A DNA stretch of 64,000 bases from Ruegeria sp. TM1040. GTDB lineage: Bacteria > Pseudomonadota > Alphaproteobacteria > Rhodobacterales > Rhodobacteraceae. The stretch is taken from NCBI RefSeq assembly GCF_000014065.1, contig NC_008044.1:1139501-1203500 (forward strand), in the 5' to 3' direction. The notes under the pieces were generated by a model that saw only the letters and a program-made list of their open reading frames with translations, was not told where the DNA came from and searched no databases. This document shows positions 1 to 64,000 of this stretch, one piece after another. Position 1 is the first letter of the stretch; every line of letters starts with the position of its first letter. The position numbers were made by a program, and so were the translations under genes.

Positions 1-212
1 ATCGCACCCTCAAGGCCACCCGCGACAAGGAAGGCCATCGCCGGCTTGAGGACCTCGCCCTCTGGGAGGTGTCTCTGGTGACGTTTCCGATGCTGCCCTC
101 CGCGCGGGTGTCCCGCACGGCCCGCCGCGCGGCAGAGGCCGCGAAATCCGACGCCCCCGAGGCGGGGCTGCGCGCGCTTGCCGAAGCGCTGCGGGCCGCC
201 ACCAATCCCTAA
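1..212 (+). CDS. GTA prohead protease (g4), 3' end only
   Basis: The window opens inside this gene; the last 69 codons are visible in the frame ending with TAA at 210-212. The decoded tail contains LWEVSLVTFPML, the conserved strand near the end of the HK97-type prohead protease domain (peptidase U35 family), followed by an Arg/Ala-rich C-terminus. The protease cleaves the capsid scaffold domain during procapsid maturation. It lies 20 nt upstream of the major capsid gene, the canonical position. The catalytic His and Ser are outside the window. Confidence 0.85.
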   Translation, partial: RTLKATRDKEGHRRLEDLALWEVSLVTFPMLPSARVSRTARRAAEAAKSDAPEAGLRALAEALRAATNP

Positions 213-232
213 CCCCCGAAAGAGGATCAGAG

Positions 233-1429
233 ATGACAGACCATCCCTTCACGGGCCACGCGCCCGAGGATGCGGCGACCCCGCCGCAGAATGTGGCCAC
301 GGAAGTGAAACAGGCTGTTTCGCAATTCGTGCAGCATTTCAAGGGGTTCCAAGACGACGTGACCCAAAAACTCAAACAGACGGAAGAGCGTATGACCATG
401 TTGGATCGTAAAACCCAAACCGCGGCGCGGCCGCATCTCGCAGCGGCCGAGGTCGATGGCGCACCGCATCAAAAGGCGATGCAAGCCTATCTGCGCCAGG
501 GCGACGAGGAGGGCTTTCGCGGCCTCGACCTGGAGGGCAAGGCCATGTCCACGGCGGTGAATTCCGATGGCGGTTTCCTGGTCGATCCGCAGACGGCGGA
601 TGTGGTGAGATCGGTGCTGCACTCCACTGCGTCGATCCGTGCGGTGGCCTCGGTGGTCAATGTGGAGGCGACCTCCTTTGACGTGCTGATCGACCATTCC
701 GACGTGGGCGCGGGCTGGGCCACCGAGACCGGCTCGGTTACAGAGACCGGCACGCCGTCCATTGACCGTATCGTGATCCCGCTGCACGAGCTCTCGGCCT
801 TGCCCAAGGCTTCGCAACGGCTGCTGGATGACAGTGCCTTTGACATCGAGGGCTGGCTTGCGGGCCGGATCGCCGACAAATTCGCCCGTGCCGAAGCGCA
901 GAGTTTTATCTCGGGGGATGGCGTGGACAAACCCACCGGCATCCTGACCCACCCCACGGTGGACAATGGCAGCTGGAGCTGGGGGAACATCGGCTATGTG
1001 GCCACCGGCAGCGATGGCGGCATAGGCTCGGCAGATGCGATCGTGGATCTGGTCTATGCGCTGGATGCGCGCTACCGCGCTGGGGCGAGCTTTGTGATGA
1101 ACTCCAAAACGGCGGGTCTTATCCGCAAACTCAAGGACGCCGATGGTCGTTTCCTGTGGTCCGACGGTCTTCAGGCGGGCGAACCTGCGCGGCTGATGGG
1201 CTATCCGGTGCTGGTGGCCGAGGATATGCCGGATGTGGCCTCGGATAGTCTCTCGATTGCCTTTGGGGATTTTGCCGCGGGCTACACGATCGCCGAGCGT
1301 CCCGATCTGCGCGTTCTGCGCGATCCCTTCTCTGCAAAACCGCATGTGCTGTTTTATGCCTCCAAGCGCGTGGGCGGCGACGTGAGCGATTTTGCCGCGA
1401 TCAAGCTGATGAAATTCGGGCTGAGCTGA
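233..1429 (+). CDS. GTA major capsid protein (g5), HK97 fold
   Basis: 398 aa. It forms the capsid shell of the gene transfer agent. Residues roughly 20-75 are charged and predicted helical (the delta/scaffold segment with KQTEERMTMLDRKTQ). The HK97-fold phage capsid domain follows, with the typical 'GGFLVDPQ', 'SFISGDGVDKPTGIL' and C-terminal 'LRDPFSAKPHVLFYASKRVGGDVSDFAAIKLMK'-type segments. The N-terminal part is presumably removed by the upstream protease. Start ATG is preceded by AGAGGATCAGAG. A structured 178-nt gap separates it from g6, whereas most downstream genes overlap. Confidence 0.95.
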   Translation: MTDHPFTGHAPEDAATPPQNVATEVKQAVSQFVQHFKGFQDDVTQKLKQTEERMTMLDRKTQTAARPHLAAAEVDGAPHQKAMQAYLRQGDEEGFRGLDLEGKAMSTAVNSDGGFLVDPQTADVVRSVLHSTASIRAVASVVNVEATSFDVLIDHSDVGAGWATETGSVTETGTPSIDRIVIPLHELSALPKASQRLLDDSAFDIEGWLAGRIADKFARAEAQSFISGDGVDKPTGILTHPTVDNGSWSWGNIGYVATGSDGGIGSADAIVDLVYALDARYRAGASFVMNSKTAGLIRKLKDADGRFLWSDGLQAGEPARLMGYPVLVAEDMPDVASDSLSIAFGDFAAGYTIAERPDLRVLRDPFSAKPHVLFYASKRVGGDVSDFAAIKLMKFGLS

Positions 1430-1445
1430 GGCTTCCAGCCCGAAT

Positions 1446-1548
1446 GACGGGGCCGGCAGCCCGGCTCCGTCGGTGGGTGCGCGCCCATATGGGTTTGTCG
1501 TCCAGCTGCTCCCCTCCGTCCGAGCGGCAGACCCGGCGCGCACCCGCC
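1446..1548 (+). promoter_or_regulatory. Nested hairpins in the g5-g6 intergenic region
   Basis: Just after the capsid stop, GACGGGGCCGG (1446-1456) pairs with CCGGCTCCGTC (1461-1471) across a 4-nt loop with one G-T wobble. Immediately after, GGTGGGTGCGCGCC (1472-1485) can pair with GGCGCGCACCCGCC (1535-1548), with one wobble, enclosing 49 nt. There is no T tract, so these are not classical terminators. They may protect the 3' end of the capsid mRNA or attenuate downstream expression, giving excess capsid over connector proteins (inference). Confidence 0.45.
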
Positions 1549-1607
1549 CCCTAAGGGAGGCACAGCAGACCCTGTGCGCGGAGCGAGATTTCCAGCGGAG
1601 ATTGCCG

Positions 1608-2210
1608 ATGATTTTGCACGAACTGACCCCGCTGCCGGACAGCGCCCTACCGCTCGCGGCCTTCAAGGCGCATCTGCGTCTGGGCACGGGATTTGGCGAG
1701 GAAACGCTGCAGGACGCGGTGCTTCTGGCCTTCTTGCGCGCCAGCCTTGCGGCCATTGAGGCGCGGATCAACAAGGCGCTGATGCAGCGCGACTATGTGT
1801 GGCGCCTCAATGCCTGGCCCCGCGTGGTGGAGCTGCCGGTGGCGCCGGTTTCGAGCGTCACGCAGGTGGCACTGGTGGACCAAACCGGCGCGGAGACCGA
1901 AGTGCCCGCGGCGGCCTATGCGCTGGCACCCGACGCCCATGCGCCGCGCCTCACTCCGGTGGCGGGCCTCTGGCCGATGCTGCCCACGCAGGGCGGCGCG
2001 GTGATCCGTTTCACCGCCGGGATGGCGGCGACATGGGATGCGATCCCGGCGGATCTGGCGCAGGCGGTGATGCTGCTGGCGGCGCATTACTACGAGTATC
2101 GCGATGACACCTCCTTGCATGCAGGCTGCATGCCCTTTGGGGTGGCGAGCCTCTTGGACCGCCACCGGATGCCGCGCCTGAGCCTGGCCCGGAGCGAGGT
2201 GCAATCATGA
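1608..2210 (+). CDS. GTA head-tail adaptor (g6)
   Basis: 200 aa. Head-tail connector of the phage gp6/phiE125 gp8-like family; binds below the portal and forms the adaptor ring. Start ATG at 1608 was chosen because AGCGGAG lies 7 nt upstream and the family starts with a helical segment like 'LTPLPDSALPLAAFKAHLRL'. The frame is open further upstream to 1473, but that part overlaps the intergenic hairpins and has no family resemblance. The last codons overlap the next gene by ATGA (2207-2210). Confidence 0.85.
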   Translation: MILHELTPLPDSALPLAAFKAHLRLGTGFGEETLQDAVLLAFLRASLAAIEARINKALMQRDYVWRLNAWPRVVELPVAPVSSVTQVALVDQTGAETEVPAAAYALAPDAHAPRLTPVAGLWPMLPTQGGAVIRFTAGMAATWDAIPADLAQAVMLLAAHYYEYRDDTSLHAGCMPFGVASLLDRHRMPRLSLARSEVQS

Positions 2211-2545
2211 GCGCGCCACGTCTGAACCGCCTGTTGCACCTCGAAGATCCACAAGCGACCGGTGACGGCGCCGGAGGGTTTGAGGTGACTTGGGTTGTGC
2301 TGGGCCAGCACTGGGCCGAGGTTGATGCGCTCACGGGGCGCGAAACGGGGCGCGGCGGCACCTCACTGTCGCTCCAGCGCTATCGGATCATCCTGCGCGC
2401 CGCCCCTCAGGGCTCATCTGCGCGGCCCCGGCCGGACCAGCGGTTTCGCGAGGGCAGTCGCATCTACAAGATCGATGCGGTGGCCGAGCATGACCCGCAG
2501 GGGCGGTACCTCCAGTGTTTTGCAACCGAGGAGCTGGCCACATGA
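2207..2545 (+). CDS. GTA head closure/stopper protein (g7)
   Basis: 112 aa. Phage head-tail joining (stopper) protein, small beta-barrel; it closes the connector channel and receives the tail. Characteristic features are a start 'MSAPRLNRLLHLEDP', a central 'WAEVDALTGRE' strand and the C-terminal 'FREGSRIYKIDAVAEHDPQGRYLQCFATEE', typical of the SPP1 gp16-like fold. It is translationally coupled at both ends: ATGA overlap with g6 and ATGA overlap (2542-2545) with g8. Confidence 0.85.
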   Translation: MSAPRLNRLLHLEDPQATGDGAGGFEVTWVVLGQHWAEVDALTGRETGRGGTSLSLQRYRIILRAAPQGSSARPRPDQRFREGSRIYKIDAVAEHDPQGRYLQCFATEELAT

Positions 2546-2949
2546 CCTATGCGCTGTCTCACAGCCTGCAAACCGCGGTATATCAACACCTTATGGCCGA
2601 CGCGGCGCTGGCCGCCGAGGTGGGCACTGCGATCTATGACATGCTGCCCTCCGGCAGTTTGCCCGGGCTTTATGTGACCCTCGGCGCGGAGAGCGTGCGG
2701 GACCGATCCGATGTCACAGGCGGCGGCGCGCTGCATCGCTTTACCGTGACCGTGGTGGCCAATGCAGCCGGGTTCAGCGCCGCCAAACGCGCGGCGGCGG
2801 CGGTATCGGATGCGCTGGTGGATGCGCCGCTGACCCTGGCGCGCGGGCGTCTGGTGGGGCTGTGGTTTGACCGCGCCACAGCCAAACGCCTGAGCAACGG
2901 GGATCGCTCCATCGCGCTGCGGTTTTCCGCGCGTCTCGAAGACTCCTGA
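2542..2949 (+). CDS. GTA tail terminator (g8), DUF3168
   Basis: 135 aa. DUF3168 family protein, the tail terminator/completion protein that caps the tail tube and joins it to the head. Start ATG at 2542 overlaps the g7 stop (ATGA). An in-frame upstream start at 2515 would give a nine-residue N-terminal extension inside g7 and is less likely. Family-like segments are 'SLQTAVYQHLMADAALA' and 'YVTLG...TDRSD...GGGALHRFTVTVVA'. It is followed by a 35-nt gap before the tail tube gene. Confidence 0.82.
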   Translation: MTYALSHSLQTAVYQHLMADAALAAEVGTAIYDMLPSGSLPGLYVTLGAESVRDRSDVTGGGALHRFTVTVVANAAGFSAAKRAAAAVSDALVDAPLTLARGRLVGLWFDRATAKRLSNGDRSIALRFSARLEDS

Positions 2950-2984
2950 CATGATTTCAACGCATTAGCATAAGGACCTCTCTC

Positions 2985-3398
2985 ATGAGTGCTCAAAACG
3001 GCAAGGATCTCCTGATCAAGGTGGATATGACCGGCACCGGAAGTTTCACCACCATCGCAGGCCTGCGCGCCACCCGTATCAGTTTCAACGCCGAGAGCGT
3101 TGATGTGACCAGTCTCGACAGCGCGGGCGGTTGGCGTGAGCTGTTGGGCGGTGCGGGTGTGCGCTCGGCAAACCTTTCGGGCTCTGGCGTGTTTCGCGAT
3201 GCGGATACTGATGAGCGCGCGCGGCAGCTGTTCTTTGATGGCGAGACACCGGCGTTTCAGGTGGTGATCCCGGATTTTGGTACAGTTGAAGGGCCATTTC
3301 AGGTCACGGCACTGGAATACGCCGGGAGCCACAATGGCGAGGCCACCTATGAGCTGTCGCTGGCCTCTGCCGGTGCGCTGACCTTTACGGCGGCCTGA
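2985..3398 (+). CDS. GTA major tail tube protein (g9)
   Basis: 137 aa. Phage major tail protein of the TP901-1 type; hexamers stack into the tail tube. The start 'MSAQNGKDLLIKVDMTGTGSFTTIAGLRATRISFNAESVDVT' and the 'SGVFRDADTDERARQLFFDGE' segment are typical. ATG at 2985 is preceded by AAGGACCTCTCTC, a good ribosome site after a small gap, consistent with a need for high expression. Confidence 0.9.
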   Translation: MSAQNGKDLLIKVDMTGTGSFTTIAGLRATRISFNAESVDVTSLDSAGGWRELLGGAGVRSANLSGSGVFRDADTDERARQLFFDGETPAFQVVIPDFGTVEGPFQVTALEYAGSHNGEATYELSLASAGALTFTAA

Positions 3399-3401
3399 GC
3401 C

Positions 3402-3725
3402 ATGGCAAACCCCTACCGAGGCGAAGTGACGCTGGTGCTCAACGGCCAGCCGCAGGTGCTGAAGCTGACACTGGGTGCGCTGGCAGAACTGGAGGCGGAG
3501 CTGGGCGAGGGTGACCTTATTTCCCTGGTGCAACGCTTTGAAAGCGAGAGATTTTCCTCGCGCGATATGCTGGCGCTCTTGGCGGCAGGGCTGCGCGGGG
3601 GCGGGTCTGAGATCAGCCGCGCAGATCTGGCGCAGGCCGAGATCGAGGGCGGCGTGATGCAGGCCACCAGGGTTGCCGCGCAATTGCTGGCGCTGAGTTT
3701 TGCGCTGCCGACGGAGGACGCATGA
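3402..3725 (+). CDS. GTA gp10 family tail protein
   Basis: 107 aa. Matches the GTA-gp10 protein family (Pfam 'Phage tail tube protein, GTA-gp10'), a small protein encoded after the tail tube gene, thought to act in tail assembly. The segment 'LTLGALAELEAELGEGDLISLVQRFE' resembles tail-assembly chaperone helices. Start lies 3 nt after the g9 stop and the end overlaps the next gene by ATGA (3722-3725), so g10 and g10.1 are coupled. Confidence 0.8.
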   Translation: MANPYRGEVTLVLNGQPQVLKLTLGALAELEAELGEGDLISLVQRFESERFSSRDMLALLAAGLRGGGSEISRADLAQAEIEGGVMQATRVAAQLLALSFALPTEDA

Positions 3726-3937
3726 GCCGTGCGGCGATGCTGGACTGGCCCGCCCTGATGCGGGCCGGAATGCTGGGGTTGCGGCTGACCCCGCGCGAGT
3801 TCTGGCAACTGACCCCGGCAGAGCTGCGGCTGATGCTGAACCTTGATGCCAGCACACCGCCCATGGACCGCGACCGCCTGAGCCATCTGATGACGCAGTT
3901 CCCGGATCATATCAACGACGTGAATCAACCGGAGTAA
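3722..3937 (+). CDS. GTA small tail assembly chaperone-like protein (g10.1)
   Basis: 71 aa. Phage tail assembly chaperone (TAC) type small protein found between g10 and g11 of Rhodobacterales GTAs. The conserved core is 'WPALMRAGMLGLRLTPREFWQLTPAEL', with the Trp-x-x-Thr-Pro pattern of the family. It is coupled to g10 by ATGA and lies 3 nt upstream of the tape measure gene, the place where siphophages encode their tail chaperones. No membrane segment. Confidence 0.8.
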   Translation: MSRAAMLDWPALMRAGMLGLRLTPREFWQLTPAELRLMLNLDASTPPMDRDRLSHLMTQFPDHINDVNQPE

Positions 3938-3940
3938 CCC

Positions 3941-4600
3941 ATGGCAAACACAACAGATTCCGACTTTGAATCCCAGACGGGGCCGCTGGAGGACAGCCTT
4001 GGCGATGCGGCCGGAATGGCGGCGCAGTTCACCGCCGAGATGGACCGGGTGCGCGCGGCCTTTGCCGCCACGCAGGCGGATGCGGCGGATTTTGAAACCG
4101 GCCTCAGCCGGGGGCTGCGGCGCGCGATGAAGGATCTGGTGGTGGATGGCGACAGCCTGAGCGATGCGCTCACCGGCCTCGCCAAGACGATGATCGACAC
4201 CACCTTCAACTCCGCCATGCGCCCGGTGACGGATCATCTCGGCGGGCTGGTGAGCGACGGGATCGGCGCGCTTGTGGGCGGCATCCTGCCCTTTGCCGAT
4301 GGCGCGGCCTTCAGTCAGGGCAAGGTGACACCCTTTGCGCGCGGTGGCGTGGTGTCCTCGCCGACGCATTTCCCGATGCGCGGCGGGCTTGGCCTGATGG
4401 GCGAAGCGGGGCCGGAGGCGATCCTGCCATTGGCGCGCGGCCATGACGGCAGCCTTGGTGTCAAGACGCAAGGCGGCGGCACATCTCCGACCGTGGTGAT
4501 GCATGTCACAACCCCCGACGTGGCCGGGTTCCAGCGCTCCCGTGGGCAGATCGCAGCCCAGATGAGCCGCATGCTCGCACGCGGAAACCGCAATCGCTAA
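3941..4600 (+). CDS. GTA tape measure protein (g11)
   Basis: 219 aa. Tape measure protein that sets tail length. It is far shorter than phage homologues, as expected for the short GTA tail. An N-terminal helical region ('DAAGMAAQFTAEMDRVRAAFAATQADAADFE') is followed by 'LTGLAKTMIDTTFN' and a glycine-rich C-terminal part, 'FARGGVVSSPTHFPM' with 'GLMGEAGPEAILPLARG', a signature seen at the C-terminus of many tape measure proteins. Confidence 0.88.
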   Translation: MANTTDSDFESQTGPLEDSLGDAAGMAAQFTAEMDRVRAAFAATQADAADFETGLSRGLRRAMKDLVVDGDSLSDALTGLAKTMIDTTFNSAMRPVTDHLGGLVSDGIGALVGGILPFADGAAFSQGKVTPFARGGVVSSPTHFPMRGGLGLMGEAGPEAILPLARGHDGSLGVKTQGGGTSPTVVMHVTTPDVAGFQRSRGQIAAQMSRMLARGNRNR

Positions 4601-4613
4601 GGAGGCTAAGCCT

Positions 4614-5246
4614 ATGAGTTTTCACGAAGTTCGTTTTCCCGAAACGCTCTCTTTTGGCTCTGTTGGCGGGCCGGAGCGGCGCACGGATGTGGTGACGCTG
4701 GCCAATGGCCACGAGGAACGCAACACCCCCTGGGCGCACGCGCGGCGGCGTTATGATGCGGGCCTGGGCCTGCGCAGCCTTGAGGATATTGCCGCGCTCA
4801 TCGCGTTTTTCGAGGCCCGTCAGGGCCAGCTCCATGGGTTTCGCTGGAAGGATTGGACCGACTATGCGTCATCGCTGCCGGGGCAGGAGGTGACGTTTGA
4901 GGATCAGCTGATCGCGACCGGCGATGGCGACAGGCGTGTGTTCCAGCTTGCCAAACGCTACCGCTCCGGCCCGCATGAGTATCTGCGCCCGATCAGCAAA
5001 CCCGTGGCGGGCACCGTGCGCCTTGGGATCGACAATGAGGCGCTGGTCGAGGGCGTGGATTATGGCCTCGACCTCACGACAGGGTTGGTGACGCTGGCCT
5101 ATGTGCCTGAAATTGGTCGTGAAATCCGTGCTGGCTTTGAGTTTGACGTGCCAGTGCGCTTTGACACGGATCGCATCCAGACCTCGGTGGCGTCGTTTCA
5201 GGCGGGCGAGGCCCCGAATGTGCCAGTGGTGGAGGTGCGGGTGTGA
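4614..5246 (+). CDS. GTA distal tail protein (g12), DUF2460
   Basis: 210 aa. DUF2460 (TIGR02217) family, distal tail protein (Dit) of the RcGTA baseplate; it forms the hexameric ring joining tube and hub. Typical motifs are 'FPETLSFGSVGGPERRTDVVTLANGHEERN', 'WAHARRRYDAG' and 'GFRWKDWTDY'. Start ATG at 4614 has AAGGAGG 8 nt upstream. The stop overlaps the start of g13 (TGATG at 5244-5248). Confidence 0.9.
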   Translation: MSFHEVRFPETLSFGSVGGPERRTDVVTLANGHEERNTPWAHARRRYDAGLGLRSLEDIAALIAFFEARQGQLHGFRWKDWTDYASSLPGQEVTFEDQLIATGDGDRRVFQLAKRYRSGPHEYLRPISKPVAGTVRLGIDNEALVEGVDYGLDLTTGLVTLAYVPEIGREIRAGFEFDVPVRFDTDRIQTSVASFQAGEAPNVPVVEVRV

Positions 5247-6124
5247 TGGATCGCGAAGGCTTGAACACGCATCTCAAATCCGGGGCCACCACGGTGTGCC
5301 GCGCCTGGGAAGTCCGTCGCACGGATGGCGTGACGCTGGGGTTCACCGATCATGACCGGGACCTGAGCTTTGACGGGATGACCTTTCGCGCCGGAACCGG
5401 CCTCAGCGCGCGCAGCCTGATGCAGAGCACCGGGCTTGCGGTCGACAACAGCGAAGCGCTCGGCGCGCTCAGCTCCGATGCGGTGCGCGAGGCGGATATT
5501 GAATCCGGGCGCTATGACGGCGCGGAGGTGCGCGCGTGGTTGGTGAACTGGGCGGACACAACTGAGCGCGCCCTGCAGTTTCGCGGCTCCCTCGGCGAGA
5601 TCCGCCGCGCAGGCGGCGCCTTTGAGGCCGAATTGCGTGGCCTCACCGAAGCGTTGAACCAGCCGCTTGGGCGGGTGTTCCAAAAGCCGTGCAGCGCGGT
5701 TCTGGGCGACGCGGCGTGCAAATTCGACCTGAGTACGGCGGGCTATGCTGTTGAAATTGATGTTGAAACATTACGCGATGGGCAGTTGTTCGCGTGGGCG
5801 AGCCTCGATGGATTTGCGCCGGGGTGGTTCACTGGCGGGCGGCTTACGGTTCTGGGTGGGGCGGGCGCAGGTCTCTGGGCCCCAATCCGGTCGGACAGTC
5901 TGAACGCGCGCCGCGAAATCACCCTCTGGCAGCCGATCCGCGCCGATATTCAGCCGGGCGACTTGGTGCGTCTGAGCGCAGGCTGCGACAAACGGCAGAG
6001 CACCTGTCGGCTGAAGTTCGACAATCTGGTGAATTATCAGGGCTTTCCCGACATTCCCGGCGAGGACTGGATGGTGGCAGTCCCCAAGCGCACCGGCCAG
6101 AACACCGGTGGCAGCCGCAGATGA
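5246..6124 (+). CDS. GTA tail hub protein (g13), DUF2163
   Basis: 292 aa. DUF2163/phage_BR0599 (TIGR02218) family, trimeric hub at the tail tip. Start ATG at 5246 is preferred over the in-frame GTG at 5243 because GGAGG lies 8 nt before it. Cysteines at about residues 149, 158, 247 and 254 ('KPCSAV', 'DAACKF', 'AGCDKR', 'STCRLK') match the four-Cys pattern of lambda gpL-type tail proteins, which bind an Fe-S cluster. The end overlaps g14 by ATGA (6121-6124). Confidence 0.9.
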   Translation: MDREGLNTHLKSGATTVCRAWEVRRTDGVTLGFTDHDRDLSFDGMTFRAGTGLSARSLMQSTGLAVDNSEALGALSSDAVREADIESGRYDGAEVRAWLVNWADTTERALQFRGSLGEIRRAGGAFEAELRGLTEALNQPLGRVFQKPCSAVLGDAACKFDLSTAGYAVEIDVETLRDGQLFAWASLDGFAPGWFTGGRLTVLGGAGAGLWAPIRSDSLNARREITLWQPIRADIQPGDLVRLSAGCDKRQSTCRLKFDNLVNYQGFPDIPGEDWMVAVPKRTGQNTGGSRR

Positions 6125-6558
6125 GCCGCGACATCAACACAGAGGCGGTGGCCCTCGCGCGGCTCTGGCTGGGCACGCCCTATCGCCATCAGGGGGCCAC
6201 GCGGGGGGCGGGCTGCGATTGTCTCGGGCTGATCCGGGGCCTCTGGCGCAGCCTTTATGGCAGCGAACCCGAACCCGTGCCGCCCTATACCCGCGACTGG
6301 GCCGAACGCGGCAGCGAGGAACGCCTGTGGCGGGCAGCACTGCGGCACATGCAGCCCGCCCAAGACCCCATGCCCGGGCAGGTCATCCTGTTTCGCATGC
6401 GCGCAGGGGCGGTGGCCAAACATCTTGGCCTCCAGAGCGAGAGCGCGCGCTTTATCCACGCCTACAGCGGCCATGGCGTTGTCGAAAGCGCGCTGACGCC
6501 CGCGTGGCAACGCCGCATCGTGGCGCGCTTTGCCTTTCCCGACCCCAACGATCTCTGA
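6121..6558 (+). CDS. GTA cell-wall peptidase (g14), NlpC/P60 family
   Basis: 145 aa. NlpC/P60-type cysteine peptidase carried at the tail tip; digests peptidoglycan of the recipient so DNA can enter the periplasm. The catalytic Cys lies in 'GAGCDCLGLIRGLWR' (about residues 30-44) and the His in 'GAVAKHLGLQSE' (about residue 101). Start ATG overlaps the g13 stop. A family like this has no signal peptide, since the protein is packaged into particles. Length fits RcGTA gp14. Confidence 0.9.
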   Translation: MSRDINTEAVALARLWLGTPYRHQGATRGAGCDCLGLIRGLWRSLYGSEPEPVPPYTRDWAERGSEERLWRAALRHMQPAQDPMPGQVILFRMRAGAVAKHLGLQSESARFIHAYSGHGVVESALTPAWQRRIVARFAFPDPNDL

Positions 6559-6570
6559 GGAGGACATTTC

Positions 6571-9500
6571 ATGGCGACACTGGTTCTGGCAGCGGCAGGC
6601 TCCGCCGTGGGTGGGGCAATCGGCGGCTCTGTGGCGGGGCTCTCGACGGCGATCATCGGCCGCGCGGTGGGCGCGAGCCTCGGCCGCGTCATTGACGAGC
6701 GCCTCCTGGGCAGTGGCAGTGCGGCGGTGGAAACCGGCAAGGTCGACCGATTTCGCATCACCTCCGGCAGCGATGGCGAGCCGATGGCGCAGGTCTTTGG
6801 CCGGATGCGTCTGGGCGGGCAGGTGATCTGGGCGACAGAGTTTGTCGAGACCGCCACCACCACCTCCTCTGGTGGCAAGGGCACCACGCCCTCGCACAGC
6901 ACCACCAGCTATTCCTATAGCCTGTCGATGGCGGTGGCGATCTGCGCGGGCGAAATCACACGCGTGGCGCGGGTCTGGGCCGATGGCGAAGAGGTCGCAC
7001 CGCGCGACCTCAACATGACCGTGTATCGCGGCACGCCGGATCAGCAGCCCGACCCCCTGATGGAGGCGGTAGAGGGCGCGGGTCAGGTGCCGGCCTATCG
7101 CGGCACCGCCTATGTGGTCTTTGAAAACCTCGATCTGGAGCGGTTTGGCAACCGGGTACCGCAGTTCTCATTCGAGGTGCTGCGCGCCGAGCAACCCTCG
7201 GGCGCGGCTTATGAACAGGATCTGGCGCAGATCGTGCCCGGCGTGGCGCTCATTCCCGGCACGGGCGAGTACAGCCTGGCCAGCCAGCCGGTCTATATGC
7301 AGCAGGGGCCGGGCGCGCAGACCGCGGCCAATATCAACCAGATCTCGGGCGAGACCGACCTTGTGGCCTCGGTCGAGGCACTCACTGAGGAGCTGCCGCT
7401 GGCCGAGGCGGTATCCATGGTGGTGTGCTGGTTTGGCGATGATCTGCGCTGTGGTGACTGCACCCTTGCGCCCAAGGTGGAGCAAAAACTGGCGGATGGG
7501 TCGATGCCGTGGCAGGTGGCGGGGCTCACCCGGGTCAGCGCGGACGAGGTCATCAACAACGCAGGCACCGCCGTTTATGGCGGCACGCCGGCGGATCAGG
7601 CGGTGGTGCAGGCCATCCAGCATCTGAACGCCCAAGGCAAGCGGGTGATGTTTTACCCGTTTATCCTGATGGAGCAGCAGGCGGGCAATACCCTCCCTGA
7701 TCCCTATAGCAACGCCGAGAGCCAGCCGGTGTTGCCCTGGCGGGGGCGGATCACGCTCTCGACCGCACCGGGACGTTCCGGCAGCCCGGATGGCACTGCG
7801 CTTGCGGATGCCGAGGTCGCGAGCTTTCTCGGCAGCGCACAGGCCAACGATTTTACCATCTCGGGCGGGCAGGTGAGCTATCACGGCCCCAATGAGTGGA
7901 GCTTTCGCCGATTTATTCTGCATTACGCTGCCCTTTGTGCGGCGGCGGGCGGCGTGGAGGCGTTCTGCATCGGCTCGGAATTGCGCGGGTTGACGCAGAT
8001 CCGGGGCGCGGGCGGCTTTCCCTTTGTGCAGGGGCTCAAGGATCTGGTGTCTGAGGTACGCGCGCTTTTGGGACCGGAGGTCAAACTGGGCTATGCGGCG
8101 GATTGGTCGGAGTATTTCGGCTATCAGACGCCGGAGGGCGACCATCTGTTTCACCTCGATCCGCTGTGGTCCGACCCGCAGATCGATTTTATCGGCATCG
8201 ACAATTACATGCCGCTCAGCGACTGGCGCGAGGGTGAGGATCACCTCGACGCGCAGGAGTGGCCCGCGATCTATGATCTCGGCTACCTCAAGGCCAATAT
8301 CGAGGGCGGCGAGGGCTATGACTGGTATTACCATTCCCCCGAGGCCGAGGCGGCGCAGATCCGCACGCCGATCACGGATGGTGCCTATGATGAGCCGTGG
8401 ATCTATCGCAACAAGGACATGCGCAGCTGGTGGTCGCTGCCGCATCACGACCGGATTGGGGGCGTGCGGTCCGAGACCGCGACCGATTGGGTGCCGCAAT
8501 CCAAACCGATCTGGTTCACGGAACTGGGCTGTGCGGCCATCGACAAGGGCACCAATGAGCCGAACAAATTTCTCGACCCGAAAAGCTCTGAATCGCAATT
8601 GCCGCGTTCGTCCAATGGCTTGCGCGATGATCTGATCCAGCAGCAATATCTGCGAGCGCAGTTCACTTACTGGCAGGAGGCGGCGCATAATCCAACCTCG
8701 AGCACCTATGGCGGTGCGATGGTGGACCTGAGCCATGCGTATGTCTGGGCATGGGATGCGCGTCCCTTTCCCGCCTTTCCCAACCGGGTGGAGGTCTGGG
8801 ACGACGGCGAGAATTACGCGCGCGGGCATTGGCTCAACGGGCGCGCGGGGCAGCGCACGCTGGCCTCTGTGGTGGAGGAGATCTGCCGGGAGGCGGGCGT
8901 GACGGAAATCGACGCAAGCCAGCTCTGGGGCATTGTGCGGGGCTATGCGGTCTATGATGTGGCGCAGGCGCGCAGTGCCTTGCAGCCCCTGATGCTGCGC
9001 CACGGCTTTGACGCCATAGAGCGCGACGGCAAGCTGATCTTCCGCCTGCGTGACGGGCTGCATGCGCTAAATCTTGAGCCGGAGGCGCTGGCAGTGCTGC
9101 CAGAGATGGACGGCGATCAGGAGCAAAGCCGTATGCCTGAGGCAGAGCTGATGGGCCGGGTGCGCCTGCGCTTTGTCGAATGGGGGGGCAGCCATGACAC
9201 GGTCGCCGAAGAAGCGGTGCTGCCGGACGAGGCCACCCATGCGGTCAGCCAGAATGACCTGCCCATGGCGCTGACACGTGCTGAGGGGCGGCAGGTGGTG
9301 CAACGCTGGCTGGCGGAGGCGCGGATTTCGCGCGACACCGCACGTTTTGCGCTGCCGCCCTCCATGGCGCTGGAGGTTGCGGCGGGGGACGTGGTGCGAC
9401 TTCCGGGGCAGGACGGCGAAGGGGCGGCGCGCTACCGGGTGGACCGGGTGGAGCAGGCCGAGGCGCAGATCCTCGAGGCCGTGCGCATTGAACCCGTGGT

Positions 9501-10491
9501 CTACCAGCCGCTCGCCACGGCGGAGGATCTGCCGCGTGACACCGCCTTTGCCGCACCAACGCCGGTGCTGCCGCTGTTTCTCGATCTGCCGTTGATGCGC
9601 GGGGATGAGGTGGCCCATGCGCCCCACGTCTGCGCCACGGCCCGCGATTGGCCGGGGGCGGTGGCACTCTACGGGGCGGATCTGGGCGGGGATTTCCAGC
9701 TCGAAGACCTCTTGCCCGCCCGTGCGACCGTCGGGATCACGCAGACCGATCTTTTGGCCGGGCCGGTGGGACGCTGGGATCGTGGCGCGGATCTTGAGGT
9801 GGAGCTGATTGCCGGCACGCTCGAAAGCCGCGACGGGCTGTCGGTGCTGGGCGGGGCCAACCGGCTGGCGATTGGCGATGGCAGCCCGGATACGTGGGAA
9901 GTCATCCAATTTGCAGAGGCCGAGTTGATCGCGCCCGGGCGCTACCTGATCCGGGGCCGTCTGCGTGGCCAGTACGGCAGCGACGCGGTGATGCCAGAGG
10001 TCTGGCCTGCGGGTTCTTATGTGGTGCTGCTGGACGCTGCCGTCGAACAGCTGGATCTCGCGCTCTCGGACCGCCGGATCGCACGGGACTATCGATTTGG
10101 ACCCTCGCGGCGCGCCTATGATGATCCCGCTTATGTGGGGCTCTCTGCGGCCTTTGACGGGATCGGCCTGCGCCCCTATGCGCCGGTGCATCTGAGGACG
10201 GCGCAGACCCTTGGCGCCGACATGGGGTTTGACTGGATCCGGCGCACCCGGATCGAGGGCGACAGCTGGGACCTCGAGGAGGTGCCGCTTGGCGAGGAGA
10301 CAGAGGCTTATCGCGTGCGGGTGCGCTCTGGTGCAACGATTTTGCGCGACGTGCGTGTCACCGTGCCCGCATGGACCTATTCTGCGGCAGAGCAGGCCAG
10401 TGACGGCGTGCAGGCCGGGGATGTGGTGGAGGTGGCGCAGATCTCGGCCCGGTTTGGCGCCGGGGCGGTGGCGCAGTGGGCGCTGGCATGA
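6571..10491 (+). CDS. GTA tail-tip 'megatron' protein (g15), TIM-barrel/host specificity
   Basis: 1,306 aa. Large baseplate protein of the GTA that forms the tail needle and receptor-contact region. The N-terminus is glycine-rich and hydrophobic ('AAAGSAVGGAIGGSVAGLSTAIIG'). The GTA TIM-barrel-like domain spans roughly residues 420-760 ('EAFCIGSELRGLTQIRG', 'VKLGYAADWSEYFGY', 'FIGIDNYMPLSDWR', 'PIWFTELGCAAID'). A phage-tail domain follows ('RMPEAELMGRVRLRFVEWGG'), then a variable C-terminus. ATG at 6571 is preceded by GAGGAGGACATTTC. Size matches RcGTA gp15 (about 1,300 aa). Confidence 0.93.
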   Translation: MATLVLAAAGSAVGGAIGGSVAGLSTAIIGRAVGASLGRVIDERLLGSGSAAVETGKVDRFRITSGSDGEPMAQVFGRMRLGGQVIWATEFVETATTTSSGGKGTTPSHSTTSYSYSLSMAVAICAGEITRVARVWADGEEVAPRDLNMTVYRGTPDQQPDPLMEAVEGAGQVPAYRGTAYVVFENLDLERFGNRVPQFSFEVLRAEQPSGAAYEQDLAQIVPGVALIPGTGEYSLASQPVYMQQGPGAQTAANINQISGETDLVASVEALTEELPLAEAVSMVVCWFGDDLRCGDCTLAPKVEQKLADGSMPWQVAGLTRVSADEVINNAGTAVYGGTPADQAVVQAIQHLNAQGKRVMFYPFILMEQQAGNTLPDPYSNAESQPVLPWRGRITLSTAPGRSGSPDGTALADAEVASFLGSAQANDFTISGGQVSYHGPNEWSFRRFILHYAALCAAAGGVEAFCIGSELRGLTQIRGAGGFPFVQGLKDLVSEVRALLGPEVKLGYAADWSEYFGYQTPEGDHLFHLDPLWSDPQIDFIGIDNYMPLSDWREGEDHLDAQEWPAIYDLGYLKANIEGGEGYDWYYHSPEAEAAQIRTPITDGAYDEPWIYRNKDMRSWWSLPHHDRIGGVRSETATDWVPQSKPIWFTELGCAAIDKGTNEPNKFLDPKSSESQLPRSSNGLRDDLIQQQYLRAQFTYWQEAAHNPTSSTYGGAMVDLSHAYVWAWDARPFPAFPNRVEVWDDGENYARGHWLNGRAGQRTLASVVEEICREAGVTEIDASQLWGIVRGYAVYDVAQARSALQPLMLRHGFDAIERDGKLIFRLRDGLHALNLEPEALAVLPEMDGDQEQSRMPEAELMGRVRLRFVEWGGSHDTVAEEAVLPDEATHAVSQNDLPMALTRAEGRQVVQRWLAEARISRDTARFALPPSMALEVAAGDVVRLPGQDGEGAARYRVDRVEQAEAQILEAVRIEPVVYQPLATAEDLPRDTAFAAPTPVLPLFLDLPLMRGDEVAHAPHVCATARDWPGAVALYGADLGGDFQLEDLLPARATVGITQTDLLAGPVGRWDRGADLEVELIAGTLESRDGLSVLGGANRLAIGDGSPDTWEVIQFAEAELIAPGRYLIRGRLRGQYGSDAVMPEVWPAGSYVVLLDAAVEQLDLALSDRRIARDYRFGPSRRAYDDPAYVGLSAAFDGIGLRPYAPVHLRTAQTLGADMGFDWIRRTRIEGDSWDLEEVPLGEETEAYRVRVRSGATILRDVRVTVPAWTYSAAEQASDGVQAGDVVEVAQISARFGAGAVAQWALA

Positions 10492-10799
10492 GGCCGGTGC
10501 CTTGTGCGACGGACATTCTGCGCCCGGTGCTCTGGGAGGACATCCGAAGCCTTGCGCGCGCGCTTCTGGCGCATCCGGCGCAGCGCCGGGGCGCGCTCTG
10601 CCAGGAGATCCTGAAGGGGGCGGCGCGGGCACGGGTTTACGCCGCCGCGACCGGGCGCTGCCATCCGCGCTGGGGCGATGGATCGGTGGATCGGGCGGCG
10701 CGCCGGTTTCCGCTGGCGCCGGAGCCGTTTCCCGGCGCGCCGGACTATGCGGGATGCCTGCAAATGGCGCTTGCGGCCGCTCAGCACCGCAAACCCTAA
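10488..10799 (+). CDS. Uncharacterised protein coupled to GTA g15
   Basis: 103 aa, function unknown. ATG at 10488 overlaps the g15 stop (ATGA, 10488-10491), so it is almost certainly translated with g15. It is Arg/Ala/Pro-rich, without signal peptide or membrane segment. Visible segments are 'RPVLWEDIRSLARALLAHPAQRRGALCQEILKGAARARVYAAATG' and 'HPRWGDGSVDRAARRFPLAPEPFPG'. It is the last gene before the GTA terminator, in the position of the accessory ORFs that follow g15 in RcGTA. A role in regulation or particle maturation is only an inference from position. Confidence 0.7.
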   Translation: MRPVPCATDILRPVLWEDIRSLARALLAHPAQRRGALCQEILKGAARARVYAAATGRCHPRWGDGSVDRAARRFPLAPEPFPGAPDYAGCLQMALAAAQHRKP

Positions 10800-10830
10800 G
10801 CGATAACCTGGAAACGATCGGACCACAAAA

Positions 10831-10861
10831 AACGCCCCGGCGCGATGCGACCGGGGCGTTT
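10831..10861 (+). terminator. Rho-independent terminator of the GTA cluster
   Basis: Perfect 10-bp stem AACGCCCCGG (10831-10840) / CCGGGGCGTT (10851-10860) with a 10-nt loop, 31 nt after the last GTA-linked gene. Flanking A and T runs let it work on both strands, so it may also serve the convergent cold-shock gene. Confidence 0.85.
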
Positions 10862-10911
10862 CAAATCTCGATCCGTCAAAAGAGGCGGGCAGCGCCCCCT
10901 TTGTCCGATGC

Positions 10912-11118
10912 TTAGGCCAGAGCCAGATCGGTTGCGGATTCGCGGCCGTCACGACCGGACTGGATCTCGAAGGTCACTGCCTGGCCGTCGGCCAGACCGG
11001 TCAGACCGGAGCGTTCCACTGCGGAGATGTGCACGAACACGTCGTTGGAGCGGCCTTCAACCGCGATGAAGCCGTAACCTTTGGTGGAGTTAAACCACTT
11101 CACGGTACCATTAGCCAT
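10912..11118 (-). CDS. Cold-shock protein, CspA family
   Basis: 68 aa OB-fold RNA/ssDNA-binding protein. RNP1 'KGYGFIAV' and RNP2 'DVFVHISAV' are both intact; the C-terminus is 'QSGRDGRESATDLALA'. Such proteins melt RNA secondary structure during cold or growth transitions. ATG at 11118 was chosen because AAGGAA lies about 8 nt upstream and family members start 'MANGTVKWFN'; an in-frame TTG two codons upstream is less likely. Convergent with the GTA cluster, divergent from cysE, with a long leader. Confidence 0.93.
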   Translation of the reverse strand: MANGTVKWFNSTKGYGFIAVEGRSNDVFVHISAVERSGLTGLADGQAVTFEIQSGRDGRESATDLALA

Positions 11119-11215
11119 TTTCAAAGTTCCTTTTGGTCTTTGTCGCCCGCAACGTGCGGCGACCCGGCAGCTTAACGTCGAAAGCGGTCGGGTAGACAGA
11201 ACTTCGAAAGTATAA
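11119..11215 (-). promoter_or_regulatory. Leader and -10-like box of the cold-shock gene
   Basis: On the minus strand TTATACT (11215-11209) is a good sigma-70 -10 candidate, placing transcription start near 11200 and giving a leader of about 80 nt. Long leaders are usual for csp mRNAs and often carry temperature-dependent structure. No clear -35 hexamer was found at 17 nt. A possible rather than demonstrated promoter. Confidence 0.4.
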
Positions 11216-11476
11216 GGTTGCTCCTCTCTTTTGACCTTAAATCAGAGTCGTGACAAGTAGGTTTCTGGGGCTTTCACGTTGGGTTTGCGAGAACTTGCCT
11301 CAAGAAAACAAGGGTTTTTACCACGTTGTTACATTTCAAGCGATGATGGGAGACATCACGGGATTGCGCTTGGCAATTGAGGACATAGATAGCTAGGCTA
11401 GGAACCCGGAGTGTCGCGAGATACTGACATTTCGCCCGGATCGCGCGGGAGCGCTGCAAAAGCAAGGACCAAGCCT

Positions 11477-12283
11477 ATGTTGGATACACATAAGGCCGTG
11501 AGGCAAATCGACCCTGTCTGGGGCCGGATCACCGAAGAAGCGGAAAGAGCCGTCGCAGAACAACCCTTGATGGGTGGGCTGATTCATGCCTGCATTCTCC
11601 ACCACAAGACGCTCGACAAGGCGCTGAGTTACCGGATTGCGGCCAAGCTCTGTTCCAACGAGATGTCGATGGTGATCCTGCGCGAGATCGTTGATGGCGC
11701 TTATGAGGCCGAGCCCGCGCTGGTTGAGGCCGCGCGCGCCGACCTGATGGCCGTCTTTGAGCGCGACCCTGCCTGCCACCGGCTCTTGCAGCCGATCCTC
11801 TACTTCAAAGGCTATCAGGCCATTCAGGCCTACCGCGTGGGCCATTGGCTCTGGCAGCAGGGCGATTGGGACCTGGCCTATTTCTTCCAGATGCGGATCT
11901 CCGAGATCTTTGGCGTCGATATCCATCCGGCGGCGAAGATCGGCAAGGGGATCATGATCGACCACGCCCATTCCATCGTGATCGGGGAAACCGCCGTGGT
12001 GGGGGACAATGTGTCGATGCTGCATTCGGTGACGCTGGGCGGGACCGGCAAGGAAGAAGAGGACCGTCACCCCAAGATCGAGGATGGCGTGCTGATCGGT
12101 GCGGGCGCCAAGGTGCTGGGCAATATCCGCATCGGTCACTGCTCGCGCATTGCGGCGGGGTCCGTGGTGCTGCAGGAGGTGCCGCCCTGCAAGACCGTGG
12201 CCGGGGTGCCCGCAAAGATCGTGGGCGAGGCGGGCTGCGATCAGCCCTCCGTCAGCATGAACCAGGTGCTTGCGGGGAAATAG
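11477..12283 (+). CDS. cysE: Serine O-acetyltransferase
   Basis: 268 aa. Transfers acetyl from acetyl-CoA to L-serine to give O-acetylserine, the first step of cysteine synthesis. The N-terminal helical SATase domain ('DPVWGRITEEAERAVAEQP') is followed by left-handed beta-helix hexapeptide repeats from about residue 150 ('HPAAKIGKGIMIDHAHSIVIG', then 'GDNVSMLHSVTLGGTG'). The Asp-His pair in 'MIDHAHS' and the His in 'EEDRHPKI' are the expected catalytic residues. Start ATG 11477 has AAGGA upstream; an in-frame GTG at 11411 would add 22 residues without family resemblance. Confidence 0.93.
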   Translation: MLDTHKAVRQIDPVWGRITEEAERAVAEQPLMGGLIHACILHHKTLDKALSYRIAAKLCSNEMSMVILREIVDGAYEAEPALVEAARADLMAVFERDPACHRLLQPILYFKGYQAIQAYRVGHWLWQQGDWDLAYFFQMRISEIFGVDIHPAAKIGKGIMIDHAHSIVIGETAVVGDNVSMLHSVTLGGTGKEEEDRHPKIEDGVLIGAGAKVLGNIRIGHCSRIAAGSVVLQEVPPCKTVAGVPAKIVGEAGCDQPSVSMNQVLAGK

Positions 12284-12340
12284 CGCTGCGGCGCGGGCCG
12301 CGGCGTCTGGCGCGCTCGCTTCCACGTCGATGCGAACAGA

Positions 12341-12371
12341 GGGGTCGGACCAGTCCGGCCCCTTTGCGTTT
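12341..12371 (+). terminator. Probable terminator of cysE
   Basis: GGGGTCGGAC (12341-12350) pairs with GTCCGGCCCC (12353-12362), one wobble, 2-nt gap at the apex, followed by TTTGCGTTTTT. It lies about 60 nt after the cysE stop. Confidence 0.6.
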
Positions 12372-12452
12372 TTGGCCCGCGCGGGATTTGGCAAATGCGC
12401 AAGCAGGCTCTAGGCTCCTGAGGGATCAACAGCGAGACGGGGAGGCAGCCGC

Positions 12453-12752
12453 ATGACGGCCTATATCATCGGCCAGTTGCAGATTCAGTCGCGGGACTGG
12501 ATGGAGGAATACTATGCCAAGGTGCCGCAGGTGCTCGAAGCGCATGGCGGGCGTTTTTTGGTCCGAGGGGGAGACCCGGCGCGCATGGAGGGCATGGATC
12601 CGACGCCGGATGCGGCTGTGGTTCTGGAGTTCCCCGACCGCGCCCATGCAGAGGCGTTCTGGAATTCGGATGCGTTTCAAGCGCTTGCGCAGCTGCGCCG
12701 GACTGGCTCCTCGCTGAACGCGATCCTGGTGGATAAGCTCCCCGACGCCTGA
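12453..12752 (+). CDS. DUF1330 domain protein
   Basis: 99 aa, cytoplasmic, ferredoxin-like alpha/beta fold related to dimeric alpha-beta barrel proteins. DUF1330 signatures are 'AYIIGQLQIQSRDWMEEYYAKVPQVLEAHGG', 'RFLVRGG' and 'VVLEFPDRAHAEAFWNSDAFQAL'. The biochemical role of the family is unknown. ATG at 12453 is preceded by GAGGCAGCCGC. It stands alone between cysE and the convergent pdh operon. Confidence 0.85.
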   Translation: MTAYIIGQLQIQSRDWMEEYYAKVPQVLEAHGGRFLVRGGDPARMEGMDPTPDAAVVLEFPDRAHAEAFWNSDAFQALAQLRRTGSSLNAILVDKLPDA

Positions 12753-12840
12753 TGCATGCCGGAGAAGGCCGTGCGCTGGCGCGGGATGCGCAGTTGGCAC
12801 AGCGCTCAAGACGGGGCCCGGCAGATCGAAGAAGCAGATA

Positions 12841-12872
12841 GAAAAAGGGCCGGACGTCTGTGTCCGGCCCTT
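12841..12872 (-). terminator. Terminator of the pdh operon
   Basis: Perfect 11-bp stem AAGGGCCGGAC (12845-12855) / GTCCGGCCCTT (12862-12872). Read on the minus strand it is followed by TTTTTC, making a strong rho-independent terminator 27 nt after pdhC. It may also stop plus-strand transcription from the DUF1330 gene. Confidence 0.85.
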
Positions 12873-12898
12873 CTGCGTTCGGTGTGAGTCGCAGCCGA

Positions 12899-14239
12899 TC
12901 AGGCCAGCATCACCATCGGGTTTTCCAGATTGTCGACGATGGCCTTCAAGAGGTCCGCGCCCAATGCGCCGTCGATCACGCGGTGATCCACGGACATGGT
13001 GACGCTCATGACGGTGGCAACGGTCAGCTCGCCATCGGCGCCCACCACGGGTTTCTTGACGCCGGAGCCGACGGCCAGAATACCCGCATGCGGCGGGTTC
13101 ACGATGGCGTCGAAATTGTCGATGCCGAACATGCCGAGGTTGGAGATCGCGAAGGAGCCGCCCTGGTATTCATGCGGCGCAAGCTTGCGGTCGCGCGCAC
13201 GGGTGGCGAGGTCTTTCATTTCGCTCGACAGGGCCGACAGCGACTTCATGTCGGCGTCTTGCAGGACCGGCGTGAAGAGACCGCCGTCGATGGCGACCGC
13301 AACGGCCACATCGGAGGCTTTCATCTTGAGCACACGATCCCCGGCCCACACGGCGTTGGCGTCCGGCACCGATTGCAGCGCCAGCGCCACGGCCTTGATG
13401 ATGAAGTCGTTGACCGAGAGCTTCACACCGCGGCCTTCAAGCTGCTTGTTGAGCTGCGCGCGGAATTTCAACAGCGCGTCGAGCTGGATGTCGCGGCGCA
13501 GGTAGAAATGCGGGATGGTCTGCTTGGCTTCGGTGAGACGCGCGGCAATGGTCTTGCGCATCCCGTCGAGTTTGACTTCCTCGAAGCTGCGGCCCTCGTA
13601 CATCTTGGCCACCTGATCGGCGGAGGGGCCGGCGGGGGCTGCGACTGGCGCGGGGGAGGCACTTGCCGCAGGGGCGGCGGCAGCCTGCGCGTCGGTCTGT
13701 GCGTCGGCCTTGGGCGCGGCGGTGGCGTTTTCCACGTCCACCTTGATGATGCGACCACGGGGGCCGGAGCCTTTGATGGCGCTCAGGTCGAGTCCCTTGT
13801 CGGCAGCGATGCGACGCGCCAGTGGCGAGGCAAAGATGCGCGAGCCATCTGCCGCAGCGGGCGCTGCCGGGGCAGGGGTTGCCGCAGCCGGGGCGGCGGC
13901 TTTCTCGGCGGCGGCAGGCGCCTCCTCGGCAGCCGCGTCAGCGGCGGGGGCCGCTTCCGGTGTTGCCGCCGATGTGTCGATATCATCGGCGCTTTCGCCG
14001 TCTTCCAGCAGCACCGCGATGGGGGTGTTGACCTTCACACCCTCGGAGCCTTCGGCGATCAGGATCTTGCCAACGACACCTTCGTCCACGGCCTCGAATT
14101 CCATCGTGGCCTTGTCGGTTTCGATTTCGGCAATCAGATCGCCAGAGGAGACGGTGTCGCCTTCTTTGACGAGCCATTTCGCCAGCGTGCCTTCCTCCAT
14201 GGTGGGAGAGAGGGCGGGCATGAGAATTTCAGTGGGCAT
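12899..14239 (-). CDS. pdhC: Pyruvate dehydrogenase E2 (dihydrolipoamide acetyltransferase)
   Basis: 446 aa. E2 core of the pyruvate dehydrogenase complex; moves the acetyl group from lipoamide to CoA. One N-terminal lipoyl domain with the modified Lys43 in 'ETDKATMEF'. Ala/Pro-rich linker, about residues 82-130. E3/E1-binding domain at about 132-168 ('[19 protein letters not shown]'). Catalytic domain with His419 and Asp423 in '[14 protein letters not shown]'. It starts 11 nt after pdhB. The lipoyl domain is nearly identical to that of PdhB, also at DNA level. Confidence 0.96.
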
Positions 14240-14250
14240 CCTTGCTCTCC

Positions 14251-15627
14251 TTAGCGGTAGGTCACTTGCTTCACGGCTTCGATCACCTCGTCGGTGGTGA
14301 TCAGCGCGTGTTTTTCGAGGTTGGCAGCATAGGGCATCGGCACGTCCTTGCCGGTGCAGACCGCGACGGGCGCATCGAGATAGTCGAACGCCTGTTGCAT
14401 CACCTCGGAGGCGATGTAGGAGCCAACGGAGCCCTGCGGCCAGCCTTCCTCAACAGTGACCAGACGGTTGGTCTTCATCACCGATTTGATGACGGTGGGC
14501 AGGTCCATCGGGCGCAGGGTGCGCAGGTCGATGACCTCGGCGTTGATGCCGTCCTCGGCCAGCTTGTCCGCCGCGTCAAGCGCGTAGGTCATGCCGATGC
14601 CGAAGGACACGATGGTCACATCATCGCCCTTGCGCCAGATCTTCGCCTTGCCGAAGGGCACGGTGTAGTCATCAAGCTTGGGCACCTCAAAGGATTTGCC
14701 GTAGAGGATCTCATTCTCGAGGAAAATCACCGGGTTGGGGTCGCGGATCGCCGATTTCAGCAGGCCTTTGGCGTCGGCAGCGGAGTAGGGCATCGCCACT
14801 TTGAGGCCGGGGATCTGCATGTACCAGGCCGCATAGTCCTGAGAGTGCTGGGCAGCCACGCGGGCGGCGGCGCCATTGGGGCCACGGAACACCATCGGTG
14901 CGCCCATCTGACCACCGGACATATAGAGCGTCTTGGCGGCAGAGTTGATGATGTGGTCAATCGCTTGCATGGCGAAGTTGAAGGTCATGAACTCCACGAC
15001 CGGGCGCAGGCCCCCGAAGGCCGCGCCGGTGGCGATCCCGGCAAAGCCATGTTCGGTGATCGGGGTGTCGATCACGCGTTTGGAGCCGAATTCGTCCAGA
15101 AGACCTTGGGTGATCTTGTAAGCGCCCTCATATTCGGCGACTTCTTCACCCATCACAAAGACATCTTCGCTGCTGCGCATCTCTTCGGCCATGGCGTCGC
15201 GCAGGGCTTCACGGACGGTCTGGCTGACCATCTCGGTGCCTTCGGGATAATCGGGGCTTTCATCCACCTCGGGTGCGGCCGGGGTGGCGGCAGCCGCGGC
15301 GACCGGCGCGGGCGCTGCGGCCTCTGCGGCGGGGGCTTCGGCTGCAGGCGCGGCTGCGGAGGAGACCGCATCCTCGACGCTTTCCCCTTCTTCAACAAGG
15401 ATCGCGATGGGCGTGTTCACTTTTACGCCCTCAGAGCCCTCGTCGATGAGGATCTTGCCGACGATACCTTCGTCGACGGCCTCGAATTCCATCGTGGCCT
15501 TGTCTGTTTCGATCTCGGCTAGAATATCGCCGGAATTCACGGTATCGCCTTCCTTGACCAGCCATTTGGCCAGTGTGCCTTCCTCCATGGTCGGCGACAG
15601 GGCGGGCATCAGAATTTCAGTTGCCAT
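14251..15627 (-). CDS. pdhB: Pyruvate dehydrogenase E1 beta subunit with N-terminal lipoyl domain
   Basis: 458 aa. Beta subunit of the heterotetrameric E1 (pyruvate dehydrogenase, ThDP-dependent). An extra lipoyl domain (residues 1-77, Lys43 in 'ETDKATMEF') precedes an acidic/Ala-Pro linker and the transketolase-like E1 beta domain from about residue 135 ('[17 protein letters not shown]', '[18 protein letters not shown]'). A lipoyl domain on E1 beta is the established arrangement in rhizobia and Rhodobacterales. Start ATG 15627 aligns with the lipoyl domain start and has GGGGAGAG upstream. Confidence 0.96.
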
Positions 15628-15644
15628 AGTCTCAGTCTCTCCCC

Positions 15645-16658
15645 TCAGGCGCTCTTTTGCGGAATATCGTCGGCGTAAATATCGGTCCAAAGCTCCTCGA
15701 GCGCGGGCTCGGGGCTCTCTTTGGCGAAATCAGCGGACTTGTTGACGATATCCTTGATCTCTTTGTCGATGGCTTTGAGGTCTTCCTCGGAGGCGTGCTT
15801 GCCGGTGAGCAGCATCTCGCGGACCTGTTCGATCGGATCGCGTTCCTCGCGCATTTTCTGCACTTCCTCGCGGGTCCGGTATTTCGCCGGGTCCGACATG
15901 GAGTGGCCGCGATAGCGGTAGGTTTTGACCTCGAGGATATAGGGACCCTTGCCCGCGCGGCAGTGGGCCACGGCGCGCTCGCCGGCCTCTTTCACGGCCA
16001 GAACGTTCATGCCGTCCACTTCTTCGCCCTTGATGCCGTAGGCCTCGCCGCGCTTCCAGAGCGCGGGCGACTTGGTGGAGCGCTGGACGCTCGTGCCCAT
16101 GGCGTATTGGTTATTTTCAATGACAAAAATCACCGGCAGATCCCAGAGCTGCGCCATGTTGTAGGTCTCGTAGACCTGGCCCTGGTTCGCCGCGCCATCG
16201 CCAAAATAGGTGAAGGTCACGCGGTCGTTGCCCTTGTATTTGTCGGAAAAGGCAAGGCCTGCGCCGAGCGGCACCTGCGCGCCGACGATGCCGTGGCCAC
16301 CATAGAAATGCTTCTCCTTGGAGAACATGTGCATGGAGCCGCCCTTGCCCTTGGAGTAGCCGCCCTCGCGACCGGTGAGTTCGGCCATCACGCCGCCGGC
16401 ATCCATGCCGCAGGCGAGCATGTGCCCGTGGTCGCGATATGAGGTGACGCGTTTGTCGCCTTCTTCTGCGGCGGCCTCAAGGCCGACCACAACGGCTTCC
16501 TGACCGATGTAGAGGTGGCAGAAACCGCCAATCAACCCCATGCCGTAGAGCTGACCCGCCTTTTCCTCGAATCGCCGGATCAACAGCATTTCGCGGTAGT
16601 ACTTGGTCAGTTCTTCGGCGGAAACATTTGATTTCTGAGCGCTTTTTCTTGCGGCCAT
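15645..16658 (-). CDS. pdhA: Pyruvate dehydrogenase E1 alpha subunit
   Basis: 337 aa. With PdhB it decarboxylates pyruvate and acetylates lipoyl groups. The ThDP motif runs from GDG (153-155) to NN (182-183) in '[17 protein letters not shown]' and '[15 protein letters not shown]'. '[29 protein letters not shown]' is the conserved N-terminal region. '[20 protein letters not shown]' contains the phosphorylation-loop-like segment. First gene of the pdhA-pdhB-pdhC operon (17- and 11-nt gaps). A palindrome at 16686-16703, 27 nt before the ATG, is shared with lpdA. Confidence 0.97.
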
Positions 16659-16685
16659 AACGGCTTGCTCCCCCTAAAGCTTAGG

Positions 16686-16703
16686 TAGTTTAACACTAAA
16701 CTA
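16686..16703 (-). promoter_or_regulatory. Putative operator of the pdh operon (shared with lpdA)
   Basis: TAGTTTA-ACAC-TAAACTA, a perfect 7-bp inverted repeat with a 4-nt spacer, 27 nt upstream of the pdhA start. The same arms with the same spacing occur at 35181-35198 in front of lpdA. Position close to the start codon suggests repressor binding at or near the transcription start. The regulator is not identified. Confidence 0.7.
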
Positions 16704-17088
16704 TCTCATAGTGTATTTTGCTCCAGCATGCGAGGGATAATCTCGAAGCAGTTGAAATCCGGCTTGGATTTGCTGTTTTTTGCACCAAAACAGGCCCCAC
16801 ATCTGGCAGTCTTCTGGCCCCAGCGAGCGCCGCTTGCTGTGCGACGGAACCGCTGTGACAACTGCGGCAGGGTGGCGGGTTGCGCGCACAAAATCAAGCC
16901 CGGGCGCCGCGCAGCGGATCTGCGCAACGTCCCCGCGATGAGACATCCGCCCAACGGGAGGCTTGCGGGCGCTCTGGGAGTGAAAACAAGAGAGATCTGG
17001 GGGCTCTATGTGGGACCTGAGCGCGCAAGCATCAAACCGCGGTCAATATCAAGGGGGGCACAGGCGATTGGGCGTCAAGCCGCGTGGA
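16704..17088. other. Intergenic region between pdhA and ftsB
   Basis: About 385 nt between two minus-strand genes, holding the upstream promoter region of pdhA. Short open frames on both strands here (for example 16701-16946 minus, 16728-17099 plus) lack family resemblance, convincing ribosome sites or codon structure. No hairpin terminator for ftsB was recognised. Confidence 0.5.
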
Positions 17089-17388
17089 TCAGTCGATGAT
17101 GATCTCATCGGCGCGCGCCATGCCCAGCACCGAGCGCGCTTGTTCATCCAGAAGATCCAGATCGAGATAGTCATCCGACAGGCGCCGGGTGAGGTTTTCC
17201 ATCCGCGCGATTTCCACTTCGAGCCGCTCCAGATCCTTGGCCAGCCCGTCGGCCTCGGCCTGCAGCTCCACTCGCCGGAACAGGCCAAAATCCCCCTGCA
17301 CGGCGGCAAAGGTGAAATAGGCGCTCAAAAGGAACGCTGCGGCAAAGAACAGCAAGGTGCCCAGAGAAGGCGTGGATTTTCGCGTCAC
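17089..17388 (-). CDS. ftsB: Cell division protein FtsB/DivIC family
   Basis: 99 aa. Small bitopic septum-formation protein of the FtsB/DivIC family, which with FtsL and FtsQ activates septal peptidoglycan synthesis. Cytoplasmic basic N-terminus 'MTRKSTPSLG', one transmembrane helix at about 9-31 ('TLLFFAAAFLLSAYFTFAAV'), then a periplasmic coiled coil at about 40-68 ('LQAEADGLAKDLERLEVEIARME'). The C-terminus contains 'LDEQARSVLGMARADEIII', the conserved 'ER.LG...DE' pattern. Location just upstream of pdhA is usual in alphaproteobacteria. Confidence 0.9.
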   Translation of the reverse strand: MTRKSTPSLGTLLFFAAAFLLSAYFTFAAVQGDFGLFRRVELQAEADGLAKDLERLEVEIARMENLTRRLSDDYLDLDLLDEQARSVLGMARADEIIID

Positions 17389-17619
17389 GTTGATGGTGCC
17401 TGTAAAGATCTTGCTCGATTGCGCCGGTTTGTCCGGCGTCTGAGAGGGTTATGGCACAGGCACCGGCGCCTGTGAATCCCCAAAAGGGTTAACACTGCAT
17501 GGTGTCGCATAGGCGGAACAGGTGGGCGAGGCTCTTGTCTTCTGGAAAGGAGACGTGCGACGTCAGAATGCCTCTGGCGGTCCAAAATGACGCAGTTTGG
17601 CGCTGGAACGCGTGTTTCT

Positions 17620-17943
17620 CTAGCGAACGATACGTTTAAGTCTCGACCGAACGATCTCCACCAGTTCTGGTTGCATGCATTCACAGGTGTCCGGAATGTC
17701 GAGGCAGACAATCCGCTTGCCCTTGAGGTGAGACCCCATGTGACGCTTGAGCCGAGAAAGCTGGGACTTTTCCATCACCGCAATCGTGTCGGCCCACAGC
17801 AAGTGATCGCGACTGACGCGTTCATCGGAGTCGGCACTTAGTCCCGCAAAATCAGTTGGCTGACCGAGTTGCTCCGCCGCAATGGTCGCAGCAGTTGGAC
17901 TTCTTTTTCGACCCTTGCCGCAGATAAACAGTAGATTTCCCAT
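17620..17943 (-). CDS. Small protein-tyrosine-phosphatase-like protein
   Basis: 107 aa. Short single-domain protein of the low-molecular-weight phosphotyrosine phosphatase type. 'LLFICGKGRKRSPTAA' gives the C-x5-R phosphate loop (Cys8, Arg14) followed by Ser, and 'LDIPDTCECM' supplies the general-acid Asp region (Asp82/Asp85). Conserved 'RVSRDHLLWADTIAVMEKSQ' lies between. Start ATG 17943 begins directly before the catalytic strand as in this short family; the frame is open further upstream, to 18069. The gene lies in DNA more AT-rich than its surroundings, which suggests acquisition. Substrate unknown. Confidence 0.78.
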   Translation of the reverse strand: MGNLLFICGKGRKRSPTAATIAAEQLGQPTDFAGLSADSDERVSRDHLLWADTIAVMEKSQLSRLKRHMGSHLKGKRIVCLDIPDTCECMQPELVEIVRSRLKRIVR

Positions 17944-18114
17944 CGATGAAACATCACCCCAACATGTTTCAGTATTCAAGCATAACATGTGTTTTGCGTC
18001 TGCACGCTCGACCTTTGCCGGGGGTGTTCTATGCGTGACGATAGAGCGACGTGGCAGGCTATATGACATAGGCCGCGTTCGTTTTTAGGCCGACGCCCCC
18101 CTGTCAGGAGGGTT

Positions 18115-18149
18115 TCCTAAAAAACACCCGGCGCAGAGGATGCGCCGGG
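18115..18149 (-). terminator. Terminator of the chemotaxis receptor gene
   Basis: Perfect 9-bp stem CCCGGCGCA (18127-18135) / TGCGCCGGG (18141-18149), 5-nt loop. On the minus strand it is followed by TGTTTTTTAGG. It lies 25 nt after the receptor gene stop. Confidence 0.85.
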
Positions 18150-18173
18150 ATGTATCGGTAGATGCCTTGCGGA

Positions 18174-19946
18174 TCAGGCCGCGCGGGCGGGAGCTGCGGT
18201 GCTAGAGCTTGCCTGCCCACCGGTAAAGCCTTCTAGCAGGTTGGTGAGGCGGGAGGCCTGGGTGCGCATCTCATGGCTGGCGGAATAGGTTTCCTGCACC
18301 ATGGCGGCGTTTTCCTGCGTGGCCTTGTCGAGCTGCGCCACGCCGATGTTGATTTCCTGGATGCCGGCAGCCTGCTCGCTGGAGGAGCTGGCGATGGCGG
18401 AGACCATGCCAGAGACATTGGTGACGCTCTCGACGATCTGGGTCAGGGTTTCGGCGGTGGCCTGTACCAGCTGCTCTCCCTCTTCGACCTGGCTGGAGCT
18501 TTCCTGAACCAACTGCTTGATTTCACTTGCAGAATGGGCCGCTTTCATGGCCAGTCCGCGCACTTCGGAGGCCACCACCGCAAAGCCACGGCCGGCTTCC
18601 CCGGCCCGCGCGGCCTCGACGCCCGCGTTGAGCGCCAACAGACTGGTCTGAAAGGCGATATCGTCGATCGCGGTGATGATCTGGGAGATGCGGTTGGAAT
18701 ATTCCGCAATCGAGGCCATGGCGCGGCTCGCCTGCGCCATCACCTCGCCGCCCTGTTCGGCGCGGCGGCGGCCTTCCTCAACTTCGCGGTCGGCGGCCTT
18801 GGCCTGCGCGGCGCTGGATTGCACGGCGGTCGACATTTCTTCCAGCGCGGCAGCGCTTTCTTCCAGCGTGGCGGCCTGGGTCTCGGAGCGCTGCGACATC
18901 TGATCCGACATCCGTTCCATTTCGCGCGCGTTTTGTTCCACGACGGTGGAGCTTTGATTGAGCTGGGCCACCAGATCCGAAAGCGAGGAGGAGAGCGCGT
19001 TGAAATCCTCGCAGAGCGTGGCGTAACCGGGGCCGAGGTCTTCCCAGTCCTGCGCCACGATGTTCTGGTCGAGATCGCCGCTCTTGAGACCGCTCATGGA
19101 GGCACCGAGGACGCCAAATAGCTCGACCCGGCGCGCGTTTTCGGCGGCGTTCTGGCGGTCATGCGCGTCAGCCTCGGCGAGCTGAGTGCGCAAATCCTTG
19201 AGATTGCGGGCAATCTGACCGAGTTCGTCGCCGCGCTGAGTGCCGGAAATCTCTGCCACGTAGTCCTTCTTTGCCAGCGCCGCGATGCTCTGCGCTGCGT
19301 CAGACACTGGTTGGCTCAATTTGCGCCCAAAGACAAAGGCCACGGTCACCGCGACAAGCGCCGCTGCGACGCTGGTGGCGATCTGTATGATCTGGCAGAA
19401 CAAAATGAGGGAGTCGACCTCTGCGCGGACGGATTTGCTGGTGGCGGCAAGTTTGTCCTGAAGCGCATCCACCACATCGCGCACCTGTCCGGCGAGCGGG
19501 AACACCTTGTCAAAGACCACGCGCAGCTGCGCCTCGCCTTCGGTGCGCTCTACCTCCTGCAATGTTGCCTCAAGCTGATCCAGAAGCGGCTCGGTCGAGA
19601 CCAGCGCGTCGTAGGCCTGCATGTCCCGTGCGGCGATGATGGGGGTGGATTTGAAATTATCCTCTGCGACGGCAAGCTCGCTACGGATCTCTTCGATATT
19701 GGCGCGCAGGTCGCTCAGCCCCTCGGGCATGCCGACGGTATAGGACAAGAGATCGCCGATACCTTGTTCGATGTCTTCCTTGATGGCGTCGAAGCTTTTG
19801 CTTTGGGTGCTGACCGCGCGATAGTGATAGGTGGCCCCGGCAAGGCGTTGGTTTGCAAACCACGAAATCGCGGCGATGATCAGGATCATCGCGATAAAGA
19901 TTCCCGCAAAACCAAAGATTTGTTTGCGCAGCGAGAGATTCGTCAT
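18174..19946 (-). CDS. Methyl-accepting chemotaxis protein
   Basis: 590 aa. Transmembrane chemoreceptor. Membrane helix 1 at about 9-31 ('[21 protein letters not shown]') is followed by a helical-bundle periplasmic sensor of about 150 residues ('[19 protein letters not shown]'-like region) and membrane helix 2 ('[19 protein letters not shown]'). HAMP domain follows ('[22 protein letters not shown]'). The signalling hairpin is '[20 protein letters not shown]', flanked by long coiled coils with Glu/Gln methylation-type sites. Start ATG 19946 has AAGGGG upstream and places the first helix correctly. Ligand not predictable. No che genes adjacent. Confidence 0.92.
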
Positions 19947-20250
19947 CCGGGGGCCCCTTAATACAGATGGGCGCATAGGCGCGCGCATCGCAGAAAGCCT
20001 ACCGTAAACTGTGTAAAAATTCGGTTGTTGCCCCAGGGGAAAGACGCAATCCCGGGCCGCGCGCGGCACCCATAAAGATCAAATTGTAACAAAGTTGCCC
20101 CGCCGCAGGGATTCTGCAGCGGGGCGATGAAAGGCTTCATCTGGCTGGGCCGACAGGTCTGGCCGGGCTGGCCGAATTGACCGAGCTGGCCGGGGGCAGG
20201 GCGCGTCAGTTGGCCCCAGCCCTTGCGGCAGGGCGGGGCCGGGCGCAGGT
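19947..20250. other. Intergenic region between chemoreceptor and pgk
   Basis: 304 nt. It contains a hairpin 20097-20108 / 20114-20125 (12 bp, one mismatch) followed on the minus strand by a T-rich stretch, a likely pgk terminator. At 20160-20195 there is a four-unit 9-bp imperfect tandem repeat (TGGCCGGGC type). The stretch next to 19947 must hold the receptor promoter. No gene seen. Confidence 0.5.
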
Positions 20251-21441
20251 TCAGGTCTGCAGGGCAGCGACGCCGGGCAGGACCTTGCCCTCCATCCACT
20301 CAAGGAAGGCGCCCCCGGCGGTGGAGATGTAGCTAAAGGCCTCTGCCGCTCCGGCCTGATTGAGCGCAGCGACGGTGTCGCCTCCGCCCGCAACGGAAAT
20401 CAGCTGGCCGGCCTTGGTGAGTTCTGCCGCCTTTTGCGCCGCTGTATTGGTCGCAATATCAAAGGGCGCGATTTCAAAGGCACCAAGCGGGCCGTTCCAG
20501 ATCAGGGTCTTGCTCTCGGCAAAGACTGTGGAAATGGCCGCAACCGAGGCGGGGCCAGCATCCAGGATCATCGCATCCGCAGGGCAGGCGTCCGCGGGTA
20601 CGGTTTCATTGTCGGCGCCGGCCTTGAATTCGCGCGCGACCACCACGTCCGACGGCAGCAGGATGGTGCAGCCTGCCGCCTCGGCGCGGGCCATGATGTC
20701 CTTGGCGGTGCCTGTCATGTCATGTTCGCAAAGCGATTTGCCCACGTCGATGCCTTGGGCCGCAAGAAAGGTATTGGCCATGCCGCCGCCGATCACAAGC
20801 GTGTCTACCTTGGCCACCAGATTGCCCAGAAGGTCCAGTTTGGTCGAAACTTTGGCGCCGCCCACAACCGCAGTGACGGGGCGTTCAGGCGTGGCCAGAG
20901 AGCCTTCGAGCGCTTTCAGTTCTGCCTCCATCAGGCGGCCCGCGCAGGCAGGCAGCAGGCGCGCCAGCGCCTCGGTGGAGGCATGGGCGCGGTGGGCGGC
21001 AGAGAAGGCATCATTGCAGTAGATATCACCAAGCGCGGCCATCTCTTTGGCGAGATCGGCATCGTTTTGTTCTTCGCCGGGATAAAAGCGCGTGTTCTCA
21101 AGGAGCAGGATCTGCCCGGGCGCGAGCGCGTCAACGGCGCCTTTTGCAGCGGGGCCTCGGCAATCGGCCACAAACATCACCGGCGCGCCAAAGGCGGCCT
21201 CCAGCGCGGGGACCAGCGGCTGCAACGACATCTCGGGCACCACCTTGCCCTTCGGGCGGCCAAAATGCGCCAGCAGCACAGGTTTTGCACCCTTGGAGAG
21301 CAGGTCGGAAATCGTCGGCACGAGGCGGCGGATGCGGGTGTCATCGGTGACTTTGCCGTCTTCCATCGGGACGTTGATATCCACGCGGGTCAAAACGCTT
21401 TTGCCTTGCAGATCCATGTCGTCGAGTGTCTTCCAGCCCAT
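20251..21441 (-). CDS. pgk: Phosphoglycerate kinase
   Basis: 396 aa. Converts 1,3-bisphosphoglycerate and ADP to 3-phosphoglycerate and ATP in glycolysis/gluconeogenesis. '[14 protein letters not shown]' is the family signature; '[10 protein letters not shown]', '[15 protein letters not shown]', '[14 protein letters not shown]' and the nucleotide-binding '[11 protein letters not shown]' are all present. Start ATG 21441 matches family length; the frame continues upstream without resemblance. Monocistronic, divergent from the cyclophilin pair. Confidence 0.96.
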
Positions 21442-21820
21442 GTCCGGCTCCTCTGTCAGTGCGACGCGCCCGCGGAGTGCAGGCGCAGAAAATTCAATGT
21501 CCTGCGCCTGTGTCCTGCGTTTCCGGGCGTCAGTCAATGGGCAGGCATCCCGATGTGGCTTTTGCGCGCGTCCTGCCGCCACAAGAGGCGCCCGTCACTG
21601 ATGCTCCTTACTGGGGTCCGTCATTGGAGCCGTCACTGGAGACTGCGCGGACGGAGTGCAAATCGGGACGACCGAGACGACCGGGGCGATGCGGCAGGTT
21701 TGCCGGGAACCCTGGGGGACGACTTCCTGCCGACGCAAGGGGATCGCTACATTGATCCCTTGGCAAGCGCGGGCATGGACTTTAGGTATTCCGGCAATAC
21801 GAATGTGACAGGAGGGCCTC
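21442..21820. other. Divergent intergenic region pgk / cyclophilins
   Basis: 379 nt containing promoters for pgk (minus) and ppiB (plus). No gene with family resemblance or proper start was found. The ribosome site for ppiB is ACAGGAGGGCCTC at its 3' end. No unambiguous -35/-10 pair or operator stands out. Confidence 0.5.
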
Positions 21821-22327
21821 ATGGCCGAGATCAAGGATCCCGAAAACACCATCATCATCGAGCTGAAAGATGGCAATGTGGTCATCGAACTGCTGCCGGA
21901 TGTGGCACCGATGCATTGCGACCGCATGAAAGAGCTCGCACGTGAAGGTCAGTATGACAACGTGGCCTTTCACCGGGTGATCGACGGCTTCATGGCGCAG
22001 ACCGGCGACGTGCAGCACGGCGATATGGAAGATGGCTTCAACCTCGGCCGCGCCGGCACCGGTGGCTCCGACAAGAAAGACCTGCCCGCGGAATTCTCTG
22101 GCGTGCCCCATGACCGTGGCACCCTGGGCGCGGCGCGGTCGCAGAACCCCAACTCCGCCAACTCGCAGTTCTTTATCAACTTCAAGGACAACCACTTCCT
22201 GAACCGCCAGTACACGGTCTATGGCCGCGTCATCGAGGGCATGGAGCATGTGGATGCGATCACCCGTGGCGAGCCGCCAGCAAAGCCTGATCGCATGATC
22301 TCCGTGAAGGTGGCCGCCGATGCTTAA
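21821..22327 (+). CDS. ppiB: Peptidyl-prolyl cis-trans isomerase, cytoplasmic cyclophilin
   Basis: 168 aa. Cyclophilin-type PPIase that speeds proline isomerisation in protein folding. No signal peptide. Active-site motifs 'VAFHRVIDGFMAQTGDV' (Arg/Phe/Gln) and 'NSANSQFFINFKDNHFLNRQYTVYGRV' are intact. ATG has AGGAGG upstream. It overlaps the next gene, a second cyclophilin, by 8 nt, so the two are co-translated; the close similarity of the pair points to tandem duplication followed by gain of an export signal. Confidence 0.95.
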   Translation: MAEIKDPENTIIIELKDGNVVIELLPDVAPMHCDRMKELAREGQYDNVAFHRVIDGFMAQTGDVQHGDMEDGFNLGRAGTGGSDKKDLPAEFSGVPHDRGTLGAARSQNPNSANSQFFINFKDNHFLNRQYTVYGRVIEGMEHVDAITRGEPPAKPDRMISVKVAADA

Positions 22328-22868
22328 GCGTCTGAGCGCACTGGCCCTTTTGGCGGCGTCGCCCGCTTTTGCCACCGGTCTGGAGATCCAGGTCGAGGGC
22401 GAGGCCAATGGCACCATCGTGATCGATCTCTTGGAAGACGTGGCGCCGAACCACGTCGAACAGATCGCTGCACTGGCCGCTGAGGGCCAGTATGATGGCG
22501 TGGTATTTCACCGCGTGATCCAGGGCTTTATGGCGCAGACCGGTGATGTGCAGAACGGTCGTCTCGGGTCCGACATGCGCTATGCTGGCACCGGCGGCTC
22601 GGACCGCCCGGATCTGGCCGCCGAGTTCTCTGACGTGCCGTTCGATCGCGGCGTCGTTGGCATGGCGCGCTCGCAGGATCCCGACAGCGCCAACTCGCAG
22701 TTCTTTATCATGTTTGATGAGGGCCACTTCCTGAACGGTCAATACACCGTTGTGGGCCGTGTCACCGAAGGCATGGAGATCGTCGATCAGATCAAACGCG
22801 GCCACCCGCGGTCTGGTGCAATCACCGGCAGGCCGGATGTGATGAGCAAGGTCACCGTCACCGAGTAA
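22320..22868 (+). CDS. ppiA: Peptidyl-prolyl cis-trans isomerase, exported cyclophilin
   Basis: 182 aa. Periplasmic counterpart of the preceding protein: Sec signal peptide at 1-18 ('MLKRLSALALLAASPAFA', cleavage after AFA), then a cyclophilin domain with 'VVFHRVIQGFMAQTGDVQNG' and 'NSANSQFFIMFDEGHFLNGQYTVVG'. It assists folding of exported proteins. Start overlaps the ppiB end by 8 nt. Very similar to PpiB throughout the catalytic domain. Confidence 0.95.
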   Translation: MLKRLSALALLAASPAFATGLEIQVEGEANGTIVIDLLEDVAPNHVEQIAALAAEGQYDGVVFHRVIQGFMAQTGDVQNGRLGSDMRYAGTGGSDRPDLAAEFSDVPFDRGVVGMARSQDPDSANSQFFIMFDEGHFLNGQYTVVGRVTEGMEIVDQIKRGHPRSGAITGRPDVMSKVTVTE

Positions 22869-22890
22869 GGGCGCGGGTCTGTTAAGATAG

Positions 22891-22934
22891 AGAGGGGCTC
22901 TGATACGAGATGTATCAGAGCCCCTCTTTTATTT
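22891..22934 (+). terminator. Terminator of the cyclophilin operon
   Basis: Perfect 16-bp stem (22891-22906 with 22912-22927), 5-nt loop, followed by TTTATTTAT. The arms start AGAGGGGCTCTG. It lies 22 nt after ppiA and is one of the strongest terminators in the window; A-rich flank on the other side is weak, so mainly plus-strand. Confidence 0.92.
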
Positions 22935-22959
22935 ATCTGGTCTGTTCTTTTAGGGGCGA

Positions 22960-23853
22960 TCAAGTGAAGAGGAAGAAATCTTCGCTCTGCAGATCCTCAA
23001 CCTCCCAGTCGCGCACAATAATAGTGGTTTGGGCATAGGCGATCCGGACGTCGTCGCCATCTTGGCTGAACGTCAGGCCACGCATGCCGCGCGCGCCATG
23101 CTGGATCTCGATGACATCATTGCCATTTCCGAAATCCCGGATCACGTTGGCTCCATCGCGGTGCTTGAAGACAAAGGTATCATCACCCGTGTTGCCGGTC
23201 AGACGATCCGTGCCACAGCCCGCGATCAGGGTGTCATGCCCGCTCCCGCCTTTGAGGATGTCCCGTCCAATGCCGCCATTGAGGTCGTCGTTCCCGCTGC
23301 CGCCGATCAGGATGTCGCGACCGGTCTGCCCATGGATTCGGTCCTGACCTGCTCCGCCCAAAAGGCGATCATGGCCACTGTAGCCGTTTACAATGTCATT
23401 GCCGCCTCCGCTCAGGACCCGGTCGTTGCCGGTGCCCGCGAAGACAAAATCATCGCCTGATCCGAGCTCTGCGACATCATTGCCGGAGGAGAGGTTGAGA
23501 TTGAGATCCACATTCAGGTCTGACACGAAATCGTCATCCCCGGCCATGTCGGTTTCAAGGACGTTCACGAGATCCCCGAAACTCTGGAACAAGAGCAAGT
23601 CCGTGATTGGGATCCAAACGTCAGATACAGAAATGATCTGATTGCCGTAATAGCTTACATCAATACCCGAGACCGAGGAGAGCGCGGCATTCCCATAGAT
23701 GAAAGAACCGTAAACTGTGAAGTTCTACCCCGACCCGACCACGGTAATTTGGTTGGATGTTGACGTTGTGATCTGTGGATTATCTTCAAACCGCCAAAAG
23801 TTGATGAAGCCGTACAGGGAGTAGTTTTCGAACGAAAATTCGATATTCGACAC
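22960..23853 (-). pseudogene. RTX-type calcium-binding protein gene interrupted by in-frame TAG
   Basis: The minus-strand frame runs from GTG at 23853 (AGGA 8 nt upstream) to the stop at 22960. It is open except for a TAG at 23727-23725, codon 43. Before it the frame reads 'MSNIEFSFENYSLYG...NQITVVGSG' and after it 'NFTVYGSFIYGNAALSSV...', one continuous beta-rich style. The C-terminal part has RTX nonapeptides ('GSGDDFVFAGTGNDRVLSGGGND', 'GGSGNDDLNGGIGRD') that bind calcium in secreted proteins. The 254 codons after TAG lack an obvious ATG until 'MAGDDDFV'; TTG 23598 is possible. No neighbouring type I secretion genes. More AT-rich than its surroundings. Confidence 0.6.
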
Positions 23854-23922
23854 CGCTAAAGTCCTAAATCTATTAAACGTTTCAGTCTGGTCAGGGGCGC
23901 TACGGTTAAGACATCGCCCACC

Positions 23923-23954
23923 AAAAAAAATCGGACCCCGATCCGGGATCCGAT
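23923..23954 (-). terminator. Terminator of the M23/bactofilin operon
   Basis: ATCGGACCCCG (23930-23940) / CGGGATCCGAT (23944-23954), 11-bp stem with one mismatch. On the minus strand it is followed by eight T residues. It lies 25 nt after the bactofilin stop. Confidence 0.88.
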
Positions 23955-23979
23955 CATATCTCTAAGCAAGTAGAAAGTT

Positions 23980-24501
23980 TTAGTCAACTTTTGCGGGTGC
24001 TGCCGCAGCGGGTGCCTTGGACGCCGCTTTGCCAGGGCTGAGCGGGTCATCCTGACGCTGCACGGAGCCCTCAAAGTGGGCGCCGGACTCGATCGCGATG
24101 GTCTTGTGGATGATGTCACCCTCGACGCGCGCGGTGGAGGTCAGGCGGACCTTCAGGCCACGCACACGGCCCACGATACGGCCGTTGATGACCACGTCAT
24201 CGGCGGTGATCTCACCCTTGATGGTGGCGCTTTCACCGATGGTCAGCAGATGCGCGCGGATGTCGCCTTCGACGGTGCCTTCGACCTGGATGTCACCGGT
24301 GGTTTTGACATTGCCGGTGATGTGCAGATCCGAGCTCAGCAGCGATGCCGGCGGCTTTGCCTTGGGCGCGGCGGGCTTGCTGTAGTCGCTGGCACCAGAG
24401 GATGCGCTGCTCGAAGAAGGCGCCGGGCTGGAGGCCGGGGTTGCCGTTGCGGTATCGGCTTGTTTCGGGCCGGGCTCGTTGATTTTGCTCTTAGAAAACA
24501 T
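23980..24501 (-). CDS. Bactofilin family cytoskeletal protein
   Basis: 173 aa. Bactofilins polymerise without nucleotide and scaffold local cell-wall synthesis. Low-complexity Ser/Pro/Ala N-terminus (about 1-55), then the bactofilin beta-helix at about 58-150 ('SDLHITGNVKTTGDIQVEGTVEGDI', 'ADDVVINGRIVG'), then an Ala/Lys/Pro tail. Start overlaps the M23 peptidase end by 11 nt. The pairing of a membrane-bound M23 peptidase with a bactofilin is a recurrent operon in proteobacteria and suggests the bactofilin positions the peptidase. Confidence 0.92.
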   Translation of the reverse strand: MFSKSKINEPGPKQADTATATPASSPAPSSSSASSGASDYSKPAAPKAKPPASLLSSDLHITGNVKTTGDIQVEGTVEGDIRAHLLTIGESATIKGEITADDVVINGRIVGRVRGLKVRLTSTARVEGDIIHKTIAIESGAHFEGSVQRQDDPLSPGKAASKAPAAAAPAKVD

Positions 24502-25822
24502 TTCTCGCAGCCTTGATGTAGATCATGGGGTTTACGGGTTTACCATTGACCCTGACCTCGTAATGGAGGTGGGTCCCGGTGGACCGTCCGGTGTTACCCA
24601 TATCAGCAATGTGATCCCCGCGCGAGACCCTTTGGCCGACTTTGACGCGCAGGTTGGAATTATGGGCATATCTGGTTTCGATGCCAAAGGCATGTTGGAT
24701 CTTGACGAGCCTGCCATAGCCCGACTGCCAGCCCGCATGGGTGACAACACCGTCGGCGGTGGCAAAGATGTCGGTGCCGGTGCTGCCCGCAAAATCCGAT
24801 CCTTTATGGAGCCTGCGACCACCCGTCTTGGGGTCGCGGCGATAGCCAAAGCCAGAGGTCTGGCGCACCTGGCCGAGGTTCACGGGGACCGAGAAGGGGG
24901 CCTGAGCGGCCGCTATCCGGTAGAGGTTGAGCTGGCTCATCTGATTAAGAAGCGCATTGGCGCGGATTTCATCGGGGCTTGGCTCTTCGCCACGGGTCGA
25001 GAGCGACAAGGGCTCCAGCGGGCCGCCTTCGCCATTATAGCCGCGGCGCACCTGCTCCAGAATACGATCGGGCGGCAGGCCCGCAGAGGAGAACATCTTG
25101 TTCAGAGGCTCCACGGAAATCGCCATCGCCTCTTCGAGCTGGCGGAAGATCTGATCGTTGCGCTGTGCGCTGAGGCGCAGTTCCAGCTCCAGATCATCAC
25201 GCTGTGCAAGGGCGGATTGGGCATTGGATTCGATCTTGTCGCGCTCGGCAGCGGTTTCCGCCAGCGCCGTGGTCAGGAATTCGAGCTGCTCTGGCGCGGT
25301 TGCCGCGAGCACCTGCTCGGGGCTGTCGGGCGCGGTTTTCTCGCGCAGTTCCAGCACGGTGCGTTTCAAAAGTTCCCGCTCGCTGATGGCCTTGCGCAGG
25401 TTCGACTGGATCACGTCGATCCCGGTCTCAAGCTCGCGGCGGCGGGTCTCTGAGGCCAGAAGCTCGGACTGCATGGTGGAGATCTGCTCAAGCGCCGCAT
25501 TAAAGCGATCCTGTGCGGCCAGCGCCTCTTCGGCGCGGCGGTCGCGTTCCGACGAGAGCGCATTCAGGCGTTCCTGATAGACCTGCTGGTCGCGCCGCGC
25601 CTGATCGCGGAAATTGCCAGAGCCGATGCTGTCCATCAGAACGATGGCGGTGGCGACGATCGACCAAGACACAAACAGCGTCAGCCCTGCGACCGCGACG
25701 ATCTGGGTCTCGGAGCTCAGGCGTATGAAACGGGTGTCGCTGTCGGATTTGAGAAAGACCCGCCGCTCGGGGAACCGACGCTCAAGGAACGCATGAAACC
25801 GTAAGAAAAGTCTGCCGCGCAA
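24491..25822 (-). CDS. Membrane-anchored M23 (LytM-type) peptidoglycan peptidase
   Basis: 443 aa. N-terminal cytoplasmic segment with many Arg, one membrane helix at about 40-62 ('VAVAGLTLFVSWSIVATAIVL'), a long periplasmic coiled coil at about 75-250, then an M23 domain at about 325-440. Zn-ligand motifs are 'HKGSD' and 'GTHLHYEVRVNG'. Likely a DD-endopeptidase acting on wall cross-links, working with the bactofilin. The start is TTG at 25822 with GAGGAT about 9 nt upstream; ATG alternatives within the coding region would remove the anchor. Confidence 0.9.
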   Translation of the reverse strand: MRGRLFLRFHAFLERRFPERRVFLKSDSDTRFIRLSSETQIVAVAGLTLFVSWSIVATAIVLMDSIGSGNFRDQARRDQQVYQERLNALSSERDRRAEEALAAQDRFNAALEQISTMQSELLASETRRRELETGIDVIQSNLRKAISERELLKRTVLELREKTAPDSPEQVLAATAPEQLEFLTTALAETAAERDKIESNAQSALAQRDDLELELRLSAQRNDQIFRQLEEAMAISVEPLNKMFSSAGLPPDRILEQVRRGYNGEGGPLEPLSLSTRGEEPSPDEIRANALLNQMSQLNLYRIAAAQAPFSVPVNLGQVRQTSGFGYRRDPKTGGRRLHKGSDFAGSTGTDIFATADGVVTHAGWQSGYGRLVKIQHAFGIETRYAHNSNLRVKVGQRVSRGDHIADMGNTGRSTGTHLHYEVRVNGKPVNPMIYIKAARNVF

Positions 25823-26049
25823 AGCCTGCTATCCTCATTCCACCCCTGTGAGGTTGCGCCTCTCCTGCTGTTGGGAGCTTGTGGGCAACCTACCTTGGCC
25901 GAATGGAATAGCCAGACTGTGGCCATTCAGCAACCCTGTTCCGCGACACCGGCTGATTTGGGGCGCAATTCCTTGGCCTTGGGCAAAAAACTGCCGATAT
26001 GAGCCAGTTTGGCATTGCGCCGGGCCTTCTTGCGCCGGGCCCGGCCAGT

Positions 26050-26892
26050 TCAGCGCGCGTAGGCCGGGGCCTCGCCATCCGCGAGCGGCCAGTAGAAATC
26101 GGGCGGCAGCCCGGCATCGGCGCGTTTTTCCTCGTTGAAGGGCGGCTTCAGGGCGCCGTGGAAATACTTTTGCACCAGGGCGTGAAACTCGGCCTTGGGG
26201 TCGAGATTGTCGCGCCCGCAGAGAAAATTGAACCACTTCGCACCATAGGCCACATGTCCGACTTCCTCGGCATAGATGATCTCGAGCGCGTCGAGCGCCT
26301 GCTGCACGCCGGCCTTGCGAAAAAGCGCGATCATGCCGGGGGTGACATCAAGCCCGCGCGCCTCGAGCACCATCGGAACCACTGCCAGACGTCCCATCAG
26401 ATCATCCACCGTATCCTCGGCCGCGCGCCACATGCCCGCATGGGCAGGGAGGGCGCCATAGTGGCTGCCTAGGCTCTCGAGGCAGTCGCACATCAGGTTG
26501 AAATGTTTGGATTCTTCATCCGCCGATTTCACCCAGTCATCGTAAAAGCCAAGCGGCATCGGGATATGGGTGAAGCGGGCGATGATGTCCCAATGGAGGT
26601 CAACCGCGTTGAGCTCGATATGCGCAACCGCATGCAGGAGCGCGATTCGACCCTGTGGCGAGCCGGGTTTGCGCTTGGGCACATCGCGGGGGTGCAAAAG
26701 TGCGGGCTCGGCCGGGCGGGCCGGGTGCAGGGGCGGGGTCGCATGGCCTATGTCGATCTCTGGCCCGTCGCCGGACCGCGCGGCCCGCCAGGCCGCCGCA
26801 TAGTTATGCGAGAGCGCGGTTTTTTCACGCCCATCGGCGCAGTTCAGCACGTTGGTGGCCATTTGGGCGAGGGAAAGGGGGCTTTGGGTCAT
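26050..26892 (-). CDS. DUF455 family ferritin-like protein
   Basis: 280 aa. DUF455 proteins have a ferritin-like four-helix fold. Candidate di-iron ligands are 'HIELNAVDLHWDII' (Glu, His), 'SADEESKHFNLM' (Glu, His) and 'IYAEEVGHVAYG' (Glu, His). The family's reaction is not established; links to tRNA modification-type or oxidative chemistry are only suggestive. Start ATG 26892 ('MTQSPLSLAQMATNVLNCAD') fits the family; the longer frame to 27021 does not. Stands alone. Confidence 0.85.
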   Translation of the reverse strand: MTQSPLSLAQMATNVLNCADGREKTALSHNYAAAWRAARSGDGPEIDIGHATPPLHPARPAEPALLHPRDVPKRKPGSPQGRIALLHAVAHIELNAVDLHWDIIARFTHIPMPLGFYDDWVKSADEESKHFNLMCDCLESLGSHYGALPAHAGMWRAAEDTVDDLMGRLAVVPMVLEARGLDVTPGMIALFRKAGVQQALDALEIIYAEEVGHVAYGAKWFNFLCGRDNLDPKAEFHALVQKYFHGALKPPFNEEKRADAGLPPDFYWPLADGEAPAYAR

Positions 26893-27221
26893 GGCGTCTT
26901 TGTCTTGAGGCGCGGGGTGCCGTGGGACGGGCAGGGGCGCGGGTGTGGGTAATCGTGATTTGCGATCGGGGTGGGCGATCTTTTGCAGGCGGGTATGCCG
27001 CGCATGGGGCAAGCCTGGCAAGTGAGGAGTGGCTTTTGTGCGACGCGCGGGCTCTTCGGTGCGGTCGTCTCGTGGCGTCTGGCCCGCAGCGTTACCGGTG
27101 GAATGTTGTCGCTCGGGTCACGCGGTGTATGGCGGCGAAACTGAGCGAGGCGCCATTGTTATTACCGCTCGGGTCAGCGCGAACTTTCCGAGGGCTTGCG
27201 CTTTGCCATGCAAATCGCCGG

Positions 27222-27254
27222 GGGCGGGGCCGCGCCTTTGGCGCGGCCCCGCCC
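27222..27254. repeat. GC-rich 15-bp perfect hairpin
   Basis: Arms 27222-27236 and 27240-27254 pair without mismatch around TTT. Followed at 27258-27277 by CCAAC and GTTGG arms. Similar order of motifs (GCCCAAC hairpin plus long GC hairpin) is found at 59984-60033, suggesting a dispersed element. Confidence 0.55.
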
Positions 27255-27354
27255 GGCCCAACGCTTTTCGGGTTGGCTTTGCCACATCTTTGAAAAGGGG
27301 CGGGAGGGCCTCCGTCCGAGCGAAAGGGGCGAGCGTGACCCCGCTAAGCCCCTC

Positions 27355-27406
27355 TTCTGAGCCCAGAGCCTGAGCTCCTCTCCTGAGCCTCCGGCCTGAG
27401 GCCGCG
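27355..27406. repeat. 13-bp imperfect tandem repeat, four units
   Basis: CTGAG occurs at 27357, 27370, 27383 and 27396, exactly 13 nt apart, in units like GCCTGAGCTCCTC and TCCTGAGCCTCCG. The block sits 10-62 nt downstream of the bcp stop codon on the minus strand. Confidence 0.7.
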
Positions 27407-27416
27407 CCGTCGGTCC

Positions 27417-27878
27417 TCAGAGCTCTTTGACGGCTTCCAGAACCTCTTCGACATGGCCGGGCACTTTGACCTTGCGCCAGATCCGGGCGATCTTTCCGTC
27501 GCGGTCGATCACGAAGGTCGAGCGCTCGATCCCCATGCTTTTGCGGCCATACATGTTCTTTTCCACCCAGACGCCATAGTCCTCGCACATGGTGCTTTCG
27601 GCATCCGACAACAGCGGCACGGTGAGCCCATGTTTGGCGACAAATTTGTCGTGTTTGGCCACGGTGTCGCGCGAGATGCCATAGACAGCGGCGCCCGCAT
27701 CGGCAAAGGCTTGCAAGTGTTCGGAAAATCCAATGGATTCCTTGGTGCAACCCGGCGTATCATCGCGGGGATAGAAAAACAAAACAACGACCTGACCCTT
27801 CAGGTCCGAAAGGGAAACTTCACCGCCGCCATCGCGCGGCAGAGTGAACGCGGGGGCGAGGTCAGAGGGTTCGAGCAT
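27417..27878 (-). CDS. bcp: Thioredoxin-dependent peroxiredoxin, Bcp/PrxQ type
   Basis: 153 aa. Reduces hydrogen peroxide and organic hydroperoxides using thioredoxin. 'FFYPRDDTPGCTKESIGFSEH' contains the peroxidatic Cys. The usual PrxQ resolving Cys five residues later is replaced (sequence CTKESI), so it is a 1-Cys or atypical form. Start ATG 27878 ('MLEPSDLAPAFTLP') fits the family. Divergent from the AsmA-like gene with only 61 nt between starts, so promoters overlap. Confidence 0.93.
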   Translation of the reverse strand: MLEPSDLAPAFTLPRDGGGEVSLSDLKGQVVVLFFYPRDDTPGCTKESIGFSEHLQAFADAGAAVYGISRDTVAKHDKFVAKHGLTVPLLSDAESTMCEDYGVWVEKNMYGRKSMGIERSTFVIDRDGKIARIWRKVKVPGHVEEVLEAVKEL

Positions 27879-27939
27879 GTGTTGGGTCTCCTCAAGGGTT
27901 CGCGCAAGTTTAATTGTACCTGCGGGCCATACATAGATC

Positions 27940-30900
27940 ATGTCGGACAAAGGAAAACCATATATCGTGGCCGCGCCGCCAGAGCCTGCGTCCGAAGCGG
28001 GCGGCAACCGGGTGCAGGAGACTGGCGCGGGCGCGTCTGACATGGGCCAGAACACGGCACAGCCCCGGCGCAACCGGTGGCGCCGCCGCCTTTGGAAAAG
28101 CACGGTCTGGACCCTGGCGCTTTTGGCGGGGTTGACGGTTGCGGCCTGGGTGCTGCTCGACAAGCGGCTGGATGCGCCCGAGTGGCTGCGCAGCGAGGCC
28201 GAGCGGCGCATCGAGCGCCATTTGGGCGGGCTTCAGATTGAGTTCGGTGAGATCGAGCTGGTGGTGCGCCGGGGCTGGCGGCCGCGTCTTTCGCTGCGCG
28301 ATGTGACGCTGTTTTATCCCGACGGCAGCCCGGCTGTGCATCTGGAGGACGCGCAGGCGGCCTTGGCGATGCGGCCCTTGCTGCGCGGGCAACTCCGGCC
28401 CAAGCTGATTTCGTTGTCGGGGCTGTTTGCGACCCTGGAAACGGGCAGCGACGGGGCGGTGGCGCTCAGTTTTTCGGATGGGGCGGCGCCGTTGCGGCAA
28501 GCGCGCAACCTGCCGCAACTCATCGAGGCCTGGGACCGTCAGCTGGAACTGCCGATCCTGTCGGCGGTGACGCAGGTGGAAACGCAGGCGGTGACGCTCA
28601 ATTATATCGACCGTCGGATCGACCGCGCCTGGACGCTGGATGGCGGCGCGGTTCTGTTGTCGCGCAAGGGCGATCGTGTCAGCATCGATGCGGGTTTCTC
28701 GGTGCTCAGCGGGCGCGAGTATGCCAGCACCGTGGAGGCCAACTACCAATCCGACATCGGGGATACCGCAGCGGAATTTGCGGTGGTGGTGGATCAGGTG
28801 CCCAGCAGTGACATCGCCAGCCAGAGCCCGGCCTTTGGCTGGCTGGATGTGCTGCGTGCACCCATTTCAGGCGCGCTGCGTGGTGCGGTCGACAGCGAGG
28901 GCGCGTTGCGTCCGCTCAATGCGAGCCTGCAGGTGGGGCGCGGTGTGATCCAGCCCAATGACCAGCTCAAACCCATCCCCCTGCAATCGGCCGAGAGCTA
29001 TTTCACCTTTGATCCTGCGCGTCAGGAGCTGGCCTTTTCGCGCCTCTCGGTGGAGAGCGGCTGGATCAGTGGCCAGATGGAAGGCCGCGCCGAGCTGGTG
29101 GGCGTGCGCGACGGGCGGCTGACGCAGCTTGTGGGCCAGCTGAGCTTTTCCGATCTCAAGCTCAACCCGCTGCGCCTTTATCCTGAACCTCTGGCGTTCT
29201 CCGGGGTGCAGGCCGATTTCCTTATGGAGCTGCAACCTTTCCGGCTGCGCCTTGGCGAGGCGCTGGTGCAGCAGGGCGAGACCGACGTGCTGTTGCGTGG
29301 TGATGTGCGCGCGGGCGAAACAGGCTGGCACTATGATCTCCAAGGCGCGGCGGATCGGCTTGATGTGGCGGTGGTCAAGGAAATGTGGCCGCCCTCCGCC
29401 CCGCCAAAGCCGCGGGCGTGGTTTACAGAGAACGTGCTCGCCGGAGACATCCACGACGTGCAGTTTGCCCTGCGTGGGCGCGATGGGCAAAAGCCCTTTG
29501 TGGCGCTGGATCTTGGATTTCTGAACGGCGAGGTGCGGTTCAACAAGTTCTATCCGCCGCTGACCCAAGCGGCGGGGCAGCTCAGTATCTATGGCCGGCG
29601 CCTGGTGGTGACGGCCACCGAGGGCGGCGTGGACGCGGATCTAGGCGGGCGGATGGATGTGGCAGGGACTTCCTTCATCATCCCGGATACGTCGCTCAAG
29701 GGCGACAACAGCCTTGGGATCCTGCGCGCCGAACTCGCGGGGCCCGCGCTGGCGGCGCTGTCGCTTCTGGACCGCGAGCCCCTGTCGATCCTGAGCAAGG
29801 TGAACCTTCCGGTGGCGCTTGGCACGGGTGAGGTCGACCTGAGCGCAACCGCTGCGATGCCGCTCAAGAAAGGGGTCAACGTCGCGGAGATTGACTATCA
29901 CTACGCTGGCCAAATCAAGCAGGCCCGCAGTGAGGTCCTGGTGCCGGGCTATCCGATCGAGTCCGAGGCGTTGCAGATCTCGGGGGACAATCACCATGTC
30001 ACGGTGGCGGGGCCCGGCCTTTTTGCCGGTGTTCCAATCGAGGCGCGCTGGCGTCAGGGTATCCGCCCCGGAAATGCACCCGATGGCACCATCGAGGCCG
30101 AGATCGAACTCTCGCCGCGCACCTTGGCGGCGCTCAACATCGGGCTGCCCGAAGGCATGGTGCGCGGGCAGGGGCAGGCGCAGGTCGAGGTGGTTCTGCC
30201 CCCCGGCGAGCCGGTCGCGCTCTCGGTGCAAAGCGATCTACGCGGCATTGGCCTGTCGCTGCCCGAGGTAGGCTGGCGCAAGGCCGAAAACAGCAGCGGC
30301 ACACTCTCGTTTGAAACTGTACTGAGGGACACGCCATCGATCGAGAGTTTTACCCTCGAGGCCAATGGCTTGCGCGCGGCCGGGCGGATCACGGTAAAGC
30401 CGGATGGCGGGCTGGATCAAGCGCAGTTCTCGGCCGTGTCGCTTGGAAACTGGCTGTCGGGGGCGGTGACATTGCGCGGGCGGGGCGACGCCACCCCTGC
30501 GCTGTCGATGACCGGGGGCTGGATCGACCTTGAGCGCGCGCCCTTTGACAGCCGCGCGGAGGGCGGCTCTGGTGGCGGTGGCAGCAATACGCCGATCTCG
30601 CTGGCCATTGATCGGCTGCAAGTCACCAAGGAACTGGCGTTGACGCGCTTTCAGGGGCGGTTTGACACGCTTGGCGGGTTCAACGGGGCCTTCAGCGGCA
30701 ACCTCAACACGCTCACCCCGGTCGAAGGGGTGGTGGTGCCGCAGTCCGGGGGGCTGGCGATGCGGCTGCGCTCGGCGGATGCGGGCGGGGTCTTTCGTGC
30801 GGCGCAGGTGATGCAGAACGGCTATGGCGGCAGTTTCGAGATGACCATGCTGCCGGCTTCAGATCCCGGCGAATATGTCGGCCAGCTCCGCGTGAAGAAC

Positions 30901-31407
30901 ATCCGTGTAAAACGCACCCCCGCCATTGCGGCGCTGATCAACGCGCTCAGTCTTGTGGGGCTCTTTGATGAGCTGTCGGGCCAGGGCATCCTCTTTACCG
31001 CGATGGAGGCCGATTTCCGCCTTGGGTCGCGCTATCTCACGCTGGTGAAGTCCTCGGCGGTGGGGCCGTCGATGGGGATTTCGCTCGATGGGGTCTATGA
31101 CCTCAGCACCAGCCAGATGAACATGCGCGGGGTGCTTTCGCCGATCTATCTGGTCAACGCCATTGGCAGCGTGCTGACGCGCAAGGGCGAGGGGTTGTTT
31201 GGATTCTCATTCACCCTGAAGGGCAAGGCCGAGGACCCGGTGGTGTCGGTGAACCCGCTTTCGGGCATCGCGCCGGGGTTCCTGCGCGAGATCTTTCGCG
31301 GCGAGGCGCCACGGGCGCCCGGAGCGGCCCCCTTGCCGGAGGACGAGCAGAACCAGACCGCCGAAGAGCTGCGCGAAGAACGCGAGCGCCGCCGCGAGGC
31401 CCGCTAG
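27940..31407 (+). CDS. Large AsmA/YhdP-like (DUF3971) envelope protein
   Basis: 1,155 aa. AsmA-like superfamily protein with an N-terminal basic segment ('PRRNRWRRRLWKS'), one membrane helix at about 55-74 ('TVWTLALLAGLTVAAWVLL') and a very long periplasmic beta-rich body. DUF3971 lies in the middle ('FSDLKLNPLRLYPEPLAFSGVQADFLMEL' region) and the C-terminal AsmA-like segment ends 'LSPIYLVNAIGSVLTRKGEGLFGFSFTLKG'. Such proteins form groove-like bridges that move phospholipids between the two membranes. A second start at 28042 ('MGQNTAQPRRNRW') is possible. Confidence 0.85.
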   Translation: MSDKGKPYIVAAPPEPASEAGGNRVQETGAGASDMGQNTAQPRRNRWRRRLWKSTVWTLALLAGLTVAAWVLLDKRLDAPEWLRSEAERRIERHLGGLQIEFGEIELVVRRGWRPRLSLRDVTLFYPDGSPAVHLEDAQAALAMRPLLRGQLRPKLISLSGLFATLETGSDGAVALSFSDGAAPLRQARNLPQLIEAWDRQLELPILSAVTQVETQAVTLNYIDRRIDRAWTLDGGAVLLSRKGDRVSIDAGFSVLSGREYASTVEANYQSDIGDTAAEFAVVVDQVPSSDIASQSPAFGWLDVLRAPISGALRGAVDSEGALRPLNASLQVGRGVIQPNDQLKPIPLQSAESYFTFDPARQELAFSRLSVESGWISGQMEGRAELVGVRDGRLTQLVGQLSFSDLKLNPLRLYPEPLAFSGVQADFLMELQPFRLRLGEALVQQGETDVLLRGDVRAGETGWHYDLQGAADRLDVAVVKEMWPPSAPPKPRAWFTENVLAGDIHDVQFALRGRDGQKPFVALDLGFLNGEVRFNKFYPPLTQAAGQLSIYGRRLVVTATEGGVDADLGGRMDVAGTSFIIPDTSLKGDNSLGILRAELAGPALAALSLLDREPLSILSKVNLPVALGTGEVDLSATAAMPLKKGVNVAEIDYHYAGQIKQARSEVLVPGYPIESEALQISGDNHHVTVAGPGLFAGVPIEARWRQGIRPGNAPDGTIEAEIELSPRTLAALNIGLPEGMVRGQGQAQVEVVLPPGEPVALSVQSDLRGIGLSLPEVGWRKAENSSGTLSFETVLRDTPSIESFTLEANGLRAAGRITVKPDGGLDQAQFSAVSLGNWLSGAVTLRGRGDATPALSMTGGWIDLERAPFDSRAEGGSGGGGSNTPISLAIDRLQVTKELALTRFQGRFDTLGGFNGAFSGNLNTLTPVEGVVVPQSGGLAMRLRSADAGGVFRAAQVMQNGYGGSFEMTMLPASDPGEYVGQLRVKNIRVKRTPAIAALINALSLVGLFDELSGQGILFTAMEADFRLGSRYLTLVKSSAVGPSMGISLDGVYDLSTSQMNMRGVLSPIYLVNAIGSVLTRKGEGLFGFSFTLKGKAEDPVVSVNPLSGIAPGFLREIFRGEAPRAPGAAPLPEDEQNQTAEELREERERRREAR

Positions 31408-31620
31408 GCAGGCTTTGCAGGGCAAAGATCGCGTCACGCGCGCCGATGCCCCATGGACTTTTGCGCAGGCGCGCAGTATCGCGCGGCCCAAGATGAAATC
31501 GGCGGTGCAAGGGCCTGCGCGGACGGTGCAACAGGTGGCACGACGAACGGCAATCCGCCCGGCAAGACAGACGACATCCCAAGCGGCGACGCAGTTGGTG
31601 AAACAGACGGTGAGCAGACC

Positions 31621-32682
31621 ATGACAGAGTCCTTGAAACTGGGCGATTTTGATTTTGACCTGCCAGAAGAGCTGATCGCGACACGCCCTGCCGTGCCGCG
31701 CTCTTCGGCGCGTCTTCTGGTGGCAGAGCAGGACCGGATTTCGGACGGGCGCGTCACCGACCTTTTGGACTGGCTGGCACCGGGGGACCGGCTGGTGCTC
31801 AATGACACCCGCGTGATCCCTGCGCGTCTCAGCGGTCAGCGCCACCGCAACTCAGCGCAGGGACCGGTCTCGGCACGCATCGAGGTAACGCTTCTGGAGC
31901 CGCAGGCCGATGGCAGCTGGGCGGGTCTCCTGAAGCCCCTGAAAAAAATCAAGATCGGCGAGACCCTGCGGTTCTCCGATGCGCTTTCGGCCGAGCTTGT
32001 CGATGTGGTCGATGGTCAGGGACGGCTTCGGTTCAACCTCGCGGGCGATGATTTTGACGCGGCGCTGGCAGAGGCGGGCGCGATGCCCCTGCCGCCCTAT
32101 ATCGCCGCCAAACGCCCCGCCGACGAGCAGGACAAGACTGACTATCAAACCGTCTGGGCGCGCAATTCCGGCGCGGTGGCGGCGCCCACCGCGAGCCTTC
32201 ATTTTGACGAGCCGCTCCTGAAGGCGCTGTCCGAGAAGGGGGTGACCTTTACCTATGTGACCCTGCATGTGGGCGCGGGCACCTTCCTGCCCGTGAAGGT
32301 CGAGGATGTGACCACCCACAAGATGCACGCCGAATGGGGCCAGGTGACGCCGGAGGCCGCCGCCGAGATTGCAGCCACCAAGGCCGCAGGCAATCGGGTG
32401 ATCCCCGTGGGCACCACGGCGCTGCGCCTGATCGAAAGCGCGGCACGCGAAAGCGGCGCCATCACACCCTGGGAAGGCGAGACGGACATTTTTATCTATC
32501 CGGGTTTCGAGTTCCGGGTGGCTGATGCGTTGATGACGAATTTTCATCTGCCAAAATCGACCCTGATGATGCTGGTCTCTGCCCTGATGGGGCAGGATCG
32601 CATCCGCGCGATCTATGCGCATGCGGTAAAGGAGCGGTATCGCTTCTTTTCCTACGGGGATGCCTCGCTGCTCATTCCCTGA
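31621..32682 (+). CDS. queA: S-adenosylmethionine:tRNA ribosyltransferase-isomerase
   Basis: 353 aa. Transfers the ribosyl part of SAM to 7-aminomethyl-7-deazaguanine in tRNA, making epoxyqueuosine. Signatures are '[24 protein letters not shown]', '[15 protein letters not shown]', '[28 protein letters not shown]' and '[17 protein letters not shown]'. ATG 31621 fits the family; the frame is open upstream to 31453 but without resemblance. 213 nt after the AsmA-like gene. Confidence 0.95.
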
Positions 32683-32952
32683 TCGCGGCCCGTTGACGGC
32701 GCTGTGTCGGGGACCGGCAAGGGGTTGACCCATGTTGTCACTGTGCGAAAGGTCGCCCTAAGACCGCCCCGAGTCGGAATTGCCGGGTCAGGGCACCCTG
32801 AATGAGAGCATAACCAGACCCTTGGGGTGTGCTGGGGCTGATGGCCCTTTGCCCCTCTGACAGCCCACCGCGGCCTCGGGCCGGTTTTACTGAAAATACT
32901 TCCCGTATGCCGCTGTGCTGCGGGCTCCTCACGGACCGAAGGAGAACACGTC

Positions 32953-34227
32953 ATGCTGCAAGTTCTGTCGAGCGCCTGGGCGCTTTTGCTGGGCATTGGC
33001 CTTTTGATGTTGGGCAACGGCCTGCAAGGCACGCTGCTGGGTGTGCGCGGTGGCATCGAGGGCTATTCCGCGCTCACCATGTCGCTGGTGATGTCCACCT
33101 ATTTTGTGGGCTTGCTCCTGGGGTCCTGGGTGGCGCCGGGGATGATCCGGCGTGTGGGCCATGTGCGGGTCTTTGCGGCGCTGGCCTCGCTGATTTCGGC
33201 GGTGATGGTGATCTATCCCGCGCTGCCCAACCCGATTGTCTGGATGCTGGGCCGTCTGGTCGTGGGGTTCTGCTTTTCTGGCGTGTATGTCACCGCCGAA
33301 AGCTGGCTCAACAATGCGGCTGACAACCAGAACCGAGGCAAGGCGCTCTCTCTCTATATGGTCGTGATGACACTGGGGCTGGTGGCCGCACAGGGTTTCA
33401 TCCTGATCGGGGACCCGGCGGGCTATCTGCCGTTTGTGATCGCCTCCATCGCGGTTTCGATCTCCTTCGCCCCGATTTTGCTGTCGATTTCGCCGACCCC
33501 CGCCTTTGATACGGCCAAGCGGATGACGCTTCGCGAATTGATGCATGCCTCGCCCCTTGGGTGTGTGGGGATGTTCCTCATTGGCGGCGTGTTCTCGGCG
33601 CAGTTTGGTATGTCTGCGGTCTATGCCACCGAGGCTGGGATGGAGCTGCATCAGGTTTCGCTCTTTGCGGCGAGCTTCTATGTCGGTGCGCTCTTTATGC
33701 AGTTCCCGCTGGGGCTGCTGTCCGACCGGATGGATCGACGGGTGCTGATCATGATCGTGGCAGGGGTCGCCGGGGTGACCTCGGTGCTGGCGATGCTGCT
33801 TGGGGGCACGTTCAGCCTGCTTCTGCTGGCCGCCTTTGTGATCGGCGGGCTGATCAACCCGCTCTATTCCTTGCTCCTGGCCCACACCAATGACTTTCTC
33901 GATCACGACGATATGGCCTCTGCCTCGGGCGGGCTGATCTTTATCAACGGGCTTGGCGCCTGTAGCGGGCCGGTCATCATCGGCTGGCTGATGTCGGACG
34001 CGATGTTCGGACCCAACGGGTTCTTCCTCTTCATGGCGATATTGCTGGGCGTGTTGGTTCTTTATGCCGGGTATCGCGCAACGCAGCGTGCGACCATTCC
34101 AGTCGAAGAGACCGGTGTCATGCCCGCCATGAGCCCGACCGCGACCTCGGTCGCGGTAGAGGTGGCGCAGGAATACGCCATCGAAACCGAGCTCGAAGAG
34201 CAAGACAGCGCCACAACCACGGGCTGA
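32953..34227 (+). CDS. Major facilitator superfamily transporter (YcaD-like)
   Basis: 424 aa, about twelve membrane helices. First helices are 'LSSAWALLLGIGLLMLGNGLQG' and 'MSLVMSTYFVGLLLGSWVAPGMIRRVGHVRVF', the latter containing the loop 2-3 motif. The 'SWLNNAADNQNRGKALSLYMVVMTLG' segment is typical of YcaD/CsbX-like members of unknown substrate. The C-terminal tail is acidic and cytoplasmic ('EYAIETELEEQDSATTTG'). GGAGA lies before ATG. Monocistronic with its own terminator. Confidence 0.88.
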   Translation: MLQVLSSAWALLLGIGLLMLGNGLQGTLLGVRGGIEGYSALTMSLVMSTYFVGLLLGSWVAPGMIRRVGHVRVFAALASLISAVMVIYPALPNPIVWMLGRLVVGFCFSGVYVTAESWLNNAADNQNRGKALSLYMVVMTLGLVAAQGFILIGDPAGYLPFVIASIAVSISFAPILLSISPTPAFDTAKRMTLRELMHASPLGCVGMFLIGGVFSAQFGMSAVYATEAGMELHQVSLFAASFYVGALFMQFPLGLLSDRMDRRVLIMIVAGVAGVTSVLAMLLGGTFSLLLLAAFVIGGLINPLYSLLLAHTNDFLDHDDMASASGGLIFINGLGACSGPVIIGWLMSDAMFGPNGFFLFMAILLGVLVLYAGYRATQRATIPVEETGVMPAMSPTATSVAVEVAQEYAIETELEEQDSATTTG

Positions 34228-34250
34228 CGGCAATAACCTGCTGAAAAATT

Positions 34251-34289
34251 GGCCATCTCTTCACAAAAGTGACGGAGGTGGCCTTTTTT
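34251..34289 (+). terminator. Terminator of the MFS gene
   Basis: GGCCATCTC (34251-34259) pairs with GAGGTGGCC (34275-34283, one wobble); inner arms TCAC/GTGA extend the stem around AAAA. Followed by six T residues. Confidence 0.88.
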
Positions 34290-34376
34290 GTAACGTAACG
34301 TCACTTGTGCTTGGGGGGTGAATCAGGCTTTTGATGGGTGTGTGGAAAACGTTTTACAGCCGGTGGAGAGAAACCA

Positions 34377-34955
34377 ATGGCAGCCCCTGAAGAGATCCTG
34401 AAATTCTGGCTCGATGAGGTCGGAGAATCAGGGTGGTACCGTCAAGATGATGCGTTGGATGCTGAAATCCGCAAGCGGTTCGAGCAGGCCTGGATCAACG
34501 CCTGCGAAGGCAGCTACTCGCTCTGGCTCACCTATCCCAGCGGCACCTTGGCGTATATCATCCTCACCGATCAGTTCCCGCGCAACATGTTCCGTGGTCA
34601 GGGCAAAGCCTTTGAATCAGACCATATCGCGCTGGCGGTGGCCAAGGCTGCGGTGGATCGCAAATGGGATCTCAAGATCAACGAACCCGCGCGGCAATTC
34701 TTTTACCTGCCTATGATGCACTCCGAGAGCCTCTGTGATCAGGAACGCTGCGTGCGGCTGATCCACGAACGGCTCGACAAGACGGGCGCGCAGAACCTCC
34801 TGCATGCGCGCGCGCACCGTGAGGTGATCCGTCTCTTTGGCCGCTTCCCCTATCGCAATGATGCGCTCGCGCGTCACAGCACCGCCCCCGAACGTGACTA
34901 TGTGAGCGCGGGCGGCTATGGCTCTACCGTGCGAGAGCTGCAGGCCTACGCCTGA
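34377..34955 (+). CDS. DUF924 family protein
   Basis: 192 aa, cytoplasmic, TPR-like helical family of unknown function. Typical segments are 'ILKFWLDEVGESGWYRQDDALDAEIRKRFE', 'ALAYIILTDQFPRNMFR'-like 'GTLAYIILTDQFPRNMFRGQ', 'ARQFFYLPMMHSE' and 'FGRFPYRNDAL'. ATG 34377 is preceded by GGAGAGAAACCA, better than the in-frame upstream start at 34338. Own terminator downstream. Confidence 0.88.
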   Translation: MAAPEEILKFWLDEVGESGWYRQDDALDAEIRKRFEQAWINACEGSYSLWLTYPSGTLAYIILTDQFPRNMFRGQGKAFESDHIALAVAKAAVDRKWDLKINEPARQFFYLPMMHSESLCDQERCVRLIHERLDKTGAQNLLHARAHREVIRLFGRFPYRNDALARHSTAPERDYVSAGGYGSTVRELQAYA

Positions 34956-34976
34956 CAGGCACCTGACTAAGTGACC

Positions 34977-35010
34977 AAGGCCCTGCCGATTGCCACGGCG
35001 GGGCCTTTTT
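34977..35010 (+). terminator. Terminator of the DUF924 gene
   Basis: AAGGCCCTGCCG (34977-34988) pairs with CGGCGGGGCCTT (34996-35007, one wobble), followed by TTTTT. Confidence 0.85.
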
Positions 35011-35180
35011 CATGTGGCGCGCGGATCTGAGACACGCGCAAGACGTTGCCACGCGCGCGGAAAGGATGGGGTTTTTGGTTGAACCTGTAGGCTTGCTTGT
35101 TAGGGTCAGAGGGTCTTAGCCGCCGCCACAGCAGGGGCAGGGCGGCGCGCCCGCTTCGACAGTTGCGGCGTGTGAGAAAT

Positions 35181-35198
35181 TAGTTTAACGGTAAACTA
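35181..35198 (+). promoter_or_regulatory. Putative operator of lpdA (shared with the pdh operon)
   Basis: TAGTTTA-ACGG-TAAACTA, identical arms and spacing to the site at 16686-16703, here 31 nt upstream of the lpdA start. Recurrence of a 14-base specific pattern in front of the two transcription units that make one enzyme complex argues for a dedicated regulator. Confidence 0.7.
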
Positions 35199-35229
35199 GT
35201 TTTTGGATCTTAGTTCATGAGGGAACACA

Positions 35230-36624
35230 ATGGCCGCAGCATCCTATGACGTGATCGTAATCGGCGCAGGCCCCGGCGGCTATGTTGCCGCGATCCGCGC
35301 TTCGCAACTTGGGCTCAAGACCTGCGTGGTTGAGCGCGAGCACCTGGGCGGCATCTGCCTCAACTGGGGCTGTATCCCCACCAAGGCGCTGTTGCGGTCC
35401 TCGGAAGTGTTTCACCTGATGGAGCGGGCCAAGGATTTTGGTCTCAAGGCCGAGAACATTGGGTATGATCTGGGCGCTGTGGTGAAACGCTCGCGCGGGG
35501 TGGCCAAGCAGCTCTCGTCCGGGGTCAAAGGTCTGCTGAAGAAGCACAAGATCGACGTCATCATGGGCGAAGCCACACTCCCCGCAAAGGGGAAGGTCGC
35601 GGTCAAGACCGACAAGGGCTCCGAAGAGCTGACGGGCAAGAATATCATTCTCGCCACCGGCGCACGGGCGCGTGAACTGCCCGGCCTCGAGGCGGATGGC
35701 GATCTGGTCTGGACCTACAAGCACGCCCTTGATCCCAAGCGCATGCCCAAAAAACTTCTGGTCATCGGCTCCGGCGCAATCGGCATCGAATTTGCGAGCT
35801 TCTACAACACCTTGGGTGCGGATACGACCGTCGTTGAAGTGATGGAACGGGTGCTTCCCGTCGAGGACGAGGAAATCTCCAAATTCGCCAAGAAGGCCTT
35901 TGAAAAGCAGGGCATGAAGATCATGCAAAAGGCGATGGTCAAGCAGCTTGATCGCGCCTCTGGCAAGGTCACGGCGCATATCGAAGTGGGCGGCAAGGTC
36001 GAAAAACACGAGTTTGACACCGTGATTTCCGCGGTGGGGATCGTCGGCAACGTCGAGGGGCTCGGGCTTGAGGGGCTGGGCGTCAAGATTGACCGCACCC
36101 ATGTGATCACCGATGAATACTGCCGCACGGGTGTCGACGGGCTCTATGCCATTGGCGACATCGCGGGTGCCCCCTGGCTTGCGCACAAGGCGAGCCACGA
36201 GGGCGTCATGGTGGCCGAGCTGATCGCGGGCAAACATGCGCATCCGGTGAAGCCCGAAAGCATCGCGGGCTGCACCTATTGTCATCCGCAGGTGGCCTCT
36301 GTGGGCTACACCGAAGCCAAGGCCAAGGAGCTGGGCTACAAGGTCAAAGTGGGCCGTTTCCCCTTTATTGGCAATGGCAAGGCGATCGCGCTCGGAGAGC
36401 CCGAGGGCCTGATCAAGACCGTCTTTGACGAGAAAACCGGCGAGCTGTTGGGCGCGCATATGATCGGCGCCGAAGTCACCGAACTGATCCAGGGCTATGT
36501 GGTCGGGCGCCAGCTGGAAACCACAGAAGAAGACCTGATGAATACGGTCTTCCCGCATCCGACTCTGTCCGAGATGATGCACGAAAGCGTGCTGGACGCC
36601 TTTGACCGGGTGATCCACATCTGA
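35230..36624 (+). CDS. lpdA: Dihydrolipoyl dehydrogenase (E3)
   Basis: 464 aa flavoprotein. Re-oxidises dihydrolipoamide of 2-oxoacid dehydrogenase complexes with NAD+. FAD-binding 'VIGAGPGG' (10-17), redox disulfide Cys43/Cys48 in 'GGICLNWGCIPTK', NAD-binding 'VIGSGAIGIEFASF', second FAD motif 'GLYAIGDIAGAPWLAHKASHEG', and the catalytic His443-Glu448 pair in 'HPTLSEMMHE'. It probably serves the PdhABC complex encoded 18.5 kb away, given the shared operator; other complexes may use it too. Confidence 0.96.
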   Translation: MAAASYDVIVIGAGPGGYVAAIRASQLGLKTCVVEREHLGGICLNWGCIPTKALLRSSEVFHLMERAKDFGLKAENIGYDLGAVVKRSRGVAKQLSSGVKGLLKKHKIDVIMGEATLPAKGKVAVKTDKGSEELTGKNIILATGARARELPGLEADGDLVWTYKHALDPKRMPKKLLVIGSGAIGIEFASFYNTLGADTTVVEVMERVLPVEDEEISKFAKKAFEKQGMKIMQKAMVKQLDRASGKVTAHIEVGGKVEKHEFDTVISAVGIVGNVEGLGLEGLGVKIDRTHVITDEYCRTGVDGLYAIGDIAGAPWLAHKASHEGVMVAELIAGKHAHPVKPESIAGCTYCHPQVASVGYTEAKAKELGYKVKVGRFPFIGNGKAIALGEPEGLIKTVFDEKTGELLGAHMIGAEVTELIQGYVVGRQLETTEEDLMNTVFPHPTLSEMMHESVLDAFDRVIHI

Positions 36625-36647
36625 TTTCGCCAGCATATGTTTGATGA

Positions 36648-36676
36648 AAGGCCGGGTCTCATGCCCGGCCTTTTTT
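36648..36676 (+). terminator. Terminator of lpdA
   Basis: Perfect 9-bp stem AAGGCCGGG (36648-36656) / CCCGGCCTT (36664-36672), 7-nt loop, followed by four more T residues; 24 nt after the stop. Confidence 0.9.
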
Positions 36677-36781
36677 GTGGGGTTTGTGTGGGTACAAAAT
36701 AGCGCGTTATCGATCTGGCGCCCCGGAGCCGGGAGGCATAAGTTGGCCGCTCATTTTCTTTACAGGGTCGAGGGCGACGAG

Positions 36782-37966
36782 ATGCAGCAGCAGGGGCAGG
36801 GGACGAACTGGGTCATGGTGCTCTTGATCTGGGCCGCGGGCCTCGGCGCGGCGGCGCAATACGGCAAGATCGCCGTGATCTTTGACCAGCTGCCTGCGCT
36901 TTATCCCGGTGTGGGCGCGGCGATGGGCTGGACGGTGTCGCTGGTGGGGGTGCTGGGGATCATTTTTGGCGTTGTGGCGGGGCTTTATGTGTCGGCCATC
37001 GGTTTTCGGCGTACGCTTGTTCTGTCGCTGGTGCTTGGCGCGGGGGTCTCGGGCCTGCAGGCGCTGCATCTGCCCTTTGGCCTGTTTCTCATCACGCGCA
37101 TGGTCGAGGGGATCTCCCATCTGGGCGTGGTTGTTGCGGCGCCGACGCTGATGGCGATCCTCGCGCGTGGCCCGGCGCGTGGGGTGGCGCTGACGATCTG
37201 GAGTACGTTCTTTGGCGTTGCCTTTGCGCTCTTGACGTGGTTCGGGCTGCCGCTCGTCGAGGCACGGGGCATCCCTGCGCTTTTTGCGGTGCATGCGGGG
37301 ATGATGGGCCTTCTGGCGCTCATCCTGCATTGGGGGCTGCGCGACTTGCCGGTGCCGCCGCGCGCCAGCTATCCTGATCTGCGCGCCTTGCCATCGCTGC
37401 ATCTGAATATCTACCGATCGCCGCACAAGCTGGCGCCTGCCGCGGGCTGGCTCTTTTATACCTGCTGCTTTGTGGCGGTGCTGACGGTGCTGCCGCCCTA
37501 TATCGCCGAGAGCCAGCGTGCGCATGTGATGGGGGCGATGCCTCTGGTGTCGATCGTGGTCTCTCTGACGCTTGGGGCTGGCCTGCTGCGCGTGACCTCG
37601 GGGGTCAAAGTGGTGCAGCTTGGGTTCCTCATCGGCACGGTGGCGATGCTCTGGCTTTGGGCGATGCCGGGGTACTGGCTGGCCTGCATGGTCTTGGCGG
37701 CGGGGTTCGGGCTGGTGCAGGGGGCCAGCTTTGCTTCTGTGCCGCAGCTCAATGACACGCCTTCGACGCAATCAGAGGCCAATGGCGCCATGGCGCAGGC
37801 GGGCAACATGGGCAATGCCATCGGCACACCGCTGTTTGTCGCCGTGCTGACCTATGGGGGCTATGGCTCGCTGGTGCTGACCGTGGCGCTGCTGCTTTTG
37901 GCCGGGGCCGTGGTGCATCAGGCGCTTGCGCTGCACCGGCAACGGGTGGCGCGGGGGGCGGTCTGA
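36782..37966 (+). CDS. MFS transporter, CynX/NimT-like
   Basis: 394 aa, about twelve membrane helices. Start ATG 36782 ('[32 protein letters not shown]') puts the first helix right at the N-terminus. The loop motif '[17 protein letters not shown]' and '[20 protein letters not shown]' match the MFS fold. Substrate not predictable. The stop codon lies in a small perfect hairpin, CTGACAG-TTT-CTGTCAG (37963-37979), perhaps a weak terminator separating it from uvrA. Confidence 0.88.
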
Positions 37967-37992
37967 CAGTTTCTGTCAGGACAGATTTGCGC

Positions 37993-38007
37993 GTTCCCCC
38001 TCTGTTC
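37993..38007 (+). promoter_or_regulatory. SOS (LexA) box of uvrA
   Basis: GTTC-N7-GTTC (GTTC at 37993-37996 and 38004-38007), the direct-repeat LexA box established for alphaproteobacteria, 62 nt upstream of the uvrA ATG. It predicts DNA-damage induction of uvrA. Confidence 0.75.
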
Positions 38008-38069
38008 CTCTTTTTCTCTTGGAGACTCGCGGCGGCTCACCTATGTGTAGTTCAAAGTTTGGGGGCAAT

Positions 38070-40961
38070 ATGGCTGAGTTGAAGAACATTGAGGTGCGCG
38101 GCGCGCGCGAGCACAATCTCAAGAACATCGACGTGGACATCCCGCGGGATGAACTGGTGGTGATCACGGGCCTCTCCGGTTCCGGCAAGTCGAGCCTTGC
38201 CTTTGACACCATCTACGCCGAGGGGCAGCGCCGCTATGTCGAATCCCTCAGCGCCTATGCGCGCCAGTTCCTCGATATGATGGAAAAGCCCGATGTGGAT
38301 CATATCTCGGGCCTGTCGCCTGCGATCTCCATCGAGCAGAAGACCACATCGAAGAACCCGCGCTCGACCGTCGGCACCGTCACCGAGATCTATGATTATC
38401 TGCGACTGCTGTTTGCCCGCGCGGGCACGCCCTACAGCCCTGCCACCGGCCAGCCCATCGAGGCGCAGCAGGTGCAGGATATGGTCGACCGGATCATGAC
38501 GCTTGAGGAGGGCACGCGGGGCTATCTGCTGGCGCCCATCGTGCGCGACCGCAAGGGCGAGTACAAAAAAGAGATGCTGGAGCTCAGGAAACAGGGGTTC
38601 CAGCGCGTGAAGGTGGACGGGGAGTTTCACGATCTTGATACGCCGCCCACGCTCGACAAGAAGTTCCGCCATGACATCGACGTGGTGGTCGACCGGCTGG
38701 TTGTAAAAGAGGGCATCGAGACCCGGCTGGCGGACAGCTTGCGCACTGCGCTGGATCTGGCCGACGGGATCGCCATTCTGGAGACCGCCCCGCGTGAGGG
38801 CGACCCGGAGCGGATCACCTTTTCCGAGAATTTCGCCTGTCCCGTCAGTGGCTTCACCATCCCCGAGATCGAACCACGGCTGTTTTCCTTTAACGCGCCC
38901 TTTGGGGCCTGTCCGCATTGTGACGGTCTGGGCGTGGAGCTGTTCTTTGACGAACGTCTCGTGGTACCGGATCAGAGCCTCAAGGTTTATGACGGGGCGC
39001 TGGCGCCCTGGCGCAAGGGCAAATCGCCCTATTTCCTGCAGACTATCGAGGCCATCGCCAACCACTATGAGTTCGACAAGAACACGCCGTGGAAGGATCT
39101 GCCCGCGCATGTGAAACAGGTGTTCCTGCATGGCTCCGGCGACGAGGAAATCGCCTTTCGCTATGACGAAGGCGGGCGCGTCTACAATGTGACGCGCGTC
39201 TTTGAGGGCGTGATCCCCAATATGGAGCGCCGCTACCGCGAAACGGATTCCAACTGGGTGCGCGAGGAGTTCGAGCGCTACCAGAACAACCGCGACTGCG
39301 GCCATTGTGGTGGGTATCGTCTGCGCGAAGAGGCGCTGGCGGTCAAAATCGGCCCGGCGGGAGGCCCCGCCGAGCATCGTCTGCATGTGGGGCAGGTGGT
39401 GGAGAAATCCATCCGCGAGGCGCTGGCGTGGATCGAAGAGGTGCCGAGCCATCTCAGCCCGCAAAAGCAGGAGATCGCCCGCGCCATCGTCAAGGAAATC
39501 CGCGAGCGTCTTGGGTTCCTCAACAATGTGGGGCTTGAGTATCTGACCCTCTCGCGCAACGCGGGCACGCTCTCGGGCGGGGAAAGCCAGCGGATTCGTC
39601 TGGCGAGCCAGATCGGCTCTGGCCTGACCGGGGTGCTCTATGTGTTGGACGAGCCCTCCATCGGCCTGCACCAGCGTGACAATGACCGGCTGATCACCAC
39701 GCTCAAGAACCTGCGCGATCAGGGCAACACGGTGATCGTGGTGGAACATGACGAGGATATGATCCGGCAGGCCGATTACGTCTTTGATATTGGTCCCGGC
39801 GCCGGGGTGCACGGCGGGCAGGTTGTCAGCCACGGCACGCCCGCCACGGTTGAGGGTGATGCGGGTTCGGTCACCGGTCAGTATCTGGCCGGAACGCGTG
39901 AGATTGCGGTGCCGGATACGCGCCGCAAGGGCAACAAGAAGAAGATCAAGGTGGTGAAGGCCTCCGGCAACAACCTGAAGGACGTCACCGCCGAATTCCC
40001 GCTGGGGAAATTTGTCTGCGTCACCGGTGTGTCGGGCGGTGGCAAGTCCACGCTGACCATCGAGACGCTGTTCAAGACTGCCTCGATGCGTCTCAACGGG
40101 GCGCGCCAGACGCCTGCGCCTTGCGAAACCATCAAGGGGCTCGAGCATCTGGACAAGGTGATCGACATCGACCAGCGCCCCATCGGGCGCACGCCACGCT
40201 CGAACCCGGCGACCTATACCGGGGCCTTCACGCCGATCCGCGACTGGTTTGCCGGCCTGCCCGAAGCCAAGGCGCGCGGGTATAAACCGGGGCGGTTTTC
40301 CTTTAACGTGAAGGGCGGACGCTGCGAGGCCTGTCAGGGTGACGGGGTGCTGAAGGTCGAGATGCATTTCCTGCCCGACGTCTATGTCACCTGCGAGACC
40401 TGTCAGGGCGCGCGCTACAACCGCGAGACGCTGGAGATCAAGTTCAAGGGCAAGAGCATTGCCGATGTGCTGGATATGACAGTGGAGGATGCGCAGGAGT
40501 TCTTTGCCGCCGTGCCGACGATCCGCGACAAGATGGACGCGCTGATGCGGGTGGGTCTTGGCTATATCAAGGTCGGCCAGCAGGCCACCACACTGTCGGG
40601 CGGCGAGGCCCAGCGGGTGAAACTCTCAAAGGAACTCGCCAAACGGTCGACGGGCCGCACGCTTTATATCCTGGATGAGCCGACCACCGGTCTGCATTTT
40701 GAGGATGTGCGCAAGCTCTTGGAAGTTCTGCATGAATTGGTTGAGCAGGGCAATTCCGTGGTGGTGATCGAACACAACCTCGACGTGATCAAGACGGCTG
40801 ATTGGCTGATCGACATTGGCCCCGAAGGCGGTGATGGCGGCGGCGAGATTGTCGCTGTGGGGACGCCGGAAAAGGTCGCCGAAGAGCCGCGCAGTCACAC
40901 CGGGCGCTATCTGAAGCCGATGCTGGAAGCGCAGGCGCGCAAGAAGGTCGCGGCGGAGTGA
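38070..40961 (+). CDS. uvrA: Excinuclease ABC subunit A
   Basis: 963 aa. Damage-recognition ATPase of nucleotide excision repair. First Walker A 'GLSGSGKS' at 34-41; first ABC signature '[21 protein letters not shown]'-region; second Walker A 'GVSGGGKST' and signature '[11 protein letters not shown]'; Walker B '[14 protein letters not shown]' and '[14 protein letters not shown]'. The C-terminal zinc finger is complete (CEAC...CETC). The N-terminal zinc motif reads CPVS...CPHC, missing one Cys. Start ATG 38070 fits the family. Confidence 0.97.
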
Positions 40962-40970
40962 TCTCTGGGC

Positions 40971-41005
40971 GAGGGGCGCTGCCCCTCGCGCTCCCCGGGA
41001 TATTT
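40971..41005 (+). repeat. 3'-end hairpin repeat, copy A (after uvrA)
   Basis: GAGGGGC-GCT-GCCCCTC hairpin followed by CTCCCCGGGATATTT, starting 9 nt after the uvrA stop. The same arrangement in reverse orientation follows tkt (54791-54839). Confidence 0.6.
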
Positions 41006-41018
41006 GGGGTTAGAAGAA

Positions 41019-41047
41019 GAGGGGCGCGGGTGCGCCTCTCTTTGTTT
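41019..41047 (+). terminator. Terminator of uvrA
   Basis: GAGGGGCGC (41019-41027) pairs with GCGCCTCTC (41032-41040, one wobble), 4-nt loop, followed by TTTGTTT. Confidence 0.8.
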
Positions 41048-41066
41048 GGAACACTGTGTGTAGGGG

Positions 41067-41516
41067 TCAGCCTTGTGGCGAGAGCTTCTGGCCGGATGCT
41101 GGTTTGAGCAGCAGAAGCGGCGCCAACAGCAGGGCAAGGAAGGCGGTGTTCATCACCACGTTGAAGCTGGCGCCCGAGAGGGCGGAGCCGAGGCTGTCGG
41201 GCAGATACCAGGTGAGGAGCGCGGGGATCAGGAGCTGACGCGCGCGTTTTGGGTCGCTGGGCAGCACATGTGTGGCAATCTGCCAGATCAACACGCCAAG
41301 GCCGCACAGAAGCCCGCCCGAAATCGCCATCATCAGTTGGGCGACCTCGTCATTGATCTGTTGTGCCTGATCAAGAGGCAGGAAGGCCAGATCGACAAAG
41401 AACAGACCGGCAGGGCCGAGCGGGCTGTGCGGAGCCAGCACCAGCATCATCCCAAGAAGCGCCGTCCCAGCGGCGGTGACGCGCAGGAGCCGTGCTGCAA
41501 AATCAACTGTCATCAT
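41067..41516 (-). CDS. Small four-helix membrane protein divergent from MmyB regulator
   Basis: 149 aa, about four transmembrane helices ('VTAAGTALLGMMLVLAP', 'LMMAISGGLLCGLGVLIW', 'LLIPALLTWYLPDSLGSAL', 'VMNTAFLALLLAPLLLL'). No function recognised. Start ATG 41516 has GAGGA 6 nt upstream; a second ATG follows directly. It is transcribed away from a MmyB-type regulator, with a perfect palindrome in the shared promoter region, so it is the likely target of that regulator. Confidence 0.8.
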   Translation of the reverse strand: MMTVDFAARLLRVTAAGTALLGMMLVLAPHSPLGPAGLFFVDLAFLPLDQAQQINDEVAQLMMAISGGLLCGLGVLIWQIATHVLPSDPKRARQLLIPALLTWYLPDSLGSALSGASFNVVMNTAFLALLLAPLLLLKPASGQKLSPQG

Positions 41517-41574
41517 GTGGTCCTCTTTTATGCAAACTTGCCGGGAGGCTCGCCGATGCAGGGAAGGGATTCAA

Positions 41575-41589
41575 TTACCTCGGAGGTAA
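41575..41589. promoter_or_regulatory. Palindromic operator TTACCTC-G-GAGGTAA
   Basis: Perfect 7-bp inverted repeat with a 1-nt centre between the divergent membrane protein and the HTH regulator (starts at 41516 and 41639). Such symmetric sites at the midpoint of a divergent regulator/target pair usually bind the regulator itself. The pairing is inferred. Confidence 0.65.
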
Positions 41590-41638
41590 CTGTATTTCAC
41601 AAGCGGATCGGCTAGGAATGTCAAAAAGCGAGGGGCGG

Positions 41639-42403
41639 ATGAGCGCGTTTGGAACACAGCTGAAAGACTGGCGACAGCTGCGCCGGATGAGCCAGTTGGA
41701 TCTGGCGCTCTCGGCAGAGGTCTCGGCGCGGCATCTGTCGTTTCTGGAAACCGGGCGTGCGCGGCCCAGCCGGGACATGGTGCTGCGTTTAAGCCGGGAG
41801 TTGCTGCTGCCACAGACGGAGATCAACGCGCTGCTGACAGCGGCGGGGTTTGCGCCTGCCTATGGGGCGCGTGATCTGGAGGACGCGGAGCTGGCCCCGG
41901 TGCGGGCGGCGGTGATGTGGATGCTGGAGCGCCACGCGCCATATCCGGCGATGGCTCTGGATCGACACTGGCAGCTGGAAGCGGCGAATGCGCCTGCCCG
42001 AATGCTGTTGCAGCCTGTGGGCATCGACTTGGGCGACAGCCTGCTGGAGGCGCTCTTGCACAATAGCGGGCTGCGTTCGAATATCCTCAACCTTCGGGAG
42101 GTCGAGCAGCTGACCCTGCAACGTTTGCGCAGCGAGCTGGCGCATTTTGGCCGGGACAGCGTGATCGAGGCCCATGTGGAGGATCTGCGCGCCCGGGGCG
42201 CGGGGCAGGTGCCAGAGGCCGGGCCATTGCCCGCCATGATCCCCACCCGCTATCAGATCGGCGCGCAGGTGCTCTCGTTTTTTTCGGCGATGTCGCAGTT
42301 TGGCACGGTGGAGGATATTGCCCTCTCCGAGCTCAGGATCGAATGCATGTTCCCGGCGGATGAGGCCACGCGAGTGGCGCTCATCCAGATGGGGGCGTCC
42401 TAG
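41639..42403 (+). CDS. XRE-HTH transcriptional regulator with MmyB-like ligand domain
   Basis: 254 aa. N-terminal XRE helix-turn-helix at about 5-65 ('LKDWRQLRRMSQLDLALSAEVSARHLSFLETGRARPSRDMV'), then a MmyB-like ligand/PAS-type domain ('YPAMALDRHWQLEAANAPARMLLQP', 'LLEALLHNSGLRSNILN'). Family members regulate a divergent neighbour, often in response to fatty-acid-like ligands. ATG 41639 is chosen with GAGGGG just upstream; ATG 41618 would add seven residues. Its stop overlaps the mmsB stop by 4 nt on the other strand. Confidence 0.88.
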   Translation: MSAFGTQLKDWRQLRRMSQLDLALSAEVSARHLSFLETGRARPSRDMVLRLSRELLLPQTEINALLTAAGFAPAYGARDLEDAELAPVRAAVMWMLERHAPYPAMALDRHWQLEAANAPARMLLQPVGIDLGDSLLEALLHNSGLRSNILNLREVEQLTLQRLRSELAHFGRDSVIEAHVEDLRARGAGQVPEAGPLPAMIPTRYQIGAQVLSFFSAMSQFGTVEDIALSELRIECMFPADEATRVALIQMGAS

Positions 42404-43272
42404 CTGCGGCCGCGTTTTTCAAAGCGCGGCAACATGGCGGAGAAATCCTTGCCCTTGCCGTCCTCTTTGTCGACGAACTGGCTGTAGAGCGCTTCGGCCA
42501 GTTTGCCCATCGGGGTGTCGGCATCGGCGCTGCCGGCGGCCTGCTGCGACAGGCGCAGGTCCTTCAGCATCAAATCGGCGGCAAAGCCCGGCTGGTAATC
42601 GTTGTCGGCGGGGGACTGCGGGCCGACGCCGGGTGCGGGGCAATAGGCGTTCATGGTCCAGCTGTAGCCTGAGGAGGTCGAGACCACATCGAACATCTTC
42701 TGGCGATCAAGGCCGAGTTTGTCGGCCAGCGCAAAGGCTTCGCAGGTGGCGATCATGGTGACGCCGAGGATCATGTTGTTGCAGATCTTGGCGGCCTGAC
42801 CGGCGCCGGAGTCGCCGCAATGCACGGCCTTCTGGCCCATGATATCAAAGAGCGGTGCGGCCTTGGCAAAGGCCTCCTCAGATCCGCCCGCCATAAAGGT
42901 GAGCGTGCCGCCCGCAGCCCCACCGATGCCACCGGAGACCGGCGCATCCACGGCCAGAAGCCCGGCCTCTGCCGCCTGTTGCGCCACCGCGCGGGCGCTG
43001 TCCACATCAACGGTGGAGCAATCCACAAAAGCCGCGCCATTGGTCATGGCGGGGATGATCTCGGAGGCGACATGGCGCAGGATGTCACCATTGGGCAGCA
43101 TGGTGATCACCACATCCGCGCCCGTTGCGGCCTCGGCCGCGCTCTTGGCGAGGGAGACGCCTTCGATCGAGACATCCGCCATGTCAAAGCCGGTAACGCT
43201 ATGGCCTGCCTTGGCGAGATTGGCCGCCATCGGGCCGCCCATGTTGCCCAGTCCGATAAATCCGATTTGCAT
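42400..43272 (-). CDS. mmsB: 3-Hydroxyisobutyrate dehydrogenase
   Basis: 290 aa. Oxidises 3-hydroxyisobutyrate to methylmalonate semialdehyde in valine catabolism. N-terminal Rossmann motif 'GFIGLGNMGGPMAANL', substrate loop 'VDAPVSGGIGGAAGGTLTFM' and the catalytic Lys in 'GAGQAAKICNNMIL' are present. ATG 43272 has GGAGAG upstream. It begins 1 nt after the hydrolase gene, third gene of a three-gene valine operon. Confidence 0.95.
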   Translation of the reverse strand: MQIGFIGLGNMGGPMAANLAKAGHSVTGFDMADVSIEGVSLAKSAAEAATGADVVITMLPNGDILRHVASEIIPAMTNGAAFVDCSTVDVDSARAVAQQAAEAGLLAVDAPVSGGIGGAAGGTLTFMAGGSEEAFAKAAPLFDIMGQKAVHCGDSGAGQAAKICNNMILGVTMIATCEAFALADKLGLDRQKMFDVVSTSSGYSWTMNAYCPAPGVGPQSPADNDYQPGFAADLMLKDLRLSQQAAGSADADTPMGKLAEALYSQFVDKEDGKGKDFSAMLPRFEKRGRS

Positions 43273-43273
43273 C

Positions 43274-44317
43274 TTAGCTCTCCTCCTCAAAACTCAATGC
43301 CTCGGCTCCAAGCGGTTGGAGCATCTGGCTCACGGCGACCGCAGGCACGTTGCCGTCGGCATATTGCCACTTGGGCGATTTGTCCTTGTCGATGATGAGG
43401 GCGCGCACGCCTTCGAGAAGGTCGCCCTTATCCATCGCACGATAGGTGAAACGATATTCCAGATCCAAGGCCCGGCGCATGGTCGCAGTGGAGCTGCGCA
43501 GGCGGTGGATCATCTCGACCGTGGTGGCGATGGAGAGCGGCGCACCGCGTTCCAGCACCTTGAGGGTGTCGGCGGCAAAGCTGTCCTTTCGCCCGCGCAG
43601 GACGGTCAGGATGTCGGCGGCGGTTTCGCCTGCAAATGTGGCGTCGATATCGCCCTGCATCGCCTGCAGCTTGCTCTCTGGGGCGGGCTGTGCGGCGGCC
43701 TCGAGAGCTGCGACATCGCCTGTCTCCTCAAGGGTCTTGATCAGCGCAGGCCAGGTGGTTTCGGGGATGTAGTGATCGGCAAAGCCAGCATAAATCGCAT
43801 CGCCCGCATCCATCCGGTAGCCGGTGGTGCCGAGATATTCGCCCAGGCGCCCCGGCGCCAGCGCGAGCAGAAGCGAGCCGCCCACATCCGGCACCAGCCC
43901 GATCCCGCATTCGGGCATCGAGAGTTTGGAGCTGTCGCCCACCACGCGATGCGTGCCGTGACAGCCAATGCCAACACCGCCGCCCATGGTAAAGCCCTGC
44001 AGGAAGCTCACCACCGGTTTGGGATACTCAAAGATCCGCGCGTTCATGCGGTACTCATCCCGCCAGAATGTGCGGCCATAGGCAAAATCGCCCTTGGTTC
44101 CCGTCTCGTAGAGCTCGGCAATGTCACCGCCCGCGCAGAAGGCCTTGTCGCCAGCGGCGTCAAACACCACCAGCGCCACGGCATCGTCCTTGGCCCAGTC
44201 CTTGAGGGCAGCGTCGATCGCAAGGCACATGTCGTAAGAGAGGGCGTTGAGGGCCTTTTCGCGGGTGAGCGTTATGCGCCCTGCGCGCCCTTCGATACGG
44301 ATATGGATGTCGCTCAT
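43274..44317 (-). CDS. 3-Hydroxyisobutyryl-CoA hydrolase (crotonase family)
   Basis: 347 aa. Crotonase-fold thioesterase releasing 3-hydroxyisobutyrate from its CoA ester. Oxyanion-hole segments are 'KAFCAGGDIAELYE' and 'FLQGFTMGGGVGIGCHGTHRVV'. 'FSMPECGIGLVPDVGGSLLLA'-type region ('LSMPECGIGLVPDVGG') carries the Glu/Asp pair of HIBCH proteins, and the length (about 350) is longer than plain enoyl-CoA hydratases. Flanking valine genes support the choice. ATG 44317 has AAGGA upstream. Confidence 0.9.
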   Translation of the reverse strand: MSDIHIRIEGRAGRITLTREKALNALSYDMCLAIDAALKDWAKDDAVALVVFDAAGDKAFCAGGDIAELYETGTKGDFAYGRTFWRDEYRMNARIFEYPKPVVSFLQGFTMGGGVGIGCHGTHRVVGDSSKLSMPECGIGLVPDVGGSLLLALAPGRLGEYLGTTGYRMDAGDAIYAGFADHYIPETTWPALIKTLEETGDVAALEAAAQPAPESKLQAMQGDIDATFAGETAADILTVLRGRKDSFAADTLKVLERGAPLSIATTVEMIHRLRSSTATMRRALDLEYRFTYRAMDKGDLLEGVRALIIDKDKSPKWQYADGNVPAVAVSQMLQPLGAEALSFEEES

Positions 44318-44341
44318 GGCGGCGGTCCTTTCCTGAGACAC

Positions 44342-45487
44342 TTAGTGGTTTTCCGCCAGCATATGACGGGCGACGATCACGCGCATGATCTCATTGGTGC
44401 CTTCAAGGATCTGATGCACCCGAAGGTCGCGTACCAGCTTCTCGATGCCGTAATCCGCGAGATAGCCATAGCCGCCGTGCAGCTGCAGGCATTGATCCAC
44501 CACGTTGGAGCCGGTTTCGGTCACGAATTTCTTTGCCATGGCGCAGAATTTGGTGGCATCCGGGCTGCCCTGGTCCAGTTTCCATGCGGCCTGGCGCAGG
44601 AAGGTGCGTGCGGCCTGAAGCTCGATCTCCATATCCGCGAGGCGGAACTGAAGCCCCTGGAACTGGTCGATGGATTTGCCAAAGGCCTTGCGCTCGGACA
44701 TGTATTGCAGCGTCGCATTTAGCCCGGCTTGCGCGGCGCCAAGCGAACAGGCGGCAATGTTGAGACGCCCGCCATCAAGGCCCTTCATGGCGTATTTGAA
44801 CCCGTCGCCCTCCTGGCCCACGAGATTGCCCGCCGGCACGCGGCAGTCGTCAAATTGCACCTGCGCGGTGGGCTGGCTCTTCCAGCCCATCTTGTCCTCA
44901 AGCCCGCCAAACGAGAGCCCCGGCGTGCCATCCTCGACATAGAGCGTGGAGATCCCCTTGGGGCCGTCCTCGCCGGTGCGCACCATGCAGACATAGGCGT
45001 CGGAATAGCCGCCGCCGGAGATGAACGCCTTGGTGCCGTTGAGCACATAGCCTTCGTTGTCCCGGCTCGCGCGGGTCTTGAGCGCCGCCGCGTCAGAGCC
45101 GGACCCCGGTTCGGTGAGGCAGTAGCTCAGCACCGTGTTGAGGCTCATGACGTCGTCCATCACGCGCGCCTTCAAATCGTCGCTGGCAAACATGTCGAGC
45201 ATCTTGGCGCACATGTTGTGAATCGACAGGAACGCTGCCACCGAGGGGCAGGCCATCGACAGCGCCTCAAAGACCAGGGTGGCATCCAGCCGCAAAAGGC
45301 CGGAGCCGCCGGACTCTTCGCTTACATAAAGAGAGCCAAAGCCCAGCTCACCCACCTTGGGCCACAGATCCTTGGGGATGGTGCCTTCAGATTCCCACTG
45401 GCGGGCAAAAGGCGCGATATGCTCCTGGCCAAAGCCATAAGCCATGTCAAAGATGGCCGTCTGCTCTTCTGTCATTGCGAAGTCCAT
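44342..45487 (-). CDS. Isobutyryl-CoA dehydrogenase (acyl-CoA dehydrogenase family)
   Basis: 381 aa FAD enzyme, likely converting isobutyryl-CoA to methacrylyl-CoA in valine breakdown. Signatures are 'YCLTEPGSGSDAAALKTRA', 'FISGGGYSDAYVCMVRTG', 'MSERKAFGKSIDQFQGLQFRLADM', 'LQLHGGYGYLADYGIEKLVRD' and 'QILEGTNEIMR' (Glu362). Substrate is inferred from the downstream hydrolase and mmsB. First gene of the operon. ATG 45487 ('MDFAMTEEQ') has GGGGAGGAG upstream. Confidence 0.9.
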   Translation of the reverse strand: MDFAMTEEQTAIFDMAYGFGQEHIAPFARQWESEGTIPKDLWPKVGELGFGSLYVSEESGGSGLLRLDATLVFEALSMACPSVAAFLSIHNMCAKMLDMFASDDLKARVMDDVMSLNTVLSYCLTEPGSGSDAAALKTRASRDNEGYVLNGTKAFISGGGYSDAYVCMVRTGEDGPKGISTLYVEDGTPGLSFGGLEDKMGWKSQPTAQVQFDDCRVPAGNLVGQEGDGFKYAMKGLDGGRLNIAACSLGAAQAGLNATLQYMSERKAFGKSIDQFQGLQFRLADMEIELQAARTFLRQAAWKLDQGSPDATKFCAMAKKFVTETGSNVVDQCLQLHGGYGYLADYGIEKLVRDLRVHQILEGTNEIMRVIVARHMLAENH

Positions 45488-45777
45488 GGGTTCTCCTCCC
45501 CGTTTCAAATGTGGCCGCATGCGGCGCCACAAGAATTGAACAACTGTTTATTTCTTACGCGGCTCGGGGCGTCACTTCAATATGCACAACTGCAAGATGG
45601 TCCTGCACCGTTGCGCCCATCGGCGCAAAACAGCGCTCAATTGGGGTGTTTTTCGATGCATTCATGTGGAATTTGAGGGAAATTTTAAGACCTCTGCGCC
45701 ACTACTTTGGACCAAAGGCCCTCCTGTTTCCCATAGGATAGGGGCAAACCTATAGTCTGAGAAGGAGCGAGATCCTC

Positions 45778-47628
45778 GTGTCGCAGCCCAATCAAACCCC
45801 AAAACTCGCGGTGATGCAGCCCACCAAGAAGCAGTTCCCCGAGTTCGAAAAATTCGCCAATTCCGTCAAGGCGCAGGAACGCGCGAAATTCGCCTATGAA
45901 ATGAAAAACGGGCTGCGCAGCAGCCGGGCGAAAGGGGAGCAGACCAAGGACACTGTGACCAAGCTTCTGCGCAAGGCTCAGGCGCTCATCCTGAAACATG
46001 AGAACGAAAAGGCCGAGGCGGTGATCAACCAGGCGATTGCGCTCGAGGGACAGGATGCGCGGCTCCATTCGCTGATGGGCGAAGTGCTCATGAAGGATTC
46101 CAACCGGATGATGGACGCGCTGGGGAGCCTGATGCGAGCCGTCAAGCTGGAGCCGACCAACGGCAGCCACTACGGCATGATCGGCACCCTTCTGATGCGC
46201 CTTCAGAAATTTGAAGAGGCGATCGATTACTTTGAAATTGCTGTGAAATTCGATCCCAAAAATCATATCGCCCTGTCGCGGATGATGCATACCAAAGCCC
46301 ATCGCGCGCGCTGGGATGATTTCAACAAGATCCCGACCTACCTCAAGCAGTTCAAGAACCAGAACGTGCTGTCCGATCCTTTTGCCTTCCTGTCGCTTTG
46401 CGATGATGCGGCGTTTCAGAAACAGCGCTCCATCGCCCAGATCAATTCCAAGTTCTGCAACCCCGTCAAAGCCCCCATCTTCAAGGGGGAGCGCGCGGCC
46501 GGCGAAAAGATCCGGATCGGCTATTTCTCGAACGACTTCTACAACCACGCCACCATGCATCTCATGGGGGGGCTGCTGGAAAACCACGACCGATCGAAGT
46601 TCGAGATCTATATCTACGACTATGGCTCCAAGCTGCGGGACCACGAACACGAGCGCGCGCGTCGCAGCGCCGATGTGTTTCGCGATATCCGCACTCTGAA
46701 CACTGCGCAGATCGTTGATCTGGCGCATGGGGATGCTCTGGATATTGCGGTGGATCTCAAGGGCTTTACCGAGAATGGGCGGCTGGACATGTTCAACAGT
46801 CGCGTGGCGCCTGTGCAGGTGGCCTATCTGGGGTATCCGGGCACGACCGGTTTGAAATCAATGGATTACATGGTGGCCGACAAGATCACGATCCCGTCGC
46901 ACCTGCGCAAGCACTATACCGAAAACATCCTCTATATGCCCAATTGCTACCAGCCCAATGACGAGTCGCGCTTTATCGCCGAGGTTGCAGACACGCGGGC
47001 CAGCCATGATCTCCCCGAAGAGGGGTTTGTGTTCTCCTCCTTCAACAACCCCTACAAGGTCACGCCGCGCGAGTTCGGCATCTGGATGGACCTCCTGAAA
47101 GAAGTGCCCGACAGCGTGCTGTGGTTCTATGTCTCAAAGGCAGAGATCATCGACCGTCTGCGCAAGGAAGCCGAGTCGCGCGGTGTCGATGGTGCGCGCA
47201 TCATCCCCACCGGGCGGATGCAGCCGGAGTACCACCTGGCGCGCCTGAAACACGCCGATCTTTTCCTGGATACCTTCAACGTCAACGCACACACGACCGC
47301 CAGTGATGCACTCTGGGCGGGCTTGCCCGTTGTCACCAAAACCGGCGAGCAATTCGCCGCGCGGGTGGCGGGCAGCATCCTCAGCGCAGCGGGGCTTGAG
47401 GATCTGGTCACTCATAGCGAGAAGAAATATTACGAAGTGGCTCTGCGCATTGCCCAAGATCCTGACTATCTTGCGGATATTCGCAAGCGTCTGGCGGCGT
47501 CGCACGAGAACTCGCCGCTGTTTGATACCAAATCCTACACCCGCGATTTTGAACGTCTGATGGAGCGCGCGTTCCAGAATTACATCGACGGCAACGCCCC
47601 GCGCAGTCTCGGAATTTCCGCAGCCTGA
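45778..47628 (+). CDS. TPR protein with GT41 (O-GlcNAc transferase-like) glycosyltransferase domain
   Basis: 616 aa. N-terminal TPR region at about 60-175 ('AVINQAIALEGQDARLHSLMGEVLMK', 'AIDYFEIAVKFDPKNHIAL'). C-terminal SPINDLY/OGT-like domain from about 240: 'KIRIGYFSNDFYNHATMHLM', 'DIAVDLKGFTENGRLDMFNSRVAPVQVAYLGYPGTTG', 'FSSFNNPYKVTPREFGIWMDLL', 'LDTFNVNAHTTASDALWAGLPVVT'. The family transfers sugars to protein Ser/Thr; substrate unknown (flagellin is one possibility). Start GTG 45778 has GGAG 11 nt upstream; ATG 45814 is an alternative. Alone, no sugar-nucleotide genes nearby. Confidence 0.88.
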   Translation: MSQPNQTPKLAVMQPTKKQFPEFEKFANSVKAQERAKFAYEMKNGLRSSRAKGEQTKDTVTKLLRKAQALILKHENEKAEAVINQAIALEGQDARLHSLMGEVLMKDSNRMMDALGSLMRAVKLEPTNGSHYGMIGTLLMRLQKFEEAIDYFEIAVKFDPKNHIALSRMMHTKAHRARWDDFNKIPTYLKQFKNQNVLSDPFAFLSLCDDAAFQKQRSIAQINSKFCNPVKAPIFKGERAAGEKIRIGYFSNDFYNHATMHLMGGLLENHDRSKFEIYIYDYGSKLRDHEHERARRSADVFRDIRTLNTAQIVDLAHGDALDIAVDLKGFTENGRLDMFNSRVAPVQVAYLGYPGTTGLKSMDYMVADKITIPSHLRKHYTENILYMPNCYQPNDESRFIAEVADTRASHDLPEEGFVFSSFNNPYKVTPREFGIWMDLLKEVPDSVLWFYVSKAEIIDRLRKEAESRGVDGARIIPTGRMQPEYHLARLKHADLFLDTFNVNAHTTASDALWAGLPVVTKTGEQFAARVAGSILSAAGLEDLVTHSEKKYYEVALRIAQDPDYLADIRKRLAASHENSPLFDTKSYTRDFERLMERAFQNYIDGNAPRSLGISAA

Positions 47629-47664
47629 GCCGGGTCTCGCGGACTTCAGATCAAAGACTACAAG

Positions 47665-47690
47665 GCCGCGTCCCCTTTGGGAGACGCGGC
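47665..47690. terminator. Bidirectional hairpin between GT41 gene and L,D-transpeptidase gene
   Basis: GCCGCGTC (47665-47672) / GACGCGGC (47683-47690), 8-bp perfect stem, weak T tract. It lies between two convergent genes and may end both. Confidence 0.5.
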
Positions 47691-47737
47691 TAATTCTTGG
47701 GCCTCTTCATGCCGGAGCCTAACGTTCAGGCGGGCGA

Positions 47738-48355
47738 TCAGAGCAGGCGGACCTGTGTTCCGACTTTGACCAGCGGATAGAGTTTCTCGACGTGCTGATT
47801 GTAGAGCCCGATGCAGCCAGAAGAGCTCTGACGGCCAATTTTGCGGGTGTCGTGGGTGCCATGCACCAGATAGGCAGGCCAGTCGAGATAGAGCGCGCGG
47901 GTGCCAAGCGGGTTGTTTGGCTCGCCGCCTTCAATACGCTGCGGCAGCGAGGGATCGCGCTCGCGCATGTTGGCCGTCGGCGTCCAACTTGGGTTTTCGC
48001 GCTTGCGCACGATCTTGGAATAGCCCCGGCGGGTCAGCTCTTCGCTCATCGGGACAGATGAGGGAAAGAGCAGATAGGTCTCGCCATCGCCGCCCCAGTA
48101 ATGCAGCGCGCGGCTCTCGATGTCGGCCAAGAGACAGCCCACGCCCAGCGTCTCAAAATGGTCCTGCCAGCGCTGCTGCTGGAACGAAGACACATTGCGC
48201 TGAACCGGGATTTGCTCGCGGATTGCGGGCTCTGATGCGGGGAAAGCATCGGTGGATTGCGCGCGCAAAAGCCCCGGTGTTGCAAGTGTTGCCGCCGCGC
48301 CCGCCATCAGGCTGCGGCGCGTCAGAGAAAGACGGGATTTGGTGAAGTCGGACAT
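47738..48355 (-). CDS. L,D-transpeptidase (YkuD family), Tat-exported
   Basis: 205 aa. Cross-links peptidoglycan (3-3 links) or attaches proteins to it. Tat-type signal 'LTRRSLMAGAAATLATPGLLRA' at about 11-32, then the YkuD domain. Catalytic motif 'HGTHDTRKIGRQSSSGCIGLYN' region gives His165 and Cys181. Upstream 'NPLGTRALYLDWPAYLVHG' is typical. ATG 48355. Tat export suggests folding before transport. Convergent with the GT41 gene. Confidence 0.92.
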   Translation of the reverse strand: MSDFTKSRLSLTRRSLMAGAAATLATPGLLRAQSTDAFPASEPAIREQIPVQRNVSSFQQQRWQDHFETLGVGCLLADIESRALHYWGGDGETYLLFPSSVPMSEELTRRGYSKIVRKRENPSWTPTANMRERDPSLPQRIEGGEPNNPLGTRALYLDWPAYLVHGTHDTRKIGRQSSSGCIGLYNQHVEKLYPLVKVGTQVRLL

Positions 48356-48500
48356 GCATCCATCCTCGTGGCTTTGAGTGCTCGAATTTTGATGGCGACA
48401 CTATGAAAGCCAGGGCAGCTGCGCCAGTGCCATCCCCGCCTTGAAGGGGTGACATTTGCGTGAGCAGGCCGCTTGCGCAACTTATCGCGCATTCCCCAAC

Positions 48501-48531
48501 AAAAAAGGCCGCCCGGAGGTCCCGGACGGCC
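48501..48531 (-). terminator. Terminator of mmsA
   Basis: GGCCGCCCGG (48507-48516) / CCGGACGGCC (48522-48531), 10-bp stem with one mismatch; on the minus strand followed by TTTTTT; 21 nt after the mmsA stop. Confidence 0.85.
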
Positions 48532-48552
48532 AAAACATGAACCTTTCGGGGA

Positions 48553-50052
48553 TCAGTCCATGGCTTTGAAGTTGAATTCGCCGCCTTCTTTGATGCCCGA
48601 GAACCAGCGCTGGGTCACAGTCTTGGTGCGGGTGTAGAAGCGGAAGGCGTCGGGGCCATATTGGTTCAGATCGCCAAAGGCCGATTTCTTCCAGCCGCCA
48701 AAGGTGTGGTAGCTGAGCGGGACCGGGATCGGGAAGTTGATACCGACCATGCCCACGTTCACGCGGTTGGCAAAGTCACGCGCGGTGTCACCATCGGCAG
48801 TGTAGATCGCGGTGCCGTTGCCATAGGCGTTGTCTTTGACAAGGTTCAGTGCGTCCTCGTAGTTGTCCATGCGGACTGTCGACAGAACCGGGCCAAAGAT
48901 CTCTTCTTTGTAAATGTCCATCTCGGCGGTGACATTGTCAAAGAGGGTCGGGCCAACAAAATAGCCGTTCTCATACCCCTGCAGCGTCAGGCCACGGCCA
49001 TCGGTCACAAGGGTTGCGCCCTGCTCGACGCCGCTGTCAATGAGACCCTCGATGCGCGCCTTGGCCTGCGGGGTGATCACGGGGCCGTAGTCGATGTCCT
49101 CACCGGCGGTGTAGGGGCCGACCTTGAGTTTCTCGATGCGGGGCACCAGACGCTCAATGAGGCCATCGGCGGTTTCTTTGCCGACCGGCACCGCAACGGA
49201 GATCGCCATGCAGCGTTCGCCCGCTGCGCCAAACCCGGCACCAACCAGCGCGTCTGCCGCCTTGTCGAGATCCGCATCAGGCATGATCAGCATGTGGTTC
49301 TTGGCGCCGCCAAAGCACTGCGCGCGCTTGCCGTTGGTCGCCGCGCGGCCATAGATATACTGCGCAATCGGGGTGGAACCCACAAAGCCCACGGCCTGAA
49401 TGGTCTCGTTGTCGAGGATCGCGTCCACGGCTTCCTTGTCGCCGTTCACAACCTGCAGCACACCATCAGGCAGACCGGCTTCTTTCAGAAGCTCCGCCAG
49501 ATAGAGCGAGGTGGACGGCACGCGCTCGGAAGGTTTCAGGATCATGGCGTTGCCGCACGAGAGGGCAGGGGCCATTTTCCACAAGGGGATCATCGCCGGG
49601 AAGTTGAAGGGGGTGATGCCCGCAACCACACCCAGAGGCTGGCGCATGGAGTAAAGGTCGATGCCCGGTCCGCCGCTGTCGGTGAATTCGCCTTTCAGCA
49701 GGCTCGGCGTGCCCATGCAGACCTCGACAACTTCAAGGCCGCGCTGCACGTCGCCGCGCGCATCAGGCAGGGTCTTGCCGTGTTCACGGGCAACCAGTTC
49801 TGCGAGCGTGTCCATGTGTTCGTTGATGAGTTGGCCGAACTTCATCATCACACGGGCGCGTTTTTGCGGGTTGGTTGCCGCCCATTCCACCTGTGCTTCG
49901 GCGGCTTTGGCGATGATTGCGTCCATTTCCGCCTTGGTGGCAAGCGGCACCTTGGCCTGCACTTCACCGGTGGCGGGGTTCAAAACGTCGGCAAAACGGC
50001 CGGAGGTCCCGGCGACTTTTTCACCATTCACGTAATGGGTCAGTTCCTGCAT
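48553..50052 (-). CDS. mmsA: Methylmalonate-semialdehyde dehydrogenase (CoA-acylating)
   Basis: 499 aa aldehyde dehydrogenase. Converts methylmalonate semialdehyde, NAD+ and CoA to propionyl-CoA and CO2, the last specific step of valine catabolism. 'GITPFNFPAMIPLWK' (Asn150), 'KPSERVPST' and the catalytic Cys281 in 'FGAAGERCMAIS'. The usual general-base Glu position reads 'FGGAKNH', characteristic of the CoA-acylating MMSDH class. ATG 50052 has GAGGAGGAC upstream. Divergent from a LysR regulator, about 5 kb from mmsB. Confidence 0.96.
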   Translation of the reverse strand: MQELTHYVNGEKVAGTSGRFADVLNPATGEVQAKVPLATKAEMDAIIAKAAEAQVEWAATNPQKRARVMMKFGQLINEHMDTLAELVAREHGKTLPDARGDVQRGLEVVEVCMGTPSLLKGEFTDSGGPGIDLYSMRQPLGVVAGITPFNFPAMIPLWKMAPALSCGNAMILKPSERVPSTSLYLAELLKEAGLPDGVLQVVNGDKEAVDAILDNETIQAVGFVGSTPIAQYIYGRAATNGKRAQCFGGAKNHMLIMPDADLDKAADALVGAGFGAAGERCMAISVAVPVGKETADGLIERLVPRIEKLKVGPYTAGEDIDYGPVITPQAKARIEGLIDSGVEQGATLVTDGRGLTLQGYENGYFVGPTLFDNVTAEMDIYKEEIFGPVLSTVRMDNYEDALNLVKDNAYGNGTAIYTADGDTARDFANRVNVGMVGINFPIPVPLSYHTFGGWKKSAFGDLNQYGPDAFRFYTRTKTVTQRWFSGIKEGGEFNFKAMD

Positions 50053-50134
50053 GTGCAGTCCTCCTCTGATCAGTGGTCGCCGCCATCCTAGGATTGCAAA
50101 AACAGACGTAAAAGAGGAAAGGCTTCAAATAGGT

Positions 50135-50169
50135 TTTGCATTTACGCAAATGGTTAAGGTAGGTTAACC
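50135..50169. promoter_or_regulatory. Two dyads between mmsA and the LysR gene
   Basis: TTTGC-N6-GCAAA (50135-50150) and GGTTAA-N6-TTAACC (50152-50169) lie in tandem in the 155-nt divergent promoter region. LysR-type regulators bind such interrupted dyads near the divergent start sites. Candidate regulator-binding sites, unproven. Confidence 0.5.
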
Positions 50170-50207
50170 ATGAGCAGAATGCGAAGAAGGCTGGAGGATC
50201 CCGTCAG

Positions 50208-51104
50208 ATGGAACCCCAATGGGACGATATGAAAGTGTTTTTGGCGGTCGCGCGGGAGAGCAGCCTCTCTGGCGCGGGGCGGGTCCTCAAGATGGACCCT
50301 GCCACAGTGGGCCGCCGGGTGGCCCGGTTTGAGGCCGCGCTCAAGACATCTCTCTTTGTAAAATCACCGCAAGGCTATGCGCTGAGCGCGGCCGGAGACA
50401 GGCTCTTGGGGCATGCGGAAGCGGCGGAACTCGCCATGCGGGCGGGCGAAGAGGCGCTCACTGGCCCGAGTGACACGCTTTCGGGGCAGATCCGCATCGG
50501 CGCGCCGGATGGATGTGCCAACTACATCCTGCCGCAGGTCTGTGCCGCGATTTCCAAAGACAACCCGGATCTTGATATTCAGGTTGTCGCCTTGCCGCGT
50601 GTGATCAACCTGTCGCGGCGCGAGGCGGATATGGCCGTCACCGTCAGCGCGCCAACTGCGGGCAAGCTGCTGGTGCAAAAGATCACCGATTATCACCTGC
50701 ATCTGGCGGCCACCCGCCACTATCTGCGCGACAATCACCCGATCGAAAAGCTCGAGCACCTGCGCGACCATCGCATGATCGGCTACATTCCGGACATGAT
50801 CTTTGATCGCGAGTTGGATTACCTCAATGATCTGGGCATCGAGCGCGTGTCGCTGGCGTCCAATTCGGTCTCTGTCCAGATCAAGATGCTTGCCGAAGGC
50901 AGCGCGCTTGGCGTGGTGCATGATTTTTCACTGCCGAGCCACCGGACCCTGCGCAAAGTGCTGAAGGAAGAGTTCAGCCTGACCCGCAGTTTTTACCTTG
51001 TCCGCCATCAGGGCGACCAGCGCAGCGACCGGCTTAATCGCTTTGCAGAGGCGCTCTCGGCGGGGATACGCGCAGAGGTTGAGCGATTGGAAGGCTTGAC
51101 TTGA
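50208..51104 (+). CDS. LysR-type regulator divergent from mmsA
   Basis: 298 aa. N-terminal winged HTH ('MKVFLAVARESSLSGAGRVLKMDPATVGRRVARFEAAL') and C-terminal LysR substrate-binding domain ('SGQIRIGAPDGCANYILPQV', 'SRREADMAVTV'). Its position divergent from mmsA makes control of valine catabolism likely, though it could also act elsewhere. ATG 50208 is preceded by CTGGAGGATCCCGTCAG. Confidence 0.9.
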   Translation: MEPQWDDMKVFLAVARESSLSGAGRVLKMDPATVGRRVARFEAALKTSLFVKSPQGYALSAAGDRLLGHAEAAELAMRAGEEALTGPSDTLSGQIRIGAPDGCANYILPQVCAAISKDNPDLDIQVVALPRVINLSRREADMAVTVSAPTAGKLLVQKITDYHLHLAATRHYLRDNHPIEKLEHLRDHRMIGYIPDMIFDRELDYLNDLGIERVSLASNSVSVQIKMLAEGSALGVVHDFSLPSHRTLRKVLKEEFSLTRSFYLVRHQGDQRSDRLNRFAEALSAGIRAEVERLEGLT

Positions 51105-51159
51105 TGTGATCTTGCGGCAAACCTTGAGGGAGTGAAAGAAAATTTCAAGGGTGCGCAAA

Positions 51160-51594
51160 ATGCTCGTTAAGTCGATCCTTAAGTCCAAAGATATCGCCGA
51201 AGTTGTCACGATCACACCGGAGGCCACGATTGAGGCGGCGGCGCAGCTCTTGTCCGAGCATGGCATCGGGACAGTCGTTGTGTCGCCGGATAAATCCAAA
51301 CCTGTTGGGATACTCTCGGAGCGCGACATCGTGCGCCAGCTCGCCAAGGTGGGGTCGGTTTGTCTCAATCATAAGGTCGAGGACTACATGACCCGCGACG
51401 TGGTGACCTGCACCCAGGACAGCGTTGCAGAGCAGGCGCTGAGCACGATGACCGAAGGGCGATTCCGCCATATGCCCGTTGTCGAAGATGGCGCGCTGGT
51501 GGGGATCATCTCGCTTGGAGATGTGGTCAAGGCGCAACTCAACGAGGTGGCGATGGAGAAAACCGCGCTTGAGGGCATGATCATGGGACACTAG
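51160..51594 (+). CDS. CBS-domain pair protein
   Basis: 144 aa made of two CBS domains: 'VTITPEATIEAAAQLLSEHGIGTVVVSPDKSKPVGILSERDIVR' and 'MTRDVVTCTQDSVAEQALSTMTEGRFRHMPVVEDGALVGIISLGDVV'. CBS pairs bind adenosyl ligands and sense energy state. No effector domain, so it probably works through partners. ATG 51160 is preferred over GTG 51151 because AAGG lies 9-10 nt upstream. Confidence 0.9.
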   Translation: MLVKSILKSKDIAEVVTITPEATIEAAAQLLSEHGIGTVVVSPDKSKPVGILSERDIVRQLAKVGSVCLNHKVEDYMTRDVVTCTQDSVAEQALSTMTEGRFRHMPVVEDGALVGIISLGDVVKAQLNEVAMEKTALEGMIMGH

Positions 51595-51719
51595 GGAGCA
51601 AATCGCGGCTGGGCGGCGGCGATTATGCACTGGCTGAAGATTCAGTATTCTCACGCACTTGCATTGCGTCGCGCAACATGATTGCGTGCCCGGGAATGTG
51701 ACGCAGGCAGGAGGGGCCC

Positions 51720-52217
51720 ATGCGCATTGGCTTGTATCCCGGAACCTTTGACCCCATCACCTTGGGGCATATCGACATTATCCGGCGGGCAACCCTGCTG
51801 GTAGACCGGCTTGTGATCGGCGTGGCGATCAATCGCGACAAGGGACCGTTGTTCGATCTCGAAGAGCGCGTCGCCATGATCGAGGCAGAGTGCGCCAAGC
51901 TCACCGAGCAGACCGGCACCGAGATCGTCGTCCACCCGTTTGAGAATCTGCTGATTGACTGCGCCCGCGATGTGGGCGCGCAGGTGATTGTGCGCGGTCT
52001 GCGCGCGGTTGCGGATTTTGAATATGAATTCCAGATGGTTGGCATGAACCGCGCGCTCGATGACAGCATCGAGACGGTGTTCCTCATGGCTGAGGCCCGC
52101 CATCAGGCCATCGCCAGCAAACTGGTCAAGGAAATCTCGCGCCTCGGGGGCGATGTCAGCAAGTTTGTGACGCCTCTTGTGCGCGAACGCCTCGCAGAGC
52201 GTCTGGGCCAGCGCTAG
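51720..52217 (+). CDS. coaD: Pantetheine-phosphate adenylyltransferase
   Basis: 165 aa. Makes dephospho-CoA from phosphopantetheine and ATP in coenzyme A synthesis. Nucleotidyltransferase motif 'YPGTFDPITLGHIDII' (TxGH, His17), 'VRGLRAVADFEYEFQMVGMNR' and 'SKLVKEISRLGGDVSKFV' are diagnostic. AGGAGG before ATG. Ends with its own terminator. Confidence 0.96.
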   Translation: MRIGLYPGTFDPITLGHIDIIRRATLLVDRLVIGVAINRDKGPLFDLEERVAMIEAECAKLTEQTGTEIVVHPFENLLIDCARDVGAQVIVRGLRAVADFEYEFQMVGMNRALDDSIETVFLMAEARHQAIASKLVKEISRLGGDVSKFVTPLVRERLAERLGQR

Positions 52218-52248
52218 GCCCCAGCCAGTCCATTTGGAACACTTGGAT

Positions 52249-52275
52249 CCGGTCTGCCGCGCGCGGGCCGGTTTT
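52249..52275 (+). terminator. Terminator of coaD
   Basis: CCGGTCTGC (52249-52257) pairs with GCGGGCCGG (52263-52271) using two wobbles, followed by TTTTGCTTT. Confidence 0.6.
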
Positions 52276-52284
52276 GCTTTGTGG

Positions 52285-52428
52285 TCAGCGCCAGAAAGCG
52301 AGCCACTCGATCAGCTCAAACAGCTTTTTGCCCAAAAACAGCACATGACCGGTGCCAAAGAACACGATGTCCACCGTCAAAGCGGTGATCAGGAACAGCC
52401 CCAGGGCGATGGCGATGGTGTTGGTCAT
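52285..52428 (-). CDS. 47-aa single-helix membrane peptide downstream of gap
   Basis: 47 aa. One membrane helix at about 4-26 ('TIAIALGLFLITALTVDIVFFG') and an aromatic/basic end 'GKKLFELIEWLAFWR'. Function unknown. ATG 52428; a longer in-frame start at 52494 would run through the gap terminator and is unlikely. Hydrophobic layout and clean frame argue for a real gene. It follows gap on the same strand, beyond a hairpin. Confidence 0.6.
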   Translation of the reverse strand: MTNTIAIALGLFLITALTVDIVFFGTGHVLFLGKKLFELIEWLAFWR

Positions 52429-52442
52429 GCGGGAAGCCCAAT

Positions 52443-52482
52443 AAAATACGCCCGGCCAGCTATGCCTGACCGGGCGTAAAAT
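52443..52482 (-). terminator. Terminator of gap
   Basis: TACGCCCGG (52447-52455) / CCGGGCGTA (52470-52478), perfect 9-bp stem with 14-nt loop that can pair further (CAG/CTG). On the minus strand followed by TTTTAT. Lies between gap and the 47-aa gene. Confidence 0.75.
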
Positions 52483-52506
52483 CTCAACCCTCACGCGAGG
52501 AAGGTG

Positions 52507-53508
52507 TTAGTTCAGGCGACCCATGGCGGTGGCAACATCGGCCATCCGGACCGAGAAGCCCCATTCGTTGTCATACCACGCCAGCACGCGCACCATGCGA
52601 CCGTCGACCACGCGGGTCTGGTCGGGCGCAAAGATGGAGCTTTCTTCGGTGTGGTTGAAGTCGGTCGAGACCAGCGGCGCGGGCTCATAGCCCAGAACGC
52701 GCGACATATGGCCCTTGGACGCCTCTGCCACGGCGGCGTTCACCTCTTCGGCGGTGACCTCGCGCCCCGCGCGGAAGGTCAGGTCCACCGCGGACACATT
52801 CGGGGTCGGCACGCGGATCGCTGAGCCATCGAGACGGCCCTTGAGGTTCGGCAGAACCTCACCCAGCGCCTTGGCCGCGCCCGTAGAGGTCGGGATCATC
52901 GACATCGCTGCCGCACGGGCGCGGTAGAGATCGTCGTGACGGCGGTCTAGCGTCGGCTGATCGCCGGTGTAGGCGTGGATGGTGGTCATGATGCCATGCT
53001 CGATGCCAAAGGCCTCGTCCAGTACCTTGGCCAGCGGTGCAAGGCAGTTGGTGGTGCAAGACCCGTTGGAGACCATCTTGTCGGTGGACAGAAGATCCTC
53101 GTCGTTGACGCCGTAAACCACGGTGCGGTCCACGTTCTTGCCAGGTGCGGACAGCAGAACCTTGCCTGCGCCGCGCTCGAGGTGCTTCTTCGCCTTCAGG
53201 CCATCGTTGAATTTGCCGGTGCATTCCAGCACGACATCGCAGCCTTCCCAGTCCAGCGTGTCCATGTCGTAGGTGGAAAACACCTGCATGTCGCCGCGGC
53301 CAAGGTTCAGGCGGCCTTCGCTGAAATCGACCTGACCGGGGAAACGGCCATGCACGCTGTCGTATTTGATGAGATGCGCTGCCGTCTCGATCGGGCCGGT
53401 CGCATTGACCTTGATCACCTCGATATCGTTGCGAAAGCTGCCCGCGATATGGGCGAGGGTGCAGCGGCCGATACGTCCGAAGCCATTGATTCCAACTTTG
53501 ATGGTCAT
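52507..53508 (-). CDS. gap: Glyceraldehyde-3-phosphate dehydrogenase
   Basis: 333 aa. Interconverts glyceraldehyde-3-phosphate and 1,3-bisphosphoglycerate. NAD motif 'INGFGRIGR' (7-15), catalytic Cys151 in 'SNGSCTTNCLAPLAKVLDE', substrate segment 'SMIPTSTGAAKALGEVLPNLKG', C-terminal 'WYDNEWGFSVRMADV'. ATG 53508 has GGAG 8 nt upstream; GTG 53523 is an in-frame alternative. Confidence 0.96.
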   Translation of the reverse strand: MTIKVGINGFGRIGRCTLAHIAGSFRNDIEVIKVNATGPIETAAHLIKYDSVHGRFPGQVDFSEGRLNLGRGDMQVFSTYDMDTLDWEGCDVVLECTGKFNDGLKAKKHLERGAGKVLLSAPGKNVDRTVVYGVNDEDLLSTDKMVSNGSCTTNCLAPLAKVLDEAFGIEHGIMTTIHAYTGDQPTLDRRHDDLYRARAAAMSMIPTSTGAAKALGEVLPNLKGRLDGSAIRVPTPNVSAVDLTFRAGREVTAEEVNAAVAEASKGHMSRVLGYEPAPLVSTDFNHTEESSIFAPDQTRVVDGRMVRVLAWYDNEWGFSVRMADVATAMGRLN

Positions 53509-53762
53509 CTCTGTCGTCTCCACGAGAAGGCTGTCTTAGGGGCAGCCTATAGCGATCATTAACCTCGGGAAAAAGAAGAAATTAGAGTAAACACAGACTG
53601 TTAGCGCAAAACCTTGATGGTGGCGTTAACACCTCTGACGGCGTTTGCGGTAACTGTTGCTCCGGGGGAGCGGCGCGATGCTGCGATGCGGCACGCTTGA
53701 ATGATTCCCCTCCCGCAGGCTACACAGGGTCCCATGAATGCCACAGTGCAAAGGGGTGAGGT

Positions 53763-54713
53763 ATGAGCGGTCTTCTGGCCTTGTTGGACGATGTCGCGGG
53801 GATCGCAAAGGTCGCTGCCGCATCGGTGGATGATGTGGCGACCCAATCGATGAAAGCGGGCTCGAAGGCGGCCGGCATCGTGATTGACGATGCCGCGGTC
53901 ACGCCGAAATATGTCACCGGCTTCCACCCGGCGCGCGAGTTGCCGATGATCTGGCGCATTGCGCGCGGCTCTTTCATCAACAAACTGGTGTTCCTGTTGC
54001 CCGTGGCCCTGTTGATGTCGCAGTTTGCGCCCTGGCTCATTCCGCCGCTCCTGATCCTCGGGGGCTGCTACCTGTGTTTTGAAGGGGCCGAAAAGATCGC
54101 CCATGTGGTGCTGCCCCATGACGATCATTCCGGCGGGCCAGACGGCAGCCACGACATTGGAGATCCGGCACATCTCGAAGAGCAGAAGGTCAAAGGCGCC
54201 ATCAAGACCGATTTCATCCTCTCGGCTGAAATCATGACGATATCTCTCTCGACGATCGAGAGCGATGTCTTGTGGATTCAGGCGGCCACCCTGGCCGTGG
54301 TGGGCATCATGATTACCATCGTGGTCTATGGCGTGGTTGCGGTGATTGTAAAAATGGACGACGTGGGCCTCTGGCTTACCAAGGTGGGCCGCACGGGCGT
54401 TACCCGCGCCCTCGGCCGCGGCATTGTCGCGTTTATGCCGTGGTTCCTGAAAATGCTGACTGTGGTCGGGACGGCCGCCATGCTCTGGGTCGGCGGGTCG
54501 ATCATTGTGCATTCCGCGCATCAGATGGGCTGGCACTGGCCCGAAGATACGATCTACAGCTTTGCCAAATCCATCGCCCAAGGTGACGGGCTGGTGGAAT
54601 GGCTGGTGAAGGCGGTGGTCGACGGTCTCCTCGGCTTTGTGGTGGGCCTCCTCTTGATCCCCCTCGCCACCAAAGTGATCGCGCCGCTGTTTGGCACCAA
54701 AGCCGCGCACTGA
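53763..54713 (+). CDS. DUF808 family inner-membrane protein
   Basis: 316 aa. Member of the YedI/DUF808 family. The amphipathic N-terminus 'MSGLLALLDDVAGIAKVAAASVDDVATQSMKAGSKAAGIVIDD' is the family hallmark. It is followed by about five or six membrane helices ('KLVFLLPVALLMSQFAPWLIPPLLILGG', 'AATLAVVGIMITIVVYGVVAVIV', 'LLGFVVGLLLIPLATKVIAPLF'). Function unknown. GTGAGGT precedes ATG. Divergent from gap with 254 nt between. Confidence 0.9.
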   Translation: MSGLLALLDDVAGIAKVAAASVDDVATQSMKAGSKAAGIVIDDAAVTPKYVTGFHPARELPMIWRIARGSFINKLVFLLPVALLMSQFAPWLIPPLLILGGCYLCFEGAEKIAHVVLPHDDHSGGPDGSHDIGDPAHLEEQKVKGAIKTDFILSAEIMTISLSTIESDVLWIQAATLAVVGIMITIVVYGVVAVIVKMDDVGLWLTKVGRTGVTRALGRGIVAFMPWFLKMLTVVGTAAMLWVGGSIIVHSAHQMGWHWPEDTIYSFAKSIAQGDGLVEWLVKAVVDGLLGFVVGLLLIPLATKVIAPLFGTKAAH

Positions 54714-54750
54714 CGACATCCGGACCTGACCAAACGCCAGACCTGACCAA

Positions 54751-54780
54751 AAAGGGCGCCCCAAACCCGGGGCGCCCTTT
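54751..54780. terminator. Bidirectional terminator between DUF808 gene and tkt
   Basis: Perfect 12-bp stem AAAGGGCGCCCC (54751-54762) / GGGGCGCCCTTT (54769-54780), 6-nt loop, A-rich on one side and TTT on the other. Confidence 0.85.
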
Positions 54781-54790
54781 CATCTTCTAA

Positions 54791-54839
54791 CTCAAAATAT
54801 CCCGGGGGAGACCCGAAAGGGTCGGGGGCAGCGCCCCCA
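54791..54839 (-). repeat. 3'-end hairpin repeat, copy B (after tkt)
   Basis: On the minus strand, right after the tkt stop, GGGGGCGCTGCCCCC is followed by an 8-bp-arm ACCC...GGGT hairpin and CTCCCCCGGGATATTTTGAG. Same order as copy A after uvrA (40971-41005). Confidence 0.6.
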
Positions 54840-54848
54840 GCACCCGGC

Positions 54849-56870
54849 TTAGCCCAACAGCTCTTTGACCTTGGCGACGGTGCCTTCGGCGGTAATGCCG
54901 AATTTCTCAAAGAGCTCACCCGCCGGGGCAGAAGCACCAAAGCCCTGCATGCCGACAAAGCCTGCCTTCTTCTCCTGGCCGCGTTCCCCCAGCAAGAGGC
55001 GATCCCAGCCGCCATCGCGCACGGCGGCCTCGATGGCCACGCGCACGGGACCTGCGGGCAGAACCTTGCGGCGGTAGGCTTCGTCCTGCGCGTGGAACAG
55101 CTCCATGCAGGGCACAGAGACCACGCGGGTGCCGATGCCTTGACCCTCGAGGATGTCTTTTGCAGCCATCGCAACCGACACTTCGGAGCCGGAAGCCATC
55201 AGGATCACCTGACGCTTGCTCTCGGCCTCGGCCAGCACATAGGCGCCTTTCTCGGTGAGGTTGGCCAGCTTGTGCTCGGTGCGCACGGTGGGCAGGCCCT
55301 GACGCGTGAGCGCGATCACCGACGGGGTTTCCTTGGCCGTCAGCGCGATTTCCCAGGCTTCTGCGGTTTCCACCGCGTCGGCAGGGCGGAAGGTATAGGT
55401 GTTCGGGGTCGCGCGACAGATCGCGAGATGCTCGACCGGCTGGTGGGTCGGGCCATCTTCGCCCACACCGATGGAATCGTGGGTCATCACAAAGACCGTC
55501 GGGATCTTCGACAGGGCCGCCAGACGCATGGCCGGACGCGCATAATCGGTAAAGCAGAAGAACGTCCCGCCATAGGGGCGAATACCGCCATGCAGCGCCA
55601 TGCCGTTCATCGCTGCCGCCATACCATGCTCGCGGATGCCCCAATAGACATAGCGGCCCTTGCGGTTGTCGGTGTCAAACACCCCAAGATCGCCGGTCTT
55701 GGTGTTGTTGGAGCCGGTGAGATCCGCCGAGCCGCCAATGGTTTCGGGCATGATCGGGTTGATGACCTCAAGCGCCATTTCCGACGCCTTGCGGGTTGCC
55801 ACCTTGGGTTTGGTTTCCGAGATCTGCTTTTTCAGCGCCTTCACGGTCGCGGAGAGCTTCTTCGGCGCCTCAAGGGCAAAGGCCCGGTTGAACCGGTCCT
55901 GTTTCTGCTTGGAAATCTCGGCAAAACGCGCTTCCCATTCAGCGCGCGCCGTAGCACCGCGCTGGCCGATCGCTTCCCACTGGGATTTGATCTCGGCGGG
56001 CACCTCATAGGCGCCACCGGTCCAGCCATAGGCTTCCTTGGCGGCTTTGAGCTGATCGGCGTCGGTCAGAGCGCCGTGGCCTTTGGAGGTATCCTGCGCA
56101 GCGTGACCCAGAGCGATATGGGTTTTGCAGGCGATCATCGACGGTTTCTTGGTCTTCTTCGCGGCCTCGATGGCGGCGTCGATCTCGGCCGGGTTATGGC
56201 CGTCGATTTCCTGCACATGCCAACCGGACGCTTTGAAGCGCTGCACCTGATTGGTGCGATCAGAGAGATCAACGGTGCCGTCGATGGTGATGTTGTTGTT
56301 GTCCCAGAACACCACGAGCTTGCCCAGCTGGTGACGCCCGGCAAGGCCGATTGCCTCCTGGCTCACGCCTTCCATGAGGCAGCCGTCGCCCGCGATGACA
56401 TAGGTGTAGTGATCGACAACCTTCTTGCCATACTGGGCGCGCAGGCTTTCCTCGGCCATGGCAAAGCCGACAGCGTTCGAGATCCCCTGGCCAAGCGGGC
56501 CGGTGGTGACTTCGACCGCGTCCAGAAGAAAGTTCTCCGGGTGGCCCGCCGTGAGCGCGCCGGACTGACGGAAGTTCTTGATCTGCTCGAGCGTGACCTG
56601 TGCGTCGCCCATGAGGTAGAGCAGCGAATAGATCAGCATGGAGCCGTGGCCGGCCGACAGGATGAAGCGATCGCGGTCCGCCCATTTGGGGGCGGAGACG
56701 TCGAACTTCATGTGCTTTTCAAACAGCACGGTTGCGACATCGGCCATGCCAATCGGCATGCCGGAGTGGCCGGAGTTTGCACCCGCAACCGCATCCAGCG
56801 TCAGGGCGCGGATGGCGGCGGCTTTGTTCCAATGATCGGGGTTTTCAGAGCGCAGGGCTGTCAGATCCAC
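54849..56870 (-). CDS. tkt: Transketolase
   Basis: 673 aa ThDP enzyme of the pentose phosphate pathway. '[17 protein letters not shown]', '[21 protein letters not shown]', ThDP motif '[18 protein letters not shown]' to 'DNNNITIDG', and pyrimidine-domain '[20 protein letters not shown]' are intact. The start is GTG 56870 (AGAGGA 8 nt upstream); reading further upstream gives unrelated sequence. Divergent from the coiled-coil/zapA pair. Confidence 0.95.
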
Positions 56871-57227
56871 TGAACTGTTCCTCTTTGGGTTCGCAGGGGT
56901 TTGCCGCTGGATAGCAGTCTCAAAGCAAAGATCAAGCGCTGAGGCCCTGTTTTGCGGGGTTTCGCCACTCCCGGCGCCGGTCTGGCCATGAACTGTGCTC
57001 TGCAAGTGCTTGAAAGCAATGGGGGGGTGTTTTACCCCTTCATGAGATAAGCTGATCGCGGTGGCGCGCTGCCGGGTTGATTCGAACCCTGTTCAACTGG
57101 GACCCGCTCAGGCGGGGCGGGCGAACAGACGGGTGGCAGGCATCGCGAAACGGCGACAGATCGGCTCGGGACGGGCAGGCCGCAGGCTACGGTCTTGGCC
57201 CCGGGAAGACGAGGTGAAGAGGAACGC
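56871..57227. other. Divergent intergenic region tkt / coiled-coil gene
   Basis: 357 nt with promoters for both directions. A dyad GGGTT-N6-AACCC lies at 57074-57089. It contains a GGTTCGAATC string on the minus strand that resembles a tRNA T loop, but no tRNA can be folded around it. No gene seen. Confidence 0.5.
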
Positions 57228-58148
57228 ATGGAGCAGTTAGAAGAACTACAGGGCCGCATCCAGACCGCGCTGCATCGTATCTATGGCGGCGTCGCCGCGC
57301 TGGAGCAAAAGCATGCCAATCGTCCGGTGCCGACACTGGAAGAGCTGGATATGCAAAAGCATGCGGAGCTTCTGGCCGATCTCGAAGACGAGAAGATGGC
57401 CAATGCGCAGCTGATCGAACGGCTGCGCCTGCTGCATGGCCGGCTCGAGGACATGGAAAAGAAAGTGGCTGCCGTGGATGGCGCACAAGATCTGATTGCG
57501 CTGCATGCGGAACTGGAGCTGCTGCGCAACGAGGCCGGAAACTCCGTCGAAACGGAGGCACTGAAAGCCGAGGTCGCGCGCTTGAAGCAGGATCTTGAGG
57601 CCGCACGCAATCAGGCCGCAAGCGAGCGTGAAAAGCTCGAAGATGACCTGAGCGAAGCCACAGCCCAGAATGAACAGCTGCAAGCGCAGCTCTCGGCTCT
57701 GCCGGAGAGCCCTGCCGACACCGAGATGACGTCTGACGTGAAGGGCGATGCACATGCCGACAGCGCCGAGCTCGAAGCGCTGCGTGCAGAAGTCGCCGAA
57801 TTGCGTGCGCGTGCGGAAGCCGCCGAAAGCGCCGCTGTCTCGCAGGATGTGGAGCCTGCTGACGAGGGCGTCAGCGCCGAGCTTGATCTGCGTCTGAGCG
57901 CCCTTGATGGCGAATTGCAGGGCCTGCGGGCCAGCAACGACCAGTTGCGCCAGTCCAATGCGGCCCTGCGTGCGGCCAATGCCGAAGGGGTTGCGGATCC
58001 TGCGCTCATCAACTCTGGCCTTGAGGCCGAGCTGGAGGGGCTGAAGGCCGCCCGCGCCACCGATCAGGCCGAGGTCAACGCGGTGCTGGCCCGATTGGAG
58101 CCGCTCCTTGCCACAGCCCCCAACCTGCCTGAAGGAGAAGAAGCCTGA
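57228..58148 (+). CDS. Coiled-coil protein in operon with zapA
   Basis: 306 aa, acidic, Ala/Glu/Leu-rich. Long heptad coiled coils at about 60-165 ('MANAQLIERLRLLHGRLEDMEKKVAAV', 'LKAEVARLKQDLEAARNQ') and 185-280 ('LEALRAEVAELRARAEAAESAAV'). No signal peptide or membrane helix, so cytosolic. No known domain recognised. ATG 57228 has AAGAGGAACGC upstream. Stop and zapA start overlap (TGATG), indicating strict co-translation; a role as a ZapA/Z-ring partner, as ZapB is in E. coli, is an inference from position. Confidence 0.78.
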   Translation: MEQLEELQGRIQTALHRIYGGVAALEQKHANRPVPTLEELDMQKHAELLADLEDEKMANAQLIERLRLLHGRLEDMEKKVAAVDGAQDLIALHAELELLRNEAGNSVETEALKAEVARLKQDLEAARNQAASEREKLEDDLSEATAQNEQLQAQLSALPESPADTEMTSDVKGDAHADSAELEALRAEVAELRARAEAAESAAVSQDVEPADEGVSAELDLRLSALDGELQGLRASNDQLRQSNAALRAANAEGVADPALINSGLEAELEGLKAARATDQAEVNAVLARLEPLLATAPNLPEGEEA

Positions 58149-58693
58149 TGCCGGAAGTGACCATTCATATCGGGGGCCGCGATTTTGAGGTGTCCTGTCA
58201 GGAAGGCGAAGAGAGCTTTCTGCATATGGCGGCGGGGATGCTCGACGACGAGGCGCAGGTGCTGTCGGATCAAATCGGGCGGATGCCCGAGGCGCGGATG
58301 CTCTTGATGGCGGGTTTGATGCTTGCGGATAAGACCGCAGCCGTCGAGGACCGCATCAAGGAAGTCGAGGCCAAACTGGCCGAGAAAGACGCGCTGCTCG
58401 AAGAGCGGGATGCAGAGCTCGAGGAGTTGCGCAACGCGCCACCACCGCCTGCTGAACAAATTGAGGTGCCCGTGGTGCCGCCGCAGGTCGCCGAGACCCT
58501 CGCAGAGCTTGCGGCACGGGCCGAAGCGCTGGCGGGCGAGATCGAAGAAAAAGCCGCGCCAGATGATGACGAAGACGACGATGAGGCTGCAACCACTCCC
58601 GCGGTGGATCCGAGCGCCGACGCAATGGCGGCAGAAGGCAATGCGGATGAGGCCCGTGAAGAGACTCCTGACGACGTCAAGGAACAGGTCTGA
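58148..58693 (+). CDS. zapA: Cell division protein ZapA with acidic C-terminal extension
   Basis: 181 aa. ZapA binds and bundles FtsZ filaments. The ZapA domain is at about 1-100 ('VTIHIGGRDFEVSCQEGEESFLHMAAGMLDDEA', 'RMLLMAGLMLADKTAAVEDRIKEVEAKLAE'). It is followed by a Pro patch ('NAPPPPAEQIEVPVVPP') and a strongly acidic tail ('DDDEDDDEAATTPAV'), which the E. coli protein (109 aa) lacks. Coupled to the preceding coiled-coil gene by a 1-nt overlap. Confidence 0.88.
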   Translation: MPEVTIHIGGRDFEVSCQEGEESFLHMAAGMLDDEAQVLSDQIGRMPEARMLLMAGLMLADKTAAVEDRIKEVEAKLAEKDALLEERDAELEELRNAPPPPAEQIEVPVVPPQVAETLAELAARAEALAGEIEEKAAPDDDEDDDEAATTPAVDPSADAMAAEGNADEAREETPDDVKEQV

Positions 58694-58740
58694 ACTCTGA
58701 TCGCCCCGGGGCAGGCGCGCTGAGCAGTTGCGTCCACTAG

Positions 58741-58772
58741 TGCTGATGTCGCAGGAATGCTGATGTCGCAGG
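58741..58772. repeat. 15-bp direct repeat, two units
   Basis: TGCTGATGTCGCAGG at 58741-58755 and 58758-58772, separated by AA, in the short region between zapA and its terminator. Confidence 0.7.
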
Positions 58773-58797
58773 CGCCCGGATATAAAGGCCGCGCCAC

Positions 58798-58840
58798 AAA
58801 AAAGCCCGCGAGACCCAGAGGTCTGCGGGCTTTTGTTTTG
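58798..58840. terminator. Bidirectional terminator between zapA and grxD
   Basis: AAGCCCGCGAGACC (58802-58815) pairs with GGTCTGCGGGCTT (58820-58832, one mismatch/bulge). Preceded by six A and followed by TTGTTTT, so it can end both the plus-strand zapA unit and the minus-strand grxD unit. Confidence 0.85.
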
Positions 58841-58855
58841 CGCCTCGCGAACGGA

Positions 58856-59218
58856 TCAGGCGTTGGCTTCGCGGATCTTGTCGGCGGCATCCTTGTCGAA
58901 GCTGATGCCGTTTTGTTCAAACATTCCGTCGAGTTCGCCCGAAAGCGTCATCTCGGTGATGATGTCGCAACCGCCCACGAATTCGCCCTTGATGTAGAGC
59001 TGCGGGATGGTCGGCCAGTCGGAATAATCCTTGATGCCCTGGCGGATGTCCTCATCCGCAAGCACGTTCACGTCGGTGTAGTCGACACCGATGTAGTTCA
59101 GCACACCGGCCACGCGCGAGGAGAACCCGCACTGCGGCATGTCCTTGGTGCCTTTCATGTAAAGCACAACATCGTTGGCTTTGACGGTTTCATCGATGCG
59201 GGTCTTTGCGTCGGTCAT
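58856..59218 (-). CDS. grxD: Monothiol glutaredoxin, Grx4 type
   Basis: 120 aa. CGFS monothiol glutaredoxin that carries [2Fe-2S] clusters, usually with BolA proteins. '[19 protein letters not shown]' contains Cys30, followed by the family motifs '[19 protein letters not shown]'. ATG 59218 has AAGGA 8 nt upstream. It follows the bolA and small membrane protein genes on the same strand; Grx4-BolA linkage is established knowledge and supports a joint Fe-S role. Confidence 0.95.
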
Positions 59219-59320
59219 GGTATTGGTCCTTTCGGTCTGGCCCCTGGTTCATAGAGCCGCTGAAAACTGTGGTTTTGGGTCCGAGCAACGAGGCTGCGGC
59301 GCTCGGTATCATTGCGGTTC

Positions 59321-59355
59321 TAGATCAGCGTATTGGAATGTCTGTTGCTGATCTA
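59321..59355. promoter_or_regulatory. 9-bp perfect inverted repeat upstream of grxD
   Basis: TAGATCAGC (59321-59329) and GCTGATCTA (59347-59355) are separated by 17 nt. The right arm overlaps the stop region of the small membrane protein gene; the left arm is 103 nt before the grxD start. It could be an operator or an mRNA hairpin. Regulator unknown. Confidence 0.45.
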
Positions 59356-59577
59356 ACGCCATGGTTTTGTAAAGAAATCTCCGGTATGACGTCTCTGCGC
59401 GCGCTCCAGCATATCCTGCATGCGCTCTTCTTTTTCATGCAGTATCTCTTGTTCCTCGGGCGTCAACGGCGGCATCCGGCGCTGTCTGAGCTTCTCGCGA
59501 ATATGGAGAAAATCCGAGAAGAGGGCGATCGCGACAATGATCGCAATCGCGCCGCCTATGATCCAGATTGCCTCCAT
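59353..59577 (-). CDS. Small single-helix membrane protein between bolA and grxD
   Basis: 74 aa. N-terminal membrane helix at about 3-21 ('AIWIIGGAIAIIVAIALFSDFL') and a charged cytoplasmic coiled tail ('REKLRQRRMPPLTPEEQEILHEKEERMQDMLERAQRR'). No known function. It starts 8 nt after the bolA stop, so it is in the same transcript. Similar to phage-shock-type small membrane proteins only in layout. Confidence 0.72.
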   Translation of the reverse strand: MEAIWIIGGAIAIIVAIALFSDFLHIREKLRQRRMPPLTPEEQEILHEKEERMQDMLERAQRRHTGDFFTKPWR

Positions 59578-59585
59578 ACCGGATG

Positions 59586-59822
59586 CTACTCCGGCGCTTT
59601 GGTGGTCAGGGCGAGGGCGTGCAGCTCACCGCTGGGGCCATCCATCTTGCCCTTGAGCGCGGCATAGACGGCGCGTTGCTGCTGCACGCGGTTTTTGCCG
59701 CGAAAGCTCTCGTCGATGACCATGGCGGACATGTGAACGCCATCGCTGCCGCCCACCTGAATTTGCGCATCCGGGAAGGTCTCGCGCAGGAGGGCTTCGA
59801 TTTCATGGGCCTGCATTGGCAT
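59586..59822 (-). CDS. BolA family protein
   Basis: 78 aa. BolA/IbaG-type protein, partner of the CGFS glutaredoxin in Fe-S trafficking. 'MPMQAHEIEALLRETFPDAQIQVGGSDGVHMSAMVIDESFRGKNRVQQQRAVYAALKGKM' region has the family core, with the conserved His and the 'F.GKNRVQQQRAVY' helix. Three ATGs (59831, 59822, 59816) are possible; 59822 has AAGG about 9 nt upstream. Downstream of purL on the same strand. Confidence 0.9.
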   Translation of the reverse strand: MPMQAHEIEALLRETFPDAQIQVGGSDGVHMSAMVIDESFRGKNRVQQQRAVYAALKGKMDGPSGELHALALTTKAPE

Positions 59823-59983
59823 GGGGCGCATCCTTGCTGTGGTGTTCTTTGGCCAAAATGTAGGGCTGCAATGCGGGGGACGCAAGCAAGTCTACCGTGA
59901 TTGTAAGGTCTGTTTTGTCGCGACCGATGTGAAACGGGACGGGGGGCGCTCCCGCCTGCTTATGGACCGGCCCCAAAGGGGCC

Positions 59984-60033
59984 CGCCCAACACAGTTGGG
60001 CCCGGCACCGCGCAGGCGCGGTGCCGGGCCCAA
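59984..60033. repeat. Hairpin block between purL and bolA
   Basis: GCCCAAC-ACA-GTTGGGC is followed by a perfect 18-bp stem (59996-60013 with 60016-60033) with only 2 nt at the tip. Just upstream GGCCCC-AAA-GGGGCC forms a third hairpin. No T tract on either strand. The block lies 68 nt after the purL stop. Confidence 0.6.
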
Positions 60034-60100
60034 GGCCGCCAAGGGGGCTTAGCAACAGCTAAGGCCCCTCCGGGCGCGGGAGTGTCCCCGCCTTTTGTGA

Positions 60101-62266
60101 TTAGGCGACTGCTTCGGCAAAGCTCGTGCGGAAGATCTGGCTCAGCTCTTCGAGCGTTGCCTCCGATCCGCCCATCTTCACCGTGTCGCCGGTAAACTTG
60201 CCAACGGTCTCAAGCGGCACCCCGGCCTGACCGGCAGCGATCATCAGCGCCTCGGCCTGGTCGAAGTTGCAGGCCACCAGATAGCGTGCCTGATCCTCAC
60301 CAAAGAGCGTCGGGGTGTCGCTGGCGTCGATCTGCACCCCTACGCCTGCGGCCTCTGCAAGCTCAAACGCCGCGAGCGCAAGCCCACCGTCGCTGATGTC
60401 GGTGCAGGCCTTGATGAAATCGCGGTTGTTGCGGATGAACTCGCCGTTGCGCTTTTCGATCTCAAGATCCACTGCGGGGGCGTCGCCGTCCTCGCGGTTG
60501 AAGACCTCGTGCAGAAGCGCCGACTGGCCAAGATGACCAATGGTTTCGCCCACCAGCAGCAGCACATGACCGTCGCGGGCCTCGCCCAGGATCGGCTCTT
60601 CGCCCGCCGCAACCAGACCTACCGCGCCAATGGTCGGTGTCGGCAGGATCGCCTGGCCGTCTGTTTCGTTGTAAAGCGAGACGTTGCCCGAGACGATTGG
60701 CATATCAAGCGCCGAGACCGCCTCGCCGATGCCTTTGAGTGCGCCGACAAATTGGCCCATGATCTCGGGCTTTTCGGGGTTGCCGAAATTGAGGTTGTCG
60801 GTGGTCGCCAATGGCTTGGCCCCGACAGCGCAGAGGTTGCGATAGGCTTCGGCCACGGCCTGTTTGCCGCCCTCAACCGGGTTCGCCTTGACGTAACGCG
60901 GGGTCACGTCAGAGGTAAAGGCCAGTTTCTTGTCGGTGCCATGCACGCGGACCATGCCGCCACCCAGACCCGGACGACGCGCGGTGTCGCCCATCACGGT
61001 GGTGTCATATTGCTCATAGACCCACTGTTTGCCGGCATAGTTGGGGCTGGAGATCAGCGCCTTCAGGCCGTCGATCGGGTCAATGGTCGGCACATCCGCA
61101 TCCGTAAGCGCCGCGGGGGCCTCGACCTCGATCCACGGGCGGTCGTATTCCGGCGCCGAGGACGAAAGCTTTGACAGCGGCAGATCCGCTTTGACCTCGC
61201 CGTTGTGCATGATGAGGAAGCGATCTTCGGCAATGGTCTCACCCACTATGGCAAAATCGAGGTCCCATTTCTCAAAGACGGCTTTGGCCTCGGCCTCCAG
61301 CTCGGGCTTCAGCACCATCAGCATGCGCTCTTGCGATTCCGAGAGCATCATCTCGTAAGCGGTCATGTTTTCTTCGCGCTGCGGAACCTTTTCCAGATCC
61401 AGACGCACGCCAAGGCCGCCCTTGTCACCCATTTCCACAGCGGAGCAGGTGAGGCCTGCCGCGCCCATGTCCTGAATGGAGATCACGGCACCGGTCTGCA
61501 TCAGCTCCAGCGTGGCTTCCATCAGGCGTTTTTCGGTGAACGGGTCACCAACCTGCACGGTGGGGCGCTTTTCTTCGATGGTGTCGTCGAATTCTGCCGA
61601 CGCCATGGTTGCACCACCAACCCCGTCGCGGCCGGTCTTGGCGCCGAGGTACACAACGGGCATGCCCACACCGGAGGCGGCGGAGTAGAAGATCATGTCG
61701 GTTTTTACGAGGCCTGCCGCAAAGGCGTTCACCAGGCAGTTGCCATTGTAGGCGGGGTGAAAGCGCACTTCGCCGCCGACACAAGGCACACCAAAACAGT
61801 TGCCGTAGCCGCCGACGCCCTCAACCACGCCGTTTACCAATTGGCGGGTCTTGTGATGCGCAGGCTCACCAAAGGACAGCGAATTCATCGACGCGATAGG
61901 CCGCGCGCCCATGGTGAAGACATCACGCAAAATGCCGCCAACACCAGTGGCGGCACCTTGATAGGGCTCGATGTAGGAGGGGTGGTTGTGGCTTTCCATC
62001 TTGAAGACGACCGCATCGCCATCGCCGATGTCCACGATGCCGGCGTTCTCGCCGGGGCCGCAGATCACCTGCGGGCCGGAGGTCGGCAGGGTGCGCAGCC
62101 ATTTTTTCGATGATTTATAGGAACAGTGCTCGTTCCACATGGCGGAGAAAATGCCGAGCTCGGTGAAGGTCGGCTCGCGGCCGATGATCTCGAGGATCAG
62201 ATCGTATTCATCGGGCTTCAGTCCGTGGTTTTCGATCACTTCAGGCGTAATGGCTGGTTCCTGCAT
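60101..62266 (-). CDS. purL: Phosphoribosylformylglycinamidine synthase subunit PurL
   Basis: 721 aa small-type PurL. ATP-dependent amidation of FGAR to FGAM in purine synthesis, with PurQ and PurS (not in window). '[19 protein letters not shown]', '[45 protein letters not shown]' and '[13 protein letters not shown]' regions are typical. ATG 62266 fits the family start ('[11 protein letters not shown]'); ATG 62296, ten codons upstream, has a better AAAGG and remains possible. Confidence 0.96.
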
Positions 62267-62296
62267 GGCGCTAGATGGCCCCCCGGGTCGCTTCAT

Positions 62297-62715
62297 GTTG
62301 TCGGCCTTTTAGAGCAAGCCCCGCTGCGGGGAAAGGGGGCATGAGAGGCGTGCAGAGATTGCCTCATGATTGGGCATTCTCGAAATGGAATGCATGAACA
62401 TCCGGCAACGGCATGATGATGTCGGGAAATCTGCCCCTCGGGCGCGTTTTGGGCTGGCAGGGGCGCGCGCCACACGACAAAGAAGGATAAAACCGCGCAC
62501 AGAGATGCGGGCGTTGGGCCAAAAAAAAGGCCGAGCACTAAGCTCGGCCGAAGTCCAACAGGGAGGTATGAAGTGCGGCCAGTGCCGCGTCTTCATGCAG
62601 GTGATTTAGGGTGCCCGCTGCGCTGCCGCAAGTGTTTTGAAACCCTTGTTGGATCAAGCCTGCCATGCGCTATGTGCATAGCTCCTGCGCGTGGCGCAGA
62701 AGGTAGATGGGAAAG
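62297..62715. other. Intergenic region with orphan terminator
   Basis: About 420 nt. It holds the purL promoter region and, at 62519-62549, a minus-strand terminator. The 165 nt between this terminator and the LysR stop contain no convincing protein gene; a minus-strand 28-codon frame (ATG near 62674) is weak. A small RNA ending at the terminator is possible. Confidence 0.4.
62519..62549 (-). terminator. Strong minus-strand terminator
   Basis: GGCCGAGC (62529-62536) / GCTCGGCC (62542-62549), perfect 8-bp stem, 5-nt loop, followed on the minus strand by eight T residues. It is 167 nt downstream of the LysR gene. Confidence 0.85.
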
Positions 62716-63621
62716 TTATATTTTCCCAAGCTCTTTCATGTGCTTACGGTGTGCGATGATCTCATTCTGCACAAAGTCTCGGAAGGCGGAGACCCGCTGC
62801 GAGTGGCGCAATTCTTCTGGATAGGCGAGATAAACCGGCACACCATTGGTGTCCTCATTGGGCAAAACCTGCACCAGATCCGGGAAATCCTCGGTCACGT
62901 AATCCGGCAGAACCCCGATGCCGAGATCCTGCAAAACCCCCTGTAACACGCCGAAATAGTTGTTCACCGTGAGCATGGATTTGGGGTTATGGGTCATCAG
63001 CTTTTGCACCATGACCGCAGCGGACCCGACTTGCGCCGAACGCAGGCTCTGGCAGATCAGGCGGTGATCGCGGATTTCCTCGATGGTTTCGGGCCAGCCA
63101 AATTTGTCGATATAGCCGCGGGACGCATAGAGGCGCATCTGCACGGTCATCAGGCGTTTGCGAATGAGATCGGCCTGGCTTGGCTCTTTCATGCGGATCG
63201 CCACATCGGCCTCGCGCATGGGCAGATCCAGCACCCGCTCTTCGAGCATCAGGTCCACTTTGAGGTTGGGATACTGCTCGTAGAGCTTGATGAGACGCGG
63301 CGCGAGCCAGAGCGTGCCAAATCCGGTGGTGGTGGTGACGCGCAACTCGCCAAAGACGCCTTCTTCGCTGTCGCGAATCCGCGCCGAGGCGGTTTCCAGA
63401 CGTTTTGACATCGTTTTGGTGGCGTCAAACAGCAGCTCGCCCTGTTCGGTGAGAATCAGCCCCCGCGCGTGCCGGTGAAAAAGCGTGGCGTTCAGGCTCT
63501 CCTCAAGACCCCGAATCTGCCGCGAAACAGCCGATTGGGACAGGTTGAGGTGTTCGCCCGCATGGGTCAGGCTGCCTGCATCCGCAACCGCGTGAAAGAT
63601 CCTGAGCTTGTCCCAATCCAT
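62716..63621 (-). CDS. LysR-type transcriptional regulator
   Basis: 301 aa. HTH 'MDWDKLRIFHAVADAGSLTHAGEHLNLSQSAVSRQIRGLEESL' and a substrate-binding domain ('ELRVTTTTGFGTLWLAPRLIKLYEQYPNLKVDLML', 'LPMREADVAIRM'). Effector unknown. Divergent from the indolepyruvate oxidoreductase gene with 168 nt between starts, so that gene is a possible target. ATG 63621. Confidence 0.92.
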   Translation of the reverse strand: MDWDKLRIFHAVADAGSLTHAGEHLNLSQSAVSRQIRGLEESLNATLFHRHARGLILTEQGELLFDATKTMSKRLETASARIRDSEEGVFGELRVTTTTGFGTLWLAPRLIKLYEQYPNLKVDLMLEERVLDLPMREADVAIRMKEPSQADLIRKRLMTVQMRLYASRGYIDKFGWPETIEEIRDHRLICQSLRSAQVGSAAVMVQKLMTHNPKSMLTVNNYFGVLQGVLQDLGIGVLPDYVTEDFPDLVQVLPNEDTNGVPVYLAYPEELRHSQRVSAFRDFVQNEIIAHRKHMKELGKI

Positions 63622-63789
63622 TGTTTTTACTCTTTCTGCCTCTTTGCCCCAAACTACATGATGATGAACCTAAGTTTCAAACCTTACCGGAGGCTGACAC
63701 CGAAACTTTAAACAATCGGATATACAGGTCAGCATTTATGACCTATTATCTGGTCAAAATGCCAGCAAGTCGTGGTTGAGGAGGACCTG

Positions 63790-64000
63790 ATGAGCACGCA
63801 AAAGATTTCGCTCAATGACCGTTACGATCTGGAAAAATCGCCCATTCTCTTGAATGGGACTCAGGCGCTGGTGCGTTTGATGTTGATGCAGAAGGCGCGC
63901 GATGTGGCTGCGGGTCTCAATACGGCGGGGCTGGTGACCGGCTATCGCGGCTCGCCGCTTGGCGCGGTCGACATGCAGATGAAGCGGGCCGAAAAACTGC
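63790..64000 (+). CDS. Indolepyruvate ferredoxin oxidoreductase, 5' end
   Basis: First 70 codons only; the gene runs off the window. The decoded start 'MSTQKISLNDRYDLEKSPIL' and 'LNGTQALVRLMLMQKARD', 'AAGLNTAGLVTGYRGSPLGAVDMQM' match the N-terminus of the large (fused) indolepyruvate ferredoxin oxidoreductase, which oxidatively decarboxylates aryl or branched 2-oxoacids to CoA esters using ferredoxin. GAGGAGG precedes ATG. Function fits the nearby amino acid catabolism. Confidence 0.88.
   Translation, partial: MSTQKISLNDRYDLEKSPILLNGTQALVRLMLMQKARDVAAGLNTAGLVTGYRGSPLGAVDMQMKRAEKL

Follow-up and report, generated by a model that had tools for sequence, protein, structure and literature searches.

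In E. coli, PdhR, a regulator of the GntR/FadR type, exerts local control over the pyruvate dehydrogenase (PDH) complex, and its operator differs from the palindrome TAGTTTA-N4-TAAACTA that is the subject of this study. For the Rhodobacteraceae, which are abundant marine bacteria, no dedicated pyruvate dehydrogenase regulator was found described, as far as we searched. In R. sphaeroides, a computational network published in 2015 predicted the LacI protein RSP_1663 (CceR) to control pdh and malic enzyme through an inverted repeat, DGTT-N6-8-AACH (PMC4344238, accessible part). Both repressor and activator roles have been reported for CceR in these bacteria (PMC11323563, accessible part).

The system described here would resemble that of E. 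coli PdhR in its local control of PDH. It differs in protein family and in operator, and lpdA and maeB are separate units. With the predicted CceR regulon it shares pdh and malic enzyme as targets and a compatible motif; that regulon was assigned to a LacI protein (PMC4344238, accessible part), whereas the present N8 palindrome tracks a MarR gene, persists without a CceR-like gene and, in its own genome, stands out at pdhA, lpdA and maeB only. A third point of comparison is provided by the Acg-type nitroreductase-marR operons of other Alphaproteobacteria. The same palindrome, usually in tandem, precedes an apparently self-regulated two-gene operon there, while the proposed targets here are pyruvate genes; the MarR proteins there are 38-42% identical to that of the Ruegeria genome studied here (four aligned).

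We consider it very probable, from sequence comparisons, that a MarR-family repressor, here the predicted regulator encoded at C3:3072985-3073425, uses the palindrome as its operator. MarR repressors that control small regulons are a known kind of regulator; this member and its targets appear to be new, and no published MarR regulator of pdh in Rhodobacteraceae was found in a literature search that reached a minority of subscription papers. The prediction offers a single gene that can be tested, together with a defined operator of 18 bp and its three targets, and it suggests that some of the regulon predicted for CceR is governed by a different protein.

A palindrome before pdhA, lpdA and maeB

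The window, i.e. the whole stretch of DNA that was analysed (64 kb; C3:1139501-1203500), comes from the 4.15-Mb, three-contig genome of Ruegeria sp. TM1040. It holds two copies of the palindrome, neither assigned to a strand. TAGTTTA-ACAC-TAAACTA (16686..16703) lies 27 nt upstream of the ATG of pdhA at 16658 (15645..16658, minus strand), and TAGTTTA-ACGG-TAAACTA (35181..35198) lies 31 nt upstream of the ATG of lpdA at 35230 (35230..36624, plus strand). The preliminary description had reported both copies with these distances and had read the two transcription units as parts of one enzyme complex. The copies are exact, and the products match the models for pyruvate dehydrogenase E1 alpha (TIGR03182, 516 bits against a cut-off of 394) and dihydrolipoyl dehydrogenase (TIGR01350, 567 bits against 409). 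The putatively regulated unit led by pdhA continues on the minus strand with gene calls for a probable pdhB (14251..15627), which is the next gene, and a probable pdhC (E2; 12899..14239), each with an N-terminal lipoyl-like segment; the names pdhB and pdhC are putative, presumed from position. No MarR gene was noticed beside pdhA or lpdA when the gene calls in the window were inspected by eye.

At up to three mismatches, the window contains just these two copies, in agreement with the earlier by-eye impression that it holds no third. The expected number is 0.06, and two copies were reached in 0 of 100 shuffles. Beyond the window, a whole-genome scan found one more perfect copy (C3:1680812-1680829), 21 nt before maeB, so that the genome has three exact sites. 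The maeB product is a 759-aa NADP-malic enzyme with a phosphotransacetylase-like domain at its C-terminus; it scores 1004 bits against the NCBIfam malic-enzyme model, under the cut-off of 1178. Scanning the same genome with a looser consensus, TNGTTYARCGYTRAACNA, and allowing one mismatch added a single match, which overlaps a 305-aa ORF at its end. Allowing two mismatches gave six matches against seven for the reversed control; weak matches are thus background, and only the three sites stand out. The motif is accordingly not frequent at unrelated loci, a result that would have gone against a shared operator had it been otherwise. Separately, a one-mismatch copy near a LacI-family gene (C2:316700) may be a chance occurrence. 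A chance repeat as the origin of the palindrome itself was considered and ruled out by the shuffles, the genome-wide rarity and the counts across family genomes given below.

In a family sample of 198 genomes, one per genus, the exact motif occurs in 92 genomes at 155 sites, while matches to the reversed-pattern control occur in 3. We read 98 distinct exact sites, and 94 of them precede pdhA (42), maeB (35) or lpdA (17), with four before none of these. All 23 motif-bearing genomes chosen for a closer scan have two to four sites within one mismatch of TAGTTTARYRYTAAACTA, with no control matches. The motif also persists in a looser form: 30 complete genomes lacking the exact motif were taken, 27 of them with a close PdhA, and a site within two mismatches of TNGTTYARCGYTRAACNA was present in the 300 nt examined upstream of pdhA in 26 of the 27, a count that is not independent because TNGTTYARCGYTRAACNA was derived from these same upstream sequences. 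The sole exception was G167, whose best match, TCGGTTTACGCTCAACTA, has three mismatches; in G101 the pdhA site is unusually far upstream. Conservation upstream of pdhA and lpdA in relatives, on which the preliminary description had staked its proposal, is therefore seen in the exact form and, for pdhA, in the looser form too. On sequence evidence, the palindrome is the conserved putative operator of a three-target regulon (pdhA, lpdA, maeB) at the pyruvate node. The preliminary proposal of a shared PDH operator stands in that the site is shared, conserved, rare and placed like a repressor site, and that a candidate regulator was found for it; it needs amending in that the regulon is wider and includes maeB.

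A MarR-family candidate regulator

The candidate, P0004 (146 aa), is encoded outside the window at C3:3072985-3073425, away from its proposed targets. The genes around it, whose names are presumptive, include a nitrilase-like gene, the end of which it overlaps, comF- and glutaredoxin-like genes further upstream, and an adjacent ubiG-like gene. Ruegeria pomeroyi has an orthologue of P0004 (L298). P0004 carries a MarR winged-helix domain (PF12802, 39.4 bits, cut-off 27; PF01047, 30.7 bits, cut-off 24.6). Its predicted structure has a mean pLDDT of 95.4, and the closest folds are MarR-family structures, including DNA complexes. The model shares the winged-helix fold with MftR-DNA (8ylg), E. coli MarR-DNA (5h3r) and ST1710-DNA (3gfi), but P0004 is just 22-28% identical to these proteins, has central-carbon genes as its proposed targets and is free of cysteine. 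With zero cysteines, it is unlikely to work by a cysteine redox switch as OhrR does. None of the nine named NCBIfam MarR subgroups listed for P0004 (Rv0880, BagL/FevM, HpaR, BilQ, MarR, Saro_0803, FabT, SlyA and OhrR) was above cut-off, the best scoring 27.6 bits against 220. No GntR model, as expected for a PdhR-type protein, was among its Pfam (E <=0.001) or NCBIfam (E <=0.01) matches.

A match to this MarR protein (E <=1e-9) was found in 173 of the 198 family genomes; three of them (G083, G127 and G147), weak at E 4e-11 to 3e-10, may represent paralogues. Of the 173 genomes with MarR, 90 have the exact motif, versus 2 of the 25 without it (Fisher P = 2e-5), five of the 25 being known by subtraction. 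We then compared sites upstream of pdhA directly. Among genomes at least 94% complete, a site within two mismatches is present in 60/60 with MarR and 0/8 without (P = 1e-10), with the completeness limit applied to both groups and no assignment set by hand. Of the 60, 34 had been picked for the exact motif; the genomes not so chosen give 26/26 versus 0/8 (P = 5.5e-8). Raising the limit to three mismatches changes the full count to 60/60 versus 1/8, as the MarR-less G167 then counts as site-bearing. With the motif of the preliminary description itself, at up to three mismatches, the count is 23/26 versus 0/8, with G002, G023 and G101 as exceptions.

The MarR-less sample was assembled from 24 genomes searched for PdhA. 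Eight gave no match, and two more were left out, G162 because it has just a distant paralogue and G085 because its upstream end is missing; G167 was added, giving 15. Seven of the 15 are 71-93% complete and are shown apart: six of these seven have a pdhA site, which we tentatively attribute to missing sequence. The 94% limit also dropped six MarR-bearing genomes (79-93% complete), all with the site. Among the eight retained MarR-less genomes, three have a diverged PdhA (75-77% identity), and that of G170 is only 59% identical. No PdhA match at E 1e-70 was found in seven MarR-less genomes that are at least 95% complete (G017, G047, G054, G066, G071, G094 and G102). Both MarR-less genomes with the exact motif are 74-77% complete.

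On a PdhA tree of 74 genomes, MarR and site change together seven times, with two of the changes on well-supported branches. This test had G167 set by hand to "no site" and the completeness limit placed on MarR-less genomes only, giving 66/66 for the MarR-bearing group. A sign test on the well-supported changes gave P = 0.5, so phylogeny alone does not provide a significant test.

Sites beside marR outside the family and rival regulators

A scan of 240 genomes of the class found the consensus in seven, of which one is in the family and six are outside. In five of the six, the site is followed by an Acg-type FMN nitroreductase gene and then by a MarR gene. The nitroreductase of G340 is above the cut-off of NCBIfam NF047509; this model was applied to the G340 protein only, and the other nitroreductase neighbours were recognised by sequence pattern. 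Approaching from the protein side, a search with that MarR protein across 385 genomes of the class found loci in 33 genomes. We read 25 non-family MarR loci, a set that leaves out three weaker matches (G249, G297 and G360). The nitroreductase pattern adjoins 23 of the 25, and 17 of the 25 have a site within two mismatches; at the other eight no such site was found. Fifteen of the 17 site-bearing loci have two sites, 20-24 bp apart. Excluding the five genomes first found by motif, the site is present at 12 of 20 loci.

These loci bear on which protein would bind the palindrome, as does the distribution of the CceR-like gene. Six LacI proteins are encoded in the Ruegeria genome. One of them, P0003, which we take to be CceR-like, has its best family matches to GntR/IdnR, and its group is present in 171 of the 198 family genomes, with seven of the 27 lacking genomes known by subtraction. 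CceR as the binding protein would tie PDH and malic enzyme to a global glycolysis/gluconeogenesis switch. The centre of the site is often CG, as is typical of LacI operators. The CceR-like gene also correlates with the pdhA site, which is present in 56/59 genomes with the gene versus 4/9 without, and the gene is missing in five of the eight genomes that lack both MarR and the site. Furthermore, the published prediction names the same pdh and malic enzyme targets, and GTT-N8-AAC in the present site fits the N8 form of its motif (PMC4344238, accessible part). The preliminary description had called the repressor undescribed; a compatible motif had already been predicted for CceR, and it is the MarR-type candidate that appears to be new.

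We nevertheless regard CceR as a very improbable owner of the site. The site is not confined to genomes with a CceR-like gene: seven genomes have exact sites but no such gene (G019, G033, G044, G090, G136, G172 and G196), including G044, which is 99% complete and has three exact sites (G090 and G136 are 97% complete, G019 and G172 91%, and two of the seven 64-74%). Conversely, the near-complete G048, G109 and G170 have a CceR-like gene and neither a pdhA site nor MarR. Overall, the distributions of the pdhA site and the CceR-like gene conflict in 7 of 68 genomes, those of the site and MarR in none of 68, and the association with the exact motif is weaker for CceR (P = 0.02 versus 2e-5). Within 20 genomes scanned for LacI proteins, the sole LacI of G136 and that of G172 differ in kind from the CceR-like sole LacI of G016 and G169. 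Finally, CceR leaves the sites before the nitroreductase-marR operons unexplained. A LacI protein as main regulator, considered for the CG centre and the published prediction (PMC4344238, accessible part), was set aside on this co-occurrence. Some other regulator could instead bind the site and merely co-occur with the MarR gene, as our profiling covered LacI proteins and this MarR group only. However, in several other families of Alphaproteobacteria the MarR gene and the site share a locus, whether approached by motif or by protein, and this reading seems to us most improbable. Co-occurrence and gene neighbourhood thus favour the MarR-family protein over CceR.

Promoter arrangement, direction of control and origin of the regulon

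Upstream of the site, conservation across 73 pdhA promoters is only partial, with T at -30 (68%), G at -28 (63%), C at -27 (59%), T at -12 (70%), T at -7 (70%) and A at -6 (66%), counted from the site. These bases would fit a TTGC -35 element separated by a 17-bp spacer from a TA..AG -10 element that immediately precedes the operator; the T at -12 leaves an alternative promoter register possible. In 19 of 21 lpdA promoters, a TTG begins 18 bp ahead of the site, so that the presumed -10 element falls inside the operator. For maeB, no clear -35 element was seen across 38 sites. If these elements are correct, a protein bound in either arrangement (pdhA or lpdA) could obstruct RNA polymerase, and a site over the presumed -10/start region suggests repression.

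MarR proteins can activate too, and the predicted MarR protein might bind the site to activate transcription or to counteract CceR, since direction of control is not readable from sequence. Activators seldom bind at such a place: in lpdA the site covers the presumed -10/start region, and in pdhA, where the presumed promoter elements are only partly conserved, it follows a presumed -10 element. The dual role reported for CceR (PMC11323563, accessible part) lends the idea some weight. On balance, we think activation or antagonism improbable and favour repression by MarR.

From the computed sites, targets, conservation and MarR association, we infer binding, repression and an effector as follows. 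At the promoters of pdhABC, lpdA and maeB, a MarR dimer would occupy the 18-bp site, cover the -10/start region and block transcription initiation. A small molecule tied to the pyruvate/acetyl-CoA node would release MarR from the DNA, and this release would raise the PDH complex and malic enzyme jointly.

The regulator and its operator seem to have stayed constant through a change of targets, from nitroreductase-marR elsewhere to pyruvate genes here, which looks like a clean case of target replacement under an unchanged regulatory pair. In the MarR fold, the recognition helix and the wing are the DNA-contacting segments. Among 30 aligned members, drawn from the family and from beyond it, T64, A67, T69, N70 and T71 of the presumed recognition helix and D86, D89, R91 and K93 of the wing are invariant, in agreement with an unchanged operator. 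One account is that the MarR protein of a nitroreductase operon was recruited in the family ancestor, with its operator nearly unchanged, to govern the pyruvate/acetyl-CoA node, where it would adjust PDH and malic enzyme jointly to one central metabolite; we rate the chances of such a takeover as evenly balanced.

Within the family, an autoregulated regulator gene was not seen among the exact sites read, and a scan of 31 marR loci found a site before marR in G008 only. This genome seemingly has the order site, nitroreductase, marR, with the middle gene judged from its N-terminus alone. One further match, at two mismatches, lies inside the marR gene itself at locus L205.

Genomes lacking the MarR gene

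The candidate regulator and its presumed target were compared across Rhodobacteraceae. When searched for PdhA at E 1e-70, seven family genomes without the MarR gene (G017, G047, G054, G066, G071, G094, and G102), each at least 95% complete, yielded no match either. This double absence suggests that this type of pyruvate dehydrogenase and its regulator were lost jointly in them.

Sites at other genes

Four exact sites (loci L022, L031, L052, and L053), from genomes of 1.9 to 2.6 Mb each (G090, G028, G172, and G033), had no pdhA, lpdA, or maeB downstream. In G117, the maeB site and a one-mismatch copy lie 2.8 kb apart (L117:4623-4640 and L117:7427-7444). The one-mismatch copy is 224 nt 5' of a gene resembling adenosine deaminase, as judged by eye, and this gene may be an additional target in that genome.

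In the Ruegeria genome itself, a one-mismatch copy on contig C2 (G000:C2:316700-316717, equal to L004:1501-1518) precedes a LacI-family gene within a sugar-transport region, and further palindromes (AAAGCGCTTT) are found close to it.

Tandem palindromes and the start of the window

Outside the family, among MarR loci L327-L348 and L350, 15 of the 17 that bear the palindrome carry two copies in tandem, 20 to 24 bp apart, mostly 5' of an Acg-type nitroreductase gene. Separately, the same-strand gene run at 233-10491 of the window resembles a phage or gene-transfer-agent tail cluster.
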